From Asterochloris sp. CNOR1 (lineage: Eukaryota > Chlorophyta > Trebouxiophyceae > Trebouxiales > Trebouxiaceae): a stretch of 64,000 nt of DNA. Below are positions 1 through 64,000 of this stretch, piece after piece; the first letter of the stretch is position 1; every line of letters begins with the position of its first letter. The position numbers were made by a program, and so were the translations under genes. The notes below the pieces were generated by a model. The model was not told the origin of the DNA and did no database searches. It saw only the letters and a program-made list of their open reading frames with translations. Location of the stretch: NCBI GenBank assembly GCA_963969365.1, contig OZ017760.1, positions 1,984,001 through 2,048,000 on the forward strand, given 5' to 3'.

Positions 1-44
1 TTAGCTCACATATTCTGCGCAGCTCCATGCCTGGTGCCTAGGAC

Positions 45-890
45 TAAGTTATTCATGCTGAGTGCTGGACGTCAAGGCCAGGATGACCTCACGCTCCTGC
101 AGATTCTCAAGTGCCAGGGCGAGGGCAGGTGGTCTTCGTTTGACCTGGTGCACGCCTCTGGAGGCGTGCTCCTGATCATCATCATCATGATCTTGCCGCA
201 AGAGGTGTCCACGAGGTTCAAATCTTTACCATTTGCCCTTGCCCCTGGCACTTGACTGATCAGGTGCACTGCCTTTGCAGACCCAGCAGACAGGGTTTAA
301 GAAGTGGCCCAGCCGAGCAAGGTCTGCATCATCAGCAAGGTCAGCCTGAGGCCTGAGACTGCGGTGGGCACTGGCATTTGAAGGTATGCCTCTGAATGAT
401 GGCTTTGTCGTGCGCATAGCCAGCCAGTGTGACTATTGATACATGTTTCTGTGGTGCTGGTGGCTGCCGCAAATGCTCCAGCACGCTTCTGGCATCAGAG
501 GGTGCATTGTCAGCAAGAGAATGATGAGTCTGTGAGGCGAGTGCGTTTGCGAGATGCTGCATCTGCCTGCTTCTGGCTTGACATGTCTGCCATATCACGG
601 GCAAGTTGAAGCTCTAGAAAGGACTTAAGTGTTGTCCATCAGCAAGCTTCTGATCCTGGGTGCCAGCGAGGAACTTCCTGCACTGGACAAGTTGCAAGTG
701 CATTTCAGAGCCTAAGGTGTACATCAAGCTGCACCAGCTGTTGCAAGGGCGACTGCTTGATCCAAGTGGGCACCCCGCAGACCACCCCTCTTGTTCTGCC
801 CTGCAGAGGTTCAACCACACCATCCATGAGTTGGGTTTGCCTTGGGGCATGCCACCATTATGGTGGCACGTGGTGACAAACACCAAGTGG
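45..890. repeat. Diverged direct repeat, copy A
   Basis: This segment matches 3100-3980 with substitutions and small indels. Shared landmarks include GTCAAGGCCA at 71 and 3121, the block TTTGACCTGGTG followed by GACGCCTCTGGAGGCGTG near 140-170 and 3265-3290, GGCACTTGACT near 247 and 3347, and GATGCTGCATCTGCCTG near 552 and 3650. The offset of the two copies is about 3.05-3.1 kb. Frames in both copies are short and broken, so it is not called as a gene. It may be a decayed duplicated gene or an old non-coding repeat; I recognise no family. Confidence 0.75.
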
Positions 891-1412
891 ATATCAAACT
901 TGTGGTTGGTGTGGTGCACCGGTGCATGAGCAGGTGACAGAGATCCCTCAAGTGCATCATTGAGTGAGCTGCCCAGCTCTGCTTGCTGAGGGAGACCATC
1001 AAATTGCAGGAACTGCTGCCTTCTCCTGCTGGTCTGCTGCTTGCTCATGCCTGTTCGACCACTGCCAAGCAAAGACACATGGGGGAAGGCACCTCCGCCA
1101 TTCTCTGCTGTCCATCTGCTTGCTCACACCTGACTGGCGAGTGACCCTCTGCAGGTGGCAGCGGCCTGTTGTCCTTGAATCCTCCTCTGCTGCTGACACG
1201 CTCAAATATTGACCCCCTTCATGTTGCTTTGCAGACTCAACCCATCACCCACTTTTGTGCCTCGCCTGGCAGTCTTGTGCTACCCCGCACGTCCTGCCTA
1301 ATGACTTCTGGACCTGATTGGAGTGGTGGACACACTAAGGCCATCAGCGCAGCATGACCATGCTAGATAGCAGCAGGGCTTCCATCCAGCTGGGACCCAC
1401 AGCGTGAGCTCA

Positions 1413-2440
1413 ATGGAAGCCTTGCTGCTGTCTTGCAGGGTCATGCTGCGCTTAATGGCCTCGATGGATCCAGCACTCCAATCACATCCAGACATCTTCA
1501 GGCAGGCACTGCAGGATCCCACAGCATGAGTTCACATCTCTGTTAAACGAGCCCCACGGTTTAAAAGGTATTGCACTGCGGCATCCAATTCGATGGAAGC
1601 CTTGCTGCTGTCTCGCAGGGTCTGGAGCCCTCCACATGGACAACACCACCTGCACACCAGCCACGATCATGGCCTGCGCGGTGTACTTCTCAATGTTTAG
1701 CCCTAGGCAACTGGGGGTTGTCATGACAAGCAGCGGGGAATCCAGTACATGGACGGCAACCATTCAGTTGCCGTTCATGTGGTGGATGTTCCAACTCCCT
1801 GGTCATGACAACCTCCAGCAGCTGGAGCAATAGGAGGCTGACATGACGAGAAGTGGGGGCTCCACCAGATGGACGATATTTATTCAGTTGCCGTCAATTG
1901 TGATGGACCTCCCACTCCTCCTGTCATGACAACCTCCAGTTGCTCACCAGTGCTCACTAGCAAGAGGGATATTGCAGCGCGGGCCATGGCACAGGCCCCT
2001 TGTTTGTTGGAAGAGGACTGTCTGCATACATGTCTTCGCATGGGAGTGTTTTGCAGGCATTCCTGAGCCTACAGGTAGCTGCCCGTGCAGGTAGGTACCT
2101 GTTGGCTTGAAGTTGCATGTAGCACCCTCATACAAAGATGTGTACCGCAGACAGTCTTCTTCTGCCCGCTGTGGTTGAAAGCACTCACAGGCTTATGGAG
2201 AAGTGATGTATGGCAGCCATGTGACTGGTGAAGAGCACAGCAGTCGCCCTGACGCTGGCGCTGGATCCTGCAGGGCCTGACAACTGGGAAGTCCACCACA
2301 TGGACGCCAACCATCTGAACAGCAGCCTTGCTCATGGTATATGATCATGATCATGGCTGTTGTGCCACGTTGTTGCAGTCCCGGTGGTGCACATCCCAAT
2401 GCTCGCCATGACAACCTCCAGTTGCTCACCAGGGCTCAAC
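1413..2440. repeat. Short degenerate repeat array
   Basis: Several short motifs recur here. ATGGAAGCCTTGCTGCTGTC occurs at about 1414 and 1596. TTCAGTTGCCGT followed about 45 bases later by CATGACAACCTCCAG occurs near 1764 and again near 1882, a spacing of about 118 bp. CATGACAACCTCCAGTTGCT recurs near 1926 and 2408, each time followed by CACCAG. The copies are imperfect. No open frame persists through them, and no mobile-element ends are visible. Confidence 0.6.
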
Positions 2441-3099
2441 ATCTAGAAGCACAACGCAACGCAGGTCATGGCACAGGGCCTCCTCCTTCAACAACAGCCA
2501 TGCATTGCTGCAGCGCTAAGTGGGCCAGGATGCAGGCCCCCGCAGAGGCAGGGCAGGGGCCAGCAGCAGCAGCGACAAGCGGCTGCCAGACGCTGCAGGA
2601 GCCGCGCCCAGCTGATTACCTAGTCATGCCAGCCCAGCCTGCTGTGCCAGACCCTGGGCAGGCTGCCCAGCATCTGGCACAACAGGCTAGGTGCGCAGTG
2701 CAGGGTCTAGCGCGGCAGCAGCAGGAGTCTGCTGCCTTGCCAGCTGGCTGGACACCTCAGCTCATCATGTGTGTCCCTTCACATTGTGCCATGCAAGTGG
2801 TTTGGGACATGAAGGCCTTCAGCACAGAGACTCTGATTAGTATGCCGTGCCATGCAAGGCTCAGTCCTTTCAAACATGGCTGGCGCCAAGATGCTGCCTA
2901 TCACTGCTCTGAGCCCTACCAGACGCAGTGGCACATCAAGGTCCGAGTGACTTCTCCCACTGAGATGCGCAGGTCAGAGCTGCACTACTGTCTCCATTGC
3001 TAGCTTACAGTTCCTGCTCTTGCTGCCGTTAAAGCATGCCAGCCATGCTTGAATGCTGCCAGCTAATGCTGCCCGTGACAGGTGTCAAGGTCTGTGTTA

Positions 3100-3980
3100 T
3101 GTCATGGTGTGTGCTGGATGTCAAGGCCAAGTACCTTTTGCTCCTGCAGAATATCTCAGGTGCCAAGGGCCAGGGATTCTGTGTTGAGAGGCAGTCAGAC
3201 CAGACTTCTGTAACACATTTGCTAGCCAGCCACCGCCAATCCTTCAACATTCTGGTCCAAGTTTGACCTGGTGGACGCCTCTGGAGGCGTGAGCTCGCCG
3301 CCTGAGACATCCACCAGTTTCCACAGAACCGGCGTCCCTGGCCCTTGGCACTTGACTAAACAGGTGCGCTGCCTTCATTGACACAGCAGACAGGGTCTCT
3401 GAAGGGGTCCAGCAGAGCAAGGTCTACATCATCAGCAAGGCCAGCCTGAAGCCCAAGGATGCGGTGGGTTGTAGTACATGAAGGTGTGCCTCTGCATGAT
3501 GGCTTTGTCATGTGCACGGTCAGCCTGACTGTTATCAATACATATCATGTGGTGCTGTTGGCTGCCGCAAACACTCCTGCATGCTTCTGACATCACACGT
3601 GCATCATTAGCAAGGGCAGTTGAGCCTGTGAGGCAACTGCCTTTGCAAGATGCTGCATCTGCCTGGTTCTTGCTTCACATGTCTGCCATCAGCACAGCCA
3701 ACCAGAAGCCCCATAGAACTCATGTGGTTTCAGCAGCAAGCTCCTGATCCTGTTTGCCAGCAAGTAATGCATTGATTCTCTGCTTTGGACATGTTGCAAG
3801 GCATTGAAATGCTCCAATTGTACTGCACATGCTGTTGCAATGGCTGGTTGATGGAAGAATTCCTGATGTTGGACACCAGTGCTGACTACCCCTTCTGTTT
3901 CTGCCCTCCAGAGGTAAAAGCACACCAAGCACAAGTATGAGATAATGTTGGGGGACGCCACCACCTCATGGTGACATTGT
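3100..3980. repeat. Diverged direct repeat, copy B
   Basis: This is the partner of the segment at 45-890, in the same orientation and about 3.05-3.1 kb downstream. The order of landmarks is conserved, including CTTCTGTTTCTGCCCTCCAGAGGT near 3893, which corresponds to CTTGTTCTGCCCTGCAGAGGT near 790. The copies differ at many positions, so the duplication is old. No gene is supported in it. Confidence 0.75.
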
Positions 3981-4658
3981 CCAAGGTGATCTCTGCCACC
4001 TGCTCCTGCACATGCTCAATAATGCACCACACTGACTCGTGGTTGCTCACCAATCAGAGCACTTGAGGAATCTCTGCCGCTGGATCCTGTACATGCTCAA
4101 TGGTGCAGTCTAGGCAATTGGTGCTCCTGCAGCCACCGTTGAAGAAGGATTCTAAGGCGCAATCAGCCATGCCTGACGTCAAGGTCAGCCCGCGCATGTT
4201 ATTTGCATTGGCAGCTTGGAGTGTGGTGCACTTAACGTCTGAGAGCAAACAGCTTCACCTTTGACTTATTTGATCCTGCCTTCTGGGCATGTGTGGAGGC
4301 GGCCTGAGCAGTCAGCAAGCAGGTCTGAGCAGCACCCATCTGACACCTTGCAAGAGAGCTGCAAGGATGTTTCAGGCCCAGGTGCTCTGATGCCTTGACG
4401 TGCAGAGCTGGCATTACCTCTTCCTGGGTACCAGTACATTATCTCCTGGCAGCGCCTTGACATGTATACTGGTCTTGCACAGAGTGCTGCTTCTGCTGGT
4501 GTGTCTTGCCACTATTTCCTTGTACTTGCTTTCGCAGGCTGAATGAAGGCAGTGCGTCCCTGCAGCTGCCTGACTATTGCACTTTGCCTGGCTGCAGCTC
4601 CTGCGGGGGTTGCTGACCCACCTGATGCAAGATCAAGGGCTGCCAGATGTGGCCACAA

Positions 4659-4970
4659 TTACTGTGTTGATGTCTGGCAGTCCATATTCTTCAGATGAGG
4701 CAGCACCTCCCCCAGGAGCTGCAGCCAGACGACAGTCAGGCATCTGCAGGGGCAGTCCATGTAAACATGTCTGATGACTTCCTTGTCGTCCTTGCGGCTA
4801 CACAAGATCAGACAGAAGATTGAGGAATGACCATCACCACCTGTTCGGATGGCCACTGGGCTGCACCCTACCCAGGGCAGCTTGGCAACATCAAGGGCAT
4901 TGGTGAGGTTACAAATGTGGCCCCGTGCAAATTCTTGTGCTGTCACCCCACTGCATATGCTTGCACCCAA
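4659..4970 (-). mobile_element. Possible LINE remnant, zinc-binding RT tail
   Basis: The minus-strand frame of about 100 codons carries a pattern like the zinc-binding segment that follows reverse transcriptase in many LINE-type elements: a Cys, a charged stretch, then VIRHVYMDCPC, giving C-x10-H-x4-C, followed by a Trp/Leu-rich stretch. In the known family this segment reads roughly C..C...ET..H.F..CP. No reverse transcriptase core, endonuclease, poly(A) tail or target-site duplication is seen nearby, so it would be a truncated fossil. The resemblance rests on one short motif and could be chance. Confidence 0.3.
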
Positions 4971-5340
4971 ATGTAGTAGCGCACCCTTGCCGAGGGGCTT
5001 GTGAATGAAATCTGAGCACAGGTGCAGCTGAGGCTAACTGCTTTACTGGCTTGAGTGAGTCTGCTTGGGGCATGCCACCTCTGCAGCCATCCTACCTCAC
5101 ATTTCTGTCCTGGCAACTGCTGCTGGCACCTGGCCTCAATCTGGTTGGGTCCCTTTGGGCTAGGTTTGGCCTGTCCCATGGAGTGTCACACTGCTGCTTG
5201 CTACCTGAGCCTCTCCTCAGCAGAAGCAGTCTTTGTTGCCTGTTCATGCATGTGTGGGGTTAGGGGTGCGCCTTACCAATTTGCGCTGTGTCCTGGGTCC
5301 AGAGCAGCCTGCCTGGTTCCCTCCTGCGCCAAGCGGTGCA

Positions 5341-5462
5341 CACATGCTGGGACGTCCCTGCTGGTCGGCTACATATCTGCAGCATGCTGCAGTGCAGGAA
5401 TGCTGGGATGTCTCTGCTGGTGGGCTTTATGTCTGCAGCATTATGCAGCCTGTTGACTCATG
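5341..5462 (+). repeat. Tandem direct repeat, about 60-bp unit
   Basis: Two adjacent copies of a roughly 60-base unit are present. Each contains ATGCTGGGA-GTC-CTGCTGGT-GGCT followed by TCTGCAGCAT and GCAG. The first begins near 5345 and the second near 5402. No function is apparent. Confidence 0.7.
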
Positions 5463-6885
5463 CCCATGTGCCATGCCGTAGGATCTCAACAGCTGGCGGC
5501 AAGCTCACCCATAAGGGGAGCATGCGCGCTTAGCATGGTTTGTAAGGGGTTCCCTGCACACAGGTCCCTGTGCGCAGAAAACACCTCACAGACCACACTG
5601 AACAAATGGCTCAGTCTAGGGGACAATGTGGCCATCTCCAACACCCGGGAGTGACGTGTGGCCAGCAAGATTGACTCAGGTTGATACAGTCCCATCTTCA
5701 AACAGATGTACTGCAGTGTTCATGAAAAGAGCTGGTGCATGTTTACATGCAGCCTCTTTGCCGCTCTCAATTGCCACATCTCTTCCCGAGGCTGACTGGC
5801 TTGCAGCAAAAGGGGCCTTCAACCTGGGCCTGGGAAGCAGTCAACCCCATGCTACCACTGGTTGCGCATCTGCATCAGCCCTGACAGCCGCAGGTTCAGC
5901 GTCTGCCAAGGTGCACTCGAGGCTTGCAGCAAGTGCTGAGTCAGGCCACAGGTCTGCATGTGTTGGGACTGGGGGAGCATGGGTGTGCATCCTGTGCCAA
6001 GCCTGGGCTTGGCTTCAGTATCAGACAAGTCACTGTCAAAATCAGCGTTGAGGACTGTCACCAGCTGCAGGTCTGTGGCAGGGTTTGCAGGGGGCGAATA
6101 GCTGCTGCTGCTTGCTGGCTGCCCCCTCCCATGCCCCCTCATGACCGCAGCATCCGCTGCTGTTGGCAAGGCTGCACCACCGCAATCAAAACCTCCTCTT
6201 GAGCCGCAGCCGGTGCTGCTGCTGGCTGGACTGCGCCGTGGCCACTTGAGCATCCCATGCAAGCTGTGGAAGGGTGCATGACCTGCTGTTTGGTAGAGCC
6301 CCTGCTGAACCTGTCTTGGGGCCCCAGCGCCCCCACCTCGCTGCACTTTGCCTCCATGACAATCGTCACGTTGGCAGGCCACCAAGCAGCTGCACCGCCC
6401 CATTATACGGGACTCAGCAGGAGTGAGTGGCAGTGACGGTGCTGAGGCTGAGTCTGCAGCCCAGCTTGTCTGCATCAAAAGCAGCATCCTGGCAACCTTG
6501 CCTCTTGCCTGCACAGGGTGCAGAGCAGGCTTGCTACATTTTGTGGTGGTGCCTACCCACACCATGACCAGCTTCGGCTCAAAAGCAGGCCTTTCAGTTC
6601 AGTCTTATGTTGCGGGGTGTAAGATGGCATACTCTAGGTCATCTACAGATCTTGTTCCTTGCTGAGCGACCCAATAACTCGATGTGTTATGTTGAGCTTA
6701 CCTTGAGCTCGACAGTCGTCAGATGCACAGGCTTGACATTGGGTTGACCCTTCCCCGAACTTCATGCTCTCACATGGAGCGACATTGCATTCAATACTAG
6801 TGCCCTGCGGTGGCTGACCCGGCCAGATCTCTAGTAAAGGGCAGAAAAGCTTTGAGTTGCCCTTCCCTGAGCCTGTCAGTCAGCC
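5463..6885. other. Stretch without a recognised gene
   Basis: Open frames exist on both strands, the longest about 237 codons on the minus strand at 5852-6565. Their composition is biased (Ala, Ser, Cys, Gln from CAG/TGC repeats) and none matches a family I know or has a convincing exon structure. The last few hundred bases should hold the promoter and 5' untranslated region of the MATE gene that starts at 6886, but no TATA box is obvious. Confidence 0.5.
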
Positions 6886-9800
6886 ATGGCAAGAAGGGAC
6901 ATTGGGAGGGACACTGCCCCCAGCCACGACATTCAGCAGCCTCTTTTGGAAGACAGCGTGCTCCAAGACGCTGATGTGCTTGCAACACAGCAGGGCCTGA
7001 CCAAGCTGGCATGGGCAGTGGAGCTGGGAGCCCTGCTGCAGCTGGCAGCCCCAGTCATCATTCAGCTGGGCAGCCAGTATGCTGTGACCCTCACAAACCA
7101 GGCAGGTCTGCGGCTGATGCCAAAGCCCCACTCAGTTCATCTCTACTTCTTTCGAAGTCCTGGAGTGATCAAAGCACCTGTCATGCTGCAGCTCTTTGTT
7201 GGATCGCTTGGCCCGGAGCCTCTAGCAGCGGCAGCTATTGGCACCACCTGGTTCAACCTCTCGTTCTACTTCCTGCTGGGTAAGCTGCACTAACACGCTG
7301 TGTGAGCACGGCCCTGCATGCGACAGGCACTCTTGTCTCCACCTGATTGCTTGGCATGGGCTGGTGTTGGGCAGAGCAGCGGCCTGGGGGATGCCTGCAG
7401 GGCTATTGTGGTGGCTTGCACCCCCTGCCGCCGCAATCATGCCGTGCTGCAATGGCTTCCTGGCATGTACCTTTGCTGTTCAAAATCGTAACAGCTAAAC
7501 AGCCATGCCAGGACTACGCCATGTGGCGTGGAACCCTCCCTGAACACATGACTGCCAGGCGGAAGTTACTACCTTGTCACATGGGTCCCTCATGGTGCAA
7601 TCTTCTGATTACTTCTAAGGAACTGATCGGGGGCAGTCACGCTGGATTGTGTCAGGCCTCTTTGGAGCCTGAACTGGTGGATCCTGCATTGAGCTGCAGC
7701 CAGCATGTGATGGAAGCAATCTACATGTCTACATGCAGGTGCAGGAAGGCACAGCACCAGCCTCAGCGCGGCACGCCTGCTGACCACCGCTGCGGCGCTG
7801 CCTGCAGGCGCTAAGCAGCCAGGCCCATGCAGCTTGGGACGCGCTCTGCATGCTGCTGCTCATCTCTGCTGCGCTGGTGCCCTGAGGCAGCGGCGTCACA
7901 GCACACCTTGAGGCATGCAGGATGGGCAGCTTCAGTGCATTGCACTGCCCTGTATGGGTGCTGCCCACCACTCATATAGATAGCGCTGAGGGCCAGGCCG
8001 ATGGCAAGCATGCCTGTGGCGCAGGGCTGGCCTGCTGCTGCGTGTGCTGCTGAGTAAAGCTCATCTCTTCATCTCCTTTCCTGCGGGAGGGGCAGCAGGA
8101 ATCAACCCAGCTTTTGACAACTGGATGAGGCAGGCACATCACGCATGTCCAAGTCCATGGGGCACATGCCCAGCCACCTTCTGCTACCCCACCTGCAGGC
8201 ATCTCCACAGCTCTGGACACCCTTGGCAGCCAGGCTCATGGCAAGGGCAACTTTGGCGCGGTGCTGGCCTGCTGCATCAGCGCTGCCGGCGTGATGGGGC
8301 TCCTGTGCCTCCCCATCTCAGTCGCTCTGTGGTGGTCTGACACCGTGGCCCGTGTGGCCTTCCGCCAGAAGCCAGCAATTGCCTCTGTGAGCGGCTGGGC
8401 CTTGCTGCTTGAACAATGATTTTGCGTATGGTGCTTTTCCGCCCTGTTGCCTTGTGGTGATCTGCTCAAATGACCTTGTAAGTGACGAAACCTCACCCAG
8501 GAGTGCTGTATGGTGAGTTGCCAAGCTGGGTGATCGCCCTGTGGTGGCCTGACATTGCTGCCTACATGGTTCTCCCAAAAGCCATGCGCTGGGTCAGTCT
8601 GAGTTGAGCTGGCGTCACTGAGACCCGGCGATGCCTGTCATCAAGTGTACCATCTGGGGGCAAAGTCTTGCTGCTCATGAGACTGGGGTTTGGTCTGCTG
8701 CCCGGCACAGGGTGCTCGCTTAGCTAATCTCTGCCGGTGCACGGGGCTGCACCTGCCTGCCTCATCTCCTGCTGGTCTGTGCTGGGCCCACTGCCGTAGC
8801 AGGGTGATGCTTGGACCGCAAGAGGTTCTCGGAAACTGCTGATGCCCTGCCCTGTGCCTGCAGCTGGTGAAGGTCTTCTGCGCCTGGCTTATCCCTGGGC
8901 TCATCCCCTTTGTCTTTGCGATCATCATCATGAAGGTGCGCTCTGCCTCCAGCGTCTGCACAGCATGGCTTTTTTGCTGCTCATGTGGAAGGTAGGGCCT
9001 GCGCTGTGGCTTGCAGCCGACCTGCTGCTCCGAAGGCAGGTCAAGGGCCAGGCCCAGGACGCCCAGGGGCATTGCTGACCTGCTCATGCTTAGCCTCATG
9101 ACGGCGGCTGTCACACTACAGCATCACCATCCAAAACACAGATGAGGAACACATCCTTCCCCAAGAGGGGCATGGGCCCACCCAGGATCAATGTGACTGA
9201 AGACAGGGGCCTCACCTTAGTCTTCCGAGCAGCTTGGTGTCCCACCGCCTGCTTCAAGGGCAGCAATGCTCTGGCCTGCAGCACGCTCTGCTGCAATGCA
9301 AACATAAGGCTCCTGGCTGGCGCTTGATGGCCACAACAAGCCGGGCTCTGCATCCCAGAAACGGGCAGCGCTGCAGGGCAGCTAGGTCCACCTTACTGGA
9401 AATCCATTCGCAGGTGGCTGACTTCTGCTCCTTGGTGGAGCGAGAAGCTAACAGCCCTGCGCAGCATGGTTGACAGCGTCTTGGCCACTGAGTGGCAGCT
9501 TGTGAAGCCCCAAGCACAGGCCGTCCAAACAGAAAGGCGCCTGTGCCTGCTGCCGTGCACATGGAGCAGTGCCTGCACTGCTGCAACCAGGGCTGCTTTG
9601 TCCAAAGTCGTCTCAAGGTCTGGTTGTGCTGCGTGTGCAGGGCCTGCAGGTGCAGAACATGGTGTGGCCCCCCGCCATCATCAGCACGATCACAGCAGCG
9701 GTTAACGTGCCCGTCAATGCGATGCTCATCAACTGGTATGGATTCCACGGGGCAGCTGCAGCCACCTCTGTGACCAGGATCTTCCAGCTCATCATGCTCG

Positions 9801-12800
9801 TGGGTGAGCGCCCTTGGTTGCATTGTGGACTAGAGTGTTTCCTGCATCCCAAGATGGAGGGGCTGCTGGCGCCATGGCATGAGGGGCTCATGGCAGTCAG
9901 ATGTCACAGTGCCACCTGTGCAGTGTGGCACTGAGGCCGGGCAGAGTGCGGCCTGCTTTCTCAGAAGTTTGAGGGTTGCTGGGGCTACTTGCCCGCTGCT
10001 CGGACACTGGTGCTGGTCAAGCTTTCAATGGGCTGCGGAGGATCCTGCCATGGCAGCTGGCAGGCCCACTAGTTTTGCTCTTGTGCACTAGTGCTGCATG
10101 CCTCCTGCACTTCCCCAGCTTCTGTTCAGGGCTGTGGCACGGTGATGCTGCGGTGTGTACACAGCTGTGTCACTGCACCTCAAGGACTGTCTAAAAGAGC
10201 AGTCACTCTTGCCGCCTCACAGGCTAACATGTCTGGGTACAGAGCAGACACCTGTTGCCTGCCTGCCTGCAAGCCATACCACACCAGCACAGTTACGCAA
10301 TTGCCACTCCTCAACAGGCAGCCAATGCTGGGAAATCCCCAGTCTCAGTGCGACTGTGGACCATCTGCAGCCAGATTATGTCGCCTGGGGGGTGCCTCTG
10401 CCGCCTGCCTCAGCCTGCGTGCTCATGCCCACCCCGCCAGGCCAGATGCTGCCTGTTGGACAGCTGCATGTTTCCTGCATGCAATCAATGGATGATTACC
10501 TGACTCAATCAGGCTGGAGCCCCTGCTGTGGAGCCAAATGCTGCCTGCATGCGCAGTGCTTTGCTCTCCCCGTCCAGCCCCCTGCGTGCTGACAAGCCCC
10601 TTGCGCCTCCTCCCTGCAGCCTACATCCTCATCCTGTACATGTTCAGTCAGCCCACGCCCCCCATGCTGGAAGGCAAGGGCACAGCCACCGTCCTGGTCA
10701 ACGGGTCCCTCAGCAGCAAAGCCATTCTGAAGGCTGGCCTGCCCGGGCACCAGCAGGAGGAGCAGGAGGTTGCAGATGAGGTCCTTGAGGACGACTTCCC
10801 TGAGCCGCCACAGTACACCGTGACAGGCATTCTGCAAGGGGGCTTGTCAGGGCGGGTAAGTCGCAGCCCTTGTACAAAGGACAGACTTGGCGCATGACCC
10901 CAAAGGAGGGGTGTCAAGGCAGGCAGGGCTTGTTAAACTGTTTCAGAGACCAGCAGGAGGAGCAGCAAGCTTCAAGTCAGGTCTTCAAAGATGAAGTCCC
11001 AAGGCCACTGCAGTACACTGTGATGGATCGGCATCCTGCAGGGTGAGCTCTGAGGGGTTATGAGTTGTGGCAGCATGTACCCCTGGGCCTGCTGCAGGGA
11101 TGCTGTCACTACGTGGTGCCACTCCTGTGCATTGTGAAGGGCGGACTCCCGCAATGCATGATGCCTGAGTGATGTCTGGCAAGCGCAGGCTGAAGCTGTG
11201 TCAGGCTGTGTCAGCCAGGTCAGACTAGTGCAATGCCCAATGGAGGACTGCCTGCTGTGGATCAGGTGATGTCAGGAGGCTTGCGCACAGCAGTTGGTAT
11301 GGACGACACTACGCACCTGTGCCTGCACACTATGCCGGACAACTTGAGGTCAAGTTGCCCTGCCTGCATGCCATCAGGGATGTCCAGCTGCCTGGCGGTG
11401 CCTGCAGAGACATGGGTTTTGCCATCTGGAAAAGACAGCTGTAAGGCTTTGCGGCCCATGCTGCAGGCTGTCTTAAGCTTTGCCCCGCTGGGACCTGCAG
11501 GCAGTACCACGGCTGCTCACACTGCCTAGCAAGGTTGTGCTGGCCTGCATGCAGGCTGTCTGGAACTTCCTGCTGCTGGGGCTGCCTGGTGGCGTCATGA
11601 TGGCGCTGGATGCTGCCTCCTTCGACATCACCACGGTTATGGCCGGGTTCCTGGGTGAGTGTTGGAGGTGCTGCTGGGCGGTGTGATGCAAACAGCCTCT
11701 CTGGGAGCACCATGCCATGGCGGGGTCTCCATTTTGGGTGTGTGTACCAAGCAAGCAGCAGAAGAGAATGGGTAAGGCTGCGTCTGAGCAGCCCATGCTG
11801 GAGTGCTTGATGTTGCCTCAGCTGAGCCTGACCTGGATAGCAGGCAACTATTCAAGCCCTCTAGCTGCTGCTGACTGAAGCCTTCCGGGTTTGAATGAGG
11901 TGCTGACACCTGGTTGCTGTTACTTTCAGCGTGACACCATCCTGCATGTGTGCAGGCGAGATCCAGGTGGACGCCCACACAGTCCTGCTGACAACCTGCG
12001 TTTTCATCTACATGTCCTTCCCCTTTGGCCTGGCCACTGCCAGCACCATCAGGGTGGGCAACCTGCTGGGCTCCTACCAGCCGGGCCTGGCCAAGCTGTC
12101 AGGTGGGCCTACAGGGGCCCTGCCCCACATGTCGCCTGGCGCTGCCTCACACCTCCATAGCCCTGACAGGTCACTCCTGCTGTGGGCTGCGTGCAGTCAC
12201 AAGCAACGCTATCACGGGTCTTGCCTGCCAGCCGCTTGCCACACTGCCCCAGCGGATTGGGCCTGGCAGGCCGTGTCCGCCGCTGCAGGCTATCAATGAG
12301 CCTGCCTGCCTGCCTGCTGCTGGTCACCCCGATTTCATGCTCCGGCTCCCATGTTCTCTTCTTCACAGTCCAATGTGCCTGTGCAGACCTTGTGCCAAAA
12401 ACTGTAGGCGCAGCCTGTCTGGCCAAAGCTGCTTCACCTTACACTTGGTGCTGCAGCTTGCACTGGTACCGTTTCACCGTGCTGACCTGCCTGCAGTTGG
12501 CTGAGGGAACCCTCGTTGCTGCAGACACATCGCCGCCATCTTAAGCATTGCCTTCCCGGGCCGGCTTGCCTGCAGCTGGCTTATGGAGCCCTTACTGCTG
12601 CTCCATACATCGCCGCCGTCACAGGCACTGCCTTCATGGGTGTGCGCTGCCCGTTGCTTGCTTGGGGAACCCTTGCTGCTCCCAGCTGTGCTGCCACTGT
12701 CACACCCACTGCCTTCACAGGGCTGCCCTGCCTGCTGCTGCCTCAGGGGTCCCCATGCTGCCGCAGGGTACGTTGCAACCGTCACAGGCACTGCCTTCAT

Positions 12801-14245
12801 GGGGCTGGCCTGCCTGCTGCTGGCCACGCTGCGCTGGCGCATTGGGCCTGCCTATGTGGACGACGCAGAGGTGGCTGCCCAAGTGGCAGCTGTGGCCCCC
12901 ATCTCTGCAGTCTACCAGATTCCTGACGGCATCTACTGCCTGGCCTCGGGCGTGCTCAGGTGAGCTGTGATGGTTGCTCAGCAGGCGGGGTATGCGCTGT
13001 GTGCAGCAAGGATGCCCAGGCAGACTGGGCCCACACTGATGCCTGCGTGGCTGTTGGACGGACAACTCTGGCAGGCAGCAAACTGAAGGAGTCCGCGGCA
13101 AGGGTCCAAAGCAGAGCAGCTTGGCTGCCCCAGCCCATGCCAAGTGGTCCGATAGTGTCGCTCTGCAAAGCTGCGGGCTGTGAAGGTCCTTCCTCATTGG
13201 GCAACTGAGTTGCTGCCTCTCAGTGCCTGGACTTTGATTTTGCTGCAGGGGCCTGGGGAAGCAGGGGGCGCTTGCGTGGATCAACCTGATCAGCTTCTGG
13301 GCCGTGGGCGTCCCCACAGGGCTGACCCTGACCTTTCCCCTGCACTGGCGCCTCAGCGGCATCTGGTGGGGCATCGTCACAGGGGTCTCTGTGGCAGGTG
13401 AGCCCCTGTTCTTGTCTTGTCTTCCTGTCTCTCGGTTCTGTTCTTTCTGTCTGAGCAGGGCAGGCCCTGTGCTGGAGCTTGCCCTGCAACCATCCCAGCA
13501 GGCAGCTGGGGATGATTGCAAGTCATTACTTTTGCAACACGCAGCAAGGCACTGCCTTGGTAGCCCTGCTGCGCATGGCTTGCTACATCTGAGCTGACTG
13601 CTCCCCTGCTATGGCCTGCAGCTGTGTGCTGCCTGGTGGCCCTGTTGCGCATCGACTGGGAGACAGAGGCAGCAGATGCACACGCTGCGGCTACTGCTGA
13701 CATGGCGTCAGCTGAGTCCTCCGCGGGCACCAGCCCTACCTCGCCAGCTCAGATGCCAGCCCTCACCGGTATGACACAGCTTGCTGCTGCATACTGCTGT
13801 GTTTGGAAGTTACGAACTGTGCAGCCTGGCGGCAAGCTTGCCTCAGCTAAGACTGTCTGGCCCTCCCATGAAGGGGCAGATGCGGCGTACAAAACGCCCC
13901 AGGCGGCTGCTTCAGAAGTGTGCATGCAAGACAGCTCTGTCAGCTCAGCCAACCCTGTCAAGGGCCTGCATGCTGCGCTGCCTCGCGGCCGACCAGCAGT
14001 GCCTTCTTGCAGGGGACCTGGAGTCTGCAATGGCAACCCCAGAGTCCAGGTCTGGGAGGGCCACTCCCATCCGGAGGGTGCCCTCGCGAGGGAGTCGCGA
14101 CATTCCCATCGGCCACCCTGTGCTGGGCAGCTATGCAAGCAGCTGTCGCAGCTCGAGCAGCCTGGTTGACCGCAAACTGACAGGCGTCTTCGGCAGCCTG
14201 CAAGGTGTTGACCCCATCTCGCGAAGCTTTGCGCCTCACCACTAG
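6886..14245 (+). CDS. MATE-family multidrug/toxin efflux transporter
   Basis: A multi-exon gene for a multi-pass MATE exporter, which in plants and algae moves organic cations, flavonoids or citrate out of the cytosol in exchange for H+ or Na+. The exon model is 6886-7101, 7192-7279, 8199-8386, 8864-8935, 9641-9803, 10620-10855, 11534-11654, 11956-12102, 12767-12959, 13249-13397, 13622-13768 and 14013-14245. Phases agree throughout and give 650 residues. Diagnostic MATE motifs are ALDTLGSQAHGKG near residue 106 and IRVGNLLGSYQP near residue 393 (family form RVSNELGA). Exon 6 encodes an acidic, Gln/Glu-rich loop of about 60 residues, and the last exon a Ser/Arg-rich tail; these explain the length against the usual ~500. 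The first intron uses GC-AG. The acceptor of exon 7 is the least certain. Substrate and membrane cannot be told from sequence. Confidence 0.88.
7810..8600 (+). repeat. Degraded copies of MATE exon 3 in flanking introns
   Basis: The exon at 8199-8386 contains GCAGCCAGGCTCATGGCAAG and GGTGCTGGCCTGCTGC. Related but broken copies lie upstream at about 7815-7860 (AGCAGCCAGGCCCATGCAG) and 7990-8050 (GGCCAGGCCGATGGCAAGCA, then GGGCTGGCCTGCTGCTG). Another lies downstream at 8531-8590 (ATCGCCCTGTGGTGGCCTGACA, matching the end of the exon). None keeps the reading frame. Confidence 0.7.
10947..11042 (+). repeat. Near-complete ghost of MATE exon 6 with splice-like ends
   Basis: This 96-base block repeats the acidic-loop exon at 10620-10855: CCAGCAGGAGGAGCAG, then a GATGA(G/A)GTCC-like stretch, then CAGTACAC(C/T)GTGA. 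It begins after TGTTTCAG and ends before GTGAGC, so it has plausible acceptor and donor sites. Read in the phase required by its neighbours it hits a TGA, so inclusion would truncate the protein. It is either a decayed duplicate or a poison-type cassette exon. Confidence 0.65.
12433..12766 (+). repeat. Four degraded tandem copies of the start of MATE exon 9
   Basis: Units of about 82 bp precede the true exon start at 12767. The recurring pattern is a CTGCAG-like acceptor, CATCGCCGCC-type bases, GTCACAGGCACTGCCTTCA, then GGCTGCCCTGCCTGCTGCTG. Copies begin near 12433, 12515, 12597 and 12678, and the functional copy runs from about 12760 into the exon. Only the last keeps the reading frame into the transmembrane and VDD-containing segment. 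Confidence 0.75.
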
Positions 14246-14514
14246 TCGCCTCACCACTACTTTCTTAGCCAGACCTTAGAACATGACTCAGTATTCAAAA
14301 AATGATGTCACAGCAGTGCTGTTCAGCCCAAGACACGTCTCGCTCGGTGTCCAGTGTGCCAGTGGTGCCTTGTGATTGATACATATCATGCCCTCTTATG
14401 ACAGTCACCCCTGCGGCCAGTAGCCGCATTTCACGTTTGCAGCGCTCCATGTCATCTCTTGGTAGAAATAGCTAGAGAAACAGCAACTTCTTCCTCTACT
14501 TATCACCAGTCATT

Positions 14515-14860
14515 TGGAAAGCCATGTCTCAGAGGCAGCACTGGCATGGGATGCAGATGCCAGCAGAGGCTTGGCAGAGCAAGGTCAGCAGCTTGAGCAG
14601 CCTCACCAAGCTGACACTGATCAGATTCTTCATGAAGAACTAGGATTCGGTGCTGGGGGAAGTAGGCATGCAGGGCGCCCTGCGGCAGCTGCCAGCGCTG
14701 CACTCCCTGCACTGCCCAGTCATGTTGACATGGCAACATTGTTGGAAGGGCTGGGTTTGCTCAAGGCCTGGCGTGGTGGGCTACCAACAAGTCAAGAAGC
14801 TTGGACAGCAGGTGTGCCTCATGGATGGCCTGACTCTTTGACAGCCTTGCATTAGCTGCA
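14515..14860 (+). pseudogene. Decayed 5' copy of the F-box/leucine-rich gene
   Basis: The segment from 14519 (CATGTCTCAGAGGCAGCACTGG, then GCAGATGCCAGCAGAGGCTTGGCA, AGCAGCTTGAGCAGCCTCACCAAGCTGA) is a diverged copy of 15990-16090 in the gene downstream. It continues through the equivalents of the bases coding for HVLRQL and LLQSLNCL. Its reading frame is interrupted, and the F-box part is not found beside it. It looks like a tandem duplicate that lost function. Confidence 0.65.
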
Positions 14861-15178
14861 CAGCTGAGACTCCACATGCATCCCCAGATGAGGATGCAGA
14901 GTTGACAAGAGCTGCATCTTCCTGAAGCCATGCAGTAACTGCATAGATTGCTGTGCCAGCCATGCCTGCTTAGCTTCAGTCTTCTGCCTCAAGCAGTTTT
15001 GCCTGTCCGACAGGTCCCCCTTTCTCTCACCTTACCATATCTGCCAGGCACGCCTGGCTCTTGTTTGGACAGATGTCATGAAGTCCGCGTCAAGGACTGT
15101 AGTTCAATGCTGAGACTTGTCGGGGCCAGCAGACAACAAGCTGGTTTTGCACAGGCTGCCTGACAACTCTGGCATAGC

Positions 15179-16945
15179 ATGAGCACCATGGATCAGGGCA
15201 GCAGCTCAGATGAGGGTGTGCTGGCACCTCCAGTGGGGCGCCTCGATCTGCTGTGTGAAGTGCGCCCTTCATTGATCAGGTAGCTCCTGCTGGTTCTGCC
15301 TTCAACAGTGGTCAGGGTGATGTCGCGCAGTGCCAGATCAGGTCTCCCAATCTATCAATGTGCTGTTGCAGCCTCTAGGCCTCCCCACAGACATCTTCCG
15401 GCGTGTGCTTGCAAAGGCAGTGCAGCAGCATGGCACTGCATCCAGCCTGAGGCTCACCAGCCGCAGCCTAGCACATGAATGTGGAGCAGCGCTGGTGACA
15501 GGTAAGACAGCGTGCCAAGCACAGAATTCTCCGTCCTTGCAGGGGGTGCACGATGCTGCTCTGCCCCTTTAGCTTCAAAGTGAGCTGCTGTACTCAGACA
15601 TTGCAGGCACCCTTTCCTGGAGGTACCACAGCTGTACTTAGTGACCTTGAGAGGAATAGAGTCCTCAAGAGCAAGAGAGTCTGAGCGAAGAGAGTTTCAG
15701 CACTGGCTGTGGCAAGTGGCGTCCTCCAGCGCGCCTTCCCCAACAGCACCCTCAAGCTGGACGACTTCACCAGCACAGCAGGAGATGCGGACACTGCGGA
15801 CATTCATCACCTGCTCAGGTGCACAGAGCTCAGGAGTATCACTTTCTGCCTCCACCCACGGGTGACAATCAGCTCTGGCAAGCCATCGCCGCTCTGGGCA
15901 CGCTACATGGCAGCCGCTTGCAGCTCTAGGCAAGCAGATCTGCTTGCCGTCTTACCATAACGGCATGCTGTGGGCAGAGCCTTCGCTGGCCGCTCACGTC
16001 TCAGAGGCGAAACTGGAGTGGGGTGCAGACACCAGCAGGCGCTTGGCAGGCCATGTCAGCAGCTTGAGCAGCCTCACCAAGCTGATGCTGCCCAGTCACG
16101 ACCCAGTGCTGGAGTCAGCAGGCATGCTGCACGTCCTGCGGCAGCTGTCACTGCTGCAGTCCCTGAACTGCCTGGCCGACATCATGCAGACACTGCTGGA
16201 AGATTCAGTCCCCCGCAGCTGGCCACTGCTGACAGAGCTGCAGCGCGGCAAGGCTGTTGGCACCATGATGGACGCCTGTGACTCACCAGACTGGTCCCTT
16301 GTGGAGCAGCAGTGTCCCCAGCTGCAGGCACTGGCCATGGACAATGCCATCCCACTGTGCCTGACGGCCCTGACCAGCCTGACCTGCCAATACTGGCTGC
16401 CCCAACACACAGGCAGCTTTCAGTGCGCTCAGCTGCGCCGCCTCCATGTGCTGTGGGAAGCTGATCTCAGCTTGCTGCCCAGCGCACTTACAAGCCTCTC
16501 CCTGAGCTCTGTTCGTGGGCGGCCTTTCGCAGTCATGCGCAACCTTCAGCGTGACCTTCAACATCAGCACCTGAGAAGCCAGCAGTTCCTGGTTCACATC
16601 TGTTTCGCGTCTCTGCTGCCGGGCCTTTCATCAGTCCAGGGCCTTATGCCAGCCCTTCACACTGTTCTAGCCACTTCTGTGACATCTGTTGAGCTCTCTA
16701 TTCATCCGCGAGCCTTCTCCCTACCCAACCCGGACGGCAGCATGGCTGGGCAACACTTCCATAACCTTGGTGTATGGTTCCCACAATTGCAGCGCTTGCA
16801 CATTCACTTGCACTGCAGACCACCAGCTGAAGGGGTCCTAATATCAGCTGCATGGCTCCCAGCGCACTGCAGACTTGTTGTCACGCACAAGTTTGGTGTC
16901 CCAGTCCGTATTGTGAAATATCCCCCTGGCTGCATGCCCTGCTGA
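15179..16945 (+). CDS. F-box-like / leucine-rich repeat protein
   Basis: The model starts at 15179 (MSTMDQGSSSDEG). An exon carrying LGLPTDIFRRVLAKAV and SLRLTSRSLAHECG has the layout of an F-box: a Leu-Pro start, a helix, then the R-L-x-S-R-x-L turn. Further exons include one from about 15701 and a long one from about 15944 to the stop at 16945. The long exon is rich in Leu at spacing typical of LRR proteins (SLSSLTKLMLP, LRQLSLLQSLNCL, LTALTSLTC, LPSALTSLSLSS, FPQLQRLHIHLH). Such proteins usually select substrates for SCF ubiquitin ligases and are abundant in trebouxiophytes. Between 15880 and 15945 the frame changes without a clear intron, so a sequencing error, a tiny intron or a real frameshift is possible. 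The first exon junction is also uncertain. Confidence 0.6.
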
Positions 16946-16956
16946 TGAACTAACCA

Positions 16957-16966
16957 TGTAATGTAA
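16957..16966 (+). terminator. Candidate poly(A) signal, doubled TGTAA
   Basis: TGTAATGTAA lies 12 bases after the F-box gene stop. TGTAA is the common green-algal polyadenylation signal. The implied 3' untranslated region is short, and a later signal could be used instead. Confidence 0.5.
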
Positions 16967-17759
16967 AGGGCACGCGTTCAAGCCTAAGGTGCACCTTTGC
17001 ATCTGCAGCATCAAACAGGCACAGCGTTAGGCCACTGGTCTGCTGTGCGATTATTGCACTTGTACTGGTCCTCAGCTTATGACCTGTTAGCCAATGCAAG
17101 CAGAGCATCTGCCTCCTGCAAGCTTGGGCCTGGCTAGTGCTGCATCACCATTGAACTGTTAGCTTCAGAACCCTGTGCTCTGCCACACATCACTGCTGCA
17201 GGCCGCGGTTCAAATTGATGTACAAAGAATTCCTCATGTACAGGACAATGGCATGCACAGTAGCATTTCGTGGCTGTTCCATGCCTCAAGTTTGCTGGTC
17301 TGTGCTGGCAGAGGCGCTGCAGAGCACAAATTAGAATGCCTGTAGCGTTTACAGCAGCCCCTGTTGAGAAACTATGGTGCTGCTATTTTGGGCGATCACA
17401 TGGTCCAACACAGGGCATGCTAGCATAAAGGTGACTGGTACACAATGCCCTAACAGCCTTGTGTCACTCGCCTCAATATTTAATTTCAGAGCACTGAAGC
17501 ACAAGGCCAAAAGTGCCATCAACTTCTTCAAGGTGGGCATGTATGGAATGTAGAAACATTCTTCGCATGGCACGGGTACAGCTGGTTTGCGAAGACAAAT
17601 CAGCTGACTACACTAGCTTCAAGGCATCAAAAGCCCTCTTGAACAGCCCAGCTCTGAGGCTGCTGCTCAGACAGACAAGGGGGTGATGTAGTTCAAACCT
17701 CATTTTGTGGACATCCTACCATTGATGCTGAGGTGTACTGCTCAGCCAGCTGCATGACA
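16967..17759. other. Intergenic stretch, nothing recognised
   Basis: About 0.8 kb between the F-box gene (+) and the 3' end of the kinase gene (-), a convergent arrangement. Only short open frames are present. No repeats, RNA genes or promoter signals were recognised. Confidence 0.6.
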
Positions 17760-17764
17760 TTACA
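17760..17764 (-). terminator. Candidate poly(A) signal TGTAA of the kinase gene
   Basis: TTACA on the plus strand reads TGTAA on the coding strand, about 27 bases after the kinase stop codon at 17791-17793. Confidence 0.45.
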
Positions 17765-17790
17765 GGAGGGAGGGAGGCGCCCAAATACAC

Positions 17791-20700
17791 TCACACAAGA
17801 TCAGGCATGACAAGGAAGGCCATCTCACTTGCAACTTGCGCCATGGTCGGCCTATCACTCGGCAAGAGGCTCAGGCAGCGTTTGACAACGCCAGTGACTG
17901 TGGTCCCCAGCTCAGCCTCCACCTGCAGAGGCACCTGAGCTGTCAGCCAGGCACACTGACTGCATTGAAGTTGGGCAGCGCTGCGCAGGAGGGCCGCATG
18001 TGCAACCAGCGGCGTCCAGGCAGCTTCCAGCAGCAATCAGTAGAACGCACGCTGCATGCCAGACCACGACATGATCAGGCTGAAGCACTGGCCGCTGGAT
18101 GCTGTCAAGCAGTGCCAGCATCCCAAGCCGCCAAGTATCAGCGCCTGCAAGCTCCACTGCAGCCCAACCATGGTATGTAGGATGCCATCAGCCCACAGCA
18201 AGCCCGCCACGCTCACATCAGTCCAGGTGATGTTGAGGCCGTCCCCCGCCTGGGCCAACAGGAGATCAAGCCTCATCGCCTGTGCCACCCTGCCCACACC
18301 CTGCAGTGAGCAACACTTCACCTATCAGACCTGGGTTTCACACGAGGTAAAGCGGCTTTTCTCCTGCTACTTGCGACATCATTGCCAAGCATGCTCGCAT
18401 GCAGCCCGCTCAAGTGAGGCAGCAGGTGGCAGTGGCCCTGACCCCAGTCATTGCCGCAATGTGTTCCCTGTTTATGCTGGTAAAGTGCTGTGCTTACAGT
18501 GTCCCAATCATGGTGGATTAGCGCTCTGTCAACCCAGGCATTTTGCGCAGCCATCTCGAGGGCTGTCGCCCCCAGTGCCCAGACCTGCAGCAGTGCATAC
18601 TCCTTCAGAGGACGCTTTGGCACAGCGCAATGCATTGGGTGCTTCCTTTGTTCGATTGTGTGTAGCATGGCAGCGGCAGCCTGTGCTGCAGTTGCCAACT
18701 GAGATGCAGAGTCACAAAGGCCACAGAAGGGCAGCTGCGCACGTGTGGCACAAAAAGGCAGGCACATCTGCTGCTGCTGGAACAGAGGCCCTGGCACATA
18801 ATTTTCTGCTGCACTGGCTGGCAGGGGCACCCACGCAGCAGCTTACACCCTGCACGTAGCCACTGTTACAACTGGTGATCAGGTTGCCCCCCCCCATCCC
18901 CCCACCCCCACATTGCCAGGCAATCACAGCAGCTCACATCCCGCGCAGGGTCAGCTGGCAAGGTGATGTCGGCCGGGAAGGGGTACGGCTCATTGGCTAG
19001 CTTCAATGCCATCTCCGGCGTCATGTAGGGAGCGCACAGGCTGCAGCCAAAGGGGCAGGGTTTGGTGTGCAGACAGAGGTTTGCCCTTGAGGTTCAGCCC
19101 TGAGCCTGCACTCCAGTTTGCTGCAGGTTGGCTCTCAGGCTAAGCCGTCCAGTTTGATGCAATGCAGCCCTGAGACCACTGCAGTTGGGTGCAGGCTGCT
19201 CCATGGGCAGGCAGTGGCGCATTGCCTTGAAGCCATGCACAGGTCACAGGCCAATGGACATCTGTTAGGGGTGCTGGCAGAGATGCCACGTCTGGAATTC
19301 TGGTCTGCATGCATCGGGTGCAGGCAGGTGGGTAGGCACTGACAGTCCTGGCAGAGCATCAGCCTTGCATGGAGCCCAGAGGGTGGCTGCCAAACGCAGT
19401 ACAGGCACCGGCTCCGCTCAGCAGAGGGGCTGCTGGGCCATGCAGGACAGGCATGCCCCAGCCAAGCTCATGCAGATCTCCTGCAAACCCTGAGGGCCAC
19501 CAGCCTTCTGTGTCAGGCGAGGTTGGCTGCTGGCACCGTTCTTGGCTCATGTGTGGTGATGGGTGCCCTGAAGGCACCAAGTGCCAGCACACAGCCTCCA
19601 AACTATGAGTTACCTGCTTGCCTTGCATGGACCGTTGCTGGCATGCACCAAAGCAGCAGTCACAGCACAAAAGGGGCCCAAACTTCCAAAGAGGTTATGG
19701 CATCGACATCACAGCACTTGCCATCGTCTGTGTTACTCACTGGCTGCAGCAAAGTGCTGCTCAGTCAGCTCTGATACGGCAAGCCACAGAAGCTGCGCTT
19801 TCCAAGCGCAAGTTGCAATGTGTGCTTGTGCAGTGCTTGCAAACTGATGTGAGTACAACCCACGCTGGCAACTGACAAGCCTGGTTCAGCGCACTAACCC
19901 AGGGCTGGCAGATGTCACACCTAGGGCTGGCAGATGCCAGCAGTGCTCACGACTCCACTCACCCTCCCACAATGTTTGCCTCGCTGTTCTTGGCGACGCT
20001 GTTTCCAAAGTCAATGACCTTGAAGATACAGCGGACGCTCTGCCCATTCTTTTTTCGGTGGTACCAGCCAATCTGCAGGGCAGCAACATGATGCTTGTGA
20101 GGAGTGATGTGCTGTGCAAGCAGGGACTTCCCCTCTGCTGAGCCCAGCCGTGCAAAGCTGGGGGTGAGCGCCTGATGTCATGCAGGTAGAGGCCACTGTG
20201 TGGAAGCAGCAGATGCATGCAGTTGTCTGATGGATGGGATTGCCAACCTATTGGGGCAAGCCGTGCTGGACATGGCTTGCCCCACGCTGGACGTCCTTTT
20301 CAGGTTGGTATCACGGTATGCAGGCACAAGCTGCCATGCAGGAGCTGTGGCTGCAGCGCACGAGAGCACAAACCGCCTCAAAAGGCACCATCAGGAGATC
20401 ACTTATCTGCAGAGGGGCAGGTGGTGACGCGCTGTGGCCCAGCTGGTCCACAGCCCAAGGGCTGCACTGTGGTACGCAACAGTGCAGTGCAGACAACATG
20501 TGCAAGGACATGAACAGGTGCGGGCACGGCCAGGCAGGACGCTCACGTTGTTGGGCTTCAAATCGCAGGGGACCAGGTTGGCGCCGTGCAGGTGGTGGAG
20601 CCCGCTGGCCACGTCGTGCAGCATCTGCTGGATGTCGGCCTTACCCATGCTTCTGCAGCCACACGACACAAACTGTGGGCAAACATGGGTTTTCCGGACC

Positions 20701-23700
20701 AGCAGCAGCAGTGCCCCCAGCATCAGGCATCTGCAGTGGTGTGTGGGGGGCCCATGCCAGCGCCTGTGTGCCACCTGTTGGACTGCCTCCACTGCCTGCA
20801 GCAGCAACATGTGCAGATCATGATGAGGTAGTGAAGGACCATGACAGCTGCAGGTGTGCCATGCTCATCAGGCATCTGCAGTGGCGCATGGCAAAGCCTC
20901 CCAAGACCTGCTTGCTGATGACTGGGCTGACATCTCTGACAGACCACATCAAGCAGACCACACCAAGCAGCACTGATGCAGAAGAGCTGGCGCGACAGTG
21001 GCCGCACCATTATGCAACTGCATGCAGCCGACTCTGCAGCCTGGAAGCCAGCTTCTGTGAGAGGCCCAGTGCCTCGCCCAATAGTTCTGTGCCTCCTCAT
21101 GCCTATGCCTCACTGGCACGTAGCCCTTGTGCAGCTGCATGCAGCAGCCTGCCCGTCAGCCAGGTGGCAAGCTTACCCGTCGCTTTGCCGTGGCACAGTG
21201 TCAAGGGTGCCATCCAGGTGCTCCATCAGCATCATGTACCCAGTGCCAGCCACGTGAGTCAGCCCATAGGACTGCAGGCAGGGCACTGCAAGGTCAACAT
21301 CCCAGAAGGCTGGAATGCACTCATGACGGCACAGCCCTGGGCAAGCCGGGCTGTGGCAGACCACCTCATATCTGACCCAGCCTGATGGCTGCATACAAAC
21401 ACAGCAGCCAGTCAGCCGGCAGGGGAGTTTGCACTCAGCAGTCTCAGGCAGCCAAGGAGAAGCCGCACACTGCCTGGCAGTCAACTGAGCTGCCAGCAGG
21501 GGCAGCTGGCAGGAGACAGGCAGGCAGCAGGCCAGGCAGCTGGCACCGTCACTCAGTGTCACAACAGGCAGATATGCAAGGTGCATACAGGCCACGGCTA
21601 CACGCGGGACAGCATGCAGTCAGCGGGCATGCAGCAGTGAAGAGGGATGACTCCAACGACAGGATCCCACAAGGCCTAACAAAATAACACAAAAATCAGG
21701 CTGGAATCAGTCACAGCGCGGCCGCAGGCCTTGTGCAGACAGAGTGCAGTGCCTTGCCCGCAGCAGACTGCACACTGCATTGGCAGGCCTGGGTGCCCAC
21801 TTCCCTGAAGCAATGCAAAGTCAAGCTGCAGCAATGTGCGGGAGCTGCACCTGGGCAACGAGCCATGAGAACAGACTGCAGCAAAGCTGGGCCTCTGCAG
21901 GCTGTGCACTCATCCATGCAATGCACTCAAGGGGCAGAATGGTATTGCCTGCTGCTGCGCACCCTCTTTTGCAATGCAAGGATGGGGAGGGGTACACTTC
22001 TTGATGGGCTTGAGTCAGCAAAAGGCATGTGGAGCTGGCAGGGAGCCTGCCTGATATCGCACAAATGCCTCTGCGTCAGCCTGGAAGCCAATACACAGGA
22101 GGATGTGGCACGCTGTCGCTTATGCTGACTGAGCCAGCTGGCTTGTGCAGATGCTGAATGCAGGTGCGCATCCGCCTGCGCCACACAGCTGGGGCCAGAG
22201 AGGGATAGCTGCGTGCCGCCCCTGCTGAGGCATGCAGCCAACGTCCCCTTTTCTGCAGACGCTGAATGCTGCAGCGCACCAACCTGGGCAATGTAGGGGT
22301 TGGATGGGATGCGCCTGTTGGTGCTAGCTTCAACGCGGATCGCGTCGGGATTGGTGAGGCTGCGCTTGAGGACCACCGCTCCAAAGCCTTCGACGCAGCA
22401 CAGAAAGACTGCGCCGCAGCTGCCGCTGCCGAGGCGCTTTGCGTGGGCTACCCCCGCCTGCAGCGCCTGCAGTAGGGGGGTTCAGGAGGGTTCAGTGTCT
22501 GGGCGGGCCCCATGCTGTGCCACCTCCTGAAAGCAGCCTTTCGCCAGTCACCAGCACCTCTGTGCTGCTGCACACAACCGTCTACAGTGCCCAGCTGCAA
22601 GAAGAGCATGCCAACTCCCTGTGCTGGCCTGAGTTGGTGTCTGGGCACGTGATCAAGGCCTGTGTGTGGCGGGCGCAAGTTTCACCAAAGGCATGATGCA
22701 ACCTGCACTGTGCGGCCTCGCTGGACCATCAACACAGCAGTGAGCCTCCTCACCAGTGGATCCACGACATGCACGGCCTGCTTCCGTGCCACGCTGTCCT
22801 CGAGATGCTGCACATATGCCTGCTCCTGTGCCAGTTCAGCCTCCAGCTCACGCACACGTGCGGCGGCCCTCTCTCGCTGCTCCCGGGTGAGGGCCACCAT
22901 GCGCCTACCCGAATCCCGGGCAGCGGCCAGCCAGCTCTCAGCCTGTGCCCGCTCGCGCTGAGCCTGGGCCAATTCATTCATGAGCCGCTCCTGCTCAGTT
23001 GCAACCACAGCTGCAGCCTGCTGCTGGATCCTTGCCTCTTCGACCTGCTGCAGGGCGCCGGCTACAATCTGAGCAGCCAGGGCAGCAGCTGCCTTCTGCT
23101 GGATGTGGACGCCGTCAGCCAGCTGCTTGATGTGGGCATCGGCTGCCTGCTGCTGGACGACGGCCACTGCATCCAGCTGCTGGATCAGAAAGGCAGGCAC
23201 GCCGGCTCCCGCGGCTACTACCTGGATCTGCTGCATGATGGTCTGCTGCTGAGTGGCCTCCCCTGCTGTCAGACACTGGCCGTGGGCAGCCAGCCTGATA
23301 GCCTGCTTGATGGCCAGGTCCTGCAGCTGTACAGCCAGCAGCCGCGCATCCCGCTCCCGATCCTGCGCAACAGTGGCCAGCTTTCTTGTGAGGAAGATCC
23401 TTCATGCAGTCAGCTCCTAGAGCATTGGCGGCAGCGCCAACAGCTGCTAAGACAGCTGTCAAGCGACAGAGTTTGCGCAGCAGGAACAGCTGCTGAGACA
23501 GCTGTCAAGCGACAGAGTTTGAGCAGCAGCGCAATTGGTTTGCCACCTGAGGCTGATGAACACGCTCATCAGGCAGAGGCAGTCAGAACACCTGCTGCAG
23601 GCAGCCCATAGAGCTGCTGGAGATTACCACATGCAGCTCTTGAGCATTTGCCATCCACAACACAGCCCTTACCAGGAGATGATCCCTCTCCTCTGCAGCC

Positions 23701-26700
23701 ATCGCCATCGCCAGCGCTGGCAGGGCAGCTGCAGCTCCCTGCAAGACATGGGAGGGTGATGACATGTTGTGAGCACTATGGCATGCACCTGATGGCGTGA
23801 GCACAGTTGCACCGTGCCAGGCACAGCACAGCATAGCTGGATTGTGCAAGCGCCCACAGGCAAACATAGCGCAGCCCAGACAGGGACAGGATGTTCATCA
23901 GCACCTCAGCCTCCAACTCATCTGCAGCCAGTTCGACGGCCAGCTCAGGCAGGGCTGCTGCGGCTGCCTGCAGGGCACAGAGGGGCATCAGAGAATGGCT
24001 CCGCGGGAAGTGATGACGCTGATGGACATGATGTCAGGCCCCGTGGCATGAGCACCGAAGCACATGCACAGACATGCCCGAAAGGCACAGGCAGTGGGAA
24101 CTGCTGCCTGCGGCAGCCCACGAAGCTGCAGGAGACGCCCAGATGCAGCCGTCCAGCACTTGCCTGCCACAACACAGCTCTTGCCAGGAGAGCGCTTTCC
24201 TCCTCTGCAGCCGCTGCTGCCACCAGTTAGGGCAGCGCAGCTGCAGCTCCCTGCATTTGACATCATCGGTGGTTCATGTCTGCCAGCACCATACGGGAGA
24301 GTGACTACATGCTAAGATCACCATGGCATGCACCTGATGACATAAGCTGATGCCCAACACCAAGCACTACACAGCTGGTTTGTGCAAACGCCCACAGGCA
24401 GACACACGAACGCGCGGACAAGATGAGATGCTCACGAGAATCTCAGCTTCAAAGTCCTCTGCTGCCTGGTCTGCAGCTCCCTGCATGACACGGTGGGCCG
24501 TTCACCACTGCCAGCATCACATGGGAGAGTGAGGACACATTTCAGACGTCACGGCATGTACCCAATGGCATATGCCAGTGCCCCACGCCAAGCACGACAC
24601 AGCTGGGTTGTGCAAACGCCCACAGGCGTAGCACACCACAGCGCAGACAGGACGGGACGCTCCCCACCAGCTTGACCTCCCATCCATCTGCAGCCTGCTG
24701 CTCTGCAGTTCCCTGCACGGCACGATGGGCGGTTCACCACTGCCAGCATCACATGGGAGAGTGCGGACACATTGTACACCTGATGGCATATGCTGATGCC
24801 CCACACCAGGCAGAACACAGCTGCATTGTGCCAGTGCCCACAGGCAAGCCCACCACAGCGCAAACAGGACGGGATGCTCACCACCAAGTCGACCTCCCAG
24901 CCATCTGCTGCATGGTCTGCAGGTCCCTGCAAGACACGACGGGTTGTTGACCTCTGCCAGCATCACATGGGAGAGTACTGACATGGTACCATAAGCATGG
25001 CATGCACCTAATGGCTCGCACCGACACACCGCGCACAACACAGCTGGGCTGTGCAGCCGCCCACAGGTTAGCATACCACAGCTTGACAGGACAAAACGCT
25101 CACCACCAGCTGGGCGTCCCACCCATCTACAACCTGGTCGGCCAATGGAGCAGGCGGTGCTGGTGCCGCTGCCTGCAGGGCACAAAAGGGGCGTCAGAGC
25201 ATGGCTCCACACAGTGTTGACGATCATGTTCATGATCTCAGCCCCCCTGGCATGGCATCAGAGCACATGCTCACCTGAATCAGCAAGAGGCGGAACAAGC
25301 CCTCATGAGGTGCAAGACTGTATGGCTCAGCATGCTGTTCAACAAGCCTGCTACTATCACCATCAAGGTGCAGCAATGCATGGTGGACGACTGGCTACAC
25401 CTGCCCTAGAGCCAGTAGTGCCTCGGAGGCAGCAGTCAAAAGTGATCATTGCTTCACACCAATGCATGGCCTCTCAGCAGCCTACATGCAGCATTCAACA
25501 ATGCAGGGCTGAACAGCTGAGCAGTGCTCCCCCTGTCATTCCGGCTCCCTGAGGTCACGGCTCACCATCAACTGTTCAAGATCCAGCATCAAAAGGTCCG
25601 ACTCCAGGATCATGTCACTGGCTGACATGGCGCCGGCTGCAAGGTTTGGGCTGCAGGCAGACAACGTGGCTCGTGAGGTGCCAGCAGAACACCAGACCCT
25701 GAAAAGAGAGGAGTCACTGCGTCACTTGCAGACCTGCAGGCAAACGAACATGTCAGAACCTTCCAGCAAAGCGAAAGCAACAAGTCATCGCGCTGCTGGC
25801 CATGGCCTGCAAGCGGATGGGGAAGGCCCAGCAACTGCAGGCAGATGGGGGAAGGGTCAGTGACTGCCGACAAGACAAGCAGGGCAACCTTAGTGCTGGT
25901 CTCTGTGAGCATGACCGGCTCCCTGTTTAGTTCCCTGTTTAGGCTGCTCGGGCCTCGGGGAAAGCAGCATTAACAAACATCTCCCTGCAGCATCTAAGGC
26001 GCAGATCGCAGGCCAAGGCACACAGAGGTTGGGTTCAGGGCCACTGGCAAAGCAGACTCACAGCTGGGGGCCGACATGGCGCATTGTCTCAAAAGCCCCC
26101 CACTGGCGCTGCAGGGTGTACAACCTCTCGGGGGCATCCCCAAGCCACTCTTCGAAGGTGAACCTGCAGCAGGCCACAAGCCTGACAAAGTCAGAATATG
26201 TCGTGAATTGGTCAGTGCCACAGTCGCTTCCAGAGGCTCTCTGAGCAGCAGGATAGACCCCAAGTGAAACCCCTCAGCAGAGGGGAGGTAGTGTGCTGAA
26301 ATTGCTGCACCATCTTGCTGCGCAGCCCTCAGGCGCCAGCAGCAGGTGAACTACACCAAGGCACAAAAGTGCTGGGCTGCAGATGCTGCTGTTCTGCTCT
26401 GCAGCGCCTGCTGCAAATGAGCTGGAACTGATCACTCAGGTGATGGCCAGAAGGCTGCACCCTCCTCCTGTGCAGCAGTTAGATGCCACTTGCAGGTGCC
26501 TGGCCAGTGCCAGTACGAAATGCAGCCGGGCAGCCAAAAGTGCTCGGCAGGGCCACTGTGGATGTTGGGGCAGCAGTCACAGAGAGTCCACGACACCACA
26601 CTCAGCAGCAGCGTCAAAGGTCCCAAGCATCTTTTGGACAGATGGGCCAACCAAAGCAAGCAAAGTTGTTATGAGCGAGCAGCAGCTCAAAAGAAAGGCA

Positions 26701-29036
26701 CCAGCCGCATGGACAGTAATCCCTTGGCACTCACACATGGCGGAGCTGCTTGCCCGCTGCCTTGGGGCCCTCCGCCAGCGCCACCCAGTCCACCTCATTC
26801 ATCACATACTGCTTCCACAGCAGCTCCAGCATATAGGTGGGCGGAAAAACCCTGCACGACTGTCAGCAGGCGTTCAGATGCTGGAGGACACCACTGATCA
26901 GCTGCATGGTGCCAATGCAGGCTAGGTTCAGCACCTACAACCATGACACTGCGCAATTCTGCATGCAGGCAAGCCCCAGTCCAGCACTGGTAAAAGTGCG
27001 GAGCACTCGCCTGCCTGCCATCAAGACAGCAACATGCCTACTGCTCAGAGAGCTCACAGCTCCAGCACTGCACTTGCACCATGAGCGGTGACCCCTGGCG
27101 CCTGACATAGCTGCAGGTCTCGTCCAAGCAGACACAAACTCAAAGAACCAACTTGTTGCTGATCCCAAGGGAGACCCCATCCGTGCGTAGCATGCCCAGA
27201 CGACAGTGGCACCGACACCACTCACATTGCCTGCTCTTCCAGCAACGCCTCCACGCTTCTGGTGCGTGCAGTCGCCATCACGCGCGACAGGAATTGGGTG
27301 TCGCTACCATGTGGGTTGGCGACGTCAAGCATACTTTGCGCCTTGTCCATGAGGCGCCCCCATCTGGCCTGCTGCTCACGCAGAGCGATGGCGTGCTCAC
27401 CGCTTGCATCCTGCTTCTGCCTCAGAAGCTGCTCTGTCTGTCGCACTACAGCCTCCAGGTCGCCAACTTGACTATGGGCACTCTGCAGCCTGCAGGGCAG
27501 CACAAACGTCATTACTTCATCGCTGCACATGCAGGTCCCTGCCTCTGTCTTAGCTGCTGCCCCTCTGGTGTAGAGCAACCAGGTTGGGTACTCTGAAGCA
27601 CGACTAATTCAACCTGCAGGGCAGGGCAGCAGTTGTAGTTCACATGGACTCCATGATCCTGCCTGAGGATGCCGCACAGCCTCGTGGGAATGTCATTCTA
27701 CAGCGTGCTGCGTGGCCTGCAGGGTGCAGCAAACAGCACACGGTGCCATGGACGGGCTTGCACTACAGGCCCATGCCTCGATTGCAGGGCCCACAGATGC
27801 ACAACAGACTCCAGAAAGCGAGATTGAATTGGGCCTGCAGGGGTTCGGGGTGATGATGCTGAAGCACACTGCCTCCAGGCTGCAAGACAGGACAGCGCTA
27901 CATGGTGCTGCAGGCTGCGCCTGTGGTCAGTATGCACCCACTTGCAACAATCACTACGGGATTGAAAGCGTGCAGTGATCAAGGCTGCAGGAGGTGCTCA
28001 GGGAGGATGTCCACATGCATTTCACACTCACTCATTTGCCAGCTGCTGAATCTCCTGCTGCGACTGGAGTTGCTGGTGGTGGTGGTGGTGGTGATGGTGG
28101 TGGCGTGCCTCCTGACGCAGAGCAGCACCTAGGTCGTCAGCTCTTCATTAGCTGCTCGCAGCCTGCAGGGCAGCACAGATATCATGATTGCTATATTGAG
28201 ATTATCTCGAGGCTGCGCTGCACATGCAGGTCCTGCTCCGCTGCCCCTCTGGTGCAGGGTAGCCAGATTGGGTCCTCTCATGTACAGCCCATTCAACCTG
28301 CAGGGCAGGGCGGCAGTTGCGCTCAGCGTGGACTCCAAGTCTCAGGATGCAGCGCAGCCTTGTGGGGAGGTGATTTTCAGAGCGTGCTGTGCAGCCTACA
28401 GGTTGCAGCAAACAGCACACGGTGCCATGGACGAGCTTGCGCTGCATATACCTGCCTCAAATGCAGGGCGCACACATGCGCAATAGACTCCAGAAAGCGA
28501 GATAAACATGGGCAGTTGTCCAAAGTGGTGATGCTGGATTACACTGCCTCCAGGCTGCAAGACAGGACAGCGCTACATGTGCTGCAGGCTGTGCCTGTGG
28601 TCAGTATGCACTGCTGCATGTTGCGCTGCACATGCTGCTGGGTTTGACCGGCGCACCCTGCAATATGTACCGCAGCACCTTGAGCACCAGTTGCAACAAT
28701 TCTTGTAGGCTTCAAGCTGTGTGATCAAGGCTGCAGGAGGTGTTCTTTGTGGATTCCCACATGATGTTGAACTCACTCATTTGCCAGCCGCAGGTTCTCC
28801 TGCTGCAACTGGAGTTGCCGCTGGTGCTGCTGATGGTAGCGTGCCTGCAGCATGAGCCATAATGTATCATGCCCTGTTTGGTGCAAAGGGCTGTCAATGA
28901 CCATGCAGACCCTCCTCACCCTGAGGGCCCCTGCAGCTGCTCCAGTGAGCAGAGTGGCGCAGCCTGTGGCAAACATCGCCAGCCCAGGGACATGTCGTTG
29001 CGAAGACATGAACAATGCCTTCGTCGTAAGCCTCAA
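17791..29036 (-). CDS. Coiled-coil protein kinase with mini-exon array
   Basis: A long minus-strand gene. The first exon (28920-29036) encodes a 39-residue start with a hydrophobic stretch (GLAMFATGCATLLTG), a possible membrane or organelle signal. Next come Gln/Glu-rich coiled-coil exons (28777-28844, 27226-27489), exons at 26735-26851 and 26062-26163, a mini-exon array at about 23.6-25.2 kb, and a large coiled-coil exon (about 22752-23398). C-terminal kinase exons fit in phase: 22284-22466 (LGSGSCGAVF, lysine in VVLKRS), 21177-21285 (hinge YMMLMEHLDG), 20547-20652 (VPCDLKPNN), 19963-20072 (VIDFGNSV), 18938-19040 (YMTPEMAL), 18498-18584 (VWALGATALEMA), 18217-18300, 17791-17934 (CLSLLPSDRPTMAQV). 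HRD is PCD and APE is TPE, but the catalytic Asp, Lys and DFG remain, so activity is likely. I cannot assign a kinase subfamily. Exons between 25.0 and 26.0 kb and 27.5 and 28.8 kb are uncertain. Confidence 0.78.
20700..20900. repeat. Short direct repeat within a kinase intron
   Basis: The block CATCAGGCATCTGCAGTGG followed by a GC/TG-rich stretch occurs at about 20723 and again at about 20867, in the intron upstream of the catalytic-loop exon. The unit is about 145 bp and diverged. No exon was identified in it. Confidence 0.5.
23640..25180 (-). repeat. Seven-unit mini-exon tandem array in the kinase gene
   Basis: On the coding strand seven units 225-280 bp apart each contain an acceptor (CAG), a 45-75-base reading block and usually a GTGAGC or GTAAGG donor. 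The encoded blocks, in order of transcription, begin near 25174 (ending ADQVVDGWDAQLV), 24925 (GPADHAADGWEVDLV), 24710 (GTAEQQAADGWEVKLV), 24485 (GAADQAAEDFEAEILV), 24250 (GAAAALP then a stop), 23970 (AALPELAVELAADELEAEVL) and 23745 (GAAAALPALAMAMAAEERD). Most are phase 0 at both ends, so they can be added or dropped without a frameshift. The unit near 24250 has an in-frame TAA and a GC donor, so it is probably dead. The intron parts also repeat, including CATCACATGGGAGAGT at four positions. Confidence 0.72.
27640..28620 (-). repeat. About 680-bp duplicated segment in the kinase 5' introns
   Basis: 27695-27945 and 28375-28610 are clear copies. Both contain GCAGCAAACAGCACACGGTG, CAGACTCCAGAAAGCGAGAT-like sequence, ACTGCCTCCAGGCTGCAAGA and GGACAGCGCTACATG. 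Two related exon-like blocks accompany them on the coding strand: the probable exon at 28777-28844 (ending ENLRLANE) and a copy near 28037-28115 with a run of His codons, ending EIQQLANE. Another exon-like block near 28160 has an in-frame stop. The CAC-repeat is a triplet microsatellite on the coding strand. Confidence 0.7.
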
Positions 29037-29229
29037 CGCTTCAAACCGTCCGGCAGCTCAATGCCCAATGCTGGACTGCGAGAGTCAGCTTGAAATGCAG
29101 CAATGATGCTGACTGTCTCAACACCTATACGACACATCATATAGGACTACATCTGACAGATGTTGGCACAGGATCGAGATTCGTGCGCGCACACACCCTG
29201 AAGCTGTTGTGCCTGTAAGAGCGGACACA
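29037..29229. promoter_or_regulatory. Compact divergent promoter region
   Basis: Only 193 bases separate the proposed start codon of the kinase gene (-, 29036) from that of the oxidoreductase gene (+, 29230), so both promoters and 5' untranslated regions must fit here or extend into introns. No TATA box stands out. The kinase start is less secure than the oxidoreductase start. Confidence 0.5.
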
Positions 29230-31055
29230 ATGGCTGCATCAAAGGCTTTGCGAATTGGGGTCATTGGTAGGTAAACGCGACCAAGCAGAAGTCTGCCTCC
29301 TCCAGAGTGGTACATGGATGCCTTCAGTCCATGGGTTTGGGGAGATGTCTGGCCCCACTGCAGGTGCTGGAGGCAACACCAAAAAGTTGCACATCCCGAA
29401 ACTGCTTGAGATTGACGGCGTCAGCATCCGTGCCATAGCTAACAGGTCTGCAGCGTCAGCTGAGGCGGTGGTGGATGAGCTCGCGCTGTCTGGCGTTGCA
29501 GTGAGTGGCACAGTGTCTTTCAGCATGTGGCGATCGCTGCAGCACATGTCCTGCTACCTCAGTCCTATGCTTCAGGTGTCTGGAGACTGGCAGCAAGTGG
29601 TTGAGCACCCGGAAGTTGATGCCGTCGTCATTGGCACATGGCCTTACTTGCACCACACCCTTGTTCTGGCAGCGCTCAAGGCCAACAAGCATGTGCTTAC
29701 AGAGGCGCGGATGGTGAGAGGCGCAGATCCTCTGTTGCTGATAGTCATCACTTGGCATCACACCTGCTGTTGTGCAGGCAATGAACCTGCAAGAGGCCAA
29801 GGAGATGTTGGCAGAATCCCGAAGGCACCCACATCTCATCACACAGATAGTGCCAAGCCCTATCACGCTGCCATACGACAGCAGCATCCAGGACATCATA
29901 GGCAGTGGGCAGCTTGGGGACATTCTTCATGTCGAGGTAGGTTTTGGGGGTCCAAGGTTCTGGCAAAGGCAGCGTCAGTTCCAGATGTTGCATGCGGGTG
30001 CTGCAGGTTCGTGCAGTCACAGGCAAATTTGCTCAGAAGGCTGGCAGTGAGATGACGTGGCGACAAGACGCAAGCCTGAGTGGGCTCAACACCATGACCA
30101 TGGGTGGGTGTCACACTGTCCTCCAGGCTGGCATTATGCTAGAGTAATCACTATGGCTCCTGATATTTTTGTCTTCATATGCAGGCATCTATTACGAGGT
30201 TCTGCAGCGGTGCGCTGTAGCAAAAGATCGTGCTTTTGCAGGCATGGGTTGCTGGGGTGGCTAAGACGCCAGATGCTGCAGGTGGCTTGGTGATGCAGTC
30301 CGGGTGCAGGCCTCTGGTCGGACGCACACCAAGCACCTCCAGAGATCTGGCAAGCCAGCCTTCAGTACTGTGCCGGACCATCTGGACATCCTGGCAGACC
30401 TCAGCTCAGGCGCACAGGCCCACATGGTCTTCAGCAGCATCATGGGTGAGGGCATGCAGGCATGGCCTGTCAGGGCTGCATTGCCCCAAAAGTCCACAGG
30501 GCGCTGAGCAGGCACCGCGGATTCCAGTGTGCAGCATACGGAGAAGAGAAGCTCTGTCCGACTTGCATGTCCTTGCACGCAAGTCCAGGAGGTCTGTCAT
30601 TGGCATATGCTTTAGCTCTGAGCTGTGGTTGCCAAGCGCATGGCAGCACACAGGTCATCCCTCTGTGCTGTACAGGTGCTTCTCCCGGGGCTTTGAGCAG
30701 CTTCACCATCTATGGCCGTGAAGGCACGCTGATACTTGATCTTGACAAAGGCACATTGCAGCTGGGTCTGAGAGACAAGGGTGAGGTCATCTTGTGCTGG
30801 CCTGTCTACCATGTGTGTTGAGGGTCTCCAAGCGGTGACCCATGCTTTGTTGCAGGCGGGCTGAGCACTGTTGACATCCCTGACCACAAGCGAGGCAGCT
30901 GGAATGTTGAGCGGGACTTTGTCGATGGCATTCGCACAGTGAAGAAGCCAGCCCTCACAGATTTCGAGACAGGTGTACGCTACATGCAGTTCACTGAAGC
31001 TGTCTCAGCAGCATTGCAGACAGGACAAGCAGTCCCAATTATCAACAGTGCTTAA
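29230..31055 (+). CDS. Gfo/Idh/MocA-family NAD(P)-dependent oxidoreductase
   Basis: Nine exons give a complete 353-residue protein: 29230-29266, 29364-29500, 29576-29713, 29778-29936, 30007-30103, 30185-30209, 30282-30445, 30676-30780 and 30856-31055. All phases agree. The N-terminus has the Rossmann dinucleotide-binding loop split by intron 1 (RIGVIG then AGGNTKKLHIPKLL). The middle has the family pattern VDAVVIGTWPYLHHTLVLAAL and KANKHVLTEARM. The second half contains the typical beta-sheet domain (FTIYGREGTLILDLDKGTLQ) and ends VPIINSA. The usual EKP motif is replaced by EAR, so the lysine often needed for catalysis is absent at that place; a subgroup with EARMA is, as far as I recall, known. 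Substrate is unknown; relatives act on sugars, inositols or biliverdin. Confidence 0.88.
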
Positions 31056-31291
31056 CATCTGCTTGTACATTCATGCATCACTACGGGCATAGCCATGAAG
31101 AGCGAGATTTTGGCTGTGATCTTGTTGAGGCTATGATTCCATGTCTGCACCGCACTGGGACCTCGAAGAGGCAACTGGTGACTTAAATTTTGGGGTTTAC
31201 TCACCCTCAATGCTAAAACGGGAGACAGTACCAGGCTTGACTTGAGGCCTGATCTCAGGCTGCATGTGCAAGACTAGGCTCAAGCCTAGCA
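31056..31291. other. Short intergenic stretch
   Basis: About 235 bases after the oxidoreductase stop, before the candidate minus-strand gene. No TGTAA signal is seen close to the stop. A short imperfect repeat of CTTGAGGCC/CTTGACTTG type is present near 31235-31285. Confidence 0.4.
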
Positions 31292-32632
31292 TCAGTCCGA
31301 ACATTCAGCAATGATGCGCTGCACAATGTCAGCAGGCAAGACAGCGTCAGTGCCAGGTGGGCACATACTCAGCATAGGTCCCCAGTAGCTCTCATTGCGT
31401 GGTAGCATCCTGGGCTGCAGCCTGCTCCTGCTCAGCTGGCAGGTGTTGCCTTCAGCAACACCAGGGCTGCCTGTCGCAGCTGACGCTGCAGGCGTCACGG
31501 CGCCAGGCACATCTGCAGCTTGCTTGGCTGTCCAGCTTGTAGCCTGCTGCAGCAGCGCCAAACAGGCTCCAGCTGATTTCACGTCCAGATGGCTCCACCT
31601 GCTACATTCTCTGGTGCACTGGCGCAAGGCTGCAAGTACTGGCCCTGCATGTCACCTGTGAGCACCTGCAAGCAGCTCCCTGTGCTTGCTGGAGGGCTGC
31701 AATTGCTGTCCAGGGCTGGGGGCAAAGATCGTCAGGCCAGCAGCAAGCCTGAGGCTGGAGCGCAGCCCCACGCTGCTGCAAAGGGTCCTGCGGGGCTGCA
31801 AGCTGACAGGATTCTGCTCAAGTCTGCTGCACTTGTTCAGGTGCTGGTGGTGTGGCCATTCAGCACCTTTGCCTGCTGGGTGGGTCCCTGCCACCCCAAA
31901 GGATGCTTGCTGACGCTGGCAGGAGCTTGTGGCAGGTGCCTCGGGACGGCACCCTGCTGATGCTGCTGCAGTGAAATAAAGTGACTAGCCTGCAGGCCAC
32001 ATCCACGCTCAGCAGCAGCATGCAATTGCGCTTTTCCTGGTGCCGCCTTGCCAAGCCCTAACACACAACGGAGATAGCTATAAACGCAAGAAATGTGATG
32101 GCAGTTTCTTGCATCACCAGCAAGCTGCAGTCCCTCTCACAGGGCTGCACAACAGAGCATGGCAGGGACGCCATGTGTCCTCTGAAACGTACCTCTCTGC
32201 AAGATACACAGCCAGCTGGCAATGCCTTCTAGCATCCTGTGTGCAGCCCAGACTGCTGAGGGAGTTGCAGGAAAACAGCCACGTGTGACAGCTCACCAAG
32301 CAAAGTGCAAGTCTATGCAGCAGCTCACTTTTGCAGAGAGCCTCAAAGTCTGCTGCTCTCCAAAGCGCTGACCTGCAGGGGCAGCAGGTGCACAGGCTCA
32401 ATCTTGCAGTAGAGCCAGCTCTGCACAGTGGTGCACAAGGCCTGCCTGGCACCCTGAGCTGCCTGTGTCTGGAACCATTGGGGCCTACATGCCATCTACA
32501 TGCCATGTTTGCTTGGTGCATGCCATGTTTGTTTGTCAGCATACGCAAGAGTCTCACGCAAATGACATCAAGGTGGGACTGAACATGAAAGAGCTGTACA
32601 GAGTGTGTGTGTGTGCATGCATGCTCTGCCAC
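31292..32632 (-). CDS. Candidate minus-strand gene, possibly BTB/POZ-like
   Basis: Several minus-strand blocks look coding. The terminal one after an acceptor near 31430 reads WGPMLSMCPPGTDAVLPADI and then VQRIIAECSD before a stop at 31292. Upstream, a block near 32400-32440 (TVQSWLYCKIEPVHLLPLQ) joins across an acceptor to ALWRAADFEALCK near 32350. The order, a short strand-helix followed by a Leu/Ala helix with ADF, resembles the end of a BTB/POZ fold. The exons between are not resolved and no start codon is secure. This could be a real gene or a decayed one. No function is claimed. Confidence 0.3.
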
Positions 32633-32759
32633 TTGCTAGCACAGATCAGGCAGCAGCCTGTGACATACAGAGCCAAGGCCAGCAAACACACCTGGCGCCC
32701 GTCACAGAGGAGGATTCAGGCAGAGGAGGATGCAGGCAGATTACATGGCATCGACAATG

Positions 32760-32945
32760 TCATTTACGTTTGATTACATCACCGGTGACGTTTTTCATTC
32801 GTTGAATGAGCACTCCCGGGTCTTCTGCTCACCGTAAAGCAATGCTCTCTGAGACAATTATTTCAACGTTTGCTGTGCAATTGAATCACTAAGTAGTCTT
32901 TCTTTCTATATATACTCAAAGGGTCCTCCATCGCAAGATTCGGTC
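32760..32945 (+). promoter_or_regulatory. AT-rich promoter island with TATA box
   Basis: This is the most AT-rich stretch in the window. It holds TATATATA at 32907-32914, a 10-base palindrome TCACCGGTGA near 32778, and several TGACG/ACGTTT-type motifs. It lies about 430-600 bases before the phosphatase start codon and beside the 5' end of the candidate minus-strand gene, so it may serve both. A long 5' untranslated region, perhaps with an intron, would separate it from 33375. Confidence 0.5.
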
Positions 32946-33374
32946 AGTCCCAATCTGGCCACAGTAAGGTAGCAACGACCGTTCTAGGAGGCCGTTCAAG
33001 TGTTGTTTGAAGGTGAGCTGCCGAAATCCTCTCCCCCAGCCAGCCTGCGTTCGTGCGAATCTTCGCTCTGTCTGCTTGCCAGAAGGCTGGACTGGCATGC
33101 TCCCTGGGTCGAGCATGCAAAGCAGCAGCACAGATCGAGTTGCCACTGAGATTCCTCTACATGACTTGCCATGGCATCGCAGCCGCTGGCCCTTCTCACT
33201 GACTCTGGCTGCAGCATGCCCTCAGAGGCCTCAATTACAAGCACAAGCTGCAAATGGCATGCATTGTGCCACAAACTCCAGATCTGGCCCTGCAGTTTGA
33301 CCTCGCCATCAGTATGCTGTTCTATGCAGCAAGCACTTCTATCCCTTCTGCAGGGCATCAACACTCTACTGGCT

Positions 33375-36300
33375 ATGTGGAAGGCAGGCCTCTGCCTCCT
33401 GGCAGCAGCCACCCTGGCTGCTGCCCAGAACCGCGATCTGTTGATGCGCGACCTCCAAGCCATCAGCGTAGTGGAGAATGTTAACCTGCTGTACCCAGCT
33501 CAGTATGGCCCTGGAACCCTGGACCTGCCTGCCACCTACCCAGGAGCCCAGCGGACTGTGAGCGGGCTTTTGCCAGACCAGGTGAGGGTTTGTCGCATGG
33601 TGGCAGCTCAGGTGCATGGCTGCCCTCCTCTACAAAGTGTGCAATGCTTGATGTCTGTCAACGACTGCATAGCTTCAGGGCCACTGCTGACGGCCAGCTG
33701 TGCCCCAGATGCTTTTATTCCAACTGCCACTTGTGATCATCTCAACCACAGCATGGCTGCTGCCTTTTTGTGGCCCTAGGCAGGAATGTGAGGCTGCCAG
33801 GCCTGCTGGCCTGGAGGCAAATGCATGTAGGCAAGCATTTTCATGGAGCTGACTAGTAAGTAAGCTCAGGCTGCAAAGTGTTGCCCAGCACATGCCAGGC
33901 ACTCAGCTATCTTTGCAACTCTGGGTCTGCCTGGCATGTGCTGCCCTGCCCTGCCACTTGCATTTGCCACTGCCCGCTGCCCCGTGTGCATTTTTCAGGG
34001 CCTCTGCTTGGCCATCTACAAGAGTCTGAACCCTTGCCCCATGTTCCCTGCAGGTGCACCTGACTTACCTGAACGGCACTGCTGTCGTTATCTCGTGGGC
34101 AACCGGCGCCGGCGCTATCGGCAACGCCACCACCCCCACCACACCCCTGGCTGGCTGGCAGACAGTCAATGGGCCCTTCTCCAGCATTGTGCAGATTGGC
34201 ACCAAACCCGGCGTGTACACCAACAACGCCACTGGCTACACCACCAACTGTAAGCGTGCAGCCGCCCTGCAGCAGCCCCTTGCTTGTGCAGTCAACAGTG
34301 GACGAGGCACCCTGCTGGTCACAGCTCTCCTAGCAGCACAGGAGGACCCCATCTGGCAAGCTCACGCCTGCTCTTTATGCTGCCTTGCTATCAAGGCCAC
34401 CAAATCAATGACGGGCTCATGCAGGTCTGTCACAAAGTGCCGTGTCTCCCTCCTTGACCTCAAGACATTGCTTGCCTGCAGACACCCAGACCTACACCGG
34501 CTTCCTGCTGCCCAACGGCACAGTCAATGCATCCCAGCCCAACTACAACTACACCAGCCCCCTCTTCAACCATGTCACTGTCGGTGGTCTGGTGCCTGGC
34601 ACCACGGTGTGTTTTTGTGCACCCAGCAGCCTCAGCCTTGAAGCGAGGACTGACCCATCGTGCTCTGCTGTGCCCCTGCACGCTTGGTCATTTGAGGGAA
34701 GCAGTCCTCTAGAATAGCAGATGCAGCTCTGATCTGCAGACAGCATTGTCTGGTTTGGCATGACCTTGCATGCTTCTGGGCAGCTCAGAACAGCGGTAAC
34801 TGAAGCCCCTACTCTGCCTGCAGTACTATTACAGCGTGGGCAACCCCACCCAGGGCTTCAGCACTCCCTACAACTTCACCGCCCCCCCTGCCACTGGTGA
34901 GCCACTGGCCAACAGCCCTCTGCAGCGTTGTCACTCTCCTGGTGCCGTGCGGGAGCAATGATGTCCAGTAACATACTTGCTGCCTGACCGTGTCTCCGAG
35001 GCTCGAGACAGCAATGAAGCCCAGCATGTTTTGACGACCTGCCGGCAGGCCAGCGGCCTTCCCTGAGCCCTATAACTCTGGCCTTCAAGTGGCCAGCAAG
35101 TGTACATTCTGTGGCCTCCTAGTGCCTCACACAACTTTGGCCATCCCCTCTGCAGGCAGCTATCCCCTGAGGTTTGGCGTCGTGGCTGACATTGGCTTCA
35201 CCATCAACTCCACCATCACCCTGCAGAACCTGTTCGATGATGAGCCAGAAGTGTTCACCTTGGGTGAGTGTGACCTCTCCCACTGTGTATAGCACACACT
35301 GCGTTGCTGACTGACGTAGGCAGCAACATGCAGACCAGTGTGCAGCTCACTCCTGGTGGGAGCCATTTCAGGGGCGTCTTCCTTGCTGCAGTGGGTGACT
35401 GGATCTATGCCGATGACCACAACACCATTGGTGGGCTGCACAATGCACGCTGGAAGTGATGCTTGGCACTGCAGTTCCTGCAGCTGGCTGTCTGTGCACT
35501 GCTGTGAGCCCTGCATACTGACTCTGAGTAGTCTGCCCACCATATCCAACGCCAGATGTGCCACCCAGTGCCGGAGTATTGCTCACCTGCCTGCAGACAC
35601 CAGCTGCTACTACTCCAATGGCACAGCCATCATCGTGAGTAGCTTTCTCCTGTTGCGCCCTTTGTTCTTGTGCGCCTGTCTGAGTGCAGTCAGCACCAGC
35701 TTGCACCTCATGCTGAAACACAGCAGCACTTGAATGATACGGTGTCGTGTGCTGCAGTCTGGCCTCTGTGGCAGCCCCTACGGCACCTACCAGCCTCGCT
35801 GGGACTGGTAAGCCCAGCTGCATTCTGTTGGCCATCAAACGCCGCTGCAGCATCAGTGCGGCTAGTCTCTGCTGTGCCTGAAGCCAGCTCAAAGGGCCAC
35901 CGCATCTTCCCATCCTTGAACTGTTAGGGCATGTGCCGACCTGCCTGCTGCTAAGTTGCTGCCCCTTGCTGCTGTAGGTTCCACAGGACATTCTCTTACC
36001 TCTTCTCCAGCATTCCTGTGATTCCCAACAGCGGAAAGTAAGCCTGCCTCTATTTCGGGTGTGGTTTGCAATGGATGATGTCTCATCTGACTTGCAAATG
36101 CAGTGACTGGTATTGACCTTGGCAGTTCTTGCTTCAGCTGCAAGGCACACTGCAGCCAGAAGGTGTCTGCCACCACTGACTGGACGCACAACGCTCATCC
36201 TCGTCTCCAATTACATTTGACAGGCACCACTGCTGATCACGCCTGTTGCCTGCAGCCATGAGCTTGAGCCCCAGTACAGTGGCCAGTCAGTTGGCAATGC

Positions 36301-39273
36301 CCTTCTCAACAACCAGAGCGTGCCCAACAGCCAATTCCAAAGGTGAGCGCAGCTGCATGGTGTCCAGTGGCTGATGCTTGTAGCCTGCTGTCCAACAAAA
36401 GCTTGAGATGCACGACAGCATAGGAGGCGAGCACCATCCCCCACACTGCACTGCAGCCTGTGCAAGTGGCACAGGCATGCTGTGTGTTGTGTCGCATACT
36501 TGCTACTCCAATGTCTCTTGACGTCCTGGATCCCCTGTGCTGCAGTTACCTGAATCGGTACCCCCTGGGGCTGCTGACCACGCAGGCCAACAGCGTCTCT
36601 GCCAGCAACCTGTACTACAGTGTCAACGTGGGCCCTGTGCACATGGTGGTGCTGAGGTGAGCTGTGCAGATGCTGCTGGGAGCGTCCAGCTGTAGGTGGC
36701 TGGGAAGTCACCCGCACTGCGACCCTGGCACCCTGGATGTGCAGCAGTCTGAAGCATAGCATCAAGTCTGCTGGGCTTGCATGACCATGCTGATAAATGG
36801 GAGTTGCTGCATCTTAACTGGCTTGCGTGACTGATATCTTCACCTGTATCCCTCAGCAACTTCACCCCATGTGCTGAGGGCAGTGCTGAGCTCAATCCCA
36901 CCTGCATGTGTCACAGCCTGCTGACTCCCACCGCTGTCTGCCTGCAGCAACTATGTTGCCTTCGCAAAGGGCAGCCCTCAGTATAACTGGCTGGTGAAAG
37001 ACCTGCAGACCTACAACCGCACCGCCACCCCCTGGCTGGTGGCCCAGTGGCATGCCCCTTGGTACTCCACCTACACTTCCCACTACAAGGTGAGAGGCTC
37101 TCGTGTGATGCACAGTGCTTGGTGGCTACTTGTTTGCGAGCACAGACCTCTGCGCCGTGGAAGCAGTGCTGTTAAAAGCAAAGTAGGGCTGGGTTTGCCC
37201 GTCTCTATCATGTGAAAGCATTCAAGCACATCCTGGAGCCTCCAGGCAGCTGCGTCCTGGTGTGTTCCTGAGCATTCAGTACTCCTCCTGTATCTCTTAC
37301 TGCCAGAGTGGTGGCTGATTGTGCATTGTTTTTGTGGTCAGTAGAGAGAGGTTCATGCATGTTGGGCGGGCATTCTTGGCGCTTGGATCCTTTTGCATTG
37401 TGCAGACTTCCAGGCGGATCTTGAGCCTTCAGGCAGCGCATGGTGTCTTCCTGTGCAGTCATGAACACCCAGTGCAGGATCAAGGCAGTTTGTGCCCACA
37501 GGCTGCTGTTGGCGTTTACTTCCCTGCGCAAATAGGCACCTAACTGGTGTGCTCACCCTTGTAGGAGAATGAGTGCATGAGGGAGGCCATGGAGCCCATC
37601 TTCTACGCCGCGGGTGTCGACATTGCTCTGCTGGGCCACCTGCATGCCTATGAGGTGAGTTTTGCTGCTTGACAATGCATGAACCATGTGCTCTGGCCTC
37701 ACGAAGCGCAAAGAGCTCAGCTCAAGCTTGCTGGGGCCATGTTAGGGGAGCTGGTGTGTTAGCGTAGTTGCTTGGTAGGCTTGTCGGCTGTTTGCTGTTG
37801 ATCTATGCCGGTCTGTGGGGGTTTTACAGCCAATGGCAACTCATGCCATGGTTGCTGGCTTGGTTGCTGTCCTGCCTGGTGGTCTGCACCACAGCTGACG
37901 CCCCATCATGGCTGTAGATGACACTGTCCATGCTCTGCTGCAGAGGACAAATCCTGTGTACAATTACAATGTCAACCAGTGCGGCACAGTCCACATCACT
38001 GTGAGTATTGGGACTGCCTTGCATCAACTTGAGCACAAACAAGATTACTTCTCCTTGCTCAGTCTGCCTGAGCTGCATGCAGCAGGGACAGCGGGCAACA
38101 TTCACTCATGCCTCCTGCAGATGGGTGACGGTGGCAACATCGAGGGGCTTTACCAGACATACGTTGACCAGCCAGGCGCCTGCCCCTACAATGCCACCAC
38201 CGCTAAGGGCAGTGTGGCCACCTATCAGGTGCAAAAGCACCTTCATCTCTGTTCTGGCCTGACCATTGCATTGGCATACAGTCGCTTCTGTGTCATGCTC
38301 AGGGCAACCTTGAGCCTGGCATCGCGCAGCCAGCCAAGCCCGGCAGGTCTCCTGCAACTGTGACTACAGCATGAGCCATGTGAAAGCTGTGAGCCTTGAT
38401 ATCTACCTGCTGCAGCATGCAGCACTAACCCTCCTGTGTTGGGCTTTGCAGCCCGGTGGCTACTGCCCCAGCTTTACCTACAACGCCTCAGACCCTGCCA
38501 CCAACGGTGGCTTCTGCCCTACCAGCCAGCCTGCCTGGAGCGCCTTCAGGCAGCCGGCCTTTGGTCACGGCATCCTGACCTTTGAGAACTCCACCCATGC
38601 TCTGTGGCAGTGGAACAGGTGGGACTGCTGCCTGATCTGGGAAACTTGGTCTCTTGTCGGTTCTTTCTAATTTGATGCTCGATCTGATGATTTGGTTGCA
38701 GTGCCAAGTCTCCTGTCCCCCAGCCCAAGTCTGCTTCTGTGGAGCTTTGAGCCATGACAAGGCCGTCTGTTGTTCAATTCAAAACACAGGGGGAACACCT
38801 GAGACAGCATCTTTGTGTTTTGTGCAGGAATGTGGATGCCTTGCCCGTGGAGCTCGACAGCATCTACATCATCAGGGTGAGCTTTGACTTTGTGCTCTGC
38901 TGATCTGCAGGGCTTATGATGTGTGCCCAGGCTGCCTGCCTCAGAAATGTGTGCCTTTCTGCTGACTGTCCCCACGCTGCTGGCCCCATACCGCATGCCA
39001 CATGCCACATGCTGCCTGCTCCAGACTGCAGCCTTTCTGATGCTGCTTGGGAAGCTCAGCCACAAGTGTCTTGCCATTGTGCTGGACACCATTTTGCTTC
39101 TGTTTCAGAGATCAGCAGGTGCCCAGCTATTGACTGTGCCTGCCTCTGTTGCCATGCAGGACACGACTTGTGCCAACAAGAACAATGGAGCACTCAATGC
39201 TGCCATCCAGAGTGTTGCAGCCGCCCCTGCCCCCGCACCATCCTCTTCGGCGTCCCTCGCTGCAGCAGGCTGA
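33375..39273 (+). CDS. Purple acid phosphatase, secreted
   Basis: Eighteen exons in consistent phase encode 606 residues: 33375-33581, 34054-34249, 34482-34606, 34824-34896, 35156-35263, 35392-35430, 35597-35634, 35758-35807, 35978-36037, 36256-36342, 36546-36656, 36948-37089, 37565-37654, 37944-38000, 38121-38228, 38452-38618, 38828-38876 and 39160-39273. A signal peptide (MWKAGLCLLAAATLAAAQ) is followed by a fibronectin-like N-terminal domain and a metallophosphoesterase domain. All seven metal ligands of the Fe(III)-Zn/Mn/Fe(II) centre are present: D212 (ADIG), D239 and Y242 (GDWIY), N299 (GNHE, split by an intron), H400 (QWH), H437 and H439 (GHLH). Many NxT/S sites fit an extracellular or vacuolar enzyme releasing phosphate from esters. 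The tail is Ala/Pro/Ser-rich. An alternative reading after the acceptor near 38700 would end early. Confidence 0.93.
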
Positions 39274-40095
39274 TTTTGCCCAGCCTTTTGCACTTCAGCC
39301 TGCCTGTGACACACCGTCAAAGCTATGTAGTACAGAGTTTTATGCAAAATGGCACAGTTTCCGCACAATAGAACCAGGCCTCTTCGTCCAGAATTGTTGG
39401 CGCATGCCACATCGTGGCGCTTTCGAACAACAGCCATGAGTGCCTTATGAAGGGCAAGCCCAGCACAGCTGACCATGTGTTTTGACTGTTCAAGATGCTA
39501 TGCGCATTGCATTTGCCCAGTGAATGCCACACTTTGCCCATTTATGCATCGAAAGGGCAGTAAGTGTTGACTACCGGGAGATTCTGTTGGTCCTCGAGCA
39601 CGGCATTGTTGCAGGATGAGGCTGTCATTGCATGGTCTGGCAGGCTGGCTTACCCTCAACAAGTGAAACTCCATGTGTGTCAGGTAGGTTCCCGATAGCC
39701 GTGATACGGAAGCCAGTAATCTTTCCATTTCGACAGGCAGGATACAGCTAGCGAAGGAGTTTTGCAGAGTCCCTGCAGATCTTGCTTGCCACTGAGTCAC
39801 CATGCAGTGAGTGCCCAGACCCTGCTGAGCTGACGACCCCGAAGCCCAGCATCCCAGCATCCAACGCACATCAACTGCAATGGGGTTGCTGCATGCATAC
39901 TTGCAGCAACCATGGATATGCCTGCCACTACGATGAGCACATCTGCACATGCATTACAAGACACGCCTTGTCTGGGTGCCTTGCCAGCCTCACGAGAGAT
40001 CAGCACTGATGATCCTGCATGCTTCAGGCATGACTGACAACACAGCTGCTGTCATGCCTCCCCAGTCTCACAAAGCGCCTGCCTGGTGCAGGACC
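39274..40095. other. Intergenic stretch between phosphatase and aldehyde dehydrogenase
   Basis: About 0.8 kb between two plus-strand genes. It should contain the phosphatase 3' untranslated region and the aldehyde dehydrogenase promoter. No TATA box, repeat or RNA gene was recognised, and no TGTAA signal near the phosphatase stop. Confidence 0.5.
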
Positions 40096-43000
40096 ATGCA
40101 CACTCAGCGTGCTGCGATGCGCCAGGGGCAGCTGCGCGCAGCAGTCCCTGCACAGCAGCGTGTGCAGACTCCCTGCTCTGTGCGAAAGCAGGGTCGCTGT
40201 GGGTCTCAGATCAGGGCTGCAGCTACTGTCGAGGCTGAGCAAATCAAGAAATATATCAAGGGCATCAAGCCCAAGGTGAGCTGCAGCACAAGGCGTATGG
40301 TATGGGCGTGGGTGTTCCTTGTGAGCACTGGGCTATCTTGTCCTCGAAACAGTCACATGGTCCCTCTCTGTGGCCTGCCAAGCAATGACAGCTCATTCAC
40401 GCTTCCTGGAAGCTCCGGTTGACACATTTTGCATGGTTGTCGCCTCCTCTGCATGGCCAATGCTGAGCAGACACTGGCCGAATGCCTCACACTGTGTCTG
40501 TGCCAGAGGGCCAGCTCAGGAGGCTTTGCCACCCTGGTGCAGCCCTGTGTTGTCTGCCGAAATGGAGTGCACCGGCTGTCACCCCTTGTAGCTTAATATC
40601 TTCCACTACCACTCAGTTCAATTTTGGGCATTGTCCCTGGTCTTGGCCAGTGACAAGCAGTGTGTGGTGACATGGACGCAAGGCAGAAGCTGAGCCTGGC
40701 CTCGATGCTGCTGCAGCTGCTGATTGATGGCAAGTTTGTGGACGCCCGCAGCGGGAAGGTCTTTGGCACAGAGGTGAGCAACATGTTCCTGGCGGTCTGG
40801 CTCCATCCTCTGGTGTGGGCTGCAAGGTCTCGCCCGTACTGCTCGGTCAAGCGTGTGTTCAGCAGGCGGCTTGAGACACCCCCTGGGGGTGCCCACTCTT
40901 GAGGATCCGCATCTCAACCCCTGGAGGCCAGCATGGTCAAGGAAGCCTCTCCCTGAGATAGCCTCTCCCTACTTCAATGCCCATACACGGGCTCATCACG
41001 CACAGCCAAGAGCATCAAGCAATGAGCAACCCATAACGTGCCAAGGTCGACTCTGCCTGCCTGCCAGGACCCCCGCACAGGTGAGATGATCATGGACGTG
41101 GCCGAGGCTGGGGCAGAGGATGTGGACCTGGCAGTGAAGGCAGCCCGCAAGGTAAGCTGAGCATCGATGCACTTTTCTGCTGCCTGGGGTGGTTGTCTGA
41201 CAATATCTAACTGCTCAGAGCATGTTAGCAAGTATGCAGTGCTGCGCTGTGTTGCCTTGTTCTAGCCGCTGACGTATTCCATGTTCTGTACTGTGAATGC
41301 GGGGGGGACAGGAGCACTCACACCAGGATTGGGCTGTGGCTTGACCATTTGCGGCAGCCTGCAAGCGGGCTAGCCCTTCTGCGGCCAGCTTTTTTGTTTT
41401 TGTTGCAAATCGCTGTACAAAATGCGCTGGAGCAGCAATGTGGACAGGACGCCTCGGCAAATGTGTTGTCATATGTCGCTGTGCCTCATGCAGGCCCTGC
41501 TCAGCTAAGGCTTGATGGCCCTGCAGGCCGGGAAATCTTTGCGTGATACCCCGTCACTTTACCGCACTGCTGCCTCACCCTGCAGGCATGTGACAGAACT
41601 CTCTGACCCACAGGCAGCTGGGCTTGCGTCAGGTTATCTCTGCGTGGGTCTGTCTGCCTGCCTGACTGGTTGTGAGCAGCCTCCTAACAGCACATGAGGC
41701 CTGAGTGTCGGCAACAGGAGCAGGCTGCAATGCAATACCTGCAGCTCCGGGCCCAGCAGGGCTGCCAGTCAGCTGATCTTCTTGAGGACTGTACTGCGCT
41801 GCCCCATCCCTGCAGGCCTTTGACAAGGGCCCCTGGCCCCGCATGACGGGCCGCGAGCGTGGGAACATCATGCGCAAGTTTGCTGCCCTGATCGAGGAAA
41901 ACATCGATGAGCTGGCTGTCCTGGAGTCCCTGGACAATGGCAAGCCATTTAAATACTCCAGGTAGGGCAATGAAGACTGGCAACACTCTTGCAGGGGCAA
42001 AGTGCACTAGGCACCTCTTCGAAACTCCTGGCTCAATGGGTTGGTCAGCTGTGCTCTGTGGTAGTAGAGGCCTGCGTTGAGCGTTGCAAGCAGAGTCTTT
42101 GGATACAGGGCAGCAGCTGTCAAGCAGCTGCAGCGCACACCTATCCTCAGGTCGTGAAAGTTGACGGCGCACATGAATGGGCCGTCAGACTGCTGCTGCT
42201 ACTGAGGTGCCTGCTGGAGCATTGCCACAGTCTATCAGGCTCCTCACCGTGACAGTCAGGCCTGCTGCATGAGTCAGGCTTACTGCATGTGCCAGCGGCT
42301 TACTTCAAGTGCCCGCAGGAACCATAACCTGTCCCAGTGTGTGGTGAACAGTCCATACCTGTCCCTGCCCCTTAGATCGCCTGTTGCAGCCCTGCCACGT
42401 GCCTGCAGAAAGCACGTGACACCTTACGCAACACCCTGGTCACATATTGTGTGCAGGAATACCGACCTGCCTCAGTGTGTGGAGCACATCCACTACTACG
42501 CGGGGTGGGCTGACAAGATCCATGGCAAGGTCATCCCCGTCAATGGTGAGATGATGGCCTACACCTACAAGGAGCCCATTGGCGTGGTTGGTCAGATCAT
42601 CCCGTGGTAGGTGTCGCTGCCTGGCAGGCTGCTGAGGGGTTGTAGATACCCTGCTGGGATTGCTGCTGTCTGTTGCAGGGGCAGGGTGGCCAATGGGAGG
42701 TGTCTGAAGGCATGCTAGACTGGCTGCCTCTGGTGTCCTGCCTGCACATGCAAGGAGGGTGTCGATGTGTTCGACCAGGTCTGTCCTGGTGCCGGCATGA
42801 GCACAGGGCAAGGTCAGCCATGTGGCTGCTGGGGTTTCGGGTTTAGTCTGAGGCGCCACCTGCTCAGAATGTGAAAGCAGGGTCGTCTGACTCCTGCCTG
42901 CTGTGGCTTATCATCTGCACGTCTCATCAGCCTCCTGCCTGGTGTGTTGTTTCCACCTACAAGGAGCCCATCCCCACTTCTTTCCATGGTGATGTTGCTG

Positions 43001-46000
43001 GCCTACACGGCCGCTGGTTTGGGGCAGAGGCTTGCTTGTGGGCTTATGAACAGCTGCCAGGCTGCTGTATCGCTGTTGAAATGCGCAATTCAGGAAATGT
43101 TCCAGGGTCATCCCAGATCAGCATGTGGGGCATCTCACTGCTTGGCTCCTTGATGACAGAATCTGGGAGGTTGCCCATGGCCTTCAAGCACAGGTTCGGC
43201 TGCGCTGTTGCCAGCTTACTTGCTGGTGGCCCTGATTCTGCCGGCGGGCAAAAATGTATCTGAACATCTGTCTATCGCGTACCTTTTGGGGATGCCCTGA
43301 GCACTCCTCACGCAGTGTTGCTTTGTCGTGCTGCAGGAACTTCCCACTCCTTATGGCGTGCTGGTGAGTCTTTGTGCTGTACTGCAGCATTGGCTGCCAC
43401 CAACACAACCTCTGCCCATATCCATGCCTAGCACAGAGACATGGAAGGCACTGCCAGCAGTCAGCCAGCACACTGCCTTGTGCATGGCACATGCCAATGT
43501 AGCTGTTGCCCAACTGATGTCATGCGCTGCTCTGACACAGTCTTACCTTTGCAGGAAGCTGGGCCCTGCACTGGCCACTGGTTGCACAGTCGTGATGAAG
43601 GTGAGGAGCTTTGTTTGTCAGCCAGCATCAGCAGTCAGAACCCACCAGGATGTGATGCAATTCTGAGTCTGTGCTCCCTGCTGCCCCTTGTGCTGTCCAG
43701 ATAAGCAGGACTGTTGCCTGCTCGTTGCGGGTGTGAGAGCTGTGCGCAGAGCTCTCCTTGCGAGCAGGGCTCTGCTTGCGAGTTCTCTGCACAGCTGTCC
43801 AGAAAACGTGCAAGCAAGAAATCACGCAAGCAACACAGCCTGCACAGCCCAGGTCATGACTGGCTGGCTGCTGGTGTGCAGGTGGCAGAGCAGACCCCCC
43901 TGTCTGCGTTGAGGCTTGGAGAGCTTGCACTGGAGGCAGGCGTCCCCCCTGGCGTCATCAACGTGCTGCCCGGCGATGGCCCAGGGGCAGGCGCGGCTGT
44001 GGCCAAGCACTCTGGCATCGACAAGGTGCGTCACACAGCTGCATAAATTCAAGTGTTGAATCCTGCACTTGATGTTCAGCCCCCGGGGCAGCAGACGCAA
44101 TCTGCGTGAAGGGGGGTGCCAGGCAGGCAAGGGGTTCATGCCAGGGGTGCAGACCAGGCAGCCTCCTGTTGCCATCAGGCCATGCGCAGCTGTGGCCAGG
44201 CTGGGGTCAGCTGCAGCAACACTGCAAAGACACACATCTCTGCTGTGCTCTTTCAGGGCGCAGCAGGCAGGCAGAGTGGGCAGCCGCCTGTGCCTCTGTT
44301 TCGATCCTCCTGCCAATCCTGCAAACACTTGCTGACAGCAGGCAAATCCACTACAAGCAAGGTGGCCTTCTGGTGGCATGCAGCAAGCTGTCCAATGCAC
44401 TCCCTGCCTCAGTCCATCACTTCTTCCCCGCTGCAGTGCCCCATGCACCCCCAAGTACACACCCTGGCCTGGCTCTGAAGCGGATGAGACTCGTCACGGG
44501 CACAAAACCCTCCGTCACGTCAACTGCTTGCAAGAGCTGCCTGCACCCATCCTGCAGCACCTGCCAATCTTTCTCAGGTAGTGCCTGTGGCTCAGTGACT
44601 TGCCCACCCCTCTCTCGTGCTCTGCAGTGCGCTTTCACGGGCAGCACAGAGGTCGGCAAGCTCATCATGAAGCAGGCAGCCGACTTCATCAAGCCGGTCA
44701 CCCTGGAGCTGGGCGGCAAGTCCCCCTGCATCATCTGCCCCGATGCAGACCTGGACCAGGCAGTGGAGGGCGCCCACTTTGCGCTGTTCTTCAACATGGT
44801 GAGGCGCTGCCCTGCACTGCATGGTGGAGGGTGGACTGGGTAGACTCCGTGGGTAGCTAGTACAGATCTGGGCGGTGCTGTGGAGGGCACCCCCTCATTG
44901 CTGTGCATGGAGACAGGGGTTGCGGCAGCCTGCAGCTGTGGATGGGAGCATGAAGGTGATGGCAGTCATCTGGTAGCAGCGTAGGGCACCCACTCATTGC
45001 TGTGCATGGAGACAGGGCTTGCGGCAGCCTGCAGATGTGGAGGCCACCCTCTGGTAGCAGCGTTGACAAGGCATTCAGCAGGGACACATGTGACCTGGTC
45101 ATTCTGGTTGGATGAGGCACGACATTGCAGACGCCTTGTTGTCCATCAGTAGGTGCGGGGCCACCAAGGACCTTGGTGCACCTCCCTCAGCACCTGCAGG
45201 ATGTCGTCCCTTGCCCTCTCTTTGTGATGCCCTCCCTCTGCCCTCTCTTTGTGGTGTCCACTAAGGTGTGAGGTTGTTTGCTGTACAGGTCATCTCTCTG
45301 CTCACTATCTGAATACCTGCGCCTGTAAGGTGCACTGCTGCACAGCCAGCTCCCTCACCTTTGCCAATGAAGATCTCAGCTCTTCTGGCTTCACATGGTT
45401 CTGCGCCCTGCAGGGCAGGTGCTGCATCCAGGGCCACCCTCCCGTCTGCCTGAGAAGGACCTCTGCAAGTTGCCCAGAGCACCCCAGCAGACTAGTGTGC
45501 CCTCCTGTTGTGTGCCTGCAGGCCCAGTGCTGCATGGCCAGCTCCCAGACCATTGTGCATGGACTATGTGCTCCCTGCCGGCCCGTGCTCTGCACTGCAC
45601 TGCAGTCCCTCGACCCTCTGTGCAGCTACGCAGGATGCGTTGTAAAGGTCTTGCCATGCACGGTGTGCAGGGCCAGTGCTGTACAGCCGGCTCCCGCACG
45701 TTTGTCCACGAAGACATCTATGACGAGTTTGTCAAGCGGGCCAAGGCGCGTGCAGAGAACCACAAGGTCGGGGACCCCTTCCAGGACGACACCGAGCAGG
45801 GCCCGCAGGTAATATGCTCTGCTTGAATGATGACGTAAGCTGACTTGCGCAGGCGGGCTTTGTCCTGAGGGGCTTGTATCAGGCAGCCGTATTCAAGCCA
45901 GAACGATAGCGTTTGGGAGAGGTGCTGATCGTGCAGCATCTAAACACTACTGTACACACCTGCAAGCAGCAAGAGGTTGAAGCTCTGGCCAGCGACCTTG

Positions 46001-47622
46001 TTTTCTCATCTAGAACAGCCTCCCTCCCTTCCCCTTCCCTTTAGGTGTCCCAGGAGCAGTTTGAGAAGATCCTGGATTACATCAAGCGCGGGGAGGAGCA
46101 GGGCGCCAAATTGGAGACTGGCGGCAAGCGCGTGGGCGACAAGGGGTGAGCTCCCAGGACACCTGGGCAGGGTCTGCATCTGCAGTAGGCATGCTGGAGC
46201 CTGCTCAAAGCAAGTTGAACATTGTTATTGCAGCCTGTGAATTCATTCTGTGGCAGCTTGGCAAAAGGCGTCTGATGTGTTTCCTGAGGCTGTGGGATGG
46301 GCAGTCTGTTCTGAGCGTGCCGACCCACCCTAGCTGCAGACACATCATGCTTCTGCAAGCTGTAGCTGCCGTGCTGCGCTACCTGAGGCTGCCCTGCTGA
46401 TGCAGGTACTATTTGGAGCCCACTGTCTTCTCCAACGTGACAGATGACAATGTGAGCTCAGCCTTTGTTTCTCTGCTTGCACAGCTTGTTCCTTTGCAGA
46501 GTTGCCGTCTGGCGCCCTTTGTAGGCCACATGATGTGCCGAGATGCCAGAGCTCTGCCCACACCTTCCCGTATAATCTGCTGCTGCTGCCAGAACTAACA
46601 TGGTCGGCTAAGATTGGCATTTTCTGACAGTGTCCATCTGTCTTTGCAGATCATTGCCCAGGACGAGATCTTTGGCCCCGTTCAGAGCATCCTGAAGTGG
46701 AAGACCATTGAGGAGGTGAGTGCGCACCTTATGCTCTTGAAGGAAGATGTTGCTCTTACCTAAGCAGCCTCAATCCTCACTCATTGTGCTGCACAATGCA
46801 TGTGTGACGTACCATGTGTTGCAAGTCAGCCACTGCGCAGGCCCCTGTGATGTGGTTCTGGCATGCCTGAACTCTCCAGGTGGCACCCTTCCCCTGCACC
46901 TGTAATGGACACAGTACATGGGCGATGTTTGCCCTGTACTTCATTGCTGAGTGCCTTGCTGGCCAACGTCCAATACCTTGTGTGTCTCACCTCAGGTCAT
47001 TGAGCGCGCCAATGACACGGAGTACGGCCTAGCAGCAGGCGTGTTCAGCAAAAACATTGACTGGATCAACTCCATCAGCAGGTGAGAGTCTGCACTCAAC
47101 TGCCATTTCTGTCGCCCATGAGTCGCGTTTGGACACCTGGTGGCAGGAGTCTAATTTTCCAAAGACAATCCTCCCCATCAGTCGGGGGCTGCTGCACCTG
47201 CCGACCATCCCGTTTGCGCTGGGGCTTCAGAAGCCATGGCCATGCTGTGCAGGGGCGTCAAGTCCGGCACTGTGTGGGTCAACTGCTGGAATGTCTTTGA
47301 CGCGGCTGTCCCCTTCGGCGGCTACAAGCTGTCCGGCATTGGCCGCGAGCACGGCGAGGAGGTCCTGGACCACTACACACAGGTTTGTTGAGCAGTCAAA
47401 GCTTGTGTGTGCCTGCAGACTGTCGCAGCAGTCCACACAAGTTGCGCCCCTGCAGTTTAGCTACTCGTCAGAACCTCCCACGCAAGTGCTTCTTGTCGTG
47501 CTGTTCGCGAAGCCGGCCGTATTGCCGTGTTATTCAAGAGCAAGGGCTGAACCCGGTGTTCTGTGCTGCAGACCAAGAGCGTGTATGTGCCTCTGACAGA
47601 GCCCATCAGCTGGAGGGGTTAG
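40096..47622 (+). CDS. NAD-dependent aldehyde dehydrogenase (ALDH2-like, organellar)
   Basis: Sixteen exons give 540 residues: 40096-40275, 40717-40773, 41068-41151, 41816-41961, 42457-42606, 43337-43363, 43555-43600, 43882-44025, 44628-44798, 45671-45808, 46045-46145, 46406-46451, 46650-46715, 46996-47081, 47253-47382 and 47572-47622. The enzyme oxidises aldehydes to acids with NAD(P)+. The first exon encodes a basic, Ala/Gln-rich leader like a transit peptide ([20 protein letters not shown]). Motifs include IIPWNFPLLM at the exon 5-6 junction, TGSTEVG (nucleotide binding), ELGGKSP with general base E305, and [11 protein letters not shown] with nucleophile C339, followed by EIFGPV and [17 protein letters not shown]. 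Start choice: 40096 is the first Met of the leader; an upstream in-frame Met is possible. Closest to the family 1/2 mitochondrial type; localisation is inferred. Confidence 0.93.
42950..43020 (+). repeat. Fragment of ALDH exon 5 inside the following intron
   Basis: CCACCTACAAGGAGCCCATC near 42953 repeats ACACCTACAAGGAGCCCATT of exon 5 near 42560, and ATGGTGATGTTGCTGGCCTACAC near 42986 resembles ATGGTGAGATGATGGCCTACAC of the same exon, in swapped order. Neither keeps an exon structure. Confidence 0.5.
44880..45075 (+). repeat. Tandem repeat, about 105-bp unit, in an ALDH intron
   Basis: TCATTGCTGTGCATGGAGAC followed by GGG(T/C)TGCGGCAGCCTGCAG occurs near 44897 and 44996, and a shared CATCTGGTAGCAGCG/CCTCTGGTAGCAGCG block follows each. 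The copies are close to identical, so the duplication is fairly recent. Confidence 0.75.
45320..45670 (+). repeat. Three ghost copies of the ALDH catalytic-cysteine exon
   Basis: Upstream of the true exon at 45671 are three related blocks. Near 45327 one translates as [15 protein letters not shown]. Near 45415 one reads [10 protein letters not shown], after CTGCAG. Near 45523 one reads [14 protein letters not shown], after CTGCAG. The working exon reads [19 protein letters not shown]. All keep the Cys-Cys pair but only the last has the full motif and a long frame. Spacings are about 90-145 bp. Confidence 0.75.
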
Positions 47623-47672
47623 GCCTGGATGCCGGAGTCTGCCTGAATGAGATGCCTTGTTAGGACCACAGT

Positions 47673-47677
47673 TTACA
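47673..47677 (-). terminator. Candidate poly(A) signal TGTAA of the dolichol kinase gene
   Basis: TTACA on the plus strand, about 73 bases past the dolichol kinase stop at 47750, lies between the two convergent coding regions. Confidence 0.45.
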
Positions 47678-47749
47678 TATGTGTCAGGCTTCATGTGCCA
47701 TTTTGGTCTCTTTGCTGCTGAACCTGATCATTTGAGTGATGAAGTTGCT

Positions 47750-50700
47750 TCAAACTGAGAGCATAGCCATGTAATGAATTGGAATGAAGATGTTATCCAA
47801 CTGGGTTGTGGATGCCTCCAGGACGCAGGATAGCGTTGAGGAAACCAGCAGTGAAGCCCACATTGGACTGCAGAGAACATGAAGAGTCTGATTGCTGCAC
47901 ACTGCCAAAATCGTGTCAAGAGCCGCCCAGCTGAGCATGGTGCATGCCACAGCTCCAAAGGTGCCCTCCATTGTCTTTTTGGTGCCCTGGCAGATCCTAT
48001 GCCTGCCCCAGCGCTTGCCGATGGCTGAGGCTGCAGTGTCTGCCACTCCAAGGGCCATGATGCCAGCCAGCGCAGGCACAGGCACGCCACGAAGCCTGCT
48101 GGTGCTGCCTCGGAGGCCCGCTCTGGATTTGTTTGCTGCTGGACTCAAGGTGCTGAGCCAGACAGGGACAGCCATGCCGGTGAGCAACGAGAAGTGGCTA
48201 ACTAGCAGGAGGCCCGAGTCCCTCCCATCCGTGAAGGAGATCATGAAGTGATGAATCTTTTCACCTGCAGGCGTGCAGGAGCGCCTCAGGCCAAGTCTCA
48301 GTCTGATAAGCTCATCACTGACAGTAAGCATGCTGGCAAGCCTCTTGTGGGAGACATGTGGATGATGCTGTCTGCAGCCAGGCTTCAACATCATCCCCTG
48401 GCTCAAGGCCTCAACTGTCTAGCCAGGCGGCGCGTTTCAGCCAAGCTTTTCCCCAATATTCTGGCCCCAAGTCCAAGTTTTGCATGGAGACCCCCTCCCA
48501 AACTCCTGCAGCACCAGCAGCGCCAGCACAACAGGTGGTCTGACATGCTCTTACCTGACTCTACCTCCCAACCCAACAAACCCAACTTGCCCATGAAAGG
48601 TACCTCCTCCAGGCCAGAGCACCACCTCCATACGCAAAAGCGGCGCCAGAGTGACAGGCAGGGATACCAACAACAGCTGGGGCTCCAGAACCAGTGCAGG
48701 CAGCAATAAAGTAGACAGCTGATGTCACCCCCAAACCAATGACCTGAGCTGTAACCCACCTACAAAGGGCACCAGCCCCAGGCGCACCACCTCCACGGCC
48801 ACCAGCAGCGCCAGAGCGACAGCCAGGGACACCGCCAGCAGCTGTGGCTCCAGGATCAGGACGGGACCGAACAGAGCCAGCGCGAGAAGGTGGTACCCCT
48901 TTCTGACCAGGATGGTGGGCATTGCATGGGCTGCAGAGACCCAGTGGATGAGTGGGAGGCTGGCCGCCAGGAGAACTGCCCAGTAGAGCAGCAGACTGAG
49001 GCCCCGGGGGGTGGCGGCCGCGAAGGAGAGGACCCACAAGGCGGGCCGGATGGCGCTGGCAGCGGCCGCCAAGAGGATGCCTGCAAGGGACGGCAGTGAA
49101 GGATGAGCAGCTGAGTGGACAGGAGCTGGATGAGGAGGCCATGACAGCATCGGCTGATGCGCAAGGTGCTGGTCCAGGATTGCATCAACATTGACAGTGG
49201 AGGCAATAAACAGAAGAGCTGCTGAAGGGCACCTGTGCATACCAGAAGAAAGATGACTGCAGCAAGTGAAAGCTGACCAGGCTGATTCGCTGCATGGTGG
49301 CAATTGCAATGCAGAGGCCCCACAAAGCCACAACATTGGCTTCCGCCCGCAAGGCAACCCATTGCTCTAGTTACGCTCTCAGCACATGGAAGCATGTGCT
49401 GCAAAGGCAAAGACCCACAGTCTTCTGCAGAGCTGATTGGCTGTGGATAGGGCGCACATCAGCCTCCTCTTTCAGGCAAAGGGAGCTCTCTCTGCTTGCT
49501 GTAGCAGGTCTGTGCAGAAGTTTGAGTGCCCACCTGCACATGCCACAGCTGGCACTCCCGCCCGCTGCCCTTGCGTCACCTGCTGCATGGTGTGCCGCAA
49601 TAGTGGGGTTGCTGCAAAGCCCACCACCAAGCTGACAAAGACCAGCATCTCGACAAAGAGCGCTATGCTACTGCGTCCTGCAGATGCCTGCAGGTGCAGG
49701 CATCCAGCATCTTCAGCAGAAGTGAGCAGCCAGTCATGGTGGGCACATCTTGAAGAGGGTCTCTGAAGCCAAGGTGCCCCTGATCAATTTGACACCATCA
49801 GGTTAAGCAGAGGTCCCCCTTGATAGCTAGGCGTTCAGACACAGCACAGGAGACCCTGCCTGACACATCTTCCTGGGCCCATCAGGTGAACAATCAGATA
49901 AGCTCACCTCTCCCTTTCTTGCTGCTAGGGAGATAAGAGGTGGCAGCGCATCACATACAAGCAGGGATCCAGAGCCGGCAACAGCCATAGCCTCCCCTGC
50001 AGGGCAACACACAGGCAGCTCAGGTGAAGATGGCCTGGTCACAGTCAGGCACCATGATGAGCTCCAGCGCACAGATTGCGGCCAAGTTGATGGCTTCCTG
50101 CTAGGTCTTAGACTGTGGGGCAGAAGATCTGAGGTAAGGCTGCAGTCCTTGCCAAAATACAGAGCCACAATGCCTGCACTATGGCATTGAATGTATCAGG
50201 GAAGCATCAACTTCACATGCTTACCGACTGTGAAGCTGCGCGGGCAGCAAGCCAGCAGGCAGTGCAGCACCCCTGCTGCCAGCACTGCGTTGGCAGCTAC
50301 CAGCAGACCAGCAGTGCCTCTGCCTGGCCCAGCGAGCCACAAGGTGCGTGCCAGCAGCATTGCAGCCAGCAGGGGCAGAGCCATGCCTGCTGCCCCCTTG
50401 AGGGCAGCAGCGCTGCTCGCAGGGCCGCCCCTGCCTGCCGCCAGCACTGCCTCGCTGCGTGCTGGCTGCGTTGCCTGCTGGCCCCTGCGTGGGCTGCTGC
50501 TGCTGCCAGAGACAGTCATCCCCCGCATCAGAGGCACTGTCTGCCTTCCAGCCTCCTGGCTGTGGCCGAGGTGCAGTGGTGTGGAAGGCTGCTCGGCCTG
50601 GCAGTCCAGGACAGCGTTGCTGCTGGCTGACACAGGAATGCCAGCAGAATGCAGCTTGGGCTTGGGCATGCTCTGCTGCTCCGCGGGTGTCCATGATGCT

Positions 50701-51867
50701 GGCCTGAACACAGTGGCAGCATGCGCCTTACTGTCAGCCCAGCCATGGTGCATTGTGTGCAGCAGTAGTGAGTGACGACTCATGGGCGCTCTGGCAGCAT
50801 TCAAGTGCAGCTCCTTCTCTACAGAGACAGTTTGTGCATAGTGCAGTGCACCAAGCTAGATCACGGCCCTGGACCTGGAAGGTTAGAAATTTAACCTGAA
50901 AAGGGGCCCTGCAGCTCATTTACTGTGGCATCTTGCTCATGCAACCTGGCAGACCAGAGGCCAGCAAGTGGGCTTGCCAGGTCCTCACTTATTGCCTGGG
51001 AGCTTGCCAGCTGCTTTCGGCTCCTCCTCAGGTGGACCGAGCAAGCTGCTGCGCAGGCTGAGAACCAGCAGACATAGTGCTGACGCGGCCACTGTCGCCA
51101 GTAGGGCAATTCTGGGGTACCCTGCAATTTACAGCATGACAAATTGAGCATTATAATTGCAGACATTTGCTGCTATGCAGGATGTGTCCATGTTACAACG
51201 GGGCAGACAAGCACCTTGCAATAGCTGCTATGCATCTTTTCCGCTCAACTGGGCAGGCGGGGCAGGAAGCCTGTCCCCAGGCAGAGAGATGCATGCCCCC
51301 TGCAGTGCAGCAGGGTTCCACCGCACATCGGTCACGCTTGTGCAGCCCCGCCTGACTGCTAATGCGCCTTGTGCTGGTGCCCTCTGGAACTTGGCAAACA
51401 GCCGCCACAGGCTCACCACTATGGCCATTTTCATGCAGCATCATCCCAGCAAACAGCCACGGAAGGGCCAGTCCTCCCAGAGCCAGTCCCTCTGAGTCGG
51501 CTGCCTTAGTGACGTATCCTCGAGCTGAAGGCCAAAACAGGGTAGGACGTCACACTTGATTGCAGGTGGCTTGCATTGGGAGCTGATGCATTGCAGCTGG
51601 GCTATCCAGCCTTGAATTGGCTTGCTGGAGCATGAGGAGGCTTCTGGACCATGCCTGCCATGCACAAGGCCCCCTGCCAGGGCAAGCATGGTGAAAGATG
51701 CTGTGACAAAGGCCTTGAGGCAAAGGACTAATCCATCGTGCAAAATGAGTTTCCTGGACACAGTGGTGCTGGCAGGAAGTAATCTGACCTGCCCCATGGT
51801 TTCCCAGCACTCCCTCCTGGAGCAGTGCCAGCGGCGTCAGCCACACCAGCAGGATTGCCGCCTCCAT
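47750..51867 (-). CDS. Dolichol kinase (SEC59/DOLK family)
   Basis: A minus-strand, multi-pass membrane protein. The family transfers phosphate from CTP to dolichol in the ER for protein glycosylation. The last exon (47750 to about 48277) is diagnostic: FMISFTDGRDSGLLLVSHFS, then LAGIMALGVADTAASAIGKR, then TKKTMEGTFGA and a C-terminal LDNIFIP. The exon at about 48769-49083 holds GILLAAAAS and RKGYHLLALALFGPVL, matching the conserved RK..H region. Other transmembrane exons are near 49602-49680 (FVEMLVFVSLVVGFAA), 49900-49985 (GEAMAVAGSGSLLVCDALPP), 50196-50804, about 51010-51125 (RIALLATVAASALCLLVL) and about 51425-51520 (LALGGLALPWLFAGMM). The start MEAAILLVWLTPLALLQEG at 51867 is plausible. 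Oddly the 50.2-50.8 kb exon has a long Ser/Ala/Gln-rich insert. Exon borders in the N-terminal half are approximate. Confidence 0.82.
47770..47774 (+). terminator. Candidate poly(A) signal TGTAA of the ALDH gene
   Basis: TGTAA 148 bases after the ALDH stop. It lies inside the last coding exon of the convergent dolichol kinase gene, so the two transcripts would overlap at their 3' ends. Confidence 0.45.
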
Positions 51868-52321
51868 TGATTCTGAAAACAGAAGCCAACTGTTGTCTGA
51901 TGCATGCAGGGCACACAGCCTGCTGGCTTGTCGGACTTGACTTTGAACACCAGTGTGCTCTCAAATCAGAACTTGCTGGCCATCAAGGTTCTGTGTTATG
52001 AGATTTGGAGCTGAACTCACAAAATAGCATCTGCAGAGACAAGAGGGTCACCTGCATCGCCATGGACCCGCAAGGCAGCAACCAGGCGCCAGCTGGAGAC
52101 CACCAGCACTCCTGCCTCCAACACTTTGCGCTGCATGCGCCTCAGGACAGGTCGTCACCGATCAATCATTAGGGAGCACGAAGTGAAAGCATTTGCTGAA
52201 AGACCTGCGTTTCACTCCTCCTTCTAGGCTTCATGTAGGAGTCCTGCATGTAGCTGGCCTCAGACAGCCAGCTGCCGCTGTGGCTTGTTAGATCACCCCT
52301 AGATCTTGATATCCACAAGGA
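51868..52321. promoter_or_regulatory. Divergent promoter region, dolichol kinase and ATRIP-like gene
   Basis: The 454 bases between two divergent start codons must hold both promoters. It is moderately AT-rich towards its right end (around 52190-52320). No clear TATA box is seen. Confidence 0.4.
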
Positions 52322-55300
52322 ATGGCAGACGTTTTTGATGATGATGACCCTTTCCTCGACAATGTTGACATTGACTCCCTTGTTGAGCAGGCCAAGAGTG
52401 TGAGTGAAACTTTGAAGATCAATATTGCATTTGTGATCCTAGATGAGTGCCACATTCACTTTTTCTGAGATTGTGCAGGGCCTGAACAGCAGAGCACCAG
52501 TCTCCTCACAACTCAGTCCTGACCAACCAAATAATCAATCAAATCAGCCAGGCACCTCGGCCAGGCCTGACAGACTGCATGGCGTGAATGGACAGCAGCC
52601 GCACCAACATCAATCATGGGCAGGATGGCAGCAGCAGCAGCCCGGACCGGTGCCGCCGCAGCACCAGCAGCAGAACAGGCTCATACCGCAGCAGCCACGC
52701 CCCCAGGCAGGGCGCTGGCCGGCTGCTGTAGGGGACAGGTAACATGCTCCCCTCAACTCAATTGCCCCTCTAGCAGTGAAGGTCCACAATGACACCATGC
52801 ACAGAGCCTAGCCATGCACAGCCTCTCTGGTGGAGTTGCCTTTCAGCAGACACCTTCCATTGGGCAAGGGTCGCAGTGCAGCCACGTCAACCCTGCCAGC
52901 ACAGCGCTGCCCTAGCCTGTTATCTACAATCTCCTTCTGCCTCCCCTCCTAGGCAAGTGAGTGCCCACTGTTCAAGGGACGACTTTCACGAACCTCAATC
53001 TTGCGTGTTCATCCAGCAGGCTGCCCCCGCGGCCAGGGTCTGGGACCCCCATGCGGCCTGCCACATCCTGGCCAGGATCTCAGGCTGCGGCTGGAAATAC
53101 GCAGCCAGCAGCGGACCAGGGAGCAGCAGGGCATGGAGGGCCCAGCATGAGCCAGGAGGCCGATGGTGGCAGGCAGGCTACCCAGCAGAACAGAGGGCAA
53201 CCTCAGCAGCAGCAGCAGGGAGGCTGGCAGGCAGGCCCACCTGCATGGAGCCAACAGCCGCAGCAGCAGCAGCAGGGCGCACGGCCAGAGCAGGACGTGC
53301 AAGCCAGGCTGCAAGTGCTGCAGCAAGAGAGGGACCGACTCAAGGCTGAGTGAGTGCAAGCTGTGTAGTACATGGAGACTGCTGTTCCCCGCTAAGCAGG
53401 CGCCTCTTGAACTCACTTGGATTAGCAAGGGTCTTGTGCCGGGGCCACTGACAGAAGGTTCAATACCAAAACAGGCCTGTGTGGGGGAGGTGGCCTGCCT
53501 GATGCCAGCCAGCAGGAACACGCAGGGAAAGAGCTTGGTCAGTGCCCGCTGCCTCCTCTCTCGCAGAACTGCCTTGCGGCGACCAACATTGAGCTGGACA
53601 GATACCATCAGTAAGCCTGAGTGAGACGCTCTGTGGCCCATGCTGCAGAGCCTGCCTGCAGCCTGCAGTCATCACTGAAAGGCGCCATGAGCAGTATTAG
53701 TGAATATTGGCACATTGACTGGACAGGCTGAGCCAGATGCTTGCTGCCTGTGCTGCATGACCGCCGGCCACAAAGTTGCCATGGCAGGGCTGCATATGTG
53801 ACTGTCTGGCAGCAGCAACGGTCCCCAGAACTCCATACGTCCGCTGCTTGCACTGCTGGACGAAATCCTGCACAACAACACTTGGCATGCAGCAGGAGGA
53901 TCCTTTATGAGCACCATTGAAAATTGGAACTGAGCCCAACACACGGCCAACTGCTGCAGGACAAGCAGCCTGCAGGGTACTATGGCGACGCTGCGCATGC
54001 AGCTGGACGGAGCTGCCAAGCAGCGAGACAGTTTGCATCGCCAGCTACAGCGGTCCGTTGCCCCTCAAAATGGCCTGGCAGCCTTCAGTGCACAGGAGAC
54101 TGCCAGGCAGCTGCAAGCTCTACGGCAAGAGCTGGCGTTCAAGGAACAGGAGGTGAACAAGCCAGGCTTGCTGAAGTGGTATCAAACTCTCATTCAGACA
54201 CTCACAGAGCCTGTACGCTGGGCTTACTGCAGCTTGAGGGCTTGAACAGGGAGCAGGCTTCTGAGAAGTAGGAGAGAGCAAGCGAGACATTGCTCGATCT
54301 GGATGAGCAGAAGCAGACATGAGCTGTGCAGGGATGTCCTGCTCGTGGCGCCAGTCTGCATGGAGCTCAGAGCAAACTGTGCCCTACAGGTGGAAGAGAT
54401 GCAGCGCCGCGACTCAGAGCGCAATGAGAGGCTCCAGGAGGTGCAGGCCTCTCTGGCCCAGCGCAAGTCTGAGGTGGCCCACCTGCAGGCTGCAAATGCA
54501 CAGCTGGAGGCAGACGGCCAGGGCAGGTAAGACTCACTTGGCGGCTGCCCAGTACTCCAGGGCGACCAGGCAAGGCAGGGCTCCTAGGCGCAGCTGTTGG
54601 GTGTCTGTATGCAGTGCTGGGTGCAGCAGTGTAGGGGTCTGTATGCAGCTGCTACATCAGGTGTGGAATCAGAAAGCAGATGATTAGCGGTGACATGCGC
54701 GTGCTGGGCCCAGTCAGGTGGTCAGTCTGGGTACAATGACTGCAAGTTTGCACTTTCCCTGCGCTGCTTGAAAGGGCTCTTTCCAGCATTGCTAGGTCTC
54801 AAGCTTATGATTGCTTTTCAGAGCATGGTGACCAGCTTGATTTGAAGCTTATGTTCCCGTGTTTGCGGTGCAGGCTCCCCCAAGCACCTTCTGGTGAGGG
54901 CACCAATGTTCTCCGGCACTCAGAGAACATTGAGACAGCAGCAGGCTCCAGCATTACACGCAAGGTGAGCCTGTTGCTGTTGTCCGTGTCCGACTTGGGC
55001 ATGACCAGAACTTGTGTGATTTTCTGCGACACTCATTGCATGTCCCAGCTGTGACAAGACAAGGCGTGACCCACGGCCGTTTGTCTGCTTTCTGTCTGGT
55101 GAATTGGGTGCTAGGTGGGGTTTGACTGACTGTTGCTTGGTCTAGCACCAATAATTGCACCATGTGTGGTCCGCACTAGCATCAGCTCATCAACACAGCG
55201 TGCTGCAGCTTGCAGGCACCAAGCGCAGGCGGGATGTGGAGGCAAGCTCAATGGCAGTGGCCTCGCAGGCCTCGCCAGTGGCATCTGCGCCAGCTCCTCA

Positions 55301-58300
55301 GGCTCAAACTGCCCTTGGTGAGTCAATAGCAATTGCCAGAACGATTTGTTACTTTTTGCCATATTGCCCTGCCGCCGCAGGCGCACAACCAGCATTGCTT
55401 ACATCTCATAGTGATGGCTGACCTCACAGTTGGCATCCCTCTGCTGTTGCAAAGGCATAGAGCTTGAGCATCTGTTCTGAAAACGGCGCTTGCAGCAGGT
55501 AGAATTGTCTTTGTGTCTGCAGGCATGCAGCAGAGCTTTCAGTCAGCTTCAGTCCAGGCTGGGCTCTCTGCCCTCTCAGAGCCAGCAGTGCGAGCCTGGG
55601 AGCAGCCGCAGTGGTGTGGTCAGCAGGCCGTCTGCTCAGGCGGTCTTGCGAGCAGCAACAACGCAACACTGCGCCACCTGTGGGAGGAGTGCAGCACCGA
55701 TCTGGCGCTTCTGCTGCAGGCAGACCAACCAGGTGGCAATTGTGGACCATGGCGGAAGGTAAGTGTAGCTTTCTTTGCTTGTCTACCCATGCAGGGACTG
55801 CGCTGGCAGCATGCCATGCTGCAAATATGTATCATTTGCTTAAGGGAAGCATCACTCAAATGCTTGACAGGTGCTGCTTGCCTGCTAGGCTTCAACACTT
55901 GACTGACGTAAGCTGCTTAAATGCAAATGAGGGGCAGCCTGCCCAGAGCAGCACTGACGCAGCACTGCACCCCACCTGTCCTTGCAGGCCCACTCTGTTC
56001 AGGCGTCGCTGCAGCTCATGGCTGCAGACATCGTCCACAGCAGCGTGGGCCTCCTGCAAGGCCTGGTGCACTGGCTGCATGAGGCCCTTGCCCAGATCGG
56101 GGCTGTGGGCAGGCAGCTCCAGGAGGCTCACCAGCAGCTGCAGGCGGTGGTCAGCCAGAAAGAGGCTGAGCAGCAGCTTGCGGCTCACGACAGCCTCAGC
56201 CGCTGCTGTGCCAGCAGTGCTGCGGCACTGAATGTGGCTGGGGGGCTACTGCAGAGGCATGGGCAGTGCAGGCAGGCAGCGCTGGCCTCGTCTGGGTTTG
56301 GCAGAGCTGCCCAGGTGGGTGGCTGGAATCGGCTGTGGGGGGTTCAGCAGGCACAATTCCATGCTGTCTGTCCACTGCCTTGCATTTCTTGCCTGCTGGC
56401 ATCAGCGTCAATGCTGCACATGCTGTGCAGACTGCTGATGCTGTACTGCCTCCTTCTGCAGGCTGGTGCAGGGGGGCCTAGACAGCACCGGCAGGGTGGT
56501 TTCCGCTCTCAAAGGCTTCAACTGCAGTCCTCAGATGGCTCCTTGCCTCCGGCCGGCCCCACCCAGAGCACAGGCCGGGCTGTACTGGGTCAGTCGCAAT
56601 CAACTCTGGAGGTGCCGTGCTTGCCCTCAGGTGAGGTTGTGCACAGAAAAGCAAGCACTGTTTGACCACTTGTATCAGTCTGGGCCTCGATCTGGCCCTG
56701 ATCAGTTGTATCAATCCAAGCCGTCATCAGCCCCATGTCAAGTTGAAGCACTTGGCTGTTGCGTGATCAGCAGCGCTGCAAATGTGCTCTCCCACACTTC
56801 AGGCCAGGCGCAAGCAAGTGAGCCTGCTTGTGGGCGGCATCATGCTTGTGCCTCAGCAGAACCTGGGCCTGCTGCAGATCACAGCACGTCACCTGGCGTC
56901 CTTGGGCTCATGCTGGAGCTACTGGGTGCAGCCCTCCAGCACAGCAGCCGGCTGGAGGACAGAGTGCGTCGCTGCAGCAGGCATTCAGACAGTGACATCC
57001 CTTCAGGCTCCAGGGGCAACTTGCAGGGCCCCGCAGCTAGGGCGGATAGCCTCAGCTCAGCAGCATGGCAAAGTCTGGCAGCATGTCAGGTAAGCTCCTC
57101 AGCATGTCGGTGACTCACAGAAAGGGTACTAGCGGAGTGTGCAGCAGCTGGCTTCTTGGCGTGGTGGTGTGGCGCCCAGGTGTGCCTTCCATAACCAGGC
57201 ACTTTCTTCATCTTAGCTTGCAATGGTCATGGCTGTATGGCCATGGCTGACCTGGCCCGCTGCCCTGCCTGCAGGCTTTGGCAGGGGCTGCTGTGGCGGC
57301 CAGTGCCATGTTTGTGGCATGTGTGCCTGTGTCAGAACAGGGCCACCTATCAGCAATTCCGTCCTCAGGTCTGCAACACATGCATCAGGCATGCATGCTG
57401 CTGGTGTTTCCTTGCTGCCATGTCTCAGCTTCACGCAAACCCAACATTTGCCTGCCTCTGTCTGCCCTGAAGTAGACACAGCTGCCGCAGTGTCTCAGTG
57501 CATACCTGGCAGGACGGCTGCTGCCTCAGCCTTGTCCCTGAAAGGCATGCTGCCCACTGCAGGCGCCTTCCAGCAGCTGGCTGCATCCCCCTACCATGAG
57601 CTGGGCTTCCTGTCCCTCTTGTTTCAGCTGACACAGAGCAGCGCAGTCTGCAACAGGCTGCTGGCAGACTGCAGCCCATCTGCAGCAAAGCTACAGAAGG
57701 GTACTGCAACCAGGTCAGGTGCAGGACAGCAGGCACAGCAGCCCGGAGGCTCAGCAGCATCACTGGATGCCACAGTGCCGGCACTGAGGGAGACGGTTGA
57801 TGTGGACATGGCTGACGCAGAGGGGACAGCCAGGTGGGCTTTCCTGCGCCATATGCGGTCCCTGCAGTGCAGTTGTGACCTCAACAGCTGCCAGTTGTGT
57901 GACCTTCCACGACCTGCTGCAAGCATCTGACGCTTTTGTCTTGTGCAACCCTCTAGGGCAGCCGCCTTCTGGACACAGGGTCATGGCAGGACCCGGCTCA
58001 GCGCCACTGTAGATGTTGCAATCATGCACATGGCGCCCACAGATAGATGCCCTGCTGTGCAGGGCAGGCAGCAGCTGGACCATCCTTGTGGCCCTGCAGC
58101 ACAGCCTGCAGCCGCCTGTGTTGACCCCTGAGCACCTGCTGAGCACCCTGCAGCAGCAGCAGGTGCCGGTAGCACTGGGGGAGGCTTCTAGCTCTGGCGC
58201 TCAGCCAGATTCATCTGCTGCAGCTGGCTGGACGCCGCAGCAGCTCCTGGCAGCTGCTGAGAGGCAGCAGGCCTCGCACTGGGGCCTGTACGAGCGCCAG

Positions 58301-60159
58301 AGGCGAGCACTGCAGGTAGCGCAGCCCCCGCTTGTCTGTATTGGTGGCCCTAGTAGGTTTCCTTGCAGCACAGCCCTGACTGACTGCTCAGGTGGCTGTA
58401 TGAGCGCGCTGCAGGTGGGACTTTGGTAGGGCAGCAGGTGCTGATATAAGTCTGTAGGGTGTGTAAGGTGGCCTTCTGAGTGTACACGTCTGGCCATCAC
58501 AGGCCAGTTAGCAGCGCAGCCCCTGTCTAGAGTCACGCTGAGACCTGTATGAGCGCCAGAGGCGGGCCAATGCACGTACAGCCCTGCAAAGCATGCTCCC
58601 TCTGTACTGGGGGTTAACGTGTCCTGGCAGCAGTTCATGCTGCTTCAGACAGAGGACAAGCTACCAGCTGCTCATATGGGTCGCAGCTTGTGTGCTCTGC
58701 ATGATCAGGCTGTCAAACACGGCGTTATGGCCTGACGCCCCTGAGTACTGTGGCTTATAGACTGCACTGACATGCAGCTCACACCTTGCATGCCTGCAGA
58801 TCCTTGCCATGCTGTGGCGCCAGGGGCAGCAGGAGCTGCTGCTGGACCTCATCTTGGGGAGGGAGCCTGGCAGCGCGCCAGGCCTTTGCCAGCAGGTGCT
58901 GGCTGTGGTGGACGCGGCAACCAGAGATCCCTTAGGTGAGGAGAACACAGCGCCTGCTTGGCCACTGCTGTGCTCGACGGTGCTTGCAGATTGCTGGCTT
59001 TACATACCGCCCAACTTATGTGCTTCCTCCAGGTGCCCTCAGGGCTTCTTGAAATCTGTTTCAGTAGGCCCTAAGGTGTCAAGCTGTGCTGTGGCCTCTT
59101 GCCTGCCAGTCTGGCAAACAGCATGTAGCGCTGCCCCTGCTCCCCCATCTTCATGTTCTGCAAGCAGCCGCCAGCCCTGGCTGCTTGCAGGTGGGATTGC
59201 AGCCCCCTTCCAGGAGCCGGCCTTTCCCGGCAACCCTGCTGAGGCCCTGCAGCAGCCGACCGCCGCCCTGCACCGCGCTCTGCAGCGCTGCCATGTCGGC
59301 AGCGGGCACAGCAGCCAGGTTCGTTCTGGCAGAGCAACTCAGATTGACACTGGAAGCAGGGCGCCTCGAGCAGGGCCCAGGACAGCCTCAGCACATGCAG
59401 CAAGCCAGCCACAGGTGCCTGTGGCTGTGACCCTGGCTCAGCTCAGCGTCGAGCAGCAGGCTCGCCTCCAGGGCATGCTGTGGTGGCAGGGGCTCAGACT
59501 GGCTCAGGAGGGGCTGACGCTGCTGAGGGTCCTGCTGAACGGCGATCAGACCGGTGGGTGCTCAGCATGAGAAGACTGCCTGCATCTGGATCAAGCCTGC
59601 ACCGGGGCGGCTGAGGTGCAGGGCTGCTTCTGCATGGAGGCTGCTGGCGAAGGTCTCTGTGTGGTGCCAGGCAACTCCATGCCTCAAAGCGCAGCATGAT
59701 TGCAGTGCTGCTTACAGACAGACAAGGTATCTACTGTGTGCATGCTAAGTCTCACCCCTACTGCCCGCCCAGCAGCGGGGGGGTGGGTCAGGAATGGCTC
59801 ACCGCCCAAACAGCCGTAGGTCAGGAGGCCCACCACCTCGGGCCCAAACACAGCATTCTCTTCGCTGTGCAGGGGCTGCTGCTCTGGAGGACTTGACCGC
59901 GTCCTCATCAGCGCTCAGGCTGGGGCTCGTCACCACAGCACGGCTGATGCAGTGGCAACCCCCGGTCGGCACTGCTGGAGGTGGGCAGCTGGGTGTGGCA
60001 GTGCTTTGGACGCTGCCATCTATCTGTCACGTGGCGGCCACGGACATCGCCGTCTTGCGCTATGACGCTGCTTTGCCTGCGCTCCTGACAGTGCTGTTCA
60101 CTGAGGGGGTTCACGGCTCGACGTCCACATGCGCATTGGCAGCAGCGGCTGCTGCATGA
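52322..60159 (+). CDS. Coiled-coil protein, possibly ATRIP-like checkpoint adaptor
   Basis: The first exon (52322-52399) encodes MADVFDDDDPFLDNVDIDSL, an acidic amphipathic start resembling the RPA70-binding motif of ATRIP. The next exons (52479-52738 and 53020-53349) are Gln/Pro-rich and lead into a coiled coil (QARLQVLQQERDRLKAE; RMQLDGAAKQRDSLHRQLQR; ERNERLQEVQASLAQRKSEV, 53.3-54.5 kb). A basic KRRRDVEAS near 55220 could be a nuclear signal. From about 55.5 kb to the stop at 60157-60159 helical, Leu-rich blocks follow (LMLELLGAALQHSSRLEDRV, GFLSLLFQLTQSSAVCNRLL, AMLWRQGQQELLLDLILG, LRLGLVTTARLMQW), as in the helical-repeat half of ATRIP. ATRIP recruits the ATR kinase to RPA-coated single-stranded DNA. 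The assignment rests on domain order and the acidic motif. Several splice junctions and the 3' end are unresolved. Confidence 0.5.
58275..58575 (+). repeat. Ghost copies of an ATRIP-like exon end
   Basis: The exon end CTGTACGAGCGCCAGAGGCG near 58288 (LYERQRRA) recurs as GCTGTATGAGCGCGCTGCAGG near 58395 and CTGTATGAGCGCCAGAGGCGG near 58544 in the following intron. The stretch AGCGCAGCCCC also repeats (58319 and 58511). Confidence 0.6.
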
Positions 60160-61588
60160 GGCAGATCATCCCCGCCGTGCTGTTTCAAGGCTTGTCTTTG
60201 CTGAGGGGCAGGCTCCAAACGCTTTGCCAGCATACACTTTGGCAGGACTGGCTACATATTGACCCCACTGCTGTTGCCTACACACTTCTTAGCCGTTTGT
60301 CAAGCAGAACGCCATGCATACAGGTCTGGCCCTGCAGCCCCTGCCTGTGGCTTCCTGGGTGACCATGATAGGGAGCAGCAGGACGTTCAAGAGCGCAGAC
60401 GCCAGCCTGGGCACTCGGTGAGATGAGCATGTCTGTACGATGCTGAGCACATGCTTGAGCTTGACTTCTTTGAAAAGCATGGGGGAGTGTGTGCAGACCT
60501 GCATTTGCATGCCCGCCTCAGCATAGCACCACCGTGCATTGACCACCACGCGTGAGCGGCTCACCCATGACCTGCCTGCTGTGGCTGTGCCATCGACTGG
60601 GAGCAATGCACCCATGACCTGCCTGCTGCTGACGTGCAGGGGCCAGCTGGCATGCTGCAGTGTCGAGGACGTGAGCCACATGGCCAAGAGACTGCGCCAA
60701 CGCATTCTTATGCGCCTGGGCTGACTCCAGTTTGAAGTAGTCCCCCTCCCCCCTCCATCACCTTCAGCCTTGACGCCCATCCTCTTCACCTTTAGCAAAG
60801 TGGCCCATAAAAGAAAATGTCCCCTGATTGCTGAGCAGTGTGGTGATTGTCTACAAGGGTTTTACAACACAGATTTTCAGCTGATCTGAGCTGAATGCAA
60901 CAGTAAATTATCTTTTGGCAGAGATGAACAGATGAGCATACACATGACATCTTATGCAGGGCAAAGGGAGCGTTGTACAACCTTGGGGCGAGGAAGTGAA
61001 TACAGGTGTAAGGAACACAATGATGCATGATGGCCAGGCCTCCCTGATATGGTACGTGATGGAGGAATGGCTGGCAGCTGTCCTGTAGTTGTCCAAAATG
61101 ACCTGCTACAGGCCCTAGCAAAGCAGGCAGAGGCACACAAGCCTGAAGCAGTGATGAGTGTGGGAGAGAACTCACCATGCTGTCTTTTCGCTGCACTGCG
61201 CTCATTACATCTCCTGACTTCTGGCTTGGGAGAGTACCTGTTCTGCCCGCAGAAGGGCTACATCTCGGCAAATAACAGTGCCTTCCCCTGCTCCGAGTGT
61301 CCAGAGCACTCATGCTGACAATCAGCGCAGAGGGACTTTACAAGCAGACAAGTGCTGCACTGACGCCAATTGATACGTTGACACATAGTGGGCAGCAATT
61401 GAGCTTGTTATTTATAAGCAGCAGTCCACTTGAACACTTTAACGGGCAGCATGTGCAATAAGTGTTGTACGGCGCCTGAAGCCCATGTGCCTAGAGTATT
61501 CATGTCAGTGGGCTTCCAATGGCTGTGGCCCTCCTGCCTGTGGGCCGTCTGCCTGTGATCCTCTGCCCCTTCCACGGCCCTGCACAGG
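60160..61588. other. Stretch between the ATRIP-like and LSM14-like genes
   Basis: About 1.4 kb between convergent genes. A short repeat, CACCCATGACCTGCCTGCTG, occurs near 60564 and 60609. An open minus-strand frame at 60792-61313 has no recognisable domain. The region around 60840-61000 is AT-rich and may be 3' untranslated sequence. No RNA gene was recognised. Confidence 0.45.
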
Positions 61589-64000
61589 TCAGATTAGCAT
61601 TATACTCTCTGCACAAGCAGGCGGACACTTGGCATGCCCCCAGGCATGGCTTGCATTACCAGCCGCCGCCGTCTGACAGCTGAAGCTCACACCGCAGTGT
61701 GCCGCCTGCTCACAGCATCCTGTGTCCTTGTTGTACAAGCAGCCAGTGCCGGCAAGTCTTGCTCCCCCCAGCAACAAGCTCTTGTTTGTTCGCCATGGCT
61801 ATTTCATTACTTTGCTACAGCATACCAATCAAAGCGGCAGCAGACTCCAGCGATCAGGCTCAGCTGGCACTGTGCTGGCCATCCTGCTGAGAATCCACGC
61901 TTAGCTAAATCGATCTGTGCATGTTGACCTGTGTGCATGCGCTGCCCTGCCTGCCCCCATCCCGGCCCCTTGATTGGCAGTGAGCATGCCCAGACCTTGG
62001 GCCTGCTCGTCTGGGAAGCTTACCCTGTTGCCACCTCTCCCAGGCCCTCCCCTGCCGCCGCCACGGCCACGCCCGCCGCCCCCTCGCCGCTGGCCCCCAA
62101 AGTAGCGGTGTGCGTTGGGCAGTGTGCCAAAGGTTTCAGCGTCCTGCTTGCGCTGTTCCTTGAATGGCGCGCGGCGGCTGCCGGCTGCAGGGCAGTAAGG
62201 TTCAGCATGCCAAACTGCTCTGACAAGCTGCCTGAGGAGTGTGATGCTACCTGAACGGCACGCAGCGGCCGTTGACTGCAGCACACAGGGAGGCAGTGTG
62301 CCGTGAGTACCTGCATCCTGGCTGTGCAGGACTCACAGCCATTACTGGCTCAACTCCACTTGGTGCACGGCCGCTACACACGCAGCGGCTGCGCATCCCG
62401 TTCCAGTCTGCCCTGCACAATTACCTGCTCGCCACACCTGCTGGATGCATGAGCTGCTCACCATGCCTCACAGCAGAACAAGGTGCCCAGAAGTGTGGCC
62501 TCAGAAGTCTGCAGGGACAGGCAGCGGCCCACAGTCCAAGCAGCTGCTGCTGAACCCCTCTCCCAGGATGCCTTAGGAAACAGCCTGGCCCCCACACCTG
62601 GCCGCGAAACAGACCACCCTGTCACCTTTGCTGCATGCTTGTGGCATTGCTGGTGACGGCCTCAGACTGGCAGGCATCCGAAAGGGGCCTCTGGCCAGCT
62701 GCATCCTGACTTGGGGCCATGCCCAACCAGCTGAAAGCCAGGATCGATAGAGCCAGCCCCACCTGTGGCATCGCTGGACATGGTGTCAAAAAAGTCGTCC
62801 TCAAACTTCTCCTTGCCTGGCTGCTCATCCCCCTTTTCCTCTGCCTCCTGCAGCTGGAGAAACCCATGAGCGGGCATACTGCAAACAGGTACCACAGGAG
62901 CAGAGCGGCTGCTCAGTGGCGCCCCATGAGCTTCCTGCAGCTGGTGGAAGACAGTGCAAGCAGATGGGAATGTAGGCACCTGTGTGTGCGGCTGACTGCT
63001 CATGCCCCTGCCCCTCAACCTCCTGCAGCAGACAGAAGGGAGCCAGGGGCAGTACACCAGTCACAAATGTCTCTGCAAAAGCTTGGCTGCCCATGTCCTG
63101 ACTCCTCTGCCTCCCACCCGCAGCGGAAAGGAAGTCATGCACAAGAACAACCCATACCTTGACCGTTCATCAGACTTTGAGAAGAAATGAGCAGCATCCA
63201 TGCAGTTTCACCTTGGCACAGGCCGCCATGTTTCTAAAACAATTTTTTGGGGTGCGGCGCCAGGAGCCGACAAATCAGGATGTCAAGGATTGCAGAATCA
63301 TGTAAGCCTGTTGCCCACCTTGACCAGGTTGTCCTTGTTGAACTTGGCAAAGGCTGCCTCAAAGTTGAAGTCCTCCTTGGGCACCTCCAGCGGGGGCTTC
63401 CTCTCTGCATCCCGGCCACCACCACGGCCACCGCCCCTGTGCCCACCCCTGCGCCCACCGCCTGCAGGGAGGCAGTTGGGCTGTCAGTGACATGACATGC
63501 GAGGTAGGCAGCAGACATGGCCATGACTCTGCATGGATGCGCTTGGCATCTCGAACCCACCCACAGAGCCCACCCCTGCACCTGCCGCCGGTAGGTGCAC
63601 ATGCCATGCACGCTTGGCACCCCACTTTCCAGCTGTCCAGCAAAACTCAACAACCACGCTAGGAAGATGCCCAGCACCGATGGGCAGACCTTGGCTAGGA
63701 AGGATAATGCAGGTCAATGCTGCCTGCCGGCCAGAGAACTTTGGTGGGAGGCATTTCGCCACCTGAGCCTCTGCCACCGCCGCCGCCACCGCCGCCTCCA
63801 CCACCGCCTGCTGCCTGGGCAAACGAGGGCTTCGCCTGCACAGGCCCTGCCGTTGCCTTGGCTGCAGCTGCAGCGGCCTGGACTGCCGGGGAGCCGCCTG
63901 CTGCCCCAGTGCCGTTGGCCTGCCGGGGTGCAGTGATCACCTGCCCATTTGCGCTGGTTGCATACATGCCCGGAGGGTGGCCACCTGGTGCCTGCAGGGC
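61589..64000 (-). CDS. LSM14/SCD6/RAP55-family mRNP protein, 3' part
   Basis: Minus-strand gene cut by the right edge; the N-terminal LSm domain lies outside the window. Exons seen are 63991 to about 63763 (Ala/Gly-rich linker with a poly-Gly run), 63461-63319 (RGG repeats, then LEVPKEDFNFEAAFAKFNKD, an FDF box), 62847-62763 (KEKFEDDFFDTMSSDATG, an FFD box) and 62184-62024 (KEQRKQDAETFGTLP, a TFG box, then GGGGRGRGGGRGG). The order FDF-FFD-TFG-RGG is the family signature. These proteins repress translation and assemble P-bodies with the DDX6 helicase and decapping factors. The last exon is uncertain: one candidate starts at 61672 and stops at 61589, but a reading ending GGGW would look more natural and needs another phase. 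Confidence 0.82.
62763..63030 (-). repeat. Tandem ghosts of the FFD-box exon start
   Basis: On the coding strand three blocks about 87 bases apart begin with CTGCAG: from 62847 GAGGCAGAGGAAAAGGGGGA then TGAGCAGCC (the working exon), from about 62935 GAAGCTCATGGGGCGCCAC then TGAGCAGCC, and from about 63021 GAGGTTGAGGGGCAGGGGCA then TGAGCAGTC. The upstream two lack the FFD motif. Confidence 0.7.

Follow-up and report, generated by a model that had tools for sequence, protein, structure and literature searches.

Segments of genes lie beside decayed copies of themselves in the 64,000-nucleotide stretch of Asterochloris sp. CNOR1 DNA analysed here (the window). Judging from the sequence, we consider it very probable that random local tandem duplication produced these copies, that those which splicing could skip decayed as exon ghosts within introns, and that exon-intron units of a kinase gene were multiplied. 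Local tandem duplication had already been proposed as the source of the copies in a preliminary description of this DNA, and it is upheld by the ratio of direct to inverted repeat pairs in the window (19 to 2) and on other contigs (22 to 0), as well as by probes of exon edges, which found copies in adjacent introns (p<=0.01) in 10 of 86 cases in sense and 1 of 86 in antisense orientation.

Local repeats in the window and on other contigs

The pairs of the window come from a self-BLAST at E<=1e-3, in which the direct pairs were spaced 120-3123 bp apart. Those of the other contigs come from 18 sampled stretches of 10 kb, 12 of which held pairs. Of 153 possible comparisons between sampled stretches of different contigs, 48 were run and yielded no dispersed match, and the same search found no pair in order-4 Markov sequence, so that local same-orientation copies do far exceed chance. 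Chance-level frequency and absence from other contigs were the two outcomes originally named as speaking against the pattern, and neither occurred. A looser search, gene by gene (E<=5, within 1.5-1.6 kb), counted 38 direct pairs and 5 inverted ones for the window, three of the latter in its left 6.9 kb.

It is hardly credible that the pairs reflect chance similarity in CAG/CTG-rich sequence. CTGCAG does occur 249 times in the window against 137.5 expected from dinucleotide shuffles (1.8-fold), but the scarcity of inverted pairs (just 2 in the window and none in the sample), the empty between-locus and Markov controls and the single antisense probe together refute chance or low complexity. Copies of an introner-like element or a transposon are very improbable as well, and we found no evidence in their support. 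Introner elements are similar introns dispersed over many genes, whereas the direct copies of the window all lie within 3.2 kb of each other and the sampled comparisons between contigs gave no match; dispersed elements are rejected on these stretches.

Over the 41 pairs of window and sample, the median spacing was 229 bp (quartiles 169-485), and the unit sizes first reported (80-145 and about 225-280 bp) were roughly right. A blastn self-comparison is blind to copies less than about 50 bp apart, and arrays of this kind were detected by TRF only. Identity was 65-81% in 39 of the 41 pairs; the two that were at least 85% identical are both 33-40 bp long. The suggestion that intermediates of different age are preserved here is weakened by this scarcity of young copies. 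Duplication at a steady pace should by itself leave more young copies than 2 in 41; duplication of segments above 60 bp may therefore have been faster formerly, or young copies may have been lost.

When the 22 sampled pairs were scored for coding sequence, by a call for which MATE, ALDH and PAP (see below) served both as training and as test genes, one copy only was called coding in 7 (over 14-100% of the copy), both in 4 and neither in 11; at least one copy was thus called coding in 11 of 22 pairs elsewhere in the genome. Counted by eye, separate repeat places numbered 10 in the 64 kb of the window and 17 in the 180 kb of the sample, and the window is not clearly richer in repeats than the sampled stretches.

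Ten 10-kb stretches of E. coli K-12, searched with identical settings, yielded 12 direct pairs and 2 inverted ones. At 1.2 per 10 kb, direct pairs are as dense there as in the Asterochloris stretches sampled (22 in 180 kb), and the idea that so many local direct repeats are a special trait was rejected. By their positions relative to the annotation, the E. coli direct pairs are located at tRNA rows, Rhs/H-repeat regions, the neighbouring paralogs yfeC/yfeD and cysW/cysU, and one intergenic stretch.

Exon ghosts and intron length

The 86 probes were taken from exon-by-exon models of three genes with 43 introns, encoding a MATE transporter, an aldehyde dehydrogenase (ALDH) and a purple acid phosphatase (PAP). 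The genes and their ghosts are as follows.

6886..14245, + strand: MATE transporter gene, modelled with 12 exons, 644 aa, clean reading frame
7992..8038, + strand: MATE intron 2, ghost of part of exon 3 (source 8229-8275), 79%, E=2e-3, 0/300 null draws as high
8534..8584, + strand: MATE intron 3, ghost of exon 3 end (source 8322-8374), 75%, E=0.65, 0/300 null draws as high
10949..11056, + strand: MATE intron 6, ghost of the 3' part of exon 6 (source 10749-10852), 70%, E=2e-7; by eye, holds CTGCAGGGTGAGC
12103..12766, + strand: MATE intron 8, intron end plus exon 9 start in several decayed copies (for example 12162-12265, 12429-12661 and 12688-12766), best E=1.5e-18
33375..39273, + strand: PAP gene, 18 exons, nearly ghost-free in the probe test (1/17 introns)
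40054..47622, + strand: ALDH gene, 16 exons, 554 aa, Pfam Aldedh E=1.7e-181
42315..42355, + strand: ALDH intron 4, ghost of exon 5 start (source 42453-42492), E=4.7, 0/300 null draws as high
42927..42971, + strand: ALDH intron 5, ghost of part of exon 5 (source 42531-42579), E=4.7, 0/300 null draws as high
45318..45605, + strand: ALDH intron 9, two related ghosts (45318-45413 and 45511-45605) of exon 10 start (45666-45708), E=0.09 each

The first 469 residues of the MATE model matched Pfam MatE (E=2.6e-37); relatives from Trebouxia are 40-52% identical, and no Astpho2 protein was among the 47 listed matches. The PAP model is 100% identical to jgi/Astpho2/8275 over 606 aa.

In nine of the 43 introns (MATE 2, 3, 6 and 8; ALDH 4, 5, 8 and 9; PAP 11) the edge of an adjacent exon has a significant copy; two of the nine, ALDH intron 8 and PAP intron 11, gave no BLAST pair even at E<=5, which counts against our preferred reading. 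Ghosts occurred in 8 of 14 introns of at least 440 nt versus 1 of 29 shorter ones, and the median length of ghosted introns was 664 nt versus 234 nt (Mann-Whitney p=5e-5). The genes differ in their share of ghosted introns (MATE 4/11, ALDH 4/15, PAP 1/17), a gap which likewise counts against it.

At E<=5 the three genes contained 12 direct and no inverted pairs within 1.5 kb, and 2 direct pairs farther apart. Exon sequence was present in exactly one copy in 11 of the 12; the twelfth consists of two ghosts. In a simulation of tolerated duplications, run with 13 sizes of 100-674 bp hand-picked among those observed, 62% contained exon sequence, and a preference for exons therefore need not be assumed. 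That the observed proportion exceeds the simulated one counts against our reading, but the 12 pairs are not independent (they fall in 7 introns; 0.62^7 is about 0.04). As for where copies begin, the acceptor is most often CTGCAG (23 of 43 introns; TGCAG in 37), and the copies had been said usually to begin there. This is not general: among the eight acceptor-side pairs of MATE and ALDH, two begin at most 5 nt upstream of the exon and the other six 26-172 nt upstream of it or 7-30 nt within it.

Copies were also found at other loci of the window, where the names oxidoreductase, ATRIP-like and LSM14-like, like those of the genes at 48-52 kb, come from reading of the sequence, and F-box/LRR is the name used in the preliminary description, a Pfam scan of that reading frame having returned no family at E<=1e-3.

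14523..14748, + strand: upstream fragment copying part of the F-box/LRR-like gene (15995-16202), 1.5 kb away, 78%, E=1.4e-30
48596..48859, strand not assigned: unmodelled stretch with a local duplication (48596-48694 / 48765-48859), 78%, E=4e-12
58533..58632, + strand: ATRIP-like gene, copy of 58274-58370, 77%, E=6e-4, by eye exon end plus donor
62817..63029, strand not assigned: LSM14-like gene, weak local pair (62817-62854 / 62992-63029), 82%, E=0.03

Six genes had been listed as carrying broken exon copies. We recovered copies in MATE, ALDH, the kinase and the ATRIP-like gene; the F-box/LRR copy is a broken tandem gene copy rather than an intron ghost, and the LSM14-like pair is weak. To speak of ghosts in most genes is too strong, given the single ghosted PAP intron, the best E of 0.03 in LSM14 and the oxidoreductase gene at 29.2-31.1 kb, which had no pair even at E<=5.

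The same copies had been read as evidence for a generator of introns, in which duplication of exon segments containing AGGT would give rise to new introns, with the ghosts as intermediate stages. Exon edges do have tandem copies, and the first 150 nt of MATE intron 8 and ALDH intron 9 do resemble the start of the downstream exon (a score not equalled by any of 42 other exon starts). Yet these two introns carry several copies and no single GT-to-AG unit, 34 of the 43 introns are without a significant ghost, and junctions were similar in register (p<0.05) in just 4 of 43 introns, where about 2 are expected. Out of register, similarity at p<0.05 was found between intron start and downstream exon start in 5 of 43 introns and between exon end and intron 3' end in 7 of 43 (about 2 expected in each case), an excess that ghosts near intron ends would yield. 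With no new intron from exonic AGGT duplication among the 43, we regard intron gain of this type as improbable; what is observed instead is that existing introns were lengthened and whole intron-exon units multiplied.

We favour random local tandem duplication, in which genome segments of about 50-700 bp would be copied beside themselves at any position, and the outcome within a gene would be set by where the ends of the duplication fall. With at least one end in an intron, or with the ends in two different exons, the extra copy could be skipped by splicing; it would then decay as an exon ghost, and the intron would remain longer. The position, orientation and decay of the ghosts and their link to intron length are observed, and skipping by splicing is the step that would explain them. 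Ghosts presumably stay recognisable because selection holds the exon copy fixed. Where the copied unit includes a whole exon and the intron phases match, the copy might serve as a new coding exon.

The kinase gene and its mini-exons

This last outcome appears to have been repeated in the kinase gene, which spans about 17.8-28.9 kb of the window and holds 7 direct pairs at E<=1e-3. It is identified by Pfam Pkinase on a 151-residue piece, and its paralog on C12 also carries mini-exons.

25104..25172, - strand: mini-exon W1, class A, 69 nt, present in P0030
24882..24926, - strand: mini-exon W2, class P, chimeric, 45 nt, present in P0030
24665..24712, - strand: mini-exon W3, class P, 48 nt, donor GGGAGC with a GTGGGG donor one codon before, present in P0030
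24436..24480, - strand: mini-exon W4, class P, 45 nt, present in P0030
24185..24250, - strand: pseudo-exon W5, class G, in-frame stop and GC donor, missing from P0030
23899..23967, - strand: mini-exon W6, class A, 69 nt, ATGAAC at the donor, in P0030 nonetheless
23673..23738, - strand: mini-exon W7, class G, 66 nt, present in P0030
23439..23529, - strand: 46-bp tandem duplication, young (95% matches); the C12 paralog apparently has one copy
27438..28837, - strand: 674-bp-spaced tandem duplication (27438-28092 / 28112-28837), single in the C12 paralog

All 13 mini-exons of the window and the C12 paralog are multiples of three in length (45-78 nt, reading frame 0), and each stands behind a TGCAG acceptor. 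Their class order differs, A-P-P-P-G-A-G in the window versus P-G-A-P-A-G on C12. Differences at codon positions 1, 2 and 3 numbered 42, 51 and 88, each of 225, over 12 same-length pairs within classes, a count that covers 10 of the 13 exons (W3, C2 and C3 have no same-length partner) and includes the broken W5 and W6; the fifth mini-exon of the window carries a stop, and the fifth and sixth have changed donors. With their lengths in threes, the excess at third positions and the paralog's different order, the mini-exons look like working new coding exons, and the proposal that local tandem duplication generates exons is supported for this one gene, where they appear multiplied and recombined. 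Six of the seven window mini-exons follow one another in frame in the Astpho2 protein P0030, others' model of the same gene. P0030 is named after fgenesh, an ab initio gene finder, and therefore does not prove expression.

Local flank scores show class P to be chimeric, with an acceptor flank apparently derived from G (P-G 31.9 versus P-A 10.7; shuffled mean 7.8) and a donor flank from A (P-A 42.8 versus P-G 12.2; shuffled mean 9.2). The exon classes could not be told apart by identities tabulated with free end gaps. On this flank homology, class P could have arisen by exchange inside exons of classes G and A, through unequal crossing over; a deletion between exons would lead to the same result.

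In the C12 paralog, L027 5731-5773 aligns with both copies of the 46-bp duplication. One copy of the 674-bp duplication is a ghost with a fusion of exon start and exon, and is skipped in P0030; the three-way identities (0.786, 0.81 and 0.783) fit either gain on C15 or loss on C12.

The ghosts might instead be functional, as alternative or poison exons retained for regulation, and some do keep an acceptor or donor (by eye, as in 10949-11056 with CTGCAGGGTGAGC). Against this, identity is low in nearly all pairs, frame-breaking changes are visible by eye, both the 674-bp ghost and W5 are skipped in P0030, and no inserted residues were found within 8 aa of the four ghosted MATE introns in nine aligned relatives (of the 47 listed). 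We give such a function little probability and retain decay after local tandem duplication as the explanation.

Relation to known systems

The process had been put forward as undescribed. However, duplication across exon-intron boundaries and growth of exon arrays by unequal crossing over are already documented in passages of PMC4974935, PMC3443670 and PMC6564038, and the algal ghosts and kinase array are a clear example of a known process, not a new one. As in the internal (intragenic) duplication cited in parts of PMC4974935 and PMC3443670, where exons and whole introns are duplicated within genes, we found local same-orientation copies within genes, above chance and including exon sequence or boundaries. 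In contrast to those accounts, most copies here are decayed intron ghosts, and creation of a new intron is not among our observations. In the potato RdRp gene, according to the relevant portion of PMC4974935, tandem duplication across an intron-exon boundary made a new intron, dated by relatives; the duplicated segment covers intron end and exon start, as in MATE intron 8, whereas here the extra copies lie inside one intron. Intron gain by AGGT tandem duplication (Rogers 1989; Hellsten 2011), of which parts of PMC3443670 and PMC4974935 give an account, shares tandem duplication within genes with our case, but our in-register introns (4/43) show no clear excess.

The kinase pair, with its matching phase, order differing from the paralog and recombinant exons, resembles the Tetrahymena LRR genes, for which the corresponding passages of PMC6564038 describe tandem arrays of 90-bp exons in thousands of genes, with a fixed phase 2 unit. 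Both line up short exons that share one intron phase, and the copy number of these exons in Tetrahymena shifts by unequal crossing over between exons; unlike the Tetrahymena genes, the algal case comprises one gene pair with 45-78-nt exons in reading frame 0, and adds chimeric exons.

A broader and more tentative reading, which we think possible though rather doubtful, is that long introns of this lineage are largely dead exon edges, with junction-crossing duplication setting their length, and that duplications with both ends in frame-matched exons give chimeric, multiplying exons. If true, one gene pair would preserve exon birth, multiplication and death together. Because the exon copy is a fixed reference, the ghosts let intron lengthening be read in a compact algal genome, and the kinase pair offers a tangible example in which exons are gained, recombined and lost. 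Our results suggest that intronic exon copies can come from random duplication and the tolerance of splicing, with no mechanism aimed at exons.

Local direct repeats in the window and on other contigs

Self-comparison of the window by BLAST (E<=1e-3) returned 19 direct pairs, spaced 120-3123 bp apart, vs 2 inverted ones, and order-4 Markov sequence of equal composition gave 0 pairs. When 18 stretches, each of 10 kb, were sampled across contigs C1-C18 of the assembly searched (a 56.4-Mb genome in 21 contigs), 12 of the 18 were positive, yielding 22 direct pairs and no inverted one; no matches between different stretches were found in 48 of the 153 possible comparisons. Two more contigs fell short of the length needed for sampling. 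The local copies in the same orientation noticed in the preliminary description are therefore real, and the pattern recurs on other contigs of the same genome: these repeats are local, keep one orientation and are not confined to the window. Their density alone is ordinary, since 100 kb of E. coli K-12 yields 12 direct and 2 inverted pairs at the same settings.

The duplication record is mostly old. Only 2 of the 41 pairs from window and sample (E<=1e-3) are at least 85% identical, both 33-40 bp long, and a short young tandem copy (46 bp, 95%) lies at 23439-23529. We also observed a non-coding-looking segment of 0.7-0.8 kb in two copies 3 kb apart (25-868 and 3073-3976, about 72-76% identity); within 25-3976, further copies lie in direct orientation at 1410-2480, and 1668-1760 is matched in inverted orientation by 2372-2470.

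Exon-edge copies within introns

Three genes were modelled exon by exon (PAP by eye), with 43 introns in total:

6886..14245, plus strand: MATE transporter gene (MATE), 12 exons
33375..39273, plus strand: purple acid phosphatase gene (PAP), 18 exons
40054..47622, plus strand: aldehyde dehydrogenase gene (ALDH), 16 exons

Each is open to a single terminal stop and matches the expected Pfam models (MatE, purple acid phosphatase and Aldedh, respectively). The PAP model is 100% identical to jgi/Astpho2/8275 over 606 aa; PAP and kinase queries found one Astpho2-named protein each, and none occurred among the 47 MATE-query matches listed. Asterochloris glomerata has been described as having a 56-Mb genome, 9 introns per gene and a GC content of 56-62% in 98% of its nuclear genome (PMC6652019).

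Each intron was compared with both flanking exon edges, against a null of 300 length-matched pieces of other introns. At p<=0.01, where 0.9 positives would be expected, 10 of 86 sense probes scored, vs 1 of 86 antisense ones; the sense matches place decayed copies of exon edges ("exon ghosts") in nine of the 43 introns (4/11 in MATE, 4/15 in ALDH). In PAP they are nearly absent (1/17, vs 4/11 in MATE). Ghosted introns are longer, with a median of 664 nt vs 234 nt in the remaining 34 (Mann-Whitney p=5e-5), and ghosts occur in 8 of 14 introns of at least 440 nt vs 1 of 29 shorter ones; because the null was length-matched, this is not merely the effect of a larger search space. The nine relatives that were aligned, out of the 47 listed for the MATE protein, all lack extra residues up to 8 aa from its ghosted introns, and the ghosts are therefore non-coding there.

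At E<=5, pairs with their copies within 1.5 kb of each other in the three genes number 12 direct and 0 inverted; 2 more direct pairs are more widely spaced. Exon sequence lies in exactly one copy of 11 of the 12 close pairs, the twelfth linking two ghosts of one ALDH exon. When random duplications of 13 sizes (100-674 bp) were simulated on these genes, excluding those with both ends inside one exon, 62% held at least 20 exon nt. The observed 11/12 is above this value, with the pairs sitting in only 7 introns. A selected exon copy would keep a ghost recognisable for longer than two free intron copies would stay so. A codon-based coding call, which recovered 74-86% of exon bases and 2-5% of intron bases in the three genes used both to train and to check it, was applied to the 22 pairs of the other contigs and fell in one copy only in 7 (14-100% of that copy), in both in 4 and in neither in 11. 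This split fits duplication without aim at exons. At L018:8496-9910, on another contig, tandem repeats have the coding call in both copies and probably encode a repeat protein.

Intron gain and known precedents

Tandem duplication had been proposed as an undescribed generator of introns through AGGT-type gain. An origin by exonic duplication predicts that the surroundings of donor and acceptor are alike in register, and such likeness was found in 4 of 43 introns at p<0.05, with about 2 expected, so that the proposal is not borne out. Looser measures at p<0.05 gave 5/43 (intron start vs downstream exon start) and 7/43 (exon end vs intron end), counts that ghosts near intron ends would also produce. 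In MATE intron 8 and ALDH intron 9, the 5' part resembles the downstream exon start, with several copies in each. CTGCAG forms the acceptor of 23 of the 43 modelled introns and occurs 249 times in the whole window vs 137.5 expected from dinucleotide shuffles.

Duplication across an intron-exon boundary has been described, with Gao and Lynch 2009 cited for common internal duplications (PMC4974935), and tandem duplication has been presented as a way of gaining introns that is under-appreciated and has in vivo support (PMC3443670). In the portions of the open-licence literature consulted, we found neither exon ghosts nor local duplication reported for Trebouxiophyceae, Asterochloris included. The process is real, was seen on the majority of the contigs sampled and is of an ordinary kind.

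The kinase mini-exon array

23.67-25.18 kb, minus strand: seven kinase mini-exons (W1-W7)
23893-23898, minus strand: W6 donor, with AT in place of GT
27438-28837: duplication with 674-bp spacing

A paralog on contig C12, about 67-76% identical in the longer matches and collinear through introns, has six mini-exons. All 13 are 45-78 nt long, in multiples of three, with a TGCAG acceptor upstream. Within-class differences at equal length number 42, 51 and 88 at codon positions 1, 2 and 3, each of 225 sites (12 pairs of 10 exons, including the broken W5 and W6; W3 and the C12 exons C2 and C3 had no same-length partner and were left out), a pattern such as would be expected of coding exons. W5 contains a stop and is followed by a GC donor; in W3 the donor is altered, and a usable site lies one codon before it. 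Others have made a protein model of this kinase gene, P0030 (jgi/Astpho2/8277, 886 aa), which bears an fgenesh name. It joins W1, W2, W3, W4, W6 and W7 consecutively without W5, as a gene prediction rather than expression evidence. W6 is nonetheless included, and its donor may vary between strains; by eye, several residues of P0030 differ from the window, and the two sequences are therefore distinct.

The mini-exons were sorted by eye into three classes (G, A and P) according to their starts. Upstream of P exons, the flanking 80 nt score on average 31.9 vs G and 10.7 vs A (shuffled mean 7.8), and the 80 nt downstream 42.8 vs A and 12.2 vs G (shuffled mean 9.2); a P exon therefore combines the acceptor side of G with the donor side of A. 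Such exons could have arisen by unequal crossing over within exons, although an identical product would result from a deletion that began in a G exon and ended in the following A exon. Extensive unequal crossing over has been described for the 90-bp exon arrays of Tetrahymena LRR genes (PMC6564038). The window array runs A-P-P-P-G-A-G and that of C12 P-G-A-P-A-G; the array has thus changed since the two genes split.

One copy of the segment duplicated at 674-bp spacing is a ghost beside its source; on C12 the segment is single. At its junction, the start of one exon is fused to a copy of the preceding exon; by eye, the fused piece has a stop or loses frame, and the P0030 model splices past it. 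Comparison of the two copies with each other and with C12 gave identities of 0.786, 0.81 and 0.783, which dates the duplication to about the time of the paralog split, and the extra copy could reflect either a gain on C15, the window's contig, or a loss on C12. The kinase gene pair represents an unusually clear case of exon gain, recombination and loss.
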